Source: Cohnella sp.
Lineage (GTDB): Bacteria; Bacillota; Bacilli; Paenibacillales; Paenibacillaceae
DNA: 41,729 bases
Reading direction: 5' to 3'
Assembly: GCA_028287445.1 (NCBI GenBank)
Contig: JAQBPQ010000071.1
Span: 1-41,729 of the forward strand
Below are positions 1 through 41,729 of this stretch, piece after piece. The translations under genes were made by a program, and so were the position numbers. Within the stretch, counting starts at the first letter, position 1, and the number at the start of each line of letters is the position of its first letter. The notes below the pieces were generated by a model. It was not told where the DNA came from. It was given only the letters and a program-made list of their open reading frames with translations, and did no database searches.

Positions 1-100
1 ATGCCTGACAAGACACGATCAAACCGTGTTTTAGGTTGGAAATCAACTTCTTGCTCATGAACTCGCCTGATTTCAAAATGGAGTAATTATTTATATTCAT
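1..100 (-). CDS. nanE: N-acylmannosamine-6-phosphate 2-epimerase, 5' end only (partial)
   Basis: The minus strand is open from an ATG at 100 to the window edge, encoding 33 residues that end in HGLIVSCQA. That ending closely resembles the N-terminal first beta strand of NanE epimerases, which convert ManNAc-6-P to GlcNAc-6-P in sialic acid and ManNAc catabolism. A second in-frame ATG at 58 would give MSKKLISNLKHG and is nearer the usual NanE start. Neither ATG has an ideal ribosome site: GGAGGTG lies 16 nt before the first, and a weak AGGCGAG lies before the second. A good sigma-A promoter lies upstream at 139-166, divergent from the DUF4127 gene. The identification rests on about 20 residues, so it is a family recognition and not proof. 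The rest of the gene is outside the window. Confidence 0.6.
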   Translation of the reverse strand, partial: MNINNYSILKSGEFMSKKLISNLKHGLIVSCQA

Positions 101-138
101 CTCAATTGGTGAATTTCACCTCCAACCTCTTTGGGTTC

Positions 139-166
139 ATTATAGCAATAACCTTGTGTCTGTAAA
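139..166 (-). promoter_or_regulatory. sigma-A promoter for nanE
   Basis: On the minus strand, TTTACA (161-166) and a perfect TATAAT (139-144) are separated by 16 bp. The -10 lies inside the left arm of the inverted repeat shared with the divergent promoter. Confidence 0.6.
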
Positions 167-195
167 AGATATTTTTTTCATTTCTGGTCATATTT

Positions 196-226
196 TTGGA
201 TATTAAATTCAATCGTATGCTATAAT
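196..226 (+). promoter_or_regulatory. sigma-A promoter for the DUF4127 gene
   Basis: TATAAT at 221-226 has a weak TTGGAT -35 at 196-201 (19-bp spacer). It lies 24 bp before the start codon and just ahead of a GGAGG site. Confidence 0.55.
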
Positions 227-250
227 GAACCCAAAAAAGGAGGATTCCGG

Positions 251-1807
251 GTGAGTAGTATCGTTTATCTTCCATTAGATGAAAGGCCCTGCAATGCTAA
301 GTTTCCCAAACAAATCGCCGCTGCTTCAGACCTTGAGTTGATCTCACCTCCGCAGGCTTTGCTCGGTCAGAAGAAACTTCCGGCACACACAGCCGGCGTG
401 GTCGAATGGCTGCATGAACATACGATACGGGCAGATCATCTGATCGTGTCTTTGGACATGCTGGTATATGGCGGCATTGTTCCTTCCAGGCTTCATCATC
501 TTTCTTTGGAACAATGCCGGTTGAGGCTCCAAACGCTTGTGGATTGCAAAAGAAGAAATCCGAAGCTTCGGATCTTCGCATTTAATCTCATCATGCGTGC
601 TCCCGCCTATAACAGCAGCGATGAAGAACCCGATTATTATGCAGAGTATGGCGCCCAGTTAGCCCGTAACGGTTGGCTTCGAGACAAACATACACGCGAT
701 GGTTTAACTGAACAGGAGCAGTTTGAATGGGTGCAACTAACCGCCGGTATTCCGGAGCAAGTTTTTCAAGACTTTATCGGACGTCGACGAATCAATACCG
801 CGGTTAATCAGATGGCCGTGGATCTGACCTTTGAGGGTTGGATTGATTTCTTGATCATACCTCTCGACGACAACGCGAAATACGGTTACTCTTCCTCCGA
901 ACAGCGCCAGCTGCTCTCAACGGTCGAGGCCAAACAGCTTTTACACCGGGTTCATCTGTACCCGGGTGCGGATGAAGTCGGAAATACATTGTTTGCGCGC
1001 GTATTCTGTGAAATCAAAAACTATCAGCCAGAAATCTACATCCGTCACTCTTCGATCGCCGGCCCTCATGCCATCCCGAAATATGAGGATCGCAGCCTAG
1101 GAGAAAGCCTAAAATGCCAAATCACCGCTGCAGGAGGATTCATAGGTGATCAGGCCTCAGCTGCGGATTTCGTTCTCATGGTGAACTCCCCACCGGTCGG
1201 ACAATATGAAATGGCGGAGACGACGGACAATTTTGATCAGCGGCATGCCTCCTATTTTTCAGAGATCAATTACCGGGAATTCGTCCAAGCGATTAAACGA
1301 TATGCAGAAAAGGGCTATATGGTCGCACTTGCAGATGTTGCCACCTGCAATGGAGCGGACGAGCCGCTTCTGAAGCTGCTTGCCGGGATGGGGCTGCTGC
1401 CCAGCTTGTCCGCATATGCCGGATGGAACACTTCGGGAAACTCGCTAGGTACGGTCATTCCCCATGCGATTGTAGAATCCTACTACCGTAAAGTGAATGG
1501 CGCCGATGAGGCGAGCCGATCGCGGAACAGCGAGGCCTTTTATTTGTCCAGGCTTGTGGAAGATTGGGGTTATCAGGCTAAGATCCGAATGGATGTCGCA
1601 TACCATCACATAGAATCGCTCGGCGGCAATTATTTTGATGTCGAAGCCATTCATGATCAGGTATCGGAATTAGTACATGAGAAGATGGAAGCGTTTATCG
1701 CAGAATATTTGAAGGATATGCGTCCCGGCCGGATCCGGCTCGAGAATGTGGGGCTACCATGGAAGCGGATGTTTGAGGTGGGATTCGATCTTCGACTTGA
1801 GGGCTAA
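251..1807 (+). CDS. DUF4127 family protein
   Basis: This 518-residue protein starts at a GTG preceded by AAAAAAGGAGG at 8-nt spacing. The N-terminus (IVYLPLDERPCN) is the signature of DUF4127, a family of about 500 residues with no established reaction. No signal peptide or membrane segment is visible, so it is probably cytosolic. A conserved-looking LIIPLDDNAKYG segment lies mid-protein and may form part of an active site. The gene is divergent from the probable nanE and shares its mirrored promoter sequence, which suggests a role in the same amino-sugar pathway (inference). It is single and monocistronic, ending in a strong bidirectional terminator. Family assignment is confident and function is unknown. 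Confidence 0.9.
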   Translation: MSSIVYLPLDERPCNAKFPKQIAAASDLELISPPQALLGQKKLPAHTAGVVEWLHEHTIRADHLIVSLDMLVYGGIVPSRLHHLSLEQCRLRLQTLVDCKRRNPKLRIFAFNLIMRAPAYNSSDEEPDYYAEYGAQLARNGWLRDKHTRDGLTEQEQFEWVQLTAGIPEQVFQDFIGRRRINTAVNQMAVDLTFEGWIDFLIIPLDDNAKYGYSSSEQRQLLSTVEAKQLLHRVHLYPGADEVGNTLFARVFCEIKNYQPEIYIRHSSIAGPHAIPKYEDRSLGESLKCQITAAGGFIGDQASAADFVLMVNSPPVGQYEMAETTDNFDQRHASYFSEINYREFVQAIKRYAEKGYMVALADVATCNGADEPLLKLLAGMGLLPSLSAYAGWNTSGNSLGTVIPHAIVESYYRKVNGADEASRSRNSEAFYLSRLVEDWGYQAKIRMDVAYHHIESLGGNYFDVEAIHDQVSELVHEKMEAFIAEYLKDMRPGRIRLENVGLPWKRMFEVGFDLRLEG

Positions 1808-1811
1808 TCAA

Positions 1812-1868
1812 CATTTTCATATTATAAAGAGAACCTCGCCTTGAGGTTCTCTTTATAATATGAAAATG
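1812..1868. terminator. bidirectional terminator, 26-bp perfect stem
   Basis: Positions 1812-1837 and 1843-1868 are perfect reverse complements with a 5-nt loop. The GC-rich core GAACCTC/GAGGTTC is flanked by AT-rich arms that supply T-rich tracts both ways. It lies between two convergent genes. Confidence 0.85.
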
Positions 1869-1927
1869 GATATTTACCCCTAAATAATGTGTTTTTCCGG
1901 ATATTTTATCCGGTACAAACCATATTT

Positions 1928-3064
1928 TCATATATAGGCCAAGCCAGCCGTGTATGGAAACGGAACGGGAAATAGTCCTTTCATGGAACCCGTTCCTTCA
2001 AGCTCAGGATCCTTGGTACTGGCGCGATCGAAAACGATACGAACGAGCTCGTCTGCCGACAACGTCATTCGGTTCGTTCCTGCTTCCAGCAACCAACTCC
2101 TATCGTCCAACTCCTTCAACCGGATGGCAGCTGAGTTGCCGGCTGCCTTGCGATCAAGCCAAGGGCGTAGTTGGTTGACAAGTGCCTGACCGTCCACAAT
2201 ACGGATCGTGCCAACGTTATCTTCTTCCGACGACGGTACCATGGACAAACGGTTATTCAGCTCAGTTTCATGCCATGGCACGGGGAAATCGAGTCCCGAC
2301 AAACCAAATTTTTTGACGGCGTGAGCAGCTAGACACACCACCGAAGCCGCATCTCCGGCGTACTCCAGCACAAGACCGCTTCGCTGTGGATCGACCGGTA
2401 TCCCGAAAACGCCAAACGACCTCACCGTTCCTTCGTGTTCCGCTACCAATACCCGATGTTTCATCTTCAAACAGCTGGCCAGGGCTTCTACCTTGATCAG
2501 CATGGCAAGCTCGTTTATCCCCAGATCATAGCGAATGTCTCGTCGCGAAGCAGTCTCATAGATTTCGTGTATATCCGAAGCTGCCATTTCCCTGATCTTC
2601 AGGGTACATGGATCCTCGGAGGAGAGTAAGACATCCGCCGTCAATTGGTCCAACCCGTAACGGAGTGTCCGACCGAATGGTGCACAACCCGTTCGAGTAT
2701 ATAAAGTGCGACCTCCGGAAACCAGGAGTAACGATGCGCCCGCTTGACGTATGTAGCGGTATATTTCACTCAACACTTCACTTGCAATCCCTTTGCCCCT
2801 GGCATCTGGATGTGTGCAGACCGAGCCGAGCGAAAACACTCGCAAACAGGCATCCCCAATCCGGATGGTCATGGGAACAAGTCCCATGAACGATAGGAGT
2901 TTTCCTTCTTCAAAAGCTCCGAACGATACGTGCATCATCGAATCGGAAAAAATATACGGAAAGGCTTCCCCCATTGACGGCTGTGTGTCATCTCGGAACG
3001 TCGCATCCGATAAACGGACAGCCTCTTTCATTTCTTCATTTGTCAGCATACGTATAATCGCCAT
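1928..3064 (-). CDS. GNAT family N-acetyltransferase (two-domain, Eis-like length)
   Basis: This is a 378-residue protein. The N-terminal GNAT fold shows SVCTHPDARGKGIAS near residues 80-97, which contains the R-G-K-G-I-A acetyl-CoA pyrophosphate loop. The total length exceeds a simple GNAT (about 150-180 residues) and fits Eis-like enzymes with tandem GNAT and C-terminal sterol-carrier-like regions. Start ATG at 3064 has AGGGG 8 nt upstream. It is the last gene of a three-gene unit with the metallophosphoesterase (44-bp gap) and ADP-ribosylglycohydrolase. The acetyl acceptor is unknown. In context it could modify an amino sugar or amine, but that is inference. Confidence 0.85.
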   Translation of the reverse strand: MAIIRMLTNEEMKEAVRLSDATFRDDTQPSMGEAFPYIFSDSMMHVSFGAFEEGKLLSFMGLVPMTIRIGDACLRVFSLGSVCTHPDARGKGIASEVLSEIYRYIRQAGASLLLVSGGRTLYTRTGCAPFGRTLRYGLDQLTADVLLSSEDPCTLKIREMAASDIHEIYETASRRDIRYDLGINELAMLIKVEALASCLKMKHRVLVAEHEGTVRSFGVFGIPVDPQRSGLVLEYAGDAASVVCLAAHAVKKFGLSGLDFPVPWHETELNNRLSMVPSSEEDNVGTIRIVDGQALVNQLRPWLDRKAAGNSAAIRLKELDDRSWLLEAGTNRMTLSADELVRIVFDRASTKDPELEGTGSMKGLFPVPFPYTAGLAYI

Positions 3065-3107
3065 AACATTAACCCCTATCCGATTTGAGTCTTATGTGTT
3101 CGTGGAA

Positions 3108-4055
3108 TCATGACTGATGAGCCGGCTTCCTTCCCTCTGGCAGGTGGACGGGCTGCTCCACAACCTGTTCTCCGGTATCAAGCCGCAACCAGGTCCCAAA
3201 ACCGCGTTTTCCTTCTTCCAGCATAATGATACGCGCGCCATTTGGAAAGTCTGTCTTCATATAATTGTTATAACCTGTTTTTCTGCCATAGCATAATGAT
3301 ATCCCCATCAACTCTCCGTAATAATCATTGGCGTGATCGTGCCCTACGAAGGTGCCCGTCACGTTCCCTGCCTCCACCATAGCCGCGAACATGCCGGAAT
3401 TGATTCGCGGGCAGCATACTTCTTCATATTTGTTACCGCGGCAGACATGAAGATCCCAAACGTCGTTGTATTCCGGAATCGGAATATGGAAAAAAGCCAG
3501 TGAAGGCACGGGCAAACCACCATTAGCCTTCGCCAACGAGTGCGACTCACGGACAAACCAATCGATCTGGTCACGGGCGATGGCGGCATATCCTCCGATA
3601 CTCGGATCTGCATAATCACCAGAGTCGAGGAAGAACAATGCTTGATCGGTATGGCCGTTTCGTCCAACTAACCGGAGCAAGTAATTCCCGATCCCGGTTA
3701 TGGTTTCCGGCCCCCTTTGCGTGAGACCATATCGCACTTCACTCAACGAGGCCATCAATTCCCCACGAGTAATGCGCGCTTCCGAATCATGGTTACCGAA
3801 TACGACCGCCCACGGCGTACCCGCCTCCTCCATAGCGGCGACCGCGCTGCGGATTGACTGCTTCGGGTAGGTGCATGACTCATCTTCAATGACATCGCCG
3901 GTAATGACGACCAAGTCCGGCCGTTCCTGTACCAATACACGATCCATCAACTGCCTGGTTTTTCGATCAGCTTCATTGTTATCTCCCCAGTGAAGATCTG
4001 TGAACTGCACGATCTTAAAAAGGCCTTCCTCATTGTAAGACAATGGGCGCGTCAT
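3108..4055 (-). CDS. calcineurin-like metallophosphoesterase
   Basis: This 315-residue protein carries the full dinuclear metal motif set in order: FTDLHWGD (about 18-25), ITGD, GNHDSE, a FFHIP histidine and GHDHANDY. The layout (DxHW, GD, GNHD, H, GHDH) fits the Dcr2/Sia1-like bacterial phosphoesterase subfamily. No signal peptide is seen, so it is probably cytosolic and may hydrolyse a small phosphorylated metabolite. Its ATG follows the ADP-ribosylglycohydrolase stop by one base, and its GGGAGG site lies inside that gene, so the two are probably translationally coupled. Substrate unknown. Confidence 0.9.
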   Translation of the reverse strand: MTRPLSYNEEGLFKIVQFTDLHWGDNNEADRKTRQLMDRVLVQERPDLVVITGDVIEDESCTYPKQSIRSAVAAMEEAGTPWAVVFGNHDSEARITRGELMASLSEVRYGLTQRGPETITGIGNYLLRLVGRNGHTDQALFFLDSGDYADPSIGGYAAIARDQIDWFVRESHSLAKANGGLPVPSLAFFHIPIPEYNDVWDLHVCRGNKYEEVCCPRINSGMFAAMVEAGNVTGTFVGHDHANDYYGELMGISLCYGRKTGYNNYMKTDFPNGARIIMLEEGKRGFGTWLRLDTGEQVVEQPVHLPEGRKPAHQS

Positions 4056-4056
4056 T

Positions 4057-5364
4057 TTATTTCCTCCCGTAATCAGTTAATGCCATCGATCTTAAAGCCA
4101 GCTTACTGATCGTCTGAACGCCTTCGCCCGCTATATAACTCTCAATACGATCATGCAACGGTCTAGTCCACTTATCCGGTAGTTTCGCCGAGCCGTTGAT
4201 GATGCCGATAATCGAACCCGAACTCGCCCCGTTGCAGTCTGTATCCAAACCGAGCATCACAGCGATGGAGATCGTCTTTTCCAAATCACGTTCGCCATAC
4301 AACAACGCCAATGCCACAATCGCCGCATTATTAATCGTATGGACCCGATGGTAGCCTGAAAACTTCTCCAAGAGCCGGTCTCCTGCTTTTTCCCAATCCG
4401 GCTCTTCCTTTTTCAGCCCGAGTACCCAGTCCAATGCGCCATGAAGCCTTGATCGCTGCGGGATATGATCCATCCCCGCCCGAATAATCGCTTCCGGCTC
4501 TTCAAGGCCGAAAGCCGCAGCGTTCATGGCTGCAATAAACATCGCGCCGTAGATTCCGTTGCCCCTGTGAGAAACCGCAGCGTCTTGGTAGGCCATTCGT
4601 GCGGCCGATGCCGGATCATTGGGACAAATATATCCGTAATGGTCCGTCCGGATTTGTGCGCCTATCCACTCCCGGTACGGATTATTCAGGACGGCTACAT
4701 CAGGAATTGGAACTCCGGAGCACAAATTGAAATAAGCAGCTCTTTCCGCGGTATAAGTCATTAACGGGGGAAGATAAGTGAGCCACATTTGCGCTATATG
4801 GTCCGTAGTAAAATGCCTCCCGAAAATTTCCACCGTTTTCAATGCCAAAATGGTATAGTCCATATCGTCGTCTCTCGGCATCCCTGAACAGATCTCGATC
4901 GCATTTTGGGCATACTGCTCATGTTTCCACGGCTCGAGACCGACTGGCGGAAACCGTTCGGAAAAATAATGCCGCAACGGATAAGCTTCATATGAGATTA
5001 ATGTTTCCTTGATTTCTTCTCGCTTCCAACCTTCGACCGGTTTACCGAGAAGGCACCCTGCGGCGCGACCAAGCCAAGCACCTTGAATCCGGTAGAACAA
5101 AAGGTCTCGATCCACCGTACCCGGTTTTCGGAATTGTGTGTCCTTCTCAATAGAAGCCAAATCTGATGGCTCCACATACGGATAACCTTCCACGGCCTGC
5201 CAACTAGAGTGGCTCTGATAGAGTTCCCTACATTTGGCTGCCAGCTCGTCCTGTGATCCGGTAATCATGCGAAGATGATCAGGTAACGAGTTGAGATCAA
5301 CTCCCTGTTCCACCAATTGTACCAGCTCTTGGCGCAATATTTCCTCCCAATCGATCAAGTTCAT
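4057..5364 (-). CDS. ADP-ribosylglycohydrolase family protein
   Basis: The protein has about 435 residues. Family motifs are GAWLGRAAGCLLGKP (near 85), PRDDDMDYT (metal-binding acidic cluster) and GLDTDCNGASSGSIIG near the C-terminus. Such enzymes use two Mg ions to cleave N- or O-glycosidic bonds of ADP-ribose or related ribosides, but many family members act on unknown small glycosides. I chose the ATG at 5364 over the in-frame ATG at 5385 because GAGGAG sits 8 nt before 5364 and nothing ribosome-like precedes 5385. About 70 residues precede the catalytic domain and are not recognised. First gene of the operon with the phosphoesterase and acetyltransferase. Substrate unknown. Confidence 0.88.
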   Translation of the reverse strand: MNLIDWEEILRQELVQLVEQGVDLNSLPDHLRMITGSQDELAAKCRELYQSHSSWQAVEGYPYVEPSDLASIEKDTQFRKPGTVDRDLLFYRIQGAWLGRAAGCLLGKPVEGWKREEIKETLISYEAYPLRHYFSERFPPVGLEPWKHEQYAQNAIEICSGMPRDDDMDYTILALKTVEIFGRHFTTDHIAQMWLTYLPPLMTYTAERAAYFNLCSGVPIPDVAVLNNPYREWIGAQIRTDHYGYICPNDPASAARMAYQDAAVSHRGNGIYGAMFIAAMNAAAFGLEEPEAIIRAGMDHIPQRSRLHGALDWVLGLKKEEPDWEKAGDRLLEKFSGYHRVHTINNAAIVALALLYGERDLEKTISIAVMLGLDTDCNGASSGSIIGIINGSAKLPDKWTRPLHDRIESYIAGEGVQTISKLALRSMALTDYGRK

Positions 5365-5381
5365 TGCCAACACTCCTCTCC

Positions 5382-5546
5382 TCATTTATCCAAACCGATA
5401 AACTCCCGATATATCCGATAATACTTCGGATCGACCTGGTGAGGGCTCATGTAGTGATTAAAACTGAAACTAGTGAAATTGCTCACATAGGGCTCAACTA
5501 AATCGACCGAACAATTATTCCATAACAGGCTTTGTACTTCAATCAT
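5382..5546 (-). pseudogene. 54-residue orphan open frame, probable gene remnant
   Basis: This frame is open from ATG 5546 to TGA 5382, immediately before the ADP-ribosylglycohydrolase gene. It encodes a protein-like, aromatic-rich sequence that includes VEPYVSNFTSFSFNHYMSP and ends YREFIGLDK. No Shine-Dalgarno site precedes it, and in-frame stops lie just upstream, so it looks like the surviving 3' end of a decayed gene and not a genuine small protein. The parent family was not recognised. It could also be a translated leader coupled to the next gene, since its TGA lies 18 bp before the chosen start. Confidence 0.4.
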
Positions 5547-5623
5547 TCATAGGCTATCATAAGAGTTGACAACGGTTTCATTTTGACCTACTTCAAAACT
5601 AAGAATAGAAAGGAACGCGCCCA

Positions 5624-6439
5624 ATGTTGTGGGAAAACTTAACGGTTAAGCAATTTGAGAAAGCAGTTGTGTCCACCAATCGCATGTGTGTTTTACCAAT
5701 CGGATGCCTGGAAAAACACGGCGATCACCTTCCTCTAGGCACGGACATGATGATCGCGAGGGCAATTGCAGAAAAAGCTGCAGAACTTGAGCCTTGTATC
5801 ATTTTCCCCTATTATGTCTTCGGCCAGGTCTCAGAGGTCAGGCATCACCCGGGCACTGTAGCGCTCAGCAGTGATTTGCAGATGCGGCTTCTGAACGAAA
5901 CGGTAACTGAGATCAGGCGTAACGGTTTCGATAAAATTGTTCTGGCGAACGGGCACGGCGGGAACAACAATTGGCTGAAGTATTTTGTACAGACGATGTT
6001 GGATGAACGAAAAGATTATGTAGTGTACTCTTATGATTTGTGGGAATTAACAACCCATCAATTACAGCACCTGGAAAATCATTTCGAAACACCCGAAAAT
6101 TATGGGCACGCGGATCACATGGAAACGTCCGAAATCATGCATATCGACCCGTCGCTCGTATATATGGATAAATTAAATCCCGGTGAGTGGAATCCGACGG
6201 GCCGAGGACGTTGGCTAACTGAGGAGAATGTAGCCGCAGGCATTCACTGGTATATGGAATATCCCAATCAAATCGCCGGAGATCCTTCTCTATCCACGGC
6301 GGAATATGGCAAAACGTACATCGAATTTTGTGCGGCTAATTTTGCCAAGACCATCAAGAGAATCAAAGAAGACGAGACGGTGTTGAAGCTTCAGACCGAA
6401 TTTTTCGACCTTTGTGACAGTGTGTCGAAGATTCGCTAA
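5624..6439 (+). CDS. creatininase family amidohydrolase
   Basis: This 271-residue protein shows the family metal-site motifs: LPIGCLEKHGDHLPLGTD (about 24-41), HHPGT, LANGHGGNNNW and HADHMETSEIM. The fold hydrolyses cyclic or linear amides (creatinine, formamidopyrimidines, mycofactocin precursor). The specific substrate cannot be read here. AAAGGAA lies 7-8 nt before the ATG. A TTGACA at 5566-5571 may be its -35, but no convincing -10 was found. It is transcribed alone, between two minus-strand operons, and ends at a shared hairpin terminator. Neighbouring glycosylhydrolase and dehydrogenase genes suggest action on an amide of a sugar-like compound (inference). Confidence 0.9.
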   Translation: MLWENLTVKQFEKAVVSTNRMCVLPIGCLEKHGDHLPLGTDMMIARAIAEKAAELEPCIIFPYYVFGQVSEVRHHPGTVALSSDLQMRLLNETVTEIRRNGFDKIVLANGHGGNNNWLKYFVQTMLDERKDYVVYSYDLWELTTHQLQHLENHFETPENYGHADHMETSEIMHIDPSLVYMDKLNPGEWNPTGRGRWLTEENVAAGIHWYMEYPNQIAGDPSLSTAEYGKTYIEFCAANFAKTIKRIKEDETVLKLQTEFFDLCDSVSKIR

Positions 6440-6448
6440 AAACGAAAG

Positions 6449-6495
6449 AGAGTCTGTTTCTGTCAGTCGGTTCCGACTCGAAACAGGCTCTTTTT
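6449..6495. terminator. bidirectional terminator between convergent genes
   Basis: AGAGTCTGTTTC (6449-6460) pairs with GAAACAGGCTCT (6480-6491) with one G-T wobble. A smaller GTCGG/CCGAC helix lies inside, and TTTTT follows on the plus strand. Confidence 0.8.
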
Positions 6496-6504
6496 CATGG
6501 TCGC

Positions 6505-7344
6505 TTAATCCGGAATATCCACCCACCGAAACGGTGTTTCGGCCGCTCTTAGACCATATTCAATAATGGAGATGATGGCTATGGTTTCGGATTCGAGGAC
6601 CATTGGCTTGCCGGTTTCAAAAAAAGCAACCATGTTCCTCATGAAAGGACCGAAGTAATCCGACTCTACCTTGATCAATTTGGCGTTGCCTGAGGAATAA
6701 TTCACCGCCATACTGAACGGGCATTCCCACCCAAAATGACGGAGCTCCGCCTGTCTCCCGTCAGCGAATTCGATCAATAAAGCTGGTGAATTCGTTGTAC
6801 CGAATGACATCACCCGTTTCGGGTTGCTGCCCATTAACGAGACGATTGGCTCAATTTGATGTATGGAGTAATTCTCGAACCTGCCGGGTCCGATACTGGC
6901 AATGGTTTCGACAGTTTGCCGGTCGGCATCCGCATACTCCGTTGCAAACCGAAGAGCGGAACTGGAGTACATCGGGGTGTTATGTTGATGGGCCAGTTCG
7001 AAAAGATCTAATGCCGTTTTTCTGTCGGGCGCGAACGTTTTATCAATATAGGTTGGTTTTCCCGATCGTAAGGGCAGCTGCGACAGCTCCTCATGAAACT
7101 GCGGATGATCGGGGGACAGAACAATCAGGTAATCACTTTTTTGTACCACCTCGTCGATCGAGTCCAGCAGCTCAATCCCTCTTTTCGCACACCATTCGGC
7201 GTTCGGAGTGCCGGTCGGAGAGTCTATCTTACCGTAGGCATAAGCCACTTTCATCTGCCCACCCGATGCCTCTTCGATCCATTCCGGATATTTCTCAGCG
7301 TGCCACTCATCGAGGAAATAATCGATAAAACCTATTGTTTTCAT
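6505..7344 (-). CDS. divergent Gfo/Idh/MocA-like oxidoreductase
   Basis: This 279-residue protein shares the family layout (Rossmann-like half, then mixed alpha/beta half ending ETIAIISIIEYGLRAAE) but is shorter than the usual 330-390. The N-terminus lacks the GxGxxG dinucleotide loop, and the family EKP lysine motif reads IDKT (GKPTYIDKT near residue 97-105). The lysine is kept. Catalytic-region SIHQIEPIVSLMG replaces the usual DxxxH segment. Start ATG 7344 follows GGGGAG at 8 nt. It is 21 bp downstream of a canonical family member and is probably co-transcribed with it. It may be a partner subunit, or use cofactor differently. Confidence 0.7.
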   Translation of the reverse strand: MKTIGFIDYFLDEWHAEKYPEWIEEASGGQMKVAYAYGKIDSPTGTPNAEWCAKRGIELLDSIDEVVQKSDYLIVLSPDHPQFHEELSQLPLRSGKPTYIDKTFAPDRKTALDLFELAHQHNTPMYSSSALRFATEYADADRQTVETIASIGPGRFENYSIHQIEPIVSLMGSNPKRVMSFGTTNSPALLIEFADGRQAELRHFGWECPFSMAVNYSSGNAKLIKVESDYFGPFMRNMVAFFETGKPMVLESETIAIISIIEYGLRAAETPFRWVDIPD

Positions 7345-7365
7345 CTGACCTACTCCCCAGTCCGA

Positions 7366-8424
7366 TCAAAATTTGATTTCCAAACTGCTGTCCGACGAAT
7401 CGTAAATCGCTTGCATGATTTTGGAGGAAAGAATGACGGTATCAATGTGAGAAGGCAGCTTCTCTCCTGTTCGGATACAATCCAAAAAGGCATCGATTTC
7501 GTTCTGAAACATATTCGTTGTATTGAATTTAGGAGTCGTTTCGAGCAACGCGCCGTTTTGGGCGCTATACAGTTTGAAGTCCGCTCCATACTGCAACCGA
7601 ATGCCGGCCTTATCACCCAGAAAATCGATATACATCTCATCGACGCCAATATTTTGTGCCCAGGCTCCATTCACTGTAATGCTGGGGCCTTCCGTGCGGA
7701 TCATCGCGGTAACGAAGTCGTCGACATCATAGGTACCTTCATAATTCGGAGGACCTGCCCACATATTCAAATAGGAATAGTTTTTCATATCCCGCCCTAA
7801 TTTGCTATAAGCCTGACCAGTGACGGTCTTCGGTTGCGGATCACCAGTGCAGTACATAACGATGTCTAGAAAGTGCACACCCCAGTCGATCAAAGCACCG
7901 CCGCCGGCAATCGCCTTCGTGGTGAATGCCCCACCCAACCCCGGGATGGAACGTTGGGAACGGAAGCTTACATATACGTGATAAACCTCGCCCAACTCAC
8001 CGTTCTCAATCATTTTTTTGATGATATTGACACCGGTATTGAAACGGTTTACCACACCGATATTCAACACTTTCCCGGTTTCATGCTGTACCTTCTGCAT
8101 TTCCAACGCATCGGCATAGGTTCTGGCGGCAGGCTTTTCGCACAATACATTTTTGCCGGCGTGCAAGCAATCGATTGTAATGGTAGAGTGGACATTATTC
8201 GGCGTACAAACGGAAACGGCTTCGATCTCAGGGTCCTTCAAAATATCATGATAATTTTCAATCGCCGTGCCGCAGCCATACTCTTTCACTGCTTTTTGGG
8301 CACGTTCCAGGTTGATATCGCAAAAATATTTAATTTCTGCATTGGGATTCGCTATGTATGCCGGGATATGAGCGGTATTCGCGATCGTACCGCATCCGAT
8401 AACGGCAACTTTGATCTTCTTCAT
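7366..8424 (-). CDS. Gfo/Idh/MocA family oxidoreductase
   Basis: This 352-residue NAD(P)-dependent sugar dehydrogenase is of usual length. AVIGCGTIANTAHIPAY (8-24) is the dinucleotide loop, LCEKPAAR holds the family lysine, and GGGALIDWGVHFLDI holds the DxxxH catalytic pair. Family members oxidise ring hydroxyls of sugars or cyclitols, often at C2 or C3. GGAGG lies 7 nt before the ATG, and a clear promoter precedes it at 8487-8515, so this gene and its downstream partner can be expressed independently of the RpiR-led operon. Substrate unknown. Confidence 0.93.
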   Translation of the reverse strand: MKKIKVAVIGCGTIANTAHIPAYIANPNAEIKYFCDINLERAQKAVKEYGCGTAIENYHDILKDPEIEAVSVCTPNNVHSTITIDCLHAGKNVLCEKPAARTYADALEMQKVQHETGKVLNIGVVNRFNTGVNIIKKMIENGELGEVYHVYVSFRSQRSIPGLGGAFTTKAIAGGGALIDWGVHFLDIVMYCTGDPQPKTVTGQAYSKLGRDMKNYSYLNMWAGPPNYEGTYDVDDFVTAMIRTEGPSITVNGAWAQNIGVDEMYIDFLGDKAGIRLQYGADFKLYSAQNGALLETTPKFNTTNMFQNEIDAFLDCIRTGEKLPSHIDTVILSSKIMQAIYDSSDSSLEIKF

Positions 8425-8486
8425 GTGGGTTCCTCCTAATTGTTCTTTGCACCTAGCTTAGCACGTTATGAATTTTTGTTCCATAT

Positions 8487-8515
8487 ATATTATTAAAAAA
8501 GGAGCAATCGTTCAA
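8487..8515 (-). promoter_or_regulatory. sigma-A promoter for the Gfo/Idh/MocA pair
   Basis: Minus strand TTGAAC (8510-8515), 17-bp spacer, TAATAT (8487-8492). It lies in the only sizeable gap (97 bp) of the gene cluster. Confidence 0.6.
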
Positions 8516-8521
8516 TTATAA

Positions 8522-9334
8522 CTAAACGTGCAGCACCATGCCGTCATAAGCGACGATGATCTCTTCCGGATCGAAAATGGCGGTCAAATCCTCATGCTGC
8601 AGCCCGATGTTGTGAGAAAAATGGGTGACCACTGTTCGTGCCCCGTCCCGCAACGTCCCGTCCTCACGCAAACGATTCCGGATTCCAAGAACGGCTTCGA
8701 TATTGAGATGACTTCCGGTAAACGGAAGGTTACCGTTCGTACAATCTAAAATGGCGAGATCGAGCTCGCGGGTAGAGAGCCACGCCCATGTTTCTTCCGG
8801 CAGCAGTCCCGTATCATGACCGTAAAAGACACTTTTGCCCTCTTTTTCAATGTAAAATAACAGGCACGTCTCATCCGGGTCGTGATTAGCAGGCAATGCC
8901 GTGACCAGTGACGTTCCGGTGTTTATGGTTTCGAACGGCACTATGCGCCGCACGATGATATGCTCATCCCCCGGCCGGCCGAAAGCTTCGCGGCACTTTC
9001 GCACAACCCCGTCATGACCGTAAATCGTCAGCGGATGATCGAGTCCGTGCGCATATACGGGGAGCCTCATTTCCAAATCTTCTGCACGCAGATGGTCCGA
9101 GTGTGTATGCGTAACAAACAGATCTTTCACCAACCCCAAATCGATTCGGTCACGCAAGACATGGTGGAGCGTATCCGGCGGGAAATCGATCTTCAGCGTG
9201 TCGTCGATGATGACTGAGCTTCTAGTACGGATATTTTTGCCGCTTAACTCCCGCGCCATTGCACAATGTCGACATCTGCAGAATATAGCGGGAAACCCTT
9301 CCGAGGCAGCCGTACCTAAGAAATGTATTTTCAA
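8522..9334 (-). CDS. PhnP-like metallo-beta-lactamase-fold hydrolase
   Basis: This is a 270-residue protein. FLGTAASEGFP is followed by CRCRHC (19-24), the structural zinc motif seen in PhnP, and then by the metal site THTHSDHLRAED (HxHxDH), with YGHDTG and THFSHN further on. PhnP is a phosphodiesterase that opens ribose 1,2-cyclic phosphate in the C-P lyase pathway. No other phn genes are here, so a different cyclic or linear phosphodiester is likely (inference). The start is a TTG with AGGGGGG 8 nt upstream. It lies 14 bp after the isomerase gene and is the last gene of the RpiR-led operon. Confidence 0.85.
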   Translation of the reverse strand: MKIHFLGTAASEGFPAIFCRCRHCAMARELSGKNIRTRSSVIIDDTLKIDFPPDTLHHVLRDRIDLGLVKDLFVTHTHSDHLRAEDLEMRLPVYAHGLDHPLTIYGHDGVVRKCREAFGRPGDEHIIVRRIVPFETINTGTSLVTALPANHDPDETCLLFYIEKEGKSVFYGHDTGLLPEETWAWLSTRELDLAILDCTNGNLPFTGSHLNIEAVLGIRNRLREDGTLRDGARTVVTHFSHNIGLQHEDLTAIFDPEEIIVAYDGMVLHV

Positions 9335-9348
9335 TGCAGCAGCCCCCC

Positions 9349-10221
9349 CTAACGATAGCGTTGAATAAACTGCACGGCTTGCCGGATGTCTGCTTCCGGA
9401 TTGGTTCCTACCTCTCGCTCGATCGTCAGATAACCTGTGTACCCGATATCCTGTAGCGCCTGGAAATAATCGTCGAACTTCACGCCGCCTTCTCCGAGCG
9501 GTACTTCCTTGAACACTTCGCCGGAGGAGACCATCTCCGCGATTTTGCCGTGATCCATCGGCTCGAAGCCGAGAGCGCCATATACTTCCCGCGGATCGAC
9601 TTCCTTAAAGCGGAGTCCGTCTTTTACATGCGTATGCACGATATAGTCCTTTAACAAACGAACACCTTGCACAGGGTCGTCTCCGGTCACCATCACCATA
9701 TTGGCGGGATCGAAGTTGACCGACAAACCGTTGGTGCTGAGCGTATCCAGGAACGATTTGAGGTGCGCCGCACGTTCCGGCCCGGTTTCGATCGCGAAAT
9801 AAGCGCCCATCTTGCTGGCATACTGGCTCAAGTCTTCGCAAGCCTTCTGCATCGCCTCATAAACGGTGTTCTGTTCGTTCGGCACAATGCCGATATGGGT
9901 CGTCACGACATTCGTTCCAAGCTCAACCGCCAAATCAAGGATCCGTTTCGATTTCTCGACTTTCTCCGCGTTGACCGTCCGGTCTTGGAAGCCATGTCCG
10001 CCGAGATCTCCGCACAGCGCGGATATTTCCAAACCAAGCGAAGCGATATAAGCCTTCAGTTCCTTACGAGCGGTTCCCGTTAACTGTGCGGGATCCATCT
10101 CGCCGCTGACGGCATAGATTTGGACGCCTTCCGCTCCGACTTCCTTCGCCTTCCGCAATCCTTCCCGAACGGGCAGCCGGAAGCTATCTACAATCACACC
10201 GATTTTGTTGGTTAGTTTCAA
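9349..10221 (-). CDS. sugar phosphate isomerase/epimerase family protein (TIM barrel)
   Basis: The protein has 290 residues. I chose the TTG at 10221 because GAGGAGAG precedes it at 8 nt and an upstream extension would run into the preceding gene. The xylose-isomerase-like TIM barrel shows the metal ligands in order: AIETGPE (Glu), NFDPANM (Asp), HTHVKDG (His) and TIEREVG (Glu). Such enzymes isomerise, epimerise or dehydrate keto sugars and inosose. It is next to a Gfo/Idh/MocA dehydrogenase, a pairing common in keto-sugar pathways. Exact reaction unknown. Confidence 0.88.
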   Translation of the reverse strand: MKLTNKIGVIVDSFRLPVREGLRKAKEVGAEGVQIYAVSGEMDPAQLTGTARKELKAYIASLGLEISALCGDLGGHGFQDRTVNAEKVEKSKRILDLAVELGTNVVTTHIGIVPNEQNTVYEAMQKACEDLSQYASKMGAYFAIETGPERAAHLKSFLDTLSTNGLSVNFDPANMVMVTGDDPVQGVRLLKDYIVHTHVKDGLRFKEVDPREVYGALGFEPMDHGKIAEMVSSGEVFKEVPLGEGGVKFDDYFQALQDIGYTGYLTIEREVGTNPEADIRQAVQFIQRYR

Positions 10222-10247
10222 GGCACTCTCTCCTCTTTTATTCACGT

Positions 10248-11309
10248 TTAACGGAACTGGATTTCGATCCCTTTCTCTGCCGACTCGTAAATGCCGCACA
10301 AAATCTTCATCATTTCGAGACCGTCTTCCACCGGACTGAGCGTTTCTTTACGGCCGAAGCAGGCATCGACAAAATGGTTGATTTCGCTTTGGAACCCTTC
10401 GTTAAAGTCAAACGAGGCATGATCGACTTGCGGCGCCATGTTCAAAATCGTATCGTGCTTCTCGGTTACAAGGAACAGTTCCGGTTCGATTTCGGCTCCG
10501 CCTTTGTCGCCATAGATCTTCACGGTGATTTCGTCTTTTTTGGCATGCAGTGTGAAGCTGACGTCCACCAGCAGCGAAGCTCCGTTCTCGAAACGGATCA
10601 TCGCGTTGGCCAAATCTTCCACCGTGTTTTTGCTGGCATCATAATCGGAAGCTTTATAGAAAGAGAGATTTTTCACATTATCGCGATTGCCCAGCCGGTT
10701 GTATACGTTCCCGCTGACCGATTTCACCTTCGGTTTGCCCATCAAATACCAGCTCAGGTCGATGATATGAACGCCAAGATCGATCAGAGGACCGCCGCCG
10801 GAACGCTCCTTATCGGAGAACCAGCCACCCGGATTGCCCAGTCTGCGCAGACAGGTCGCTTTCGCGAAATAGATTTCACCTAAATCACCCGATTCAAGAA
10901 AATCTTTCACGATTTTCGTATTCGAGCTGTAGCGGCGTACGAATCCGACCTGAAGCACCTTGTTACTTTTGCGGACGGCAGCCTCTACGCGCTCTGCTTC
11001 CTCCACCGTTTTGCAAAGCGGCTTCTCGACCAGCACGCTTTTGCCCGCTTCTACGGCAGCAATGCTGATTTCCGCGTGGGAATTGTTCCAGGTGCAGATG
11101 CTTACTGCGTCAACGGCAGCATCAGCAAGCAGTTGACGGTAATCGGTGAATACTTTTTGTGCGCCGTATTTTGCCGCTTTCGCTTTGGCGCGTTCCTCGT
11201 TTAAGTCGCATACTGCATACAAGTTCACTTCCGGATTGTTGGTATAGGCGTTAAAATGCACCTCGGATATAGAGCCTGCACCAATGACTGCCACATTCAA
11301 TTTTTTCAT
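10248..11309 (-). CDS. Gfo/Idh/MocA family oxidoreductase
   Basis: The protein has about 353 residues. VAVIGAGSISEVHF is the dinucleotide loop, VEKPLCKT holds the lysine, and SGGGPLIDLGVHIIDLSWYLMG holds the DxxxH segment. It is a paralogue of the gene at 7366-8424, with the same motif order but clearly divergent sequence. I chose the second ATG (11309) because GGGAG lies 8 nt before it and only 2 nt before the ATG at 11315. It lies between the ROK kinase gene (25 bp) and the isomerase gene (26 bp), in one operon. Probably oxidises or reduces a hydroxyl of the same sugar-like substrate. Confidence 0.93.
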   Translation of the reverse strand: MKKLNVAVIGAGSISEVHFNAYTNNPEVNLYAVCDLNEERAKAKAAKYGAQKVFTDYRQLLADAAVDAVSICTWNNSHAEISIAAVEAGKSVLVEKPLCKTVEEAERVEAAVRKSNKVLQVGFVRRYSSNTKIVKDFLESGDLGEIYFAKATCLRRLGNPGGWFSDKERSGGGPLIDLGVHIIDLSWYLMGKPKVKSVSGNVYNRLGNRDNVKNLSFYKASDYDASKNTVEDLANAMIRFENGASLLVDVSFTLHAKKDEITVKIYGDKGGAEIEPELFLVTEKHDTILNMAPQVDHASFDFNEGFQSEINHFVDACFGRKETLSPVEDGLEMMKILCGIYESAEKGIEIQFR

Positions 11310-11334
11310 GCCCATGTCTCCCTTTTATATGATT

Positions 11335-12279
11335 TTATTTGTTATTGCCGTAATACCACACTTGAGCGGCCGCGCCAATGACGCCTGCATCAGCCCCGAC
11401 ATATGCCGGCAGAATCCTGCAAGCTTGCCGCATCGCATCGGAAGTCCGGGCTTGCACAGCCTCATCCAGCGATTCAAAAAAAACGGAACCCGTCTCGGAA
11501 ACGCCGCCCCCGATGATCACCGCTTCCGGGTTAAAAGTATGGATGAATCCGGCGATCGCAGAGCCCAATGCGCGGATGACCCGGTCCATGACTTGAACGG
11601 CCAAGGGATTACCCTGCAGCCAAGCTTGAATGATCTCCCGCGAATTCGCCTGCCAATCGGCTGACTCGCCGCTTTCCTCCAAAGCTTCCTTGCCCAATCG
11701 TGCGATGCCGGTTCCGGAAGCATATAGTTCGATACACCCGTAATTGCCGCACCCGCAGCGGGGACCATTGAAATCCACCGACACATGTCCCAGTTCGCCA
11801 GCCCCGCCGAATGCCCCGCGAACGAGTTGTCCGGATTCTACGATGGCTCCGCCCACTCCTGTACCTAATGCAAGACATACGAAACTGGCGTAATCACGGC
11901 CGGCCCCGTATACTTTCTCAGCCACCGCGATGACATTCACATCGTTGTCCACATAAACCGGTTTGCGAAATCGCTCTTCCACATACCGTTTGATCGGCAC
12001 TCCGGTCCAGCCCGGAAGCGTGTCTCCCGCAAAGGCCACTTTGCCTGTCCGAAAATCGATCTGCCCCGCGCTGCCGATCCCGATTCCGGCAATTCCTTCA
12101 TCAGGCTGCAGGTCAGAAGCGATCCTTTCTATTCCGGCAATCACTTTCTCCATCAACTGTTGCGGGCCTAGGTGCGCTTCGGTAGGGACCAGGTGCCGGT
12201 TAATCATGCGTCCTTCCGGATCGACCGCGGCAAACTGGACTTTCGTTCCTCCAATGTCGACTCCGATTGCATATTCCAT
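11335..12279 (-). CDS. ROK family sugar kinase
   Basis: This is a 314-residue protein. VDIGGTKVQFAAVD (phosphate-1 ATP motif) opens it, VYVDNDVNV holds the catalytic Asp region, LALGTGVGGAIV is the phosphate-2 motif, and GHVSVDFNGPRCGCGNYGCIE is the ROK zinc-binding CxCGxxGCxE signature. There is no N-terminal helix-turn-helix, so it is a kinase and not a ROK repressor. Glucose, ManNAc, GlcNAc and related kinases share this form. With a probable nanE at the window edge, a ManNAc/GlcNAc kinase role is attractive but unproven. ATG 12279 follows AGG at 8 nt and lies 20 bp after the FAD enzyme gene. Confidence 0.9.
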   Translation of the reverse strand: MEYAIGVDIGGTKVQFAAVDPEGRMINRHLVPTEAHLGPQQLMEKVIAGIERIASDLQPDEGIAGIGIGSAGQIDFRTGKVAFAGDTLPGWTGVPIKRYVEERFRKPVYVDNDVNVIAVAEKVYGAGRDYASFVCLALGTGVGGAIVESGQLVRGAFGGAGELGHVSVDFNGPRCGCGNYGCIELYASGTGIARLGKEALEESGESADWQANSREIIQAWLQGNPLAVQVMDRVIRALGSAIAGFIHTFNPEAVIIGGGVSETGSVFFESLDEAVQARTSDAMRQACRILPAYVGADAGVIGAAAQVWYYGNNK

Positions 12280-12299
12280 TTTGTTGACCTGTGCCCCCC

Positions 12300-13871
12300 T
12301 TACAACTCTATGTCATCCGGCCAATGCGTCTGAACCCCTTGCTGCTCCAACAAATCAAGAAATGCCCGCAAGTGCTGCGGATTGTTGCGCACTTCATGCG
12401 GCGTGATCCCTTGCTTCAGCGCATACGCGCCCAAATATCCGGCTGATTCGCCGATATTCCACTCCGTCGGATGCAAGCGGTAACAACCGTTGGTGATTTG
12501 AGTCGTTCCGATGTTTTTGCAGGCCGGCAGAACGTTTTTCACGCGGATCGGAATCAGAGCCCCGAGTGGAATTTCGTACGGCAAGCTTGGAATATAAAAC
12601 ATCCGGTTTGTCCGTGTCGTAGGATGAAGGTCAAGATGATAACTGCCTACGCCTACGCTGTCCTCGTATCGGCGGATGCCCTGCTGCGCCCTCACGTCGC
12701 GGCTGACGTCGTTTTCCGTAATCGTCTGAACCGCCTTGATCCGCCTGGACTCACGAATATATGGAGCTTTGGCCAGGCCGTCCTCCGTTCCGAGTACATC
12801 CTTGCGGAGCCGGATGCCGGGGTAACCCTTGCCCCCGTCCGGCCGCGGTGATTCGGTCTGCAGCCAATACACGAGCGAAAGGCTCAGCTGTCTCGCGCCT
12901 TCCAGATGTTTGTGTCTTTCTTCCTCCGGCACGTCGTAAATCGGTCCCCTAAAGTAGTCGTTCTGGCTCCAATTGACGAGTGTGATGTCACTTTCATATA
13001 AACCACCCGTAAAGTGCGATGGATCGATGATTCTCCGATAGGTCCATAGAGGCATAGGTTCTACCCCGTCCGGCATGAAAACAATTTCTCTCATTTTATC
13101 TTCCGTGTTCACGTCCGGAATGAACCAACTGAGCAGCGGACTTCGGGAAAAACCGGGGACGAATGTCCTCCAGAACTCGTATTGCCCGGGCTTATCAATC
13201 GTAAAGTCTCCGCCTTCTATGTAATCCAGCGCGAAAACGTGCGTGATCGACTGCATATCGAGCGGATCCGCCGTCTCCGCAGCGTGCGGTTCGCCTGTTT
13301 CACTCCGCGCTTCGGCGCCTGTTACATACTCCACGCCGGCGAGCGGCAACAGATCGCCGCATTCCGTCGCATCCAAATAAAAGCCGCCTTGCAGCATCCG
13401 TCGCTCACCGGTCGTGAAATGCCGCACCGTCACCGATTTCACGACATCTCCGTCCACTTCCGCATCAACAGGCACATATCCGTAGTGTACGTCGATTCGT
13501 CCGCTGTTCAGGTACGGCGCGAGCATGTCTTCCATGACGCGAAGCGCAACTTTCGGCTCATGACAAAGACGGCTGACCCACCCGTTGCCGGGATTCAGCA
13601 CTTTATTCTCACGCGCATTCGTCGTCATCGGATAGTTATCCTTATAATAACGCCGCACCCGGTTGCGGAAATCTCTGTACGTAGCCGTGCATCCGAAACT
13701 CTCGATCCACTTATGCTCGTCCGGGGGAACCGCTTGACTCGTCAACTGCCCTCCAAGCCAATCCGTTTCCTCCGTAAGGATCACACGAAGCCCGCTTTTG
13801 GCCGCTGCCAGAGCGGCCATACAGCCCCCGAGCCCTCCGCCCAAAACGATGATATCCGCCGATTCTCTCAT
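12300..13871 (-). CDS. FAD-dependent oxidoreductase (FAD_oxidored family)
   Basis: The protein has about 523 residues. IIVLGGGLGGCMAALAAA (about 7-24) is the FAD-binding GxGxxG loop, followed by TEETDWLGGQLTSQAVPPDEH, typical of the PF12831-type family found in carbohydrate clusters. GCTATYRDFR and DATECGDLLPLAGV are further family-like segments, and the C-terminus holds PLGALIPIRVKNVLPACKNIG and NGCYRLHPTEWNIGESAG. There is no signal peptide. The frame also allows a TTG at 13907 overlapping the regulator stop, but GGAAAGG lies 8 nt before the ATG at 13871. It probably oxidises a sugar-derived hydroxyl or amine. Confidence 0.88.
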   Translation of the reverse strand: MRESADIIVLGGGLGGCMAALAAAKSGLRVILTEETDWLGGQLTSQAVPPDEHKWIESFGCTATYRDFRNRVRRYYKDNYPMTTNARENKVLNPGNGWVSRLCHEPKVALRVMEDMLAPYLNSGRIDVHYGYVPVDAEVDGDVVKSVTVRHFTTGERRMLQGGFYLDATECGDLLPLAGVEYVTGAEARSETGEPHAAETADPLDMQSITHVFALDYIEGGDFTIDKPGQYEFWRTFVPGFSRSPLLSWFIPDVNTEDKMREIVFMPDGVEPMPLWTYRRIIDPSHFTGGLYESDITLVNWSQNDYFRGPIYDVPEEERHKHLEGARQLSLSLVYWLQTESPRPDGGKGYPGIRLRKDVLGTEDGLAKAPYIRESRRIKAVQTITENDVSRDVRAQQGIRRYEDSVGVGSYHLDLHPTTRTNRMFYIPSLPYEIPLGALIPIRVKNVLPACKNIGTTQITNGCYRLHPTEWNIGESAGYLGAYALKQGITPHEVRNNPQHLRAFLDLLEQQGVQTHWPDDIEL

Positions 13872-13903
13872 CCCCATCGCCTTTCCGTTATCGCATCCAA
13901 TCG

Positions 13904-14773
13904 TCAATAAAGCTTGTCCGCCACGGAAAGCGCCGTTTGTTCCAGCGATTCGCCTGACGTCTCCTTCTTCATCGACAACAGCGTGGTCAAAATGTTCAGC
14001 AAGTGGATTTGCGTGAATTTCGTCGACAAAGCCCCGCCCTCCGTCGGCATCTCTCGGGACGGAACCAGCAACACGGTATCCGCATGTGCGGCGATCGGCG
14101 AACGCAGATGGCTGGTCAGACAGATGACGTCCGCGCCGTTCTTCTTGGCTTGGCGCACCGGATCAACCAGATCGCGCGTGCTGCCTGAGGTAGAGATGCC
14201 GAACACCAAGTCCCCTTGCTTTACCAGCGCGGCGGACATGGCAATGATATGCGAATCCCGATGCGCTTCGACATTCATGCCGATCCGCATGAGCCGATAG
14301 TGCAGGTCCAGCGCTGTAATACCGGAAGAACCAACGCCGTAAATGAATATTTTATGGGCGTCGAGCATTTTGCTCACCGCTTGTTTGAGATTGTCCACAT
14401 TCACGAGATCAAGCGTGTTCTTCAGCAGTATCTCATGCTTCATCGTCACTTTACGGGCTACGGTCAGCACATCGTCTTCGTCTTCGATTTCCATGTTCGA
14501 AAGAGAAGGCGGCCGATCGACCAAGTCCTGCGCAACCGAAAGTTTAAATTCATGAAATCCTCGAAAACCAAGTTTACGGCAAAACCGGATCACGGAGGTT
14601 TCCCCGACACCCGCTTGTTCGGAAAGATCCGTGACGGTGGCCAGCACCGCTTCCTCCGGATTGCTACGGACGAAATCCGCCACTTTCTTCTCGGCCTTCG
14701 TCAAGGAAGAGTAAATGCTCGATATCATAAGCAGCGTGTTCGACTGGTTCAGTTTCGGACCGACTCTTGCCAT
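13904..14773 (-). CDS. MurR/RpiR family transcriptional regulator
   Basis: This is a 289-residue protein. Residues about 10-85 form the HTH_6 DNA-binding domain (SLTKAEKKVADFV, then GVGETSVIRFCRKLGFRGFHEFK). A C-terminal SIS sugar-phosphate-binding domain shows IYGVGSSGITALDL and GISTSGSTRDLVD. The family senses phosphorylated sugars such as MurNAc-6-P and amino-sugar phosphates. As first gene of the catabolic operon and directly downstream of the importer, it is the probable pathway regulator, perhaps acting on the operons nearby (inference). Promoter at 14808-14836. Confidence 0.92.
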   Translation of the reverse strand: MARVGPKLNQSNTLLMISSIYSSLTKAEKKVADFVRSNPEEAVLATVTDLSEQAGVGETSVIRFCRKLGFRGFHEFKLSVAQDLVDRPPSLSNMEIEDEDDVLTVARKVTMKHEILLKNTLDLVNVDNLKQAVSKMLDAHKIFIYGVGSSGITALDLHYRLMRIGMNVEAHRDSHIIAMSAALVKQGDLVFGISTSGSTRDLVDPVRQAKKNGADVICLTSHLRSPIAAHADTVLLVPSREMPTEGGALSTKFTQIHLLNILTTLLSMKKETSGESLEQTALSVADKLY

Positions 14774-14807
14774 ATCCCATCACCGCTTTTCTCTTTATCT
14801 TACATAC

Positions 14808-14836
14808 AGAATAGATGATTACATGGGCAATGACAA
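14808..14836 (-). promoter_or_regulatory. sigma-A promoter for the RpiR-led operon
   Basis: Minus strand TTGTCA (14831-14836), 17-bp spacer, TATTCT (14808-14813), located 35 bp before the regulator start. Confidence 0.55.
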
Positions 14837-14959
14837 GCAAATCCAGGCAAGACGTTTCTTCTTTCTCAGCCAAAAAAGAGGATTTCTCCACCCATTTGTG
14901 GCAGCTTTCTGCCAGTCAATTCATGATCATTTCCTATTTTCTGCCTGCAAACAAAGCTT

Positions 14960-15000
14960 AAAAAAAACCTTGGTTCGGACAACCGTCCGACCAAGGTTTT
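14960..15000 (-). terminator. Rho-independent terminator of the peptide-type ABC operon
   Basis: AAAACCTTGG-T-TCGGAC pairs with GTCCGACCAAGGTTTT across an AACC loop with a single bulged base. On the minus strand a run of seven T follows. It lies 7 bp after the last transporter gene. Confidence 0.9.
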
Positions 15001-15006
15001 GGGATT

Positions 15007-15981
15007 TCAGAGCGGAAAATGGCAAGCGACTTGCCGATCCGGTCCCAGCGTCTCCAGCTTAGGCTCCTCCACCCGGCAGCGCTCCTGTGCGAACGGGCAC
15101 CGTGTATGAAAACGGCAGCCGGACGGCGGGTTAGCGGGAGAAGGAACATCCCCTTGCAGGATGATCCTCTCCTTCGTGCGATTCGGGGAAGCTTGCGGAA
15201 TGGCGGACAAAAGTACTTTGGTGTAAGGGTGCATCGGACTGGCGAACAAATCGTCGGTCCTCGCCACCTCGACCATTTTGCCCAAATACATGACGCCGAT
15301 CCGATCCGAAATATGCCGCACCACATTGAGTCCGTGTGCGATAAACAAATAAGTTAGACCCAAATCCTTCTGAAGTTTCATCATCAGGTTCAGCACCTGC
15401 GACTGCACGGAGACGTCCAACGCCGACACGGCCTCATCCGCGACGATGAATTTAGGATTCAGCGCAATGGCCCGAGCGATGCCGATCCTTTGCCGCTGGC
15501 CGCCGGAAAACTCATGCGGGTAGCGATTCCGGCGGGTAATGTCCAAGCCCACCAGCTCCATCAACTCGACCACCCGATCTTCGACCTCTTTGGCCGACAT
15601 CCGGCGATGCACGCGCAGAGGTTCTCCGATGATGTCTTTCACGAGAAAACGGGGGTTCAAGGAGCCATATGGATCCTGAAATATAATTTGCATTTCTTGG
15701 CGAAGCCGTCGCAACTCGCCTGTTCCGACTCGCGCGATATCTTGTCCGCCGAACTTTATCTCGCCGCCGGTAGCACTCTTGAGCTTCAGCAAAACGCGAG
15801 CTAATGTGGACTTTCCGCAGCCGGATTCTCCTACCAAACCGAAGGTCTCCCCGGCCCGGATCCCGAACGAAACATCGTCAACCGCCTTTACTTGACCGAC
15901 GACACGATTGAACAGCCCGGTTTTGATCGGAAAATACTTCTTCACATGATTTACTTCCAACAAATATGGCTGCTGGCTCAC
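15007..15981 (-). CDS. oligopeptide-type ABC transporter ATP-binding protein (OppF-like)
   Basis: This is a 324-residue protein. Walker A is GESGCGKS, the signature is [16 protein letters not shown], Walker B is [12 protein letters not shown], and the H-loop is IAHGLNVV. The C-terminal oligopeptide extension has [17 protein letters not shown], a cysteine pattern often linked to an iron-sulfur or structural site. The start is GTG, overlapping the stop of the preceding gene (GTGA), with GGAGGTG 8 nt upstream. It is last in the importer operon and forms the ATPase heterodimer with the preceding gene product. In the walker region GHGLN replaces the more common SHDL. Confidence 0.93.
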
Positions 15982-17036
15982 GAATGAGTCACCTCCGGTC
16001 GGCTTCCGATCGTCACCTTGGTTTCCACCCTGTTCGGCTTGCCGGGTCTTGGATCGTCTTCCCCGGTATCATCCAGCCAGCAGGCCGCCTTATGCCCGCT
16101 CACGGACTCCCTGAGCGGCGGTTCATTGGTGCGGCACACATCCATCGCATACGGGCAGCGAGGGTGAAACCGGCACCCGGAAGGCACCTTGCTGAGTGGG
16201 GGAATGGATCCTTTGATCGTATACAACTCTCCGCCCCGTTCGCCTTCCAGGCCGGGGATCGACCGTAAAAGCCCGATTGTGTAAGGATGACGGGGTCGAT
16301 TGAATATTTCCGAGACAGTCCCTTCTTCGACAACCGCTCCGGCGTACATAACCGCGATGCGGTCGGCGACTTCCGCCGCAACGCCCATGTCGTGCGTAAT
16401 GAGCAGCATAGACATCCGAAACTCGGTTTTCAACTGCGAGAGCAGCTCCAAAATTTGGGCTTGGACGGTTACGTCCAGCGCTGTCGTCGGTTCGTCCGCG
16501 ATAAGCAGCTCCGGATTGCAGGCCAGCGCCATCGCGATGACGACCCGCTGGCACATGCCCCCGGACATTTCGAACGGATATTGTTTGGCTCGTATTTCCG
16601 GGCTGGGAATGCCTACTTTCCGGAGCATATCCACCGATTGCCGCCAAGCTTCTTTTTCCGGCAATTTCTTGTGGGTCCGCAATGTCTCGGCAATTTGTTC
16701 CCCGACCGTGAATACCGGATTCAACGCGGACATCGGATCCTGAAAAATCATAGTGATCCGGTTGCCCCGGATTTTGAGCATTTCATTCTGCCTTTTGGTC
16801 ACCAGATCTTGACCGTTAAAAAGGACCTGGCCGTCCTCGATAATGCCGCCGGCATAATCGATCAGCCGCATCACCGAGAGGGCGGTGACACTCTTGCCGC
16901 TTCCCGATTCTCCGACCACACAGAGGGTCTGACCTTTTTCCAGATTCAAAGTAACGCGGTCCGTCGCTTTTACCAAACCATTGTCCGTCAGAAAGCCGGT
17001 TGTCAAATTCCGGATTTCGAGTATTTTCTCCGCCAT
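15978..17036 (-). CDS. oligopeptide-type ABC transporter ATP-binding protein (OppD-like)
   Basis: This is a 352-residue protein. Walker A is GESGSGKS, the signature is [16 protein letters not shown], Walker B is [12 protein letters not shown], and the H-loop is ITHDMGV. The C-terminal motif is [25 protein letters not shown] lies 8 nt before the ATG, and the first 34 bp overlap the end of the permease gene, so both reading frames are used there. It pairs with the OppF-like subunit at the cytosolic face of the importer. Confidence 0.94.
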
Positions 17037-18001
17037 TTGGCCAGCCTCCTTTGGGGAATCGTCGTCTTTTTGGGGTCTAATCCGTCCCGTATGCCATCAC
17101 CGATGAAGTTGACGGCCAGCACGACGATCAAGATGCACAAGCCGGGATATAGCGCCAGCAGCGGATTCGTCAGCATAAACTCCTGCGCATTGCTCAGCAT
17201 AAGCCCCCAGCTGGTTGCCGGCGTTTGTACGCCCAAGCCAAGATACGAAAGAGCCGATTCGCTCAGAATCGCCCCCCCTACCATCAAAGTCGCGTTGACG
17301 ATGATGGGGGCAGACGCGTTACGCAGAAGATGGCCGAAAATGATTCCCCAGCTGGATACCCCGATCGCTTTGGCCGCCTCTACGTACTGCATCTCCCGCA
17401 ACTGAAGGTAAGTTCCGCGAACGAGACGCGCCACTCCCATCCAACTGGTAAACGCAAGGATCATGATCATATAAGACACTTTGGAGCCGAAAATGGCTAA
17501 TATCAAAATATTAAAAAACAGCAAGGGAATGGAATTCATGACGTCTACCAGACGCATGAAAATCGTGTCCACCCACCCGCCGAAATATCCGGAGATCGCG
17601 CCGATCAGGGTACCGACTACCACGGATACGAGAGCAACGAGGAAGCCGACCGTGAGGGAAATGCGGGTGCTATAGAGCAGCCGGGCAAAGATATCCCGTC
17701 CAAGTTCATCTGTCCCGAGCAAGTGTCCGCCGGTTCCGGCGGGAAGATTCGGGAACATCATATCGATCCGCGTAGGATCATAGGGAGTAAGCCATTTGGC
17801 CAATAGGGCGGCGAACACGAAAATCAGTAAAATAATAAGCCCGGTAACCGCCAAAGGATTGTGCATGAATTTCTTCCAAGCCGTCTTCCAAGGTCCAGGA
17901 GGACGTTTCTCGACAACCGTAATTTGGGGTCCCGTCGGTGTGCCTTGCGCCGTGTTCCAGGTTTGCTCGGAAACGGGCTTCTCAAGTTTCGCATCTGTCA
18001 T
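17003..18001 (-). CDS. oligopeptide-type ABC transporter permease (OppC-like)
   Basis: This is a 332-residue integral membrane protein. The N-terminal region of about 40 residues is cytosolic, then a first helix (AVTGLIILLIFVFAALLAKW), then LLGTDELGRDIFARLLYSTRISL, characteristic of OppC/DppC, and five further helices. The EAA loop reads VEAAKAIGVSSWGIIFGHLLRN, the coupling helix to the ATPases. GGAGG lies 9 nt before the ATG, which overlaps the preceding stop (ATGA). Confidence 0.94.
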   Translation of the reverse strand: MTDAKLEKPVSEQTWNTAQGTPTGPQITVVEKRPPGPWKTAWKKFMHNPLAVTGLIILLIFVFAALLAKWLTPYDPTRIDMMFPNLPAGTGGHLLGTDELGRDIFARLLYSTRISLTVGFLVALVSVVVGTLIGAISGYFGGWVDTIFMRLVDVMNSIPLLFFNILILAIFGSKVSYMIMILAFTSWMGVARLVRGTYLQLREMQYVEAAKAIGVSSWGIIFGHLLRNASAPIIVNATLMVGGAILSESALSYLGLGVQTPATSWGLMLSNAQEFMLTNPLLALYPGLCILIVVLAVNFIGDGIRDGLDPKKTTIPQRRLAKWRRKYSKSGI

Positions 18002-18969
18002 GACGAGGTTCCTCCATTGCGTCCCAATTGTACCCGAGGGTCAACGACAGCGTACAGAATATCCGCAAACAGATTACCGATGATGACGAATACCGAGACC
18101 AGCAACGTTATGGCCATCAGGACGGAATATTCACGCGCGACTGCCATTTGCACGAACAATCGGCCCATGCCCGGCCAGTTAAATACGCTCTCCGTCAATG
18201 CCGCTCCCCCTACGAGGATGGACAGGTCCAGCCCTAGAATCGTGATGATCGGGATGAGCGCATTCCTTAATGCGTGACGGAACACGACCTTGCCTTCTTT
18301 TAATCCTTTCGCACGAGCGGTCCGGATGTAGTCCTGATCCAATACCTCAAGCATACTGGCACGAGCATATTTGGAATAGGAAGCCAAGAACCCGAGCGTC
18401 AGCACCGTGACGGGGAGAACCAAATGCATGAACAGATCTGCGAGATTTCCTTCCTTCCCCATCGTCCACATATCGGACAAAGGCAGCCATCTATGCTTCA
18501 ACGCAAAATATTCCTGCAAAATAATACCGAACCAAAAAGTCGGCATGGCGAACCCTAGATAAGCAATGATGTTTGATGTCTGGTCGGAAAGACCGTACTG
18601 TCTGGTACTGTTGTATATTCCCCAAGGAATGGCAATAACCAAGGAGAATAGCCAGGCCGCACCCATGAGAACCATCGTATGACCGACGGTCGGCCATAGG
18701 ATCTTGCCCACAGCGATATGATTTTTGAAGGTATACCCAAGATCTCCCTTGAGCATATTGCCAAGCCAAATAAAATATTGAACGGGTACCGGTTTATCAA
18801 GCCCCAAGTTATGCGCTTGAACCTTGGCCGCCTCCTGTGACAGTGAAGGGGAGAGATAAATTTTCGTAGGCCCGCCCGGCGCTGCATGGATGAGCGCAAA
18901 ACTAAGCAAGGATATCAAGAACAAAACCAAAACGGATTGAATAATACGGCGTATCAAAAACTCGGTCAT
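17998..18969 (-). CDS. oligopeptide-type ABC transporter permease (OppB-like)
   Basis: This 323-residue membrane protein opens with LIRRIIQSVLVLFLISLLSF, the typical OppB first helix, followed by HAAPGGP and LGLDKPVPVQYFIWLGNMLKGDLG. The EAA-type loop is YIRTARAKGLKEGKVVFRHALRNALIP. About six membrane helices are visible. AAAGGGGG lies 7 nt before the ATG. It is separated from the binding-protein gene by a stable hairpin, then is tightly coupled to the OppC-like gene. Confidence 0.94.
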   Translation of the reverse strand: MTEFLIRRIIQSVLVLFLISLLSFALIHAAPGGPTKIYLSPSLSQEAAKVQAHNLGLDKPVPVQYFIWLGNMLKGDLGYTFKNHIAVGKILWPTVGHTMVLMGAAWLFSLVIAIPWGIYNSTRQYGLSDQTSNIIAYLGFAMPTFWFGIILQEYFALKHRWLPLSDMWTMGKEGNLADLFMHLVLPVTVLTLGFLASYSKYARASMLEVLDQDYIRTARAKGLKEGKVVFRHALRNALIPIITILGLDLSILVGGAALTESVFNWPGMGRLFVQMAVAREYSVLMAITLLVSVFVIIGNLFADILYAVVDPRVQLGRNGGTSS

Positions 18970-18991
18970 CTGGAATCCCCCTTTCCCGAGA

Positions 18992-19023
18992 ACAGGGGAA
19001 GGGCCTCATGGGCCTTCCCCTGT
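18992..19023 (-). repeat. stable intercistronic hairpin (14-bp perfect stem, no U tract)
   Basis: Positions 18992-19005 and 19010-19023 are perfect reverse complements around a 4-nt loop. On the minus strand no T run follows, so it is more likely a 3' end stabiliser than a full terminator. It lies between the binding-protein gene and the first permease, where such hairpins raise binding-protein levels over membrane subunits. Confidence 0.75.
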
Positions 19024-19047
19024 ATCAGATGGCTTTATGGTATTTGA

Positions 19048-20790
19048 TTACTTCTTGTCAGACCACCAGTTGATGATGTGGAACAGATAACCATAAGCCA
19101 GGGTAGATTCCGGTTTGTCTTCATCCGCCCAGTGAACGGTAGCATTATCGACAACTTGCGGAAGACCGTATTGATACAAAAATACATATGGCAGATCGGT
19201 GGAAATTTCCTTGCCGATTTCTTTGTAGATGGCTGCACGCGCGGTTTTATCGACGGTTTGTTGACCTTTTACCCACAAGTCGTCCAGCTTTGTGTTTTTA
19301 TACCAGCCGCTGTTTTGACCGGTCGGCGGGAAGTACTTGGAGGAGAAGATGCTCTCTCCGTCCGGATCCGGGTTGTTGAGGGACCAGGACAGCAGCAGTG
19401 CCGGGAATTTGCCCGGAGTTACGTTTTGGTCGATCCAAGTGGCGAAGTCGATGCCTTTCGGCGTCACTTCGATCCCTACGTCTTTGAGGTTTTGCTGAAT
19501 GACGGCAGCAACTTGCTCGCGGCGGCTGTTACCTGCGTTGTACTGCAGCTCGAACGAGAATTTGTGTCCGTCTTTCGCGAGGATACCGTCTTTGCCGGCT
19601 ACCCAACCGTCTTCCTTAAGCAGGCTCTTCGCCTTCTCCGCATCATAAGTGTAGTTAGTCGCTGCGTCGCCCGGGTCGGCCCAACTGCCCGGCAGAAACG
19701 GCGAGTTCATGAGCTTGCCTGTTCCCTTCAGTACGTTGTCGACCATCCCCTGACGATTGATGGCATAGGCGATAGCTTGACGAGTCTTCTGGCCTTTGAA
19801 TGGGGAATATTTGTCCGGGAAGTTCGCGTCTTTGAAATTGAAGCCCAAGTATTCGTATTGCGGTCCCGGCGCCAAAATGACGCTCAAGTTTGCACTTTTC
19901 TTAACCGCTTCGATTTGCGTGACCGGAATCGCTTCGGTCATTTGAGTATCGCCTTTGATGATCGCTTGTACTTCCGTGTTTTGGTCGGCATATTGCTTAT
20001 AAATGATCTTGGCGATGTGCGGCTTTTTTTCACCCCAGTAATTCGGATCCGCATCCAGCGTAATATGTTGGCCTTGGGTCCATTCCGTCCATTTCCATGG
20101 TCCGTTCGTGACCGTTTTGGCTGGATCGATGCCGTAAGCGTTCTTTTGCAGATCTTTAAGCGGTACATCCTTCAAGATGTGTGCGGGAACGATCCCGGTT
20201 ACAAGAGCATTCAGAAATGGAGCATAGACTTGTTTAAGTACGATCTCTACTGTTTGATCGTCGATCTTGTTTAACTTATCGACTTTATCAAAGCTGCTGA
20301 TTCCGGGGGATCCGGCAGCAGGATTCTTGACGGTATTGATGAAATAGATGAGATCATCCGCATTTACCGGTTGGCCGTCGCTCCATTTGGGCGTCGACTT
20401 CAGCTTTATCGTGTAGGTTTTGCCGTCCGCACTGACTGTCGGAAGCTCAGTTGCGAGAGACCATGGTTCAACGGTAACATTGGCGTTACGGTCGTAATCA
20501 AAAAGATTGGCATAAAGTAAGTTTTGGATGTCACCGGATGCCGTATCTTGCACATACAACGGATTGACGTTTACGATATCCGAGAACGTGCTGATCGTAA
20601 TTGTTCCGCCGTCTACCGGGCCTGCAGGCGCTGCGCTGGCGGTAGGTGACGCGGATGCGGACTGGCTGGCCGGCGCGCTGGCCGAGGCCGAAGGCGACGA
20701 TGCATTGTTTTTGTTGCCCGAACAACCGACTAGCAGGCCCCCTACTAAAGCGATTGCGGTGAAGCTCGTTAACCACTTCTTTTTACTCAC
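19048..20790 (-). CDS. peptide-type ABC transporter substrate-binding lipoprotein (SBP family 5)
   Basis: The mature-size precursor has 580 residues. I chose GTG 20790 because AAGGAGG lies 8 nt upstream. The lipobox LLVGC is at about 20-24, followed by a low-complexity Ser/Ala/Pro linker, then the family-5 fold (ADDLIYFINTVKNP, VTNGPWKWTEWTQGQHITL, AIAYAINRQGMVDNVLKGTG). The family captures oligopeptides, dipeptides, nickel, heme, and also glycans and glycopeptides. It is the first gene of the importer operon, with a promoter at 20862-20891. The catabolic genes downstream suggest a sugar-containing ligand (inference). Confidence 0.93.
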   Translation of the reverse strand: MSKKKWLTSFTAIALVGGLLVGCSGNKNNASSPSASASAPASQSASASPTASAAPAGPVDGGTITISTFSDIVNVNPLYVQDTASGDIQNLLYANLFDYDRNANVTVEPWSLATELPTVSADGKTYTIKLKSTPKWSDGQPVNADDLIYFINTVKNPAAGSPGISSFDKVDKLNKIDDQTVEIVLKQVYAPFLNALVTGIVPAHILKDVPLKDLQKNAYGIDPAKTVTNGPWKWTEWTQGQHITLDADPNYWGEKKPHIAKIIYKQYADQNTEVQAIIKGDTQMTEAIPVTQIEAVKKSANLSVILAPGPQYEYLGFNFKDANFPDKYSPFKGQKTRQAIAYAINRQGMVDNVLKGTGKLMNSPFLPGSWADPGDAATNYTYDAEKAKSLLKEDGWVAGKDGILAKDGHKFSFELQYNAGNSRREQVAAVIQQNLKDVGIEVTPKGIDFATWIDQNVTPGKFPALLLSWSLNNPDPDGESIFSSKYFPPTGQNSGWYKNTKLDDLWVKGQQTVDKTARAAIYKEIGKEISTDLPYVFLYQYGLPQVVDNATVHWADEDKPESTLAYGYLFHIINWWSDKK

Positions 20791-20861
20791 TTCTTCATCC
20801 TCCTTGTGATTATAAAACAAATAATGGTAATGAAGCACTCATGAAGCGCTTTCTTATGATC

Positions 20862-20891
20862 AATATACTATACTTAACAAAAATATCGCAA
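20862..20891 (-). promoter_or_regulatory. probable sigma-A promoter of the importer operon
   Basis: Minus strand TTGCGA (20886-20891), 18-bp spacer, TATATT (20862-20867). The rest of the 400-bp gene-free stretch from 20791 to 21190 holds the palindrome at 20913-20924 and the terminator near 21100. I see nothing else in it. Confidence 0.45.
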
Positions 20892-20911
20892 AACTTATTT
20901 TTTTCTATCGT

Positions 20912-20924
20912 TTCGACATGTCGA
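20912..20924. promoter_or_regulatory. Spo0A-box-like palindrome
   Basis: The 12-bp palindrome TCGACATGTCGA (20913-20924) contains a full 0A-box heptamer, TGTCGAA, on the minus strand (20912-20918), and TGTCGAC on the other strand. It lies about 20 bp upstream of the importer -35. The heptamer is known for Spo0A, but one site is weak evidence. Confidence 0.35.
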
Positions 20925-21082
20925 CAAAAACCTCCTTAGATGCGAGAGCATGAATATGGTTTAGAATACAGATAATGGATACACATCATAATTTCAAGTA
21001 AATTGGGTAGAATCACTTCGTCATAACGGATTTTACACCTTCCCATTGTAAAAAAAATTGCGAGGCTTGTAAATCCATAAAT

Positions 21083-21123
21083 AAAAAAGAGGGTCCTCTC
21101 CTTTTGGAAAGCACCCTCTTTTT
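21083..21123 (-). terminator. Rho-independent terminator after the SDR gene
   Basis: AAAAGAGGGT (21085-21094) pairs with ACCCTCTTTT (21113-21122). A-rich and T-rich flanks make it usable in both directions. It lies 68 bp downstream of the SDR stop. Confidence 0.75.
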
Positions 21124-21190
21124 ATTACCGATCAAGCCTTTTTTGCCCTTAAAAGAAGGACATATTCACGATACTCGGACGAAGTTGGTT

Positions 21191-21907
21191 TCAGACCAGG
21201 TGCGCACCGCCATCAATCAGAACAACGGAACCGCTTGTAAACCCGTTCTTCGCCAAGTAAACATAAGACTCCGCAATGTCCTCGGGTTGGGCGATCCTTC
21301 CGACGGGCAACTGCTGTCCGATTCCGCTGAACATAGCCTCTCGCTGCCCGGCAGGCATGCCGGCATAAATCGGGGTGTCGACAAGGCCGGGTGATACGAC
21401 ATTGACCCGTATAGGCGCCAAATCCACCGCGAGACCACGTACGAGTCCTTCGATCGCCGAGTTGATCGCCGCTAAGGTAGAAGCGCCTTTGGGAGGACGT
21501 CTGCCGTACACGCCGGAAGTGAAAGTGATGGAACCGTCCGTAATCAAGTAAGGAATCGCCGCCCGGGCGGTTATGTATTGGCCCCAGAATTTACTGTCAA
21601 ACGCTTCTCTGGCGTTCTCGACGGGCAGATCGTTGAACACACCCATCGCGCCGTCCCCGGCCGTGATGACCAAATGATCCAACTTGCCGATCTTCCGGAA
21701 AAAATCGTCTACCTTGTCCATGTTCCGAAAATCGAGCTCATGAGTCTCGACATGGCTTTGAAGCGTTCGTTGCGCGTCCGAGAGCTTGGAAGCCGATCGA
21801 CTCGCGATTACCACTTGGGCGGATTCGTCCAGAAAAGCCTTGGCGGTGGCCAAACCAATACCCGAAGTACCTCCAACAACGACCACTCGTTTCCCTTTCA
21901 AAGACAT
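21191..21907 (-). CDS. SDR family NAD(P)-dependent oxidoreductase
   Basis: The protein has 238 residues. I chose ATG 21907 because AAGGAGG lies 7 nt upstream. VVVVGGTSGIGLATAKAF (9-26) is the TGxxxGIG-type cofactor loop. ASRSASKL suggests NADP preference. The catalytic region has SITFTSGVYGRRPPKGAS: the Ser is present, but the usual YxxxK pair is not in its normal form, since the tyrosine in VYGRR is not followed by a lysine at +4. The C-terminal SGSVVLIDGGAHLV is typical. Catalytic competence is uncertain. The gene is 73 bp from the quinone-oxidoreductase-like gene and probably co-transcribed with it. Confidence 0.88.
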   Translation of the reverse strand: MSLKGKRVVVVGGTSGIGLATAKAFLDESAQVVIASRSASKLSDAQRTLQSHVETHELDFRNMDKVDDFFRKIGKLDHLVITAGDGAMGVFNDLPVENAREAFDSKFWGQYITARAAIPYLITDGSITFTSGVYGRRPPKGASTLAAINSAIEGLVRGLAVDLAPIRVNVVSPGLVDTPIYAGMPAGQREAMFSGIGQQLPVGRIAQPEDIAESYVYLAKNGFTSGSVVLIDGGAHLV

Positions 21908-21979
21908 CTCACAACCTCCTTCACCAATTTCTTCAAGTGTAATCAATTTGCCGGTGGAAAAGCAATTTGGCACCCTGTT

Positions 21980-22963
21980 TTATTGGCCCACACGCAGAAT
22001 GATTTTTCCCGTGTTTTGATTACGCTCCATAAATTCATGGGCCTCGTTGGCCTTCTCCCATTCCCACACGGAATCGATGACAGGTTTCAGCCGACCGTCT
22101 GCAAAAAGAGGCATGGCAAACTCGGTGAATTGCCGGGTAAGTAAGATCTTATCCTCCGTCGATTTGGAGCGGAGAGAGCTTCCGATCACCTGCAGCCTTT
22201 TTCTGAGCAGCAAGCCGAGATCCAATTCCGTGGCTTTGCTTCCGCCCATGGTTCCGAGAATAATGAGCCGGCCGTCCGGGGCCAGCGATTCGATGTTTTG
22301 CTCCCAATACGAACCACCGATAAAATCCAATACGATGTTTACGCCGTGTCCGCCGGTTGCTTGTAACACCTGCGGTGCAAAAGGCCCTGTTTTATAATCA
22401 ATGGCAAGCGCCGCGCCGAGCGTAAGACAAGTGCTTCGTTTCTCTTCGCTGCCCGCGGTTACAACGGATCTGGCACCCGCTTCTCTCACCAGTTGAATCG
22501 CCGCTGTCCCGACACCGCTGGCCCCGGCATGGATAAGTACGGTTTGGTCCCGCTTCAAGCCGCCGAGCACAAACAGGTTCAGGTACGCCGTCAAAAACAC
22601 CTCGGGAATGGCGGCCGCTTCTTCAAATGAAAAAGAGTCGGGAATCCGCATGGCCATCCCGGCCGGAAGGCTGACCCGTTCCGCGTAGCCACCGCCGGGA
22701 AGAAGAGCAAATACACGATCTCCCTCTTCCCAGCCGCTCACGCCTCTGCCGACTTTTTCAATGACTCCGGACACTTCTAACCCGATGATCGGTGAAGCTC
22801 CTGCGGGAGGGGGGTAAAGCCCCCTTCTCTGAAGAAGATCAGCCCGGTTCAGGGCCGTCGCTTCCACTCGAACAAGCAAATCATCTTCGGATAGAACGGG
22901 ATCGCTGGCTTCTCCAACATAGAGCGAAGTCGTTTTTTCATCGACCAATATCGCCTTCATCAT
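21980..22963 (-). CDS. quinone oxidoreductase-like MDR protein (zinc-free alcohol dehydrogenase family)
   Basis: The protein has about 327 residues, starting at ATG 22963 or the adjacent ATG 22960. AAGGGAG sits just upstream and overlaps the end of the GGDEF-EAL gene. Features are ALNRADLLQRRGLYPPPAGAS, the cofactor loop IHAGASGVGTAAIQLVREAGA, and GLEVSGVIEKVGRGV. These fit the Qor/PIG3-like NADPH:quinone reductase group, which lacks the catalytic zinc cysteines. Likely cytosolic detoxification of quinones or enones. It forms a probable unit with the SDR gene. Confidence 0.9.
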   Translation of the reverse strand: MMKAILVDEKTTSLYVGEASDPVLSEDDLLVRVEATALNRADLLQRRGLYPPPAGASPIIGLEVSGVIEKVGRGVSGWEEGDRVFALLPGGGYAERVSLPAGMAMRIPDSFSFEEAAAIPEVFLTAYLNLFVLGGLKRDQTVLIHAGASGVGTAAIQLVREAGARSVVTAGSEEKRSTCLTLGAALAIDYKTGPFAPQVLQATGGHGVNIVLDFIGGSYWEQNIESLAPDGRLIILGTMGGSKATELDLGLLLRKRLQVIGSSLRSKSTEDKILLTRQFTEFAMPLFADGRLKPVIDSVWEWEKANEAHEFMERNQNTGKIILRVGQ

Positions 22964-22973
22964 TTTCTCCCTT

Positions 22974-24689
22974 CTAGAGGCGTATAACCTCATCTGCGGT
23001 CTCGCATAAAGCCGACAACGTCATCGGCTTGTAAAAAAAGTGCCCTTGCATCTGGTGGCATTTCAGTTGTCTCATTTTGTCCCGCTGCTCACTCGTCTCG
23101 ATTCCTCCGGCAATCAGCTGCAGCTTGAGCTTGTCTGCGATCGTCACCAGCCCGTTGATAATCGATTCGCTAATCGGGTCGTTCAAGATAGCATGCACGA
23201 ATATCCGATCAATCTTGATCGAGCTGATCGGGAGCAGCTTCAGGATTCCGAGTGACGAATAACCTTGGCCGAAGTTATCCAAGGCAAACCGAATGCCCGA
23301 AGCTGCCATACGTTTAACCTGAGGCTCAATCAAGTTCGCATCATACAAGCTTGTGTTTTCGTTTAATTCGATGACAAGCCGCTCGGGGGTCAATTTGTAT
23401 TCTTTTAAAATATCCGCCACCCTATCCGCGAACTCGGGATCCCGAAGCGTATTTACACTGGTGTTCACATTGACGGTCATCCCGCTTTTTTCCCAATTCG
23501 GCCACGTAAGAAGTTGTCCGCACGCCTCACGGATTACCCATAAATCGATTTGTTGAATGAGTCCGATTTTCTCGGCAAACGGGAGAAACAATTCGGGTCC
23601 AAGGGTGCCATGCTCCTCCGTCTCCCAGCGGATCAGCGCTTCGATGGCAACTGGAGTCAGGTTTTGGGCGTCCACAATAGGTTGAAAAACCAACAGGAAT
23701 CGTTGGTCTTCCAATGTCCTGCGAAGTGAAAACTCAAGCGATTTATCCCAGCCGGTCATCGCGAATACTTGTATACCAAACTTGGTTCCTCTTTTGATCT
23801 GAACCAGTGCCGTATCCGCTCGTTGAATGTATTGCTGCAACGATGCGGCATGCGTGCATAAGCCTATGGAAGCGGTCACCAAAATCGGATATCCGCTAAT
23901 GGCGACCGGCTGTGAAAGATCCTCCATCAGCTGCTCCAAGGCATGTAGAACCCTGTTCTCATCAGTGGATGAGAATAGGAGAACGAACTCATCCTCCGCA
24001 TATCGGCAGGCATGGGCGTTGTGGAGCGCGCAGATGTCTCCCAGCACGGAACCGACCCTTTTGAGTACTTCGTCGCCCACTTCATGCCCGTATGTATCGT
24101 TGATCTTCTTGAAATCATCAAGGTCCAATAATGCGACCGCTTTTTTGGAATCCGCGGGAAGATTGTAAAACAACAGCTCCAAAAAGGCGCGGCGATACAT
24201 ACCCGTTAACTCGTCATATACGATGGTCTCTTCCAGTTCAATGAGGCGGCTTATGAAATCCGCCATCCGCTTCACCAGTTCGACATCCTCCGGTGTGAAC
24301 ACATGTTTGCGGTCCAAAACGCAAATCGTACCGAACGGCCGGCCGTCACGAAGCACGACAGGTACACCTAGCAAGCTGCAAGCGCCCATTTGCTGCGTCA
24401 CGGGCAAATCCTTTGTCAGCGAATCTTGGGTGGTATCGGGAATGATCGTGGGCTGCTGCTTGCTGCATACTACTTTGCTATACGTGTTCTCCAAGGGAAG
24501 CGACGTGCCTTCCATAACGAGTGTCTCTACCTGATTCCAAGCGTTTAAAATGAGGTTGGTATCACCGTCGTTCTCCGCCAGAAAAAAGGTATTGGCATCA
24601 ATGGTCTCCCTTAAGGCCTGAAAAAAACTTTGGGCGGCATCCCGGAGAAGAACATTCTTGGATGACATTTTCCCGAAGGTGAGATTCAT
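22974..24689 (-). CDS. GAF-GGDEF-EAL domain protein with degenerate catalytic motifs
   Basis: The protein has about 571 residues. The GAF domain (about 10-155) includes SLLGVPVVLRDGRPFGTICVLD. The GGDEF domain (about 165-315) has the signature loop AEDEF in place of GG(D/E)EF, and no RxxD inhibitory site before it. The EAL domain (about 325-570) keeps the EAL triplet (AIEALIRW), the Asn (VNVNTS) and IKID. However, DDFG reads DNFG and the AEGxE motif reads AGGIE, which loses the conserved Glu. Both enzymatic activities are therefore doubtful, and a c-di-GMP or GTP effector role is plausible. The start is ATG 24689 (AGGAG 9 nt upstream). ATG 24695 is only 3 nt from that site. Cytosolic, no membrane helix. 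Confidence 0.9.
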   Translation of the reverse strand: MNLTFGKMSSKNVLLRDAAQSFFQALRETIDANTFFLAENDGDTNLILNAWNQVETLVMEGTSLPLENTYSKVVCSKQQPTIIPDTTQDSLTKDLPVTQQMGACSLLGVPVVLRDGRPFGTICVLDRKHVFTPEDVELVKRMADFISRLIELEETIVYDELTGMYRRAFLELLFYNLPADSKKAVALLDLDDFKKINDTYGHEVGDEVLKRVGSVLGDICALHNAHACRYAEDEFVLLFSSTDENRVLHALEQLMEDLSQPVAISGYPILVTASIGLCTHAASLQQYIQRADTALVQIKRGTKFGIQVFAMTGWDKSLEFSLRRTLEDQRFLLVFQPIVDAQNLTPVAIEALIRWETEEHGTLGPELFLPFAEKIGLIQQIDLWVIREACGQLLTWPNWEKSGMTVNVNTSVNTLRDPEFADRVADILKEYKLTPERLVIELNENTSLYDANLIEPQVKRMAASGIRFALDNFGQGYSSLGILKLLPISSIKIDRIFVHAILNDPISESIINGLVTIADKLKLQLIAGGIETSEQRDKMRQLKCHQMQGHFFYKPMTLSALCETADEVIRL

Positions 24690-24879
24690 AGCCATGTTCT
24701 CCTAACCTGTTCGAGGTTTTCCACCTATGCTCGGAGTGTGGACGCGTCAATTTAATAGTTCGATGATACTATAATTTCAGACCATTTTCTACCGTTCAAA
24801 AAGGTACCATTGCGTGTGGAGGAGCCGATTGTACTCTAGCATCGGATGGAATAATTTACATGGTCCTATTTGGAGAATA

Positions 24880-24915
24880 AGTTACCCCTTATCAACGGAT
24901 TGATAAGGGGTAACT
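24880..24915 (-). terminator. hairpin after the CotF-like gene (16-bp perfect stem)
   Basis: Positions 24880-24895 and 24900-24915 are perfect reverse complements around CGGA. On the minus strand only a short T-rich stretch (TTATTC) follows, so it is a moderate terminator or stabiliser. Confidence 0.6.
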
Positions 24916-24948
24916 GCTGGTGTGTATGGATGGTAATTGGGAGCCGGG

Positions 24949-25860
24949 TTACGGAGTGACGGACCCGGATTCTTCCTCTCCCATATTCATCGATGCATCG
25001 CCTGTCTGATTCTGGACGGAAGAACCGGCGCGGCTTGAAGCAGAATAAGACGTGTTTTCTTCTGCTTGCCTGCCGCCGTAACCGGCCCCCCCACCATAGA
25101 GGACGCTATTCGCGGAACCGACATTCAGCGCGCTGCCCCCAGGACCGGTCATGTTCGGAGTCGACTGATTGTAGGCACCGTAAGAAGACTGCCCGCCATA
25201 CCCCATACTTTGACCCGCATTACCGGATTGTTGCTGCTGCCACGATTGTTGTCCGGATTTTTGCTGTCCCGTTTGTTGCTGCCCTGATTGTACGCCGTAT
25301 TGCGCGTTAAGAGACGCATCGGTCGGCTGGTAGCTGTGAAGGAACGTTTTGGCCGTATGGTCGTTCATGGTAGGGACTTGGTACGCGCCCTGCTGGTTCA
25401 TGAACAAGAATACTTCATAAGCTTGATTGGCGCAGGTGGCCGCGCTGTTCATCAGCATTCGGCGAAGGTTGGGATCCGCGGCTTCCAGGCTGGCCCACGT
25501 GGCATTCCTGGCGCCATTCTTGTGGCACCATAACATGGCCATCGCGATATCCATGTCACTGAACGAGGCGTCGGAGTGTGGCGCAAACTGCGGCGGATTG
25601 TTGAGCCCATATTGAATGTTCTGCGGTCGAATCCCTTGAATGTCGGTATTGGGGGGAATGGGTCTAAACGGAATGTAATCGTGTGTATAGGCGACCATTT
25701 GATTGTAGGACAGAATCTCTTCCTGTTGATGTCGTACGATCATGTCTCTGAGCTGCGGGTTATTCGTTTCTTTGGCGTAAAGGTTGAAGTGGGTGATGCA
25801 ATTGATCTTTTCCGACAATATCTCGTGGGTTTCCATCGTTTCGTGAGCGCCAAATGGCAT
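24949..25860 (-). CDS. CotF-like spore coat protein with Gln/Gly/Ser-rich tail
   Basis: The protein has 303 residues. I chose ATG 25860 (AAGGAGT 7 nt upstream) over a longer frame from 25893. Residues about 1-160 resemble two ferritin-like helical CotF segments (METHEILSEKINCITHFNLY, LRDMIVRHQQEEILSYNQM, then DMDIAMAMLWCHKNGA and NLRRMLMNSAATCANQAYEVF). The last 130 residues are low complexity with runs of QQQ, GQ, YGG and NQS, which is unusual for the family and suggests an extended or self-associating coat tail. This indicates a spore former. Expected location is the spore coat, but no sporulation sigma site was identified. Confidence 0.85.
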   Translation of the reverse strand: MPFGAHETMETHEILSEKINCITHFNLYAKETNNPQLRDMIVRHQQEEILSYNQMVAYTHDYIPFRPIPPNTDIQGIRPQNIQYGLNNPPQFAPHSDASFSDMDIAMAMLWCHKNGARNATWASLEAADPNLRRMLMNSAATCANQAYEVFLFMNQQGAYQVPTMNDHTAKTFLHSYQPTDASLNAQYGVQSGQQQTGQQKSGQQSWQQQQSGNAGQSMGYGGQSSYGAYNQSTPNMTGPGGSALNVGSANSVLYGGGAGYGGRQAEENTSYSASSRAGSSVQNQTGDASMNMGEEESGSVTP

Positions 25861-25881
25861 GGGAGTCACTCCTTCGGTTTT

Positions 25882-25902
25882 TAGACCATCCATTATGGTC
25901 TA
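25882..25902. repeat. 8-bp inverted repeat just upstream of the coat protein gene
   Basis: TAGACCAT (25882-25889) and ATGGTCTA (25895-25902) face each other 22 bp upstream of the chosen start. It could be an operator or an mRNA 5' hairpin. Confidence 0.35.
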
Positions 25903-25943
25903 CCCGTCCCCAGCCAATTTATACTCCTCTTATGGATATCATT

Positions 25944-26483
25944 TCAGCCGCGAACAACCTCAGCACCGACAACACCCTTAAAATGACCCAACGCCCATTC
26001 GTGACCTTGGGGATTGAAGCTGGCCACCGCATCTTCATGGACGACGATCTGGAATCCCTTATTGTACGCATCAACCGCAGTATGCAGGACGCAAATATCG
26101 GTGCACACGCCGACCAAATGAACTTCCTGTATCCCGCGGGCACGCAGCTTCAATTCCAGATCTGTCCCGCAAAATGAGCTGTATCTCGTTTTATCCATCC
26201 AATAAACGCGTTCCCGATTCTCTTCATACCAATATTGTAGTTTCCCGTATAGGTGCCTGCCATCCGTGTTCCGAATGTTGTGCGGAGGGAACAACTTCGT
26301 TTCAGGATGGTAAGGATCGTTCTCATCGTGAACATCAACGGCCATCACCACAAAATCCCCGCGATCCGCAAATTGTTTGGTGATATCGGTAATCCGATCT
26401 TCAATATCCATTCCCGGCTGACCGCACGGCAGCTTCCCGACTACAAAGTCCACCGTGTAATCGATCACGATTAAAGCCTTCAT
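25944..26483 (-). CDS. isochorismatase/nicotinamidase-like cysteine hydrolase
   Basis: The protein has 179 residues, starting at ATG 26483. The catalytic triad is visible: Asp in ALIVIDYTVDFV (about 8), Lys in YWMDKTRYSSFCGTDL (about 105), Cys in LVGVCTDICV (about 140-147). It also has the VCTDICVLHTAVDAYN helix of nicotinamidases and QGHEWALGHFKGVVGAEV near the end. Length fits PncA-like bacterial nicotinamidases, but the family also hydrolyses carbamates and ureides. It lies 16 bp behind the second permease of a family-1 importer, which suggests that the imported compound carries an amide (inference). Confidence 0.88.
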   Translation of the reverse strand: MKALIVIDYTVDFVVGKLPCGQPGMDIEDRITDITKQFADRGDFVVMAVDVHDENDPYHPETKLFPPHNIRNTDGRHLYGKLQYWYEENRERVYWMDKTRYSSFCGTDLELKLRARGIQEVHLVGVCTDICVLHTAVDAYNKGFQIVVHEDAVASFNPQGHEWALGHFKGVVGAEVVRG

Positions 26484-26499
26484 AACGTTACACCCCACT

Positions 26500-27468
26500 C
26501 TATTCCTTAACCCCGCCCGCAGACAAGCCGCCTACGATGTATCGGTACAAGAACAGTGAAATAATGACCGGAGGCAGCGACGCGATAAATCCGCCTGCAG
26601 TCATCAAGCCCCAATCGAGGTTGTGCCTTCCGATAAATTCGCGAATGGCGACCGGCAGCGTTTTGGCTGCTTCGGTCTGGGTGAAAGCGCTGGCGAATAG
26701 GAATTCGTCCCATGCCGACAACATGGTGAAAATGGCGGTTGCCGCAATCCCCGGCATGGCGAGCGGAATAACGACCCGGAACATCGTTCCGAGACGTCCA
26801 TTGCCGTCCACATAAGCAGCTTCTTCCAATTCCTTGGAAATCGTTTGAAAATAACCGGCCATGAGCCACACCGCAAAAGGCAGCGAAAATGTCGTATACG
26901 CCACCACCAAGCCTGCGACCGTATCGAGCAGCGGCGGCGTATGGAAAAATACGATTCCCGTAAAAGGGATGCCGACCGGGATGCCATTACGCATCATGAT
27001 ATACATGGGAACAATGATGCTGATCGACGGCAGCAGTTGCATGGCAAGGATCGCGAACAACGCAGTGGTCCGAAACGGGAATTTGATCTTAGCAAGAGCG
27101 TATGCCGCAAAAACACCGAGCACGATGGTCAGTAGTGTCGTCCATAGTGCCACGCTGACACTGTTTTTAATGGCACTGATATAACTAGCAGCCGTAGGCC
27201 CGGTGAACAGTCTGACATAGTTGTCCAGTGTAGGAGACTTCGGAATCAATCTTCCATCCAACAATTCGATGCTCGGACTGATGGATGTCAGCAGCAAATA
27301 TACGAACGGAGCAAGTGTAAACAAAGTCAGAAGGATAAGCCCAATCCACAAATAAAACGGGGAGATGAGCTCGTTGCTGGCCGTTTTGAACAACCTTGAT
27401 CGAATAGTTGAATTTCTGCGTGTTCCAATGACGGGTGCAGCTGCGTTGGTCCCCAGATGATTTGCCAT
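26500..27468 (-). CDS. ABC transporter permease, carbohydrate type (MalG-like)
   Basis: The protein has 322 residues. After a 35-residue cytosolic leader, about six helices follow (first: FYLWIGLILLTLFTLAPFVYLL). The EAA loop is EEAAYVDGNGRLGTMFRVVIPLAMPG, and the C-terminus ends RYIVGGLSAGGVKE, as in MalG-like sugar importers. It is the second permease, 12 bp after the first. The operon lacks its own ATPase, as is usual for this class where a shared MsmX-type ATPase serves several importers. Confidence 0.93.
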   Translation of the reverse strand: MANHLGTNAAAPVIGTRRNSTIRSRLFKTASNELISPFYLWIGLILLTLFTLAPFVYLLLTSISPSIELLDGRLIPKSPTLDNYVRLFTGPTAASYISAIKNSVSVALWTTLLTIVLGVFAAYALAKIKFPFRTTALFAILAMQLLPSISIIVPMYIMMRNGIPVGIPFTGIVFFHTPPLLDTVAGLVVAYTTFSLPFAVWLMAGYFQTISKELEEAAYVDGNGRLGTMFRVVIPLAMPGIAATAIFTMLSAWDEFLFASAFTQTEAAKTLPVAIREFIGRHNLDWGLMTAGGFIASLPPVIISLFLYRYIVGGLSAGGVKE

Positions 27469-27480
27469 CTTGCTCCCCCC

Positions 27481-28407
27481 CTATTCCAACTCGGAATTTC
27501 GTTTCAACATGCGAATATAAACGAGAATGAGCGCTAAAATGAACAAAGTCGATATCCATGCCATGGCAGAAGCTTTCCCCAGGTAAAAATATCGGAATGC
27601 GTAATTATAAGTCAGGAATGAAACGGAAGTTGTCGGATCCCCGCTGAACACGGTGAGAATGTCATAGACGCGGAATGCGCCGATAATGCGAAGTACCACG
27701 GCCACAATAATGGCCGGTTTCAGTTGAGGCAGAGTAATATGCCAAATCTTTTTCCAAAATCCAGCTCCGTCCATGACCGCAGCCTCGTAGAGCGATGAGG
27801 GCAGAGATTGCAGGCCGGCCAGCAACAGCAGCGTCATATACGGCGTCATTTTCCAGATGTCCGCTATGGAAGCGAACGTCATGATTTTAAAGGAATTGGT
27901 CAACCAAATCGGATTTGAATTCGCGCTCAGCATACCTAATTTATGAAGGATCACGGTTAATCCGCCGTACCCCGGCTGATAAATCCAGTTCCACATCAAG
28001 CCGTTAACGAGCGTCAGCATCGCCCAAGGAATAATGATGATTCCCCGGAAAAACAGCCTTCCCCCGAACATTTGGTTAAGCAGCAATGCGCTGAAGAAGC
28101 CGAACACCAGTTCCGCGCCCACCGTGAACACGGTGAAATAGGCGGTATTTTCCATCGACACCCAAAACTCGTTGAGTCCAAAAATTTGCTTGTAGTTGCG
28201 AAAGCCAACCCAAATGACGTCCGATCCGTCCATCAGATTGTATTTATAGAAGCTCCACACCAAGGATTCAATAATGGGGGAGACAAACGTTTTCAGTAAT
28301 ATATAAATGGTGGGCAGCAGCAGAAGGAAGGCTAACAACAGATCCTTCCGGCCTCTCCGTGACAATCTCAGCGAGGAAACCGCCCCACCTTTCGCAGGCT
28401 TTCTCAT
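27481..28407 (-). CDS. ABC transporter permease, carbohydrate type (MalF-like)
   Basis: The protein has 308 residues and about six membrane helices, with the first helix LLLAFLLLLPTIYILLKTFV. The EAA loop is YEAAVMDGAGFWKKIWHITLPQLKPAI. GGAGG lies 8 nt before the ATG. It follows the binding-protein gene after an attenuating hairpin at 28448-28474 and is coupled to the MalG-like gene. Probable role: inner half of an importer for a sugar-like or polyol-like ligand. Confidence 0.93.
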   Translation of the reverse strand: MRKPAKGGAVSSLRLSRRGRKDLLLAFLLLLPTIYILLKTFVSPIIESLVWSFYKYNLMDGSDVIWVGFRNYKQIFGLNEFWVSMENTAYFTVFTVGAELVFGFFSALLLNQMFGGRLFFRGIIIIPWAMLTLVNGLMWNWIYQPGYGGLTVILHKLGMLSANSNPIWLTNSFKIMTFASIADIWKMTPYMTLLLLAGLQSLPSSLYEAAVMDGAGFWKKIWHITLPQLKPAIIVAVVLRIIGAFRVYDILTVFSGDPTTSVSFLTYNYAFRYFYLGKASAMAWISTLFILALILVYIRMLKRNSELE

Positions 28408-28447
28408 ATTTCTCTCCTCCTACCCTTGCTATAGCGCGAATAATAGA

Positions 28448-28474
28448 AAAAGCGGTTAGAGGCTAACCGCTTTT
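28448..28474 (-). terminator. attenuating hairpin between binding protein and permease genes
   Basis: AAAAGCGGTTAG (28448-28459) pairs perfectly with CTAACCGCTTTT (28463-28474). On the minus strand the stem ends in TTTTTC, so it is a partial terminator that limits permease expression relative to the binding protein. Confidence 0.75.
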
Positions 28475-28501
28475 CATCAAACAACCGCTTGCCTAGATTC
28501 T

Positions 28502-29893
28502 TTATTGTGCTTTTTTCTGAGCTTCGGTAATTTTCTGTGCTGCGTCATCCAGTGCTTGTTTCGGCGGTTTATTGCCGGCCAGAGCCTTGAAGACTTCCGA
28601 CGACAGGATATCCGCCCATTCCACATAACCAGGACCGTTAGGACGGTTTTGACCGTATTGGAATTGGGCCAAAATTTTGTCGATCGTGTTCGTTTTGTCG
28701 GCTGCTTTGACCTTCGGATCCGAGTAAAGAGCCTGGAGCACCGGATACTGTCCTCTTTCAATGAAACTCGGTTCTTGGAAAGATTTCGAACCCATCCACT
28801 TCAGGAAAGCAAGAGAAGCCAGTTTGTGCTTGCTGGATTTCATAATCGAAATCCCCTCGGAACCTGTTACGGTTGCCGAAACCACATTGCCTTCTCCCGG
28901 GAGCAGCCCTACGTCCGTCTGATCAACGACTTTGGACTGAGTGGGGTCGTTAAGAGCAGGATACATGCCTTCCCAGTTGGACATCATCGCGATCTTGCCG
29001 GCGAAGAATGCCTTTTTCACTTCATCTTCGGTCCACTGCAAGCTGGCGGGATCGATGGTTTTGTCGGTGCGAATGAGATCAGTCATATACTGCAGCGCTT
29101 TCACGGCTCCGTCGGAGTTCACGTTAAGCGTTCCATCCTCTTTGAAGAAGCTGCCCCCGAAGGAATATACCATTCCGACGAAGTCGCAGTTCAGGCCTTC
29201 CGCTTGTTTCCAAGACCAACCCGAAGCGTACTGGCCGCTCTTCGTCAGTTTCTTGGACATTTCGCGGAATTCGCTCCATGTTTTGGGAGGAGCATCGTAA
29301 CCCGCATCCTTGAGCATTTTCTTATTCCAATAAAAGTGTTTGGTACTTGAGAAATAAGGCATAGCTGCGAGCTTTTTGTTAAATTGCACTGAACTTAAAG
29401 AAGATTGGGTGAATTGGCTTTGGATGTCAGCGGGAACGACATTCGTCAAATCTTCGACGATGTTTCCGCTCATGAACTGACCGGCCCAGATCGTATCCAT
29501 CTCGACCAAATCGATATCGGACGAGTTGGAAAGCGCGGCGGTGGTAATCTTGTTATAAAGCGAGTTGTAATCGACAGGCAAAATCTTTAATTTGATTCCC
29601 GTGTCGGCTGTGAATCTTTGCATCATTTTGGATACAGTTCCATCATTGTCGACAGCGAGAATCGTGACTTCCTCGTTCTTCACTGCCGGATCGTCCGCCT
29701 TGGTCCAATCCAAGGTGTTAAGATCCACTGCTCCACCGGAGCTTGCACTACTGGTCGCTGAGCTGTCAGGTGTCTTTGAAGCGCTTGAGTCAGAGTTTGA
29801 AGCCGTCTTAGGTGCGGGACTGCAACCGACAATCAGCATGAGAAATGTGAGAGCGATTACAAAAAATTTCGTGACGCCAAATTTGTTTTTCAC
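28502..29893 (-). CDS. extracellular solute-binding lipoprotein (SBP family 1)
   Basis: This 463-residue protein has a GTG start (GGAGGGG 4-6 nt upstream). The signal peptide is FFVIALTFLMLIVGC, with the lipobox Cys at about 24, followed by a Ser/Thr/Ala linker. The mature family-1 fold includes VTILAVDNDGTVSKMMQRFTADTGIKLKI, DLVEMDTIWAGQFMSGNIVEDLTNVV and a C-terminal KAQ. It captures carbohydrate-type ligands outside the membrane. It is the first gene of the importer-hydrolase operon, driven by a near-consensus promoter. Confidence 0.93.
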   Translation of the reverse strand: MKNKFGVTKFFVIALTFLMLIVGCSPAPKTASNSDSSASKTPDSSATSSASSGGAVDLNTLDWTKADDPAVKNEEVTILAVDNDGTVSKMMQRFTADTGIKLKILPVDYNSLYNKITTAALSNSSDIDLVEMDTIWAGQFMSGNIVEDLTNVVPADIQSQFTQSSLSSVQFNKKLAAMPYFSSTKHFYWNKKMLKDAGYDAPPKTWSEFREMSKKLTKSGQYASGWSWKQAEGLNCDFVGMVYSFGGSFFKEDGTLNVNSDGAVKALQYMTDLIRTDKTIDPASLQWTEDEVKKAFFAGKIAMMSNWEGMYPALNDPTQSKVVDQTDVGLLPGEGNVVSATVTGSEGISIMKSSKHKLASLAFLKWMGSKSFQEPSFIERGQYPVLQALYSDPKVKAADKTNTIDKILAQFQYGQNRPNGPGYVEWADILSSEVFKALAGNKPPKQALDDAAQKITEAQKKAQ

Positions 29894-29950
29894 AAAACCC
29901 CTCCGTCCGTCTCTTCCTCAATACAAACAAGTAATCTGTACTGTGACTCG

Positions 29951-29980
29951 ATTATATTAATTGTAGTAACAAGTTGTCAA
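29951..29980 (-). promoter_or_regulatory. near-consensus sigma-A promoter of the importer-hydrolase operon
   Basis: Minus strand TTGACA (29975-29980), 18-bp spacer, TATAAT (29951-29956). Both hexamers are perfect, so strong expression unless a repressor acts. The region 29894-30017 holds nothing else obvious. Confidence 0.85.
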
Positions 29981-30017
29981 TGACTTGAATTCTTAATTAT
30001 GATTGCGCTTTCTACTT

Positions 30018-30662
30018 TTATACTGTCGACTTTATGTCTATGTTGGCTTTTTCATTCATGCATTCCCGATAGTCAAACTCGTCGATTTTGCCTGATGTCA
30101 CCAGATAGTATACGGTAACTTCCGGATGGTGGGACGTTTGTCTCGTTATTCGGTTGTTGCGTTGCAAAATGTCGGTGTATCGGGCCGGATAATCATAGTG
30201 AACCAAATGGTTAGCCGCCGTTAAATCTATTCCTGTGCTGACTGCATCCGTGACAATCAAAACGGTTGATTCCGGAATCTTGTTGAACCGGTCGCTTACC
30301 TCATTCACCCCATGGATGGAGAGCTGCGTCGCAATCTGCAGGACACCTTTGGCGGCCTCATCCTTCGTAAGCTCGTCCGCCAGCTCGGCGGCTACGATAT
30401 TCGACTTGGTGATCACCACGGTCTTTTCCCTGCTGTTGCTTGCTTCCTTGATGATGGTTTTCAATGTTTTCAACTTCTCCGGATTCCGGTTGCACAGGAG
30501 CGCCATCTTATCTTTGATTGCCATCATTTGTTTTTTTTCTTGTATCGAAGAAGACCTGCTGTTGCGTTCCGAAGCGGCAAAATATTCATTCATTAATTTG
30601 AGGTACTCGGTTTCAAATTGAGGCTCCATCGAGACGACCATCTGCTTTTCTATCACCTTCAT
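30018..30662 (-). CDS. orphan superfamily 2 helicase C-terminal domain protein
   Basis: The protein has 214 residues. The fold matches the second RecA-like domain of SNF2/DEAD-type helicases: VVITKSNIVAAELADELT (motif IV area), IVTDAVSTGIDLTAANHLVHYD (motif V) and QRNNRITRQTS (motif VI with both arginines), then YYLVTSGKIDEFDY. The N-terminal half with Walker A and DEAH is absent and there is no room for it, because the ParB-like gene starts 110 bp upstream on the other strand. It may be a 5'-truncated helicase or a stand-alone half-domain. The ribosome site is weak (AAGGATG), so the start is uncertain. Confidence 0.65.
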   Translation of the reverse strand: MKVIEKQMVVSMEPQFETEYLKLMNEYFAASERNSRSSSIQEKKQMMAIKDKMALLCNRNPEKLKTLKTIIKEASNSREKTVVITKSNIVAAELADELTKDEAAKGVLQIATQLSIHGVNEVSDRFNKIPESTVLIVTDAVSTGIDLTAANHLVHYDYPARYTDILQRNNRITRQTSHHPEVTVYYLVTSGKIDEFDYRECMNEKANIDIKSTV

Positions 30663-30771
30663 GATATGCTTTCATCCTTTCTGGGATAATCAGGGTAGAC
30701 TTCTCACACTTCCCCATATACGTTATCTTTATATAGAAGGGATTACAACCGCTAAAGATTGGAGACATCAT

Positions 30772-31773
30772 ATGGACATCATCGAAATTTCGCTGGATTT
30801 GATAGATGAGGATACCGAACAGCCCCGGTATCAATTTGATGACGAGGCGCTGCAAGAGCTTATGCAAAGCATCGACGAGCTCGGTTTGTTGTCGCCGATC
30901 AAAGTGAGAACCGTGAATGACGGCCGATATAAAATCGTTTATGGAAACCGGCGGTACAAAGCATGTAAGATGCTGAACCTTCAAACGATCCCTTGCATCG
31001 TTTCCAACGTAACGGATGCAACGGAAATTTACTTGGAACAGATCGCGGAGAATTTAACAAGAGAAGGGTTCTCTCCGATTGAGGAAGCAGAGGCGTTTCA
31101 TAAGCTGTTGAACGATCAGAAATTCAGCAGCTCGATCAAATACCTCTCCAATAAACTCGGCAAGCCGGAAGCCTATATCAAAAACAAATGTGACTTGCTG
31201 AACTTCGGAGAGGCGGTCAAAAAGCTGATTGTAAGCGGGACGGAAATCAAGAAAGATAAGCTGATTGAAGCGCAGTTGCTACCCATTAAGGACTTGCCGG
31301 TGGAACATCGTGATCCACTCGCCAAGATCATTGCCAGGGACGAGATGCCTGCGGGTGATGTCAAAAAGATCTCACGATTGTTTAAAGACAAAGAGATTTC
31401 CGCCGGCACCAAAGACAAACTGTTATACAAGTCAGGGCGTGAACTGCTCGAAACTTGGTCCGTTTTTGAACAGAATCGGGCGGAACGGGCTAAAGCCGCC
31501 GAGCCGAAGCAGGCAGCCGTGAAACCAGATAAGCCGGAGAAAGAGGATGTTAAACCGGCTATGCCGGCAACGCCCATTAAGGACGAGCTGCAGCGGTTAC
31601 AGGCGTCCCTACCCGTATACAGCGCCCTGTCCCCGCAAGTATTGCAGACGATGGACGAAATGAAGCCGGACGAGACAGAGAGCTTTCGGAACGTCGTTGA
31701 AGCAGTTGTCCTCAATCTGGAGAACCATCTTGCGGAGTGGACGAAGATTAGGGAACTGCTGAAGTCAAAATAA
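30772..31773 (+). CDS. ParB/RepB/Spo0J family partition-type protein
   Basis: The protein has 333 residues. I chose ATG 30772 (GGAG 7-8 nt upstream) over an open frame reaching back to 30661. The ParB/Srx domain (about 1-100) shows DEDTEQPRYQFDDEALQELM, GLLSPIKVR, GNRRYKACKMLN (the GERR box, with N) and EQIAENLTREGFSPIEEAEAF. A ParB-like HTH follows (YLSNKLGKPEAYIKNKCDLL), then a charged Pro/Lys linker (about 240-275) and a helical C-terminus. No ParA partner and no parS-like site were found, so this is not the chromosomal Spo0J locus. It is probably of plasmid, phage or other accessory origin. Confidence 0.88.
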   Translation: MDIIEISLDLIDEDTEQPRYQFDDEALQELMQSIDELGLLSPIKVRTVNDGRYKIVYGNRRYKACKMLNLQTIPCIVSNVTDATEIYLEQIAENLTREGFSPIEEAEAFHKLLNDQKFSSSIKYLSNKLGKPEAYIKNKCDLLNFGEAVKKLIVSGTEIKKDKLIEAQLLPIKDLPVEHRDPLAKIIARDEMPAGDVKKISRLFKDKEISAGTKDKLLYKSGRELLETWSVFEQNRAERAKAAEPKQAAVKPDKPEKEDVKPAMPATPIKDELQRLQASLPVYSALSPQVLQTMDEMKPDETESFRNVVEAVVLNLENHLAEWTKIRELLKSK

Positions 31774-31803
31774 ACGCAGGGCCAACTTGTTTGTCCGCTG
31801 CTG

Positions 31804-32439
31804 CTAGGTGGCGGCCTGAGGAAAAGAAATTTCTTTGGTCATCATATCCAATATCCGAGTTCGAGTGTCGTTCTTTGAAATGAAAAGAACTCCCCCATCT
31901 TTATCGATGGCATAGGCAATGGGTATGGACACACCGGTATCCCTATACGAGCCATTGGCGTGACTAGTACCTATGATCATCGTTTCATGTGCAGTTGCTA
32001 TTTTTTGGGCTGTATTTATCCACTCATCAAACTGTTCATGGCTAAACATGCCCACACCGATTGGATTGACAATCAAGTCAATATCGTTGGCTTCGTCGCT
32101 TCTGATGCCCTGGACGATGAGTTCATCACAAAGAATGTGCCCGATCTTCAGACCTTCAACTATAACGAAAGATGTCGGGCTATATTTTACACGATCTAGA
32201 ATAACATCGCCGTTGCGATTAATGATAATGGCTCTATCTTTGGGTCGATCCTGAAGTCTTCTATGTCCTCCAATCAGGACGGTATCCGTTTTTTTTGCTA
32301 AGTCTCGTGCCTGGTGTATATTTTCATTCAAATACCCCTCTGGGAAGACGACGACATCAACAGAGGGGTTGTTCCGGAGTTCGTTCTCCAATTGTAGAAT
32401 CGTTTTTTCAAGTTTGGGCTGTATGATTAAAATTTTCAT
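31804..32439 (-). CDS. carbon-nitrogen hydrolase (nitrilase superfamily), short
   Basis: The protein has 211 residues, starting at ATG 32439 (GGGGG, then AAGG just upstream). The catalytic Glu-Lys-Cys set is visible: FPEGYLNE, DRVKYSPT and GHILCDELIVQG. Most superfamily members are 250-300 residues, so this is a short, minimal form. It should hydrolyse amides or nitriles of small molecules in the cytosol. It lies 53 bp downstream of an N-acyl-D-amino-acid deacylase gene, so the two probably handle related amide substrates. Confidence 0.8.
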   Translation of the reverse strand: MKILIIQPKLEKTILQLENELRNNPSVDVVVFPEGYLNENIHQARDLAKKTDTVLIGGHRRLQDRPKDRAIIINRNGDVILDRVKYSPTSFVIVEGLKIGHILCDELIVQGIRSDEANDIDLIVNPIGVGMFSHEQFDEWINTAQKIATAHETMIIGTSHANGSYRDTGVSIPIAYAIDKDGGVLFISKNDTRTRILDMMTKEISFPQAAT

Positions 32440-32492
32440 CCTTGGATCCCCCATGATCATCTTCGTTGGAGTTGCGCATGTAGTCGGCTTCC

Positions 32493-34094
32493 TTACTGTC
32501 TACGCAAGGGGACTCCCGGATATTGGTCCGTAAATTGTCCGTGTTGCAACACCACCGAACCGTTCACGATTACCATTTCAATTCCTTCCGGCTTCGTATC
32601 CGGAATGGCATAAGTCGACCGGTCCTCCACCTTGTCCGCATTAAAAATGGTAATATCGGCGGCCATACCAGGTCGCAACAACCCGCGATCCATCAATCCG
32701 AGCCGATTCGCCGGCAGATGGGTCATTTTGAATATGGCCCGCTCCAGCGTAAGCAGTTGATTGTCCCGTACATACGTCCCAAGAACCCTCGGATACGTCC
32801 CGTAAAGCCGCGGATGCGCTTTCTTTCCTTTCAGAGGCAATCCGTCGGAGCCGAACATCTGCAAATCGTGAACCATGATCGCTTCCAGATCGGCTTGGTC
32901 CTGTTGAAATAATATTGTAATGATTCGTCCATCTTCTTGATCCACCAGATCAAGGACAAAGTCGATGGGATCCTGGTTTCGCGAAATCGCCATTTCTTGT
33001 ACGCTGTTTCCTTCGCAGTCTTTATTCCGCTGCGTCTCTACGGCGCAGATCATAATATTGTCCCAGCCAATCATCTCCCACATCATTTCCCATGTTGAGC
33101 CTTCGATTCCATTTGTCATATCGCGTTTGATGCGCTGTCTTGTGTCTTCTTGACGAATCCTTGCCAGCAGTTGCTGTACCCCGCCTTCCAGAGACCACGG
33201 CGGCATGAGGACAATCGCCGTCGTGCTTCCTGCGGGATAGGGATATTGATCGAAGGTCACATCGACCCCTTCCTGCTTGGCGGCGGCAATGAGATGAAGC
33301 GCTTCCTTTCCCTTGCCGAAATTCGGCACTCCGGTTGCTTTCAGATGGGAGATTTCCAATGGGACGTCAGCCTCGCGGGCAATGGTCAGCATCTCTTCGA
33401 TGGATTCCAGCAGTCTGAACGATTCGTTGCGCATATGCGAGGTGATAATGCCGCCCTCTTCCGCCACTACTTTGCTCAGCTTGATCAACTCATCCGTATC
33501 CGCATAAGTCCCCGGCGCATAAATCAGACCTAGGGACATCCCGATCGCTCCGCTGCGCAGCTCTCTCCTCAACAAACTCTTCATCTGATCCATCTCGTCA
33601 TCAGTCGGTTTCCGGTTCTCAAATCCCATCACTGCGATTCGAAGAACGCCATGTGCCACGAGAGAACCAACGTTCACGGCAGCCCCGTTGCGCTCAAGCT
33701 GATGATAGAAATCATCCAAGCTGGCGAAGCCCATGTGCCCATTTTCGGGTTGGCCAAATAGACTTGTGGCATACTCATCAAACAGTTTTTGGCGTTCGGG
33801 AACGACCGGGTAAAGCCCAAAACCGCAATTTCCAATAATCGTTGTCGTGATTCCTTGACGGACTTTGGCGTCCAGTAAACGATTTTCCAACACGTACAAA
33901 TCGTCATGACTGTGCACATCAATGAATCCCGGAGCCACGATGAGACCATCGGCCAGGATCACCTTCTCCGCTTGCTCGTGCTGTAATTTCCCAATGGATA
34001 CGATTTTACCGTCCTTGATGGCGATATCGCCGCGATACCAGGGAGCTCCGCTCCCGTCGACAACCTTACCGTTCTTAATGATCATATCCATCAT
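32493..34094 (-). CDS. N-acyl-D-amino-acid deacylase family amidohydrolase
   Basis: This is a 533-residue protein. IIKNGKVVDGSGAPWYRGDIAIKDGKI opens it, then PGFIDVHSHDD holds the first metal histidines. GITTTIIGNCGFGLYPV, EISHLKATG and FDQYPYPAG are typical of D-aminoacylases, and MVHDLQMFGSDGLPLKGKKAHPRLYGTYPRVLG holds the later Asp. Length fits the family (about 480-540). It removes acyl groups from N-acyl-D-amino acids using zinc. GGGAGG lies 8-9 nt before the ATG. Confidence 0.93.
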   Translation of the reverse strand: MMDMIIKNGKVVDGSGAPWYRGDIAIKDGKIVSIGKLQHEQAEKVILADGLIVAPGFIDVHSHDDLYVLENRLLDAKVRQGITTTIIGNCGFGLYPVVPERQKLFDEYATSLFGQPENGHMGFASLDDFYHQLERNGAAVNVGSLVAHGVLRIAVMGFENRKPTDDEMDQMKSLLRRELRSGAIGMSLGLIYAPGTYADTDELIKLSKVVAEEGGIITSHMRNESFRLLESIEEMLTIAREADVPLEISHLKATGVPNFGKGKEALHLIAAAKQEGVDVTFDQYPYPAGSTTAIVLMPPWSLEGGVQQLLARIRQEDTRQRIKRDMTNGIEGSTWEMMWEMIGWDNIMICAVETQRNKDCEGNSVQEMAISRNQDPIDFVLDLVDQEDGRIITILFQQDQADLEAIMVHDLQMFGSDGLPLKGKKAHPRLYGTYPRVLGTYVRDNQLLTLERAIFKMTHLPANRLGLMDRGLLRPGMAADITIFNADKVEDRSTYAIPDTKPEGIEMVIVNGSVVLQHGQFTDQYPGVPLRRQ

Positions 34095-34171
34095 AGGTAG
34101 TTACCTCCCGCATCAACCGCAAAGTCATAGAATATACAAAGAATAATCCAAAATGGATTTCTCTACCACCT

Positions 34172-34984
34172 TTATCTCACTAGTCGCAGCATCTGCACGA
34201 CCGGACGGCCGTCGCCTCGCAGCTCCGCCTCTCGACCGTGAAGTTGGGAGGAGCCGTCTCCGTCCAAAAAAATGCCATCCTTCAAGTTGCCAAACCCGAT
34301 TCGCTCCACGATCGCTTCACGAAACGAGGCGAGTGAGCCTTTGGTGTTGCTGACGATCAGGTATAGATTCCCGTCGAAATCATATACGGCAGCCGATCTT
34401 AGACGCTCTTCATCTGCGAAGGGCGCATTCTCGGCAGTTGCTTGCTCCTTCCATCTGTCACTCTGGGGGAGATTCATGCTGATGCCTCCCTGCGCCCAAT
34501 AATGGGAACGATCCGAAACGTTCAGCTCCGATGCCCTCTCAACCACTTGCACACTGAGCTTATCGGAATTGCCGTCCCAAACAAGCGTCCCTCTGGCATA
34601 CTTCACATTCGCTCCTCCGTCGCCATATATGCCCTCCGCTTGGTTAACTGGAACATCATTAACAACGGCAATGCTCAGCAAATCCGTCTGGTAGAAAAAA
34701 CCCCCGTTGATCCCGTAGTAGGACGTCAATGGAACATTGTTGTTCACGATCTCCAGCTTTATGTTGGACGGCCGAGTACGTAAATAATGAAGCTCCATAC
34801 CGTTCGATGCTAATGTCTGCCCGTATAGATAGGCATGAGGCGCATTCGGGTCTTTCTGCCGGTTCTCGTTGGTGCTGACCGCCATCCATAATATCGATAG
34901 ACTTAGGGCTGCTATAATCAGAACAAGGATGCCGGATCTTCGAGACTTTAGGCCGCTCTGGTATGTAAGTGGGCTATCTTCCGT
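34172..34984 (-). CDS. membrane-anchored phosphodiester glycosidase (NAGPA domain) with non-standard start
   Basis: The domain (about 60-270) shows SYYGINGGFFYQTD, ANVKYARGTLVWDG, AQGGISMNLPQ and GIFLDGDGSSQLHGR, the pattern of phosphodiester alpha-N-acetylglucosaminidase-like proteins of envelope glycan metabolism. The first ATG (34885) has no ribosome site and follows a hydrophobic helix in the same frame (RSGILVLIIAALSLSILW). That helix, preceded by basic residues, is a clear signal anchor. The only well-placed start is ACG at 34984, after an AGGGGG site. Either ACG is used, or an ATG was lost by a T-to-C change and the gene is weakened. The domain call is firm and the start is uncertain. 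Confidence 0.75.
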   Translation of the reverse strand, partial: TEDSPLTYQSGLKSRRSGILVLIIAALSLSILWMAVSTNENRQKDPNAPHAYLYGQTLASNGMELHYLRTRPSNIKLEIVNNNVPLTSYYGINGGFFYQTDLLSIAVVNDVPVNQAEGIYGDGGANVKYARGTLVWDGNSDKLSVQVVERASELNVSDRSHYWAQGGISMNLPQSDRWKEQATAENAPFADEERLRSAAVYDFDGNLYLIVSNTKGSLASFREAIVERIGFGNLKDGIFLDGDGSSQLHGREAELRGDGRPVVQMLRLVR

Positions 34985-35021
34985 GTAGATCCCCCTCTTT
35001 ACCTGCTATAACGGATATGAT

Positions 35022-35050
35022 TTTATGTATGCAGTCCTGAGTGATATAAT
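35022..35050 (+). promoter_or_regulatory. promoter of the signal peptidase gene
   Basis: A perfect TATAAT lies at 35045-35050 with a weak -35 about 17 bp upstream. It supports the start at 35088, because an upstream in-frame ATG (35025) would precede the transcript. Confidence 0.5.
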
Positions 35051-35087
35051 ATCAAAAAGAGCAACATTGGAAAGTGAGGACGAAAAG

Positions 35088-35633
35088 ATGGCCGTACTCA
35101 AAAAAATTTGGAGTTGGATTTCTACAATTGGGATTGCTTTCGTCCTTTCTTCCATCGTCGGTATTTTTGTTTTTCAACCTTACAAAGTAGACGGCCATTC
35201 TATGGATCCCACTCTGTATGATAAAGAACGAGTGTATGTATCCAAACTTGATCACACCTTTTCATACCTGCCCAATTATGGTGATATCGTCATTATTGAC
35301 AGCCGAGTTGATCGAATTCGTACTTTTAAAGATGACGTGTTAGAGAATCCCATCATTCAACTCCTCATGAACAATAATAATCATACCTTTTTTATTAAAA
35401 GGGTTATCGGGAAACCCGGGGACATTCTGGAATATAAGAATCAACATGTCTATCGCAATGGTGTGATCTTAAACGAACCTTATCTTAAAGAAATGATGAA
35501 TGACCAATCAGAGAACAAATGGATTGTACCCGCTAACCATATCTTTGTGATGGGGGACAATCGAAATAACAGTGAGGATAGCAGAATGATTGGATTTATT
35601 CCGCTTGATCATGTGCTGGGAAAAAAACTATAA
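35088..35633 (+). CDS. type I signal peptidase
   Basis: The protein has 181 residues from ATG 35088 (GAGG 8 nt upstream). One N-terminal membrane anchor (about 6-30, ISTIGIAFVLSSIVGIFVF) is followed by the catalytic Ser box GHSMDPTL, the Lys box FIKRVIGKPGD and the family box GDNRNNSEDSR. It removes signal peptides at the outer face of the membrane. It is transcribed alone toward a shared terminator. Firmicutes often carry several paralogues, so a symbol is not assigned. Confidence 0.94.
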   Translation: MAVLKKIWSWISTIGIAFVLSSIVGIFVFQPYKVDGHSMDPTLYDKERVYVSKLDHTFSYLPNYGDIVIIDSRVDRIRTFKDDVLENPIIQLLMNNNNHTFFIKRVIGKPGDILEYKNQHVYRNGVILNEPYLKEMMNDQSENKWIVPANHIFVMGDNRNNSEDSRMIGFIPLDHVLGKKL

Positions 35634-35639
35634 CCTACA

Positions 35640-35662
35640 AAGACCCCGTAATGGGGTCTTTT
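35640..35662. terminator. bidirectional terminator between convergent genes
   Basis: AAGACCCC (35640-35647) pairs with GGGGTCTT (35653-35660) with a 5-nt loop and T run on the plus strand. Confidence 0.8.
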
Positions 35663-35675
35663 GCATGTTCAGCTG

Positions 35676-36554
35676 CTATTCAGCTTCCACTTTCCTCAAA
35701 AACCTTCCGACTACCTTCAGAAATTCATCGGTTTCTTCCAGGTAGCTTACATGGGCGCTGTTTTCAAACACATGGAACCCTGAGCCCGGCACGAGAGAGT
35801 GATAATACCGCGTCGTTTCGGGAGCCGCCTCGTCGTACCGGCCGCAAATGAAGAGTGACGGGATTTGGATATCAGGCAGCTGTGCCGTGCAATCGTAGGT
35901 CTTCAAGTTTCCAAGCGGACAGAATTCCGAAGGTCCCCACATCGTCATATAGATGTCCTTGTTCGCTTTGGCCTTGCTCTCCACCATAATCGGCGGCCAC
36001 GGATCAAGCCGGCAGACATGCCGCATGTAGTATTCTTTCAAGGCTGCTTGGTATTCTTCCGAATCGGTCGTCCCTTGTTCCTCGTGCTGCGCAATCGCGC
36101 GTTGTACTTCTGCCGGTAGGAGCGCCAGATAGTGGTCGGCATCTTGCTTCCACCGTTCCGCACTCAGGCATGGACTTGAAAAAATGACGCTGCGAACACC
36201 TACGGGCTGGCGATCGATGACATAGGATGCAGCAAGCATCGTTCCCCATGAATGCCCGAGAAGATGAACTTCTTCCAACTCCAGCGCTTCCCGAACACAC
36301 GCTAATTCCTCCACAAAACGTTCCGTTCGCCACAAGGAAGAGTCGGAAGGCCGCTCCGAATTTCCGGATCCAAGCTGATCATAAAAAATGACCGGCCGCT
36401 CATTCCCCATCACGTCGAGCGCCGACTTGAGCGGATCGTGCGTATTGCCCGGCCCGCCGTGCAGCACAAGGAGAGGGGTCTCCTCCCCCTCCCCTAGCTG
36501 TGTATACCAAACCTTGCCGCCAGGTGCATCTATGTAACCTTCCATGCTTTTCAA
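35676..36554 (-). CDS. proline iminopeptidase-family alpha/beta hydrolase
   Basis: This is a 292-residue protein. The oxyanion motif is HGGPG, the family DQLGSG is present, and the nucleophile elbow is GHSWG (Ser). The Asp is in GRYDEAAP and the His is in ENSAHVSY, giving a full triad. The HGGPG and GHSWG pair is diagnostic for the S33 iminopeptidase group, which releases N-terminal proline from peptides or hydrolyses related amides. TTG 36554 is preferred because GGAGG lies 7 nt upstream, and the ATG at 36545 is too far from it. Probably cytosolic. Confidence 0.88.
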
Positions 36555-36576
36555 ACAGGCTGCCTCCCTTGCAAAA

Positions 36577-37674
36577 TCATCCGAGCATGATTTCCGATTT
36601 CCAGCCTAGTTGTCTGCACATGATGTCCATCCGGCGAATATCCAATCTTGCTTCGATCCGGTCGCAATTTAACCGCTGCGCTTGCTGCGCAGCCCAACGA
36701 AGCAGATAGACCAGCGTGTCGGCCTGGGCTTCTTTGGCTGCATAATCCAGTAGCACCAAGGTTTGCTCGCGCACCCCTGCACGCAAATATCCCCAAAACG
36801 ATTCGGAGAAATGGCGCACAGAAAATAAATTGCGATCTTCTGTTACGGACTGCGTTTGCAAAGGACTTGCCAAATATTCATACCATTCACGTTCCGATTG
36901 GAATGCTGAAGTGTATTGCGGGATATTCCATTCGGCGGTTTCACACGCGAGTTGGCGGACCTCCTTGTCGTTTTCCAACAGACGCCAATTCTCCACCGGA
37001 AATTCCACCGCAGCCGGGATTTCAATGGAGATCTTCCATGACCTGTGTCCCGGCCGAATGCCGACTGATTTCATAATTTCAGGCACACCTACAGGTGTCA
37101 GACCTTTATCGAATGCGTTGCGGATTAGTATTTTTAACGCGTTGGGGGATTCCTTGGCTATATCATTGCTGTGCTGAATGACGATGGTGCCATTTTGAAG
37201 AAGCGGTTGAATGTTATCCACGATTTGCGAAGCCGTAATGCCGGCCCAATCTCCTGAATCATTACCTTCGATATCGGTGTAACCCCATTCGGCCAGCCAT
37301 TCTATGGTTTCAGCCGTATAAGCATAATAGGGAAAACGCATGAAGGTTGGGCAAGGCAGACCGGTTGCCTCCTGATAGGCCAATTCCGTCGACCTTAGTT
37401 CCTCGAAAAACACATGCTTCGGCACTTGATCCATACGACGATGATGATAAGAATGCGGGGCAAGGATATGACCTCGGGATATCATTTCTCTTGCTTTGGC
37501 AGGATGACGATCGATCCATTCCCCGGTGAAAAAGAAAGTACCAATCGCGCCGCCTTGTTCCAAAACATCCAGCCACAATTCCACCGGAAGTGTATTGGGG
37601 CCATCATCGAATGTAAATGCGCAAATGTTCCGGCTCGGATCTCCTCGGTATAAAGACTCTGTTGGCAAGATCAT
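36577..37674 (-). CDS. polysaccharide deacetylase family protein with extra C-terminal domain
   Basis: This is a 365-residue protein. The NodB domain (about 1-210) has FTFDDGPN (catalytic base and metal Asp), [12 protein letters not shown] (metal histidines), MRFPYYAY and IVIQHSND. It has no signal peptide, unlike most envelope deacetylases. The last 150 residues are not NodB, and their end ([27 protein letters not shown]) resembles the final helix and strand of a GNAT acetyltransferase, which suggests a fusion with a degenerate acyltransferase-like unit (inference). The next gene follows after 22 bp. Confidence 0.83.
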
Positions 37675-37785
37675 CCCTCGTTTCCTTTATATAACGCACA
37701 TTATATCAAAGCCCTAATTATTTATACTAGTGGAATAATCACACCGCTTTCATAACCCATTTATTTACCTGTCAAAATGTGAAAA

Positions 37786-37810
37786 GACCTCGTCTCCGAG
37801 GTCCTCATCG
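37786..37810 (-). terminator. terminator of the aldehyde dehydrogenase-DUF779 operon
   Basis: GACCTCG (37786-37792) pairs with CGAGGTC (37797-37803). On the minus strand TTTTCACATTTT follows. It lies 15 bp after the DUF779 stop. Confidence 0.75.
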
Positions 37811-37817
37811 TTCCAGG

Positions 37818-38186
37818 TTACATCAGGTTCAAAATCTGCAATTCTTCATCCGTAAAGATGCGTGAGCGGGTGAGGAATCGACGCCCTTCCGGATTTTCTA
37901 GAGAAAACATACCGCCTCTTCCGGGAACCACGTCAATAATAAGCTGGGTGTATTTCCAATAGTCATATTGCGCTTTGCTCATATAAAACGAAGCTCCGCC
38001 GATCTCCCCCAGCAACACATCGCTTTCCCCGACCAAGAATTCCTTTTCCGGATAACACATGGGGGAACTGCCGTCGCAACACCCGCCCGATTGGTGAAAC
38101 ATGAGCGGGCCGTGCTTAGATTTTAGCCTTTCGATCAGTTCCAACGCTGCTTCGGTGGCGAGAACCTTCCGGACTTCCTCTGTCAT
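37818..38186 (-). CDS. DUF779 domain protein, aldehyde dehydrogenase-associated
   Basis: The protein has 122 residues. SGGCCDGSSPMC is the characteristic cysteine-rich motif, possibly metal-binding. DYWKYTQLIIDVVPGRGGMFSLENPEGRRFLTRSRIF follows. The family is typically encoded directly after NAD-dependent aldehyde dehydrogenases, as here (15-bp gap). Its biochemical role is not established. A helper or maturation role for the dehydrogenase is an inference from the pairing. Confidence 0.9.
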   Translation of the reverse strand: MTEEVRKVLATEAALELIERLKSKHGPLMFHQSGGCCDGSSPMCYPEKEFLVGESDVLLGEIGGASFYMSKAQYDYWKYTQLIIDVVPGRGGMFSLENPEGRRFLTRSRIFTDEELQILNLM

Positions 38187-38201
38187 ATCGAGGCCAGCCT
38201 C

Positions 38202-39722
38202 TTAGAAAAATCCGAGCGCGTTCGGGCTGTAACTGACCAAAAGATTTTTGGTTTGCTGGTAATGGGAGAGCATCATTCGGTGGTTTTCGCGTCCGATTCC
38301 CGACGACTTGTATCCGCCAAAAGCGGCATGAGCCGGATAAGCATGGTAACAGTTGGTCCAGACGCGGCCTGCCTGGATCTCACGACCCATGCGGTAAGCT
38401 GTGGTCATGTCACGCGTCCAAACTCCAGCCCCCAAACCATATAAAGTATCATTGGCTATGGAGAGCGCATCCTCCTGATCCTTGAAGGTGGTCACGGAGA
38501 CGACTGGACCAAAAATCTCTTCCTGGAAAATACGCATTTTATTATGACCCTTCAGAACGGTCGGTTGGATGTAATAACCGTCCGCAATGTCCCCGTCCAT
38601 TACGGCTCTGTTCCCGCCGATCAGACATTGTGCGCCTTCCTGTTTCCCAATGCTGAAGTAGCTCATAATCTTCTCCACTTGCTCAGTAGAGGCTTGCGCA
38701 CCGATCATCGTTTCCGTATCCAGCGGATTGCCTTGTTTGATCGCGGCTACGCGCGGCAATGCACGTTCCATAAATGGATCATAGATCGATTCTTGAATGA
38801 GCGCACGGGATGGGCATGTACACACCTCGCCTTGATTGAGGGCGAACAGGACAAATCCCTCAATCGCTTTATTGAAGAAGGCGTCGTCTTTGGCCATCAC
38901 GTCCTCGAAGAAAATATTCGGCGATTTGCCGCCCAGCTCCAATGTAACCGGGATAATATTCTGGGAGGCGTACTGCATGATGAGCCGCCCGGTTGTCGTT
39001 TCCCCGGTGAACGCGATTTTGGCGATTCGGCTGCTCGAGGCCAGCGGTTTGCCGGCTTCCAGACCGAACCCGTTCACGATATTCAGAACACCCGGAGGCA
39101 GCAAATCCTGAATCAGTTCTGCAAGTACCAGAATCGACGCAGGGGTTTGCTCTGCAGGCTTTAGTACCACGCAGTTGCCGGTCGCAAGAGCCGGAGCCAG
39201 CTTCCAAGTGGCCATGAGCAACGGAAAATTCCAAGGAATGATCTGGCCGACGACACCAAGAGGTTCGTGAAAATGATAAGCCACCGTATCGTTGTCTACC
39301 TGGCTTAACGCTCCTTCTTGGGCGCGAATACAACCGGCAAAATAACGGAAATGGTCGATCGCAAGCGGTATGTCGGCCGCCAACGTTTCCCGGACCGGCT
39401 TCCCGTTATCCCAAGCCTCGGCGACTGCCAGCATTTCCAAGTTCGCTTCCATTCGATCCGCGATTTTGTTCAGAACTTGGGCACGTTCCGTCACGGACGT
39501 CTTTCCCCAAGCTTCTTTTGCTTCATGCGCTGCGTCTAGTGCCAGTTCAATATCTTCTGACGTGGAACGAGGAACCTCGCAAAAGGCGCGATCGTTCACA
39601 GGAGAAGGGTTATCAAAATATTGCCCTTTGACCGGAGCGACCCACCGTCCCCCAATAAAGTTCTCGTACCGCTTTTTGAAAGTAACCTTCGAGCCGCTTT
39701 GTCCCGGTTGTGCATAAATCAT
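38202..39722 (-). CDS. NAD-dependent aldehyde dehydrogenase (acetaldehyde-type)
   Basis: The protein has 506 residues from ATG 39722 (AAGGAG 9 nt upstream). Visible are [33 protein letters not shown], the catalytic Glu in [13 protein letters not shown], the nucleophile Cys in [12 protein letters not shown] (near 300), and [13 protein letters not shown]. Length and the DUF779 partner match the acetaldehyde dehydrogenases of the AldA/ExaC type. It oxidises short aldehydes to acids. Likely regulation is by a sigma-54 promoter at 39765-39782. Confidence 0.94.
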
Positions 39723-39764
39723 AGGAAACATCTCCTTCTGCAATTTGGTATCCGTCTATTTCAT

Positions 39765-39782
39765 ATGCAAAATCTGTCCCAA
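39765..39782 (-). promoter_or_regulatory. probable sigma-54 (SigL) promoter for the aldehyde dehydrogenase operon
   Basis: Minus strand TTGGGACAGATTTTGCAT matches the -24/-12 consensus (TTGGCAC, 5 nt, TTGCAT) with one mismatch. The GG and GC dinucleotides are exactly 10 nt apart. No good -35/-10 sigma-A promoter was seen in this interval. The gene-free stretch from 39723 to 40047 holds this site, a palindrome and a hairpin. Confidence 0.65.
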
Positions 39783-39815
39783 TATGACTGCAAAAGATAT
39801 AACGATAAGAAAAAT

Positions 39816-39841
39816 GCCATGAACCGGATCCGGTTCATGGC
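39816..39841. promoter_or_regulatory. 26-bp perfect palindrome, candidate upstream activator site
   Basis: GCCATGAACCGG ATCCGGTTCATGGC wraps around position 39828.5 with no mismatch. It is about 70-75 bp upstream of the expected sigma-54 transcription start, a usual place for an enhancer-binding activator. On the minus strand a T run follows, so a terminator role is the alternative. Confidence 0.55.
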
Positions 39842-39885
39842 CGTTCTATGAAGATGCTTATGTTGGGAAGTGGAAATGCGTTTTT

Positions 39886-39925
39886 AGAAAAGTGGTGGAG
39901 CAGATGAACTGCCTGCCACTTTTCT
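39886..39925. repeat. imperfect hairpin, 10-bp outer stem
   Basis: AGAAAAGTGG (39886-39895) pairs with CCACTTTTCT (39916-39925), with partial pairing inside. No U tract follows clearly on either strand, so its role is unassigned. Confidence 0.4.
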
Positions 39926-40047
39926 TTATGCATGATCAAAGATAGAGGAATTTTGACAGCAGTCTTCGACGGTATCCTCAATGGCGTTCTGGTAGGATGA
40001 TAGAAACGAATATGCAAATCTATCCTTTTATAAAGGAGGCCATAATC

Positions 40048-40428
40048 TTGGAATATGATGGGGAAATTACCGCCGAGGGGCCAATGTTACCGTCACCGTC
40101 CGATCACCCGGAAGGAATACAAGAAGAAGCAAAGAAGCCGAGGCTTACGTTAAAGCTTCTCCACGGACTCATTTGTCAGCTTCAAAATGAAAACCTTATG
40201 CTCGCTGACCGTTTAGTTGAATTGGAAACGCGGTTGCCCGAACATCACTTTTTGCAAAATGAGGTGGCAGCAACCGCTGATATCCCAGTGGAGCCGGCGA
40301 TCAGCCGCGAGGCGACGTTACCATTGGAAGACAATCAGCCTCAGCCGATCCGAATTGCACGTTCAGAGTTATATCCAGCCCATAAGGAGACATTTTGGAG
40401 CATTTTGCCCTTTCGAAAAAGGAAGTGA
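40048..40428 (+). CDS. small hypothetical protein with coiled-coil segment
   Basis: The protein has 126 residues. The start is a TTG with a textbook AAGGAGG 8 nt upstream. The ATG at 39997 lacks such a site. The N-terminus is acidic (EYDGEITAEG), then a predicted coiled coil, LKLLHGLICQLQNENLMLADRLVELETRL (about 50-80, Leu/Ile spacing). An acidic Pro-rich stretch follows, then a basic C-terminus, FWSILPFRKRK. There is no signal peptide or enzymatic motif. It is convergent with the AI-2E gene. The family was not recognised. The basic end could bind membrane or nucleic acid. Confidence 0.65.
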   Translation: MEYDGEITAEGPMLPSPSDHPEGIQEEAKKPRLTLKLLHGLICQLQNENLMLADRLVELETRLPEHHFLQNEVAATADIPVEPAISREATLPLEDNQPQPIRIARSELYPAHKETFWSILPFRKRK

Positions 40429-40451
40429 ATATGGCCGGATTCATGCTCATG

Positions 40452-41525
40452 TTACTTATTATTTCGAAGCTTGCGAATGATATAAAAGCGATAGAGATGG
40501 CTGGAAATAATTTTCAAGATAACATAAGCGGGAATGGCAAGAAACATGGCCAGCAGGCCTCCGAAACTTCCAACCGTAATAAGCAATAAAATAATCGTCA
40601 AAGGATGAACGTCTAATTTTTTTCCCATGATTTGAGGAGAGAGGAAGTTGGCTTCAATTTGCTGAACGATGACCACTACGATCACCATTTTGATAAGCAT
40701 GCCGGGAGAATGGATAAAGGCCACAACAACGCTTGGGATGATCCCGATAAATAAACCGACAAAAGGGATGATATTCAGAGCTGCAGCAGTTAGAGCAAGA
40801 ATTAAGGAATACTCAAGGCCGATGATCGAATACCCGACATAAATAAGCAAGCCAAGAATCAAACTGACCAGAATCTTTCCTTGTATATAAGCACTTAAGG
40901 CGCTATCCATCTCCCGCAAAGTTTGAAGGCCTTCGTCATGTTGCTCAGCCGGCAAAAAGCGAAGGATAAACCGGGGAACTTTTTCGCCCCCTTTTAATAA
41001 ATAATACAAAATGAATGGCACCGTCGATAATAAAACCACAATCTGTGAAACAAAGCCCAAAATCGCATTAAAAGCATTGCCTGTGTTTGAAATAATGCTA
41101 TTCGCATATTCCGATATTTTGGCTGGTATATCAACCTGATTTGTATTCAATATCGATGATAGCCAGCTGATATGGCTGACTCTGTCTTTAACCAGCTGCA
41201 CCGTACGCGGAAGATTTTCAATTAAATTGTTGAGTTGATTCTGAATGACGGGAACTATCGCTACTACTATGAAAGTAATAAGCCCAAACAGAATCAAAAA
41301 AACCGAGAGAATGCTTACCGTTCGATTTATTCTGTTCCTGACGAGAAAATGAACAAGCGGTCTCAATAAATAATAAAAAACGCCTGCGATAACAAAAGGT
41401 AAAAACAGCGTTCTAAAAATCACAACAAAAGGATGGAAAAGATAGGTCACTTTCGTCAATAAATAAAGGATCAGCAAAACCACAATGGCTCCATAGCCAT
41501 ATCTGAAATACTTTCCTTGCGGCAT
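40452..41525 (-). CDS. AI-2E family transporter
   Basis: The protein has about 357 residues. I chose ATG 41525 because AAAAGGTG precedes it by 9 nt. A GTG at 41537 lies inside that site. The layout is typical of the family: two N-terminal helices, a hydrophilic loop, two central helices (FVSQIVVLLSTVPFILYYLL), an amphipathic region (SALSAYIQGKILVSLILGLLIYVGY), then three helices with NIIPFVGLFIGIIPSVVVAF. The family includes autoinducer-2 exporters and proteins of unknown cargo, often Na or H coupled. Cargo cannot be assigned. Confidence 0.9.
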   Translation of the reverse strand: MPQGKYFRYGYGAIVVLLILYLLTKVTYLFHPFVVIFRTLFLPFVIAGVFYYLLRPLVHFLVRNRINRTVSILSVFLILFGLITFIVVAIVPVIQNQLNNLIENLPRTVQLVKDRVSHISWLSSILNTNQVDIPAKISEYANSIISNTGNAFNAILGFVSQIVVLLSTVPFILYYLLKGGEKVPRFILRFLPAEQHDEGLQTLREMDSALSAYIQGKILVSLILGLLIYVGYSIIGLEYSLILALTAAALNIIPFVGLFIGIIPSVVVAFIHSPGMLIKMVIVVVIVQQIEANFLSPQIMGKKLDVHPLTIILLLITVGSFGGLLAMFLAIPAYVILKIISSHLYRFYIIRKLRNNK

Positions 41526-41729
41526 ATTTCGGTTCACCTTTTCAATTGGGCTTTTAAAAATGAATTCTCGATGGATTAGGCAATATCCTTTTTACTCCCA
41601 TCCTGACTATCGAAAATAATTTCGGTATAAAAGGCGGAACTGTGCTCTACATGGCAATGTGAGTTTCGTGGATAAAACATTGTGAAACAACATGGAGTTT
41701 CGTGCGTTTTATTTTTCAGATGAGAATTG

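Follow-up and report, generated by a model that had tools for sequence, protein, structure and literature searches.

Sialic-acid nan operons combine an RpiR-type regulator, NanR, with an ABC importer, the epimerase NanE and a ROK kinase, and the MurQ/MurR/MurP–NagZ system of Bacillus subtilis rescues muropeptides. In Streptococcus pneumoniae the regulator SpNanR is an RpiR protein that binds ManNAc-6-P (PMC12713135, available portion). For Listeria, the accessible part of one study places RpiR, ROK, NanE and an oxidoreductase in a single operon, lmo2795-nanE, with growth on ManNAc nearly abolished when nanE is missing (PMC10667646). DgpA, as described in the available section of PMC8563793, converts the glucoside of puerarin to its 3-oxo form. 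Here we analyse a 41,729-bp window from a soil-type bacterium. We lean towards regarding its left half as one Paenibacillaceae (Cohnella-like) form of a widespread system of amino-sugar catabolism that centres on NanE and DUF4127, the latter a family for which no mention was found in the literature searched (DUF4127, PF13552 or IPR025394).

Gene content of the window

Because the window is an entire contig whose left edge falls inside nanE, this gene is truncated by the assembly. Thirty-three codons of the ManNAc-6-P 2-epimerase are present (2–100, minus strand); their translation, MNINNYSILKSGEFMSKKLISNLKHGLIVSCQA, whose last residues are LIVSCQA, resembles the start of the full-length NanE proteins of two close relatives, and the gene called a probable nanE in the preliminary description is thus supported by resemblance over just these 33 codons. 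In relatives NanE is complete. Divergent from it, across a promoter region at 101–250, lies the gene for a 518-residue DUF4127 protein (251–1807, plus strand), which matches PF13552 over residues 4–512 (520.8 bits against a gathering score of 27).

Domains were called by Pfam and NCBIfam profile scans of the window's proteins. On the minus strand are a GNAT acetyltransferase (Acetyltransf_9, 1928–3064), a calcineurin-like metallophosphoesterase (Metallophos, 3108–4055) and an ADP-ribosylglycohydrolase-fold protein (ADP_ribosyl_GH, PF03747, 164 bits, 4057–5385). A creatininase-family amidohydrolase on the plus strand (PF02633, 191.8 bits, 5624–6439) scores under all NCBIfam equivalog cut-offs (MftE 108 versus 172 bits, creatininase 96 versus 235, IolN 64 versus 245). 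These four families and DUF4127, all named in the preliminary description, were each found by the Pfam scan. The same description listed two further Gfo/Idh/MocA genes, of which GFO2 (7366–8424, minus strand) was recovered by Pfam, whereas GFO3 (6505–7344, minus strand) is a weak member without a Pfam match, its sole NCBIfam match being of Gfo type at 23 bits. In the relatives L165, L166 and L169, GFO3 accompanies GFO2 behind sugar ABC genes.

A run of minus-strand genes headed by an RpiR/MurR-type regulator (HTH_6 and SIS, 13904–14773) continues with an FAD-dependent oxidoreductase (FAD_oxidored, PF12831, 341 bits, 12300–13907), a ROK sugar kinase (PF00480, 240 bits, 11335–12279), the Gfo/Idh/MocA oxidoreductase GFO1 (10248–11315), an AP_endonuc_2 TIM-barrel protein resembling isomerases and epimerases (9349–10299) and a PhnP-like MBL-fold hydrolase (Lactamase_B_2, 8522–9334). 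Profile scans confirmed all of these previously proposed families; the top NCBIfam model for the ROK protein, ROK glucokinase, scored below its cut-off, and the MBL-fold protein misses that of NCBIfam PhnP (80.8 versus 272 bits). The AF2 model of the FAD protein has a pLDDT of 92.1, and its fold search returned generic FAD folds only, with TM-scores of at most 0.34 by query and 0.40 by target among the matches listed. A plasmid search with this protein gave 54 records, every one below 60% identity.

Upstream of rpiR, also on the minus strand, is an importer comprising an SBP_bac_5 solute-binding protein (19048–20838), OppB-type (17998–18969) and OppC-type (17003–18001) permeases with BPD_transp_1 domains, and OppD-type (15978–17036) and OppF-type (15007–15981) ATPases with oligo_HPY domains. 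The scans agree with the earlier reading of 15007–20838 as a five-gene Opp-type importer. The terminator placed after it was likewise read from the sequence, as a strong hairpin and T run behind oppF (14960–15000, minus strand). A generic scan of the window did not list this hairpin, and an Rfam scan at gathering scores gave no match.

Recurrence of the neighbourhood and its regulation

The preliminary description had proposed a comparison of gene neighbourhoods, and in this comparison the families recur around DUF4127, while 20 control regions contain them rarely or not at all. Among the best 80 of 428 DUF4127 loci, 53 contain NanE, 46 ROK and 41 RpiR (0/20 controls each), 54 an ABC permease (versus 4/20) and nine an ADP-ribosylglycohydrolase-fold protein (versus 0/20). 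In an order-level sample of 60 genomes, the window's own and 59 relatives, 25 genomes carry DUF4127 and NanE lies within 6.7 kb of 24 of the 26 copies; the window's copy is one of the two outside this count, since the window begins inside nanE. NanE passed its cut-off in 25/25 DUF4127 genomes versus 11/35 others (p 1.4e-8). This is a genuine system that recurs above chance. Linkage is looser outside the order: across a phylum sample, DUF4127 is present in 46 of 299 genomes, the window's own included, and 25 of these 46 lack NanE.

The minimal operon has the order RpiR–DUF4127–SBP–ABC–ABC–NanE–ROK in L089 and L099, and also in L095 and L110, where some members missed by clustering were recovered by HMM. 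Minimal DUF4127–NanE–ROK operons carry no FAD, Gfo or TIM gene. The single system originally envisaged is supported as a recurring neighbourhood; that its FAD, Gfo, MBL, ADP-ribosylglycohydrolase-fold and creatininase-type proteins, which the minimal operons lack, act on one substrate does not follow from these data. A Pfam scan of unclustered DUF4127 neighbours (120 of 185 candidates) found no dominant additional family. Of 63 NanE copies, 25 lie near DUF4127, 13 near a NanA-like gene and none near both, and 20 are near none of DUF4127, NanA and the FAD gene. The lysine altered in 4utu, which we take to be the catalytic Lys66 of NanE, is conserved in the NanE of L069.

RpiR is 78–92% identical in 11 relatives. 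A GGAG-N5-CTCC-type palindrome about 116 bp upstream of rpiR (14876–14890, minus strand, 7/8 positions) is, judged from its sequence and placement, a probable autoregulatory operator; it is found before rpiR in 7/7 cluster genomes, with G003 matching at just 6/8 positions, and is poor in L167 and L171. It recurs at the nanE/DUF4127 promoters of several genomes. The best such site at the window's nanE/DUF4127 promoter (107–121) is weak and overlaps the nanE ribosome-binding site, the G003 counterpart likewise overlaps a ribosome-binding site, and neither the presumed G002 nanE nor the window's Opp SBP_bac_5 gene has a site upstream. The gene set is apparently jointly regulated. In G019 an Opp–RpiR–TIM–phosphoesterase–GNAT arrangement occurs in a genome without DUF4127 or NanE, so that its RpiR cannot serve the ManNAc-6-P of this route.

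At DUF4127 loci the commonest importer near nanE is a sugar-type (SBP_bac_1) ABC transporter. Among the best 80 of 428 loci a full Opp set was found in L068 only (permeases and ATPases 40–55%, binding protein 28%), and the Opp operon was demoted from core of the system to occasional partner; L091 extends only to its oppF, but its genome, G008, carries the complete set. Opp stands directly beside rpiR in the window, in G008 and in G019, and about 6 kb away from it in G003. One contig of G030 begins with oppF and its rpiR contig ends about 0.8 kb past rpiR, which is consistent with the same adjacency, although unproven. The importer role first assigned to Opp thus fits its recurrence beside the cluster in several genomes, but not the usual sugar-type importer, the missing palindrome or the operon's own terminator.

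A proposed pathway and its alternatives

RpiR, ROK and NanE are linked here, the window's nanE being partial, and as in the Listeria lmo2795-nanE operon (PMC10667646, accessible part) this core would convert ManNAc-6-P to GlcNAc-6-P. This step is well supported and, with SpNanR as a second precedent in the text available, sustains the earlier view that the system feeds GlcNAc-6-P. The system probably takes up and breaks down a ManNAc-containing sugar, and we are fairly confident that NanE receives a ManNAc-type amino sugar from it. Also in favour are hexosaminidase-type GH3, GH84 and GH20C genes beside DUF4127 in some loci and a further NanE-containing operon in the window's genome, described below.

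For the substrate, the chemistry of DUF4127 and the inducer, we infer the following scheme. An ABC importer, sugar-type near nanE in many relatives and Opp-type in some, would take in a small ManNAc-containing glycoside, possibly derived from a wall polymer, from which DUF4127 would free ManNAc in the cytoplasm. The ROK kinase would then form ManNAc-6-P, and NanE would convert it to GlcNAc-6-P for central metabolism. RpiR would sense a sugar phosphate, probably ManNAc-6-P, and control the nanE/DUF4127 promoters as well as its own operon by way of the palindrome. The FAD, Gfo, TIM-barrel, MBL, ADP-ribosylglycohydrolase-fold, phosphoesterase, acetyltransferase and creatininase-type proteins would be modular accessories that most likely unmask or redox-rearrange modified forms of the sugar.

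The predicted fold of DUF4127 is confident (AF2 pLDDT 95.3) and has no global PDB match; among the 50 matches listed, no TM-score exceeded 0.25 by query or 0.31 by target, the rmsd was at least 13.5 Å, and the searches made found no relative of known activity. We slightly favour an enzyme that produces a free (amino)sugar; that this enzyme is, more narrowly, a glycosidase with a ManNAc glycoside as its substrate is a tentative proposal. Because DUF4127 occurs in 46 of the 299 phylum genomes and in 2 of 14 control genomes (Thermus composti and Deinobacterium chartae), solving its function would annotate many genomes.

Alternatively, C3 of an N-acetylhexosaminide could be oxidised by the FAD and DgpA-like Gfo proteins and the aglycone eliminated by the TIM barrel (or by DUF4127); reduction with C2 protonation would yield GlcNAc or ManNAc, and NanE would rescue the mannose-configured product. 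By similarity, the nearest PDB relatives of GFO1 and GFO2 are, by a wide margin, proteins named DgpA, a glycoside 3-oxidoreductase (E 7e-58 and 1e-53, the first entries under another name being at 5e-32 and 3e-26, respectively). Gfo and TIM also travel together (21 of the 22 loci with a TIM protein), and another operon in the window's genome reads OppC-D-F–Gfo–NanE–TIM–ROK. However, the minimal operons dispense with all three families, and a PDB search with the TIM protein (E 1e-3) matched 3tva, Art22 and two epimerases but not the DgpB-C entries; we regard this route as somewhat unlikely.

A DUF4127 substrate drawn from a secondary cell wall polymer with a ManNAc–GlcNAc repeat is unlikely. 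Such repeats occur in polymers of P. alvei, P. polymyxa and L. sphaericus (PMC6801904, available portion), and the seven arginines invariant in the DUF4127 alignment would suit an anionic substrate. Ten long-ORF regions of the phylum sample were fetched, nine of which gave a DUF4127 reading by motif; among the three scanned, one is a genuine fusion, in which three SLH domains and, by eye, a signal peptide accompany DUF4127. A 750-residue ORF in G001 was rejected as a fusion, its first ~240 residues looking by eye like an out-of-frame reading. SLH domains, however, anchor many unrelated enzymes, and the window's protein, with no signal peptide seen by eye, looks cytoplasmic. At E 1e-20, CsaB was matched in 46/46 DUF4127 genomes versus 199/253 others (p 9e-5, 299 genomes), but this association is weak and confounded by phylogeny, because CsaB is matched in 245/299 genomes and the threshold is looser than the curated cut-off, which 216/299 pass; the G327 match (8e-27) does not look like CsaB. 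Glycoside hydrolases beside DUF4127 vary by locus (hexosaminidase-type GH3 in four, GH84, GH20C, GH38 and GH130-like), so that a single common substrate is not established, and GH38, GH84 or GH20C point to other glycans. The literature search found no mannosaminidase.

The fullest form of the wall-polymer reading is decidedly unlikely: DUF4127 would found a new enzyme fold that frees ManNAc from (pyruvylated) beta-ManNAc–GlcNAc repeats, being secreted and SLH-anchored in some bacteria and, in others, acting in the cytoplasm behind an ABC importer. If true, RpiR–DUF4127–NanE–ROK clusters would be a first route by which the wall polymer that anchors the S-layer is consumed or recycled, and the DgpA-like and FAD enzymes would handle its modified residues. 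Were the substrate a ManNAc-containing wall polymer, the system would also reveal how the polymer holding the S-layer is turned over in Gram-positive bacteria.

It is very unlikely that unrelated operons are merely adjacent on one contig. The gene set is divided into several units on both strands, Opp is terminated as a separate transcription unit, and its orthologues in G001, G028 and G029 have no close RpiR cluster; against this, linkage recurs across Bacillota and is near-absent from control regions, and rpiR and nanE/DUF4127 promoters share a palindrome. Least probable of all is a non-homologous sialate (nonulosonate) lyase: DUF4127 occupies the NanA position in what would be a sialic-acid operon and never shares a NanE copy with NanA, but no Schiff-base lysine is invariant among 61 DUF4127 sequences, and we dropped sialate use because no NanA-like gene above 190 bits lies on the contig of any DUF4127-linked NanE and no selected ORF of the 80 loci has at least two sialidase Asp boxes by regex motif.

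Comparison with described systems

Like MurQ/MurR/MurP–NagZ, the system favoured here has an RpiR-type regulator, and hexosaminidase-type GH3 in four DUF4127 loci is compatible with muropeptide recycling; unlike it, the window has NanE and none of its proteins was called MurQ or MurP. Since NanE dominates and no window protein was called MurQ, muropeptide recycling was rejected as the main reading, and the peptide-like ligand and muropeptide of the preliminary description find no direct support in these data. The D-glucosaminate dga system (DgaE/DgaF) is echoed by eight Paenibacillus/Fontibacillus DUF4127 loci with DgaE-family genes, mostly with DgaF- and EF_0837-type genes; their DgaE-family protein passes the subfamily but misses the equivalog cut-off, these loci lack NanE, and dga genes are absent from the window. 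DgpABC (PMC8563793, available section) is approached through DgpA, the nearest solved relative of GFO1 and GFO2, and through a sugar-isomerase-like TIM barrel, but this barrel is unmatched to DgpC and the NanE/ROK/RpiR core has no DgpABC counterpart.

The Listeria lmo2795-nanE operon shares RpiR, ROK, NanE and an oxidoreductase with the window; it has a PTS importer and a HAD hydrolase where an ABC importer is found here, and the accessible part of the study describes no DUF4127, FAD, MBL or ADP-ribosylglycohydrolase-fold gene (PMC10667646). With nan operons the system has in common RpiR (as S. pneumoniae NanR; PMC12713135, available portion), a sugar ABC importer, NanE, ROK and the GlcNAc-6-P exit, and it differs in its extra redox and hydrolase genes. 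The smallest DUF4127 operons are nan-type operons with DUF4127 where NanA would be, and DUF4127 is given a strong, testable context, as a candidate enzyme at the NanA position feeding NanE.

Gene content and conservation of the cluster

Profile scans recovered all the gene families that the preliminary description had listed for the window, with 18 complete genes and the start of nanE lying between positions 1 and 20838. The terminator proposed after oppF was confirmed as a strong hairpin with a T run at 14960-15000. Two of the three Gfo-type genes were verified, while the third (6505-7344) has no Pfam match and only a weak NCBIfam match. Of the probable nanE only the first 33 codons are present, at the edge of the contig, and they resemble the complete NanE N-termini of two relatives; the window spans the entire contig, and the parent assembly is 78% complete. 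The right half of the contig (22974-41537) encodes a GGDEF-EAL protein, a CoatF protein, a ParB-like protein, an amidohydrolase, a signal peptidase and an aldehyde dehydrogenase with DUF779, and a second sugar-type ABC importer lies at 26500-29893.

The relatives set comprised 60 genomes, the window's own included. Orthologues of the FAD oxidoreductase (12300-13907; 73-76% identity) occur in seven of the 59 others. The proposal that these genes form one system agrees with the neighbourhood comparison, in which RpiR, FAD, ROK, PhnP-like hydrolase (MBL) and DUF4127 genes are kept together in five of ten fetched neighbourhoods (genomes G008, G030, G002, G003 and G026). In these five the Gfo, TIM-barrel (TIM), phosphoesterase, ADP-ribosylglycohydrolase-fold, GNAT and creatininase genes vary, and the G008 ROK gene is broken into two reading frames. 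G001 carries a distant version with DUF4127, RpiR, ROK and FAD; G022 retains RpiR, FAD and MBL with DUF4127 on a separate contig; G050 and G056 have the FAD gene and DUF4127 on different contigs; and G049 has the FAD gene alone at the corresponding place.

The oligopeptide-type importer (Opp, 15007-20838) had also been counted as part of the system. Orthologues of its binding protein (at least 66% identity) were found in 10 of the 60 genomes, own included, and in G001, G028 and G029 they have no close RpiR. The operon directly adjoins rpiR in the window, G008 and G019, lies ~6 kb off in G003, and has a more distant counterpart adjoining the cluster in locus L068 (G042). A second operon in the window's own genome reads OppC-OppD-OppF-Gfo(DgpA-like)-NanE-TIM-ROK (L143, G000:C189, 2626-9445). 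Given this adjacency and the L143 operon, Opp-type importers can be partners, although the usual importer is a sugar-type one. The 20 kb read from G019 (L164) keeps only Opp, RpiR (90%), TIM, phosphoesterase and GNAT genes, and this genome has neither DUF4127 nor NanE; in this reduced form RpiR cannot be responding to ManNAc-6-P from the same route.

A putative RpiR operator

A GGAG-N5-CTCC palindrome was found upstream of rpiR in all seven cluster genomes (window copy 14876-14890), the best match agreeing at 8/8 positions in three, 7/8 in three and 6/8 in G003. Its distance from the rpiR start is 72-116 bp in six genomes; in G022, where the rpiR frame is extended, it is 25 bp. A search of 215,643 bases gave 132 matches with at most one mismatch. 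With leave-one-out matrices the rpiR site ranked first in its fetched region in four of the seven; in the other three genomes it came second, fourth and seventh. Expected counts were 0.02-0.11 for the nanE/DUF4127 or DUF4127 promoter regions of six genomes, and the nanE/DUF4127 palindrome overlaps the nanE ribosome-binding site in the window and G003. Also scoring were a sugar-importer solute-binding protein gene (SBP) in G002 (0.015), the window's GFO2 (0.03) and the ADP-ribosylglycohydrolase region of G030 (0.05). The palindrome did not score in the ADP-ribosylglycohydrolase regions of the window (0.18) and G008 (0.74), at the presumed nanE of G002 (1.2), or in the Opp regions of three of three genomes (0.9 to 2.9).

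Outside the training loci, the rpiR site held the top rank in L165, L166 and L169, came third in L164, ninth in L172 and tenth in L170, and was poor in L167 and L171. Sites at nanE or DUF4127 were among the top three in L166, L167, L168, L169 and L171; those of L165 came fifth or sixth, and those of L170 and L172 were weak. The Opp regions of L164 and L171 again had no such site. We read these matches as one putative RpiR regulon that takes in rpiR and nanE/DUF4127 in most of the genomes and leaves out the Opp operon. At their Opp promoters, the window (20860-20910), G008 and G003 have in common an A-run and, directly after it, TTTTGCGA, which is unlike the RpiR palindrome. The TTTTGCGA element is possibly a separate operator.

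Redox enzymes and the DUF4127 protein

The closest PDB entries to GFO1 (10248-11315) and GFO2 (7366-8424) are DgpA proteins, with E-values over 15 orders of magnitude better than that of the first non-DgpA entry. DgpA is described as oxidising puerarin's glucoside to its 3-oxo form (PMC8563793). The TIM protein (9349-10299) is not recognisable as DgpC, and Gfo is present in 21 of the 22 loci with a TIM protein. The FAD protein gave an AF2 model with pLDDT 92.1 and pTM 0.92.

No Lys or His is invariant among 61 DUF4127 sequences, evidence against a Schiff-base aldolase; seven Arg are invariant, which would fit an anionic ligand. The AF2 model (pLDDT 95.3, pTM 0.94) had no global PDB match by Foldseek, and phmmer against the PDB returned nothing better than E 0.16. 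In open-licence PMC full text we found no mention of DUF4127, PF13552, IPR025394 or pfam13552, and no paper on a mannosaminidase; among the titles listed for wall-polymer breakdown and for NanE with recycling, none concerned a pathway of this kind.

Eight DUF4127 loci are of another type (L100, L102, L105-L108, L115 and L118; seven Paenibacillus, one Fontibacillus). By clustering, with family names resting on one representative per cluster, they hold DgaE-family ammonia lyase (8/8), sugar-kinase (8/8), EF_0837-type deacetylase (7/8), DgaF-type aldolase (6/8) and GH130-like (6/8) genes. The EF_0837 (507 bits, cut-off 432) and DgaF (386, 300) representatives passed; the DgaE-family one passed its subfamily cut-off (532, 385) and missed the DgaE equivalog (420, 600), and the kinase and GH130-like ones fell under theirs. 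None of the eight loci has NanE; DUF4127 may therefore also serve amino-sugar acid routes. Elsewhere DUF4127 stands beside a beta-N-acetylhexosaminidase-type GH3 in four loci (above the NCBIfam cut-off in L112, the one tested), GH84 in L124 and, by the same cluster, L127 (both Thermoanaerobacterium), GH20C (L113), GH38 (L129) and GHL10. These families favour N-acetylhexosamine or mannoside glycans, and do not point to one glycan.

A distant DUF4127 protein (L178:752-3385, + strand) carries a signal peptide (by eye) and three C-terminal SLH domains and is apparently secreted. At E 1e-20, a threshold looser than the curated cut-off, CsaB matched in 46/46 DUF4127 genomes versus 199/253 others of the phylum sample (p 9e-5, kinship ignored), and a CsaB match was present in 5 of 14 control genomes, including both with DUF4127. 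Pyruvylated ManNAc polymers are described as ligands of SLH domains, and ManNAc-GlcNAc repeats as occurring in Paenibacillus polymers (PMC6801904). The SLH fusion and CsaB co-occurrence are no more than suggestive of a tie between DUF4127 and wall polymer.

DUF4127, NanE and the minimal operons

DUF4127 is present in 25 of the 60 genomes, and NanE exceeds its family cut-off in all 25 versus 11 of the 35 others (p 1.4e-8, kinship ignored). NanE lies within 6.7 kb of 24 of the 26 DUF4127 copies; the remaining two are in the window, at the contig edge, and in G017, where NanE, RpiR and ROK are on another contig. The 63 NanE copies kept include 25 with DUF4127 within 7.8 kb and 13 with a NanA-like gene (>190 bits) within 4.2 kb, and no copy is close to the two at once; a further five have a close FAD homologue within 7 kb, and 20 have none of the three nearby. 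On two contigs without DUF4127, NanE and a close FAD_oxidored homologue are 156 bp apart (G056:C1:1212676-1214975 and G048:C23:533283-535582); the FAD enzyme may have a NanE-linked pathway of its own. In the phylum sample NanE occurs in 21/46 DUF4127 genomes versus 11/253 others (p 3.5e-12, kinship ignored) and is absent from 25 of the 46; the link is looser at this scale than among relatives, yet clear.

The best 80 of 428 DUF4127 relatives from a scan of genome contigs, partly from the same genomes as the relatives set and several ending early at contig ends, were compared with 20 control regions of 20 kb each, taken at fixed positions in 12 relatives. Counts over the 80 loci, which lean high because the HMMs were trained on clusters of the very loci tested, were NanE 53, ROK 46, RpiR 41, ABC permease 54, SBP_bac_1 47, DgpA-like Gfo 28, FAD 23, TIM 22, ADP-ribosylglycohydrolase-fold 9 and MBL 9. 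In the controls NanE, ROK, RpiR, ADP-ribosylglycohydrolase-fold and MBL were found in none, ABC permease and SBP_bac_1 in four each, and DgpA-like Gfo, FAD and TIM in one each. Related species do not count as independent cases, but gene order varies widely among the loci.

In L089 and L099 a compact operon holds RpiR, DUF4127, SBP, two permeases, NanE and ROK. L095 and L110 have the same order, members missed by clustering being recovered by HMM, and L074, L090 and L094 have the same set in a different order; none of these seven loci holds FAD, Gfo, TIM, MBL or Opp genes by HMM or BLAST. The minimal operons resemble nan operons with DUF4127 at the place of NanA, and it is chiefly from this position that we argue that DUF4127 produces the substrate for ROK and NanE.
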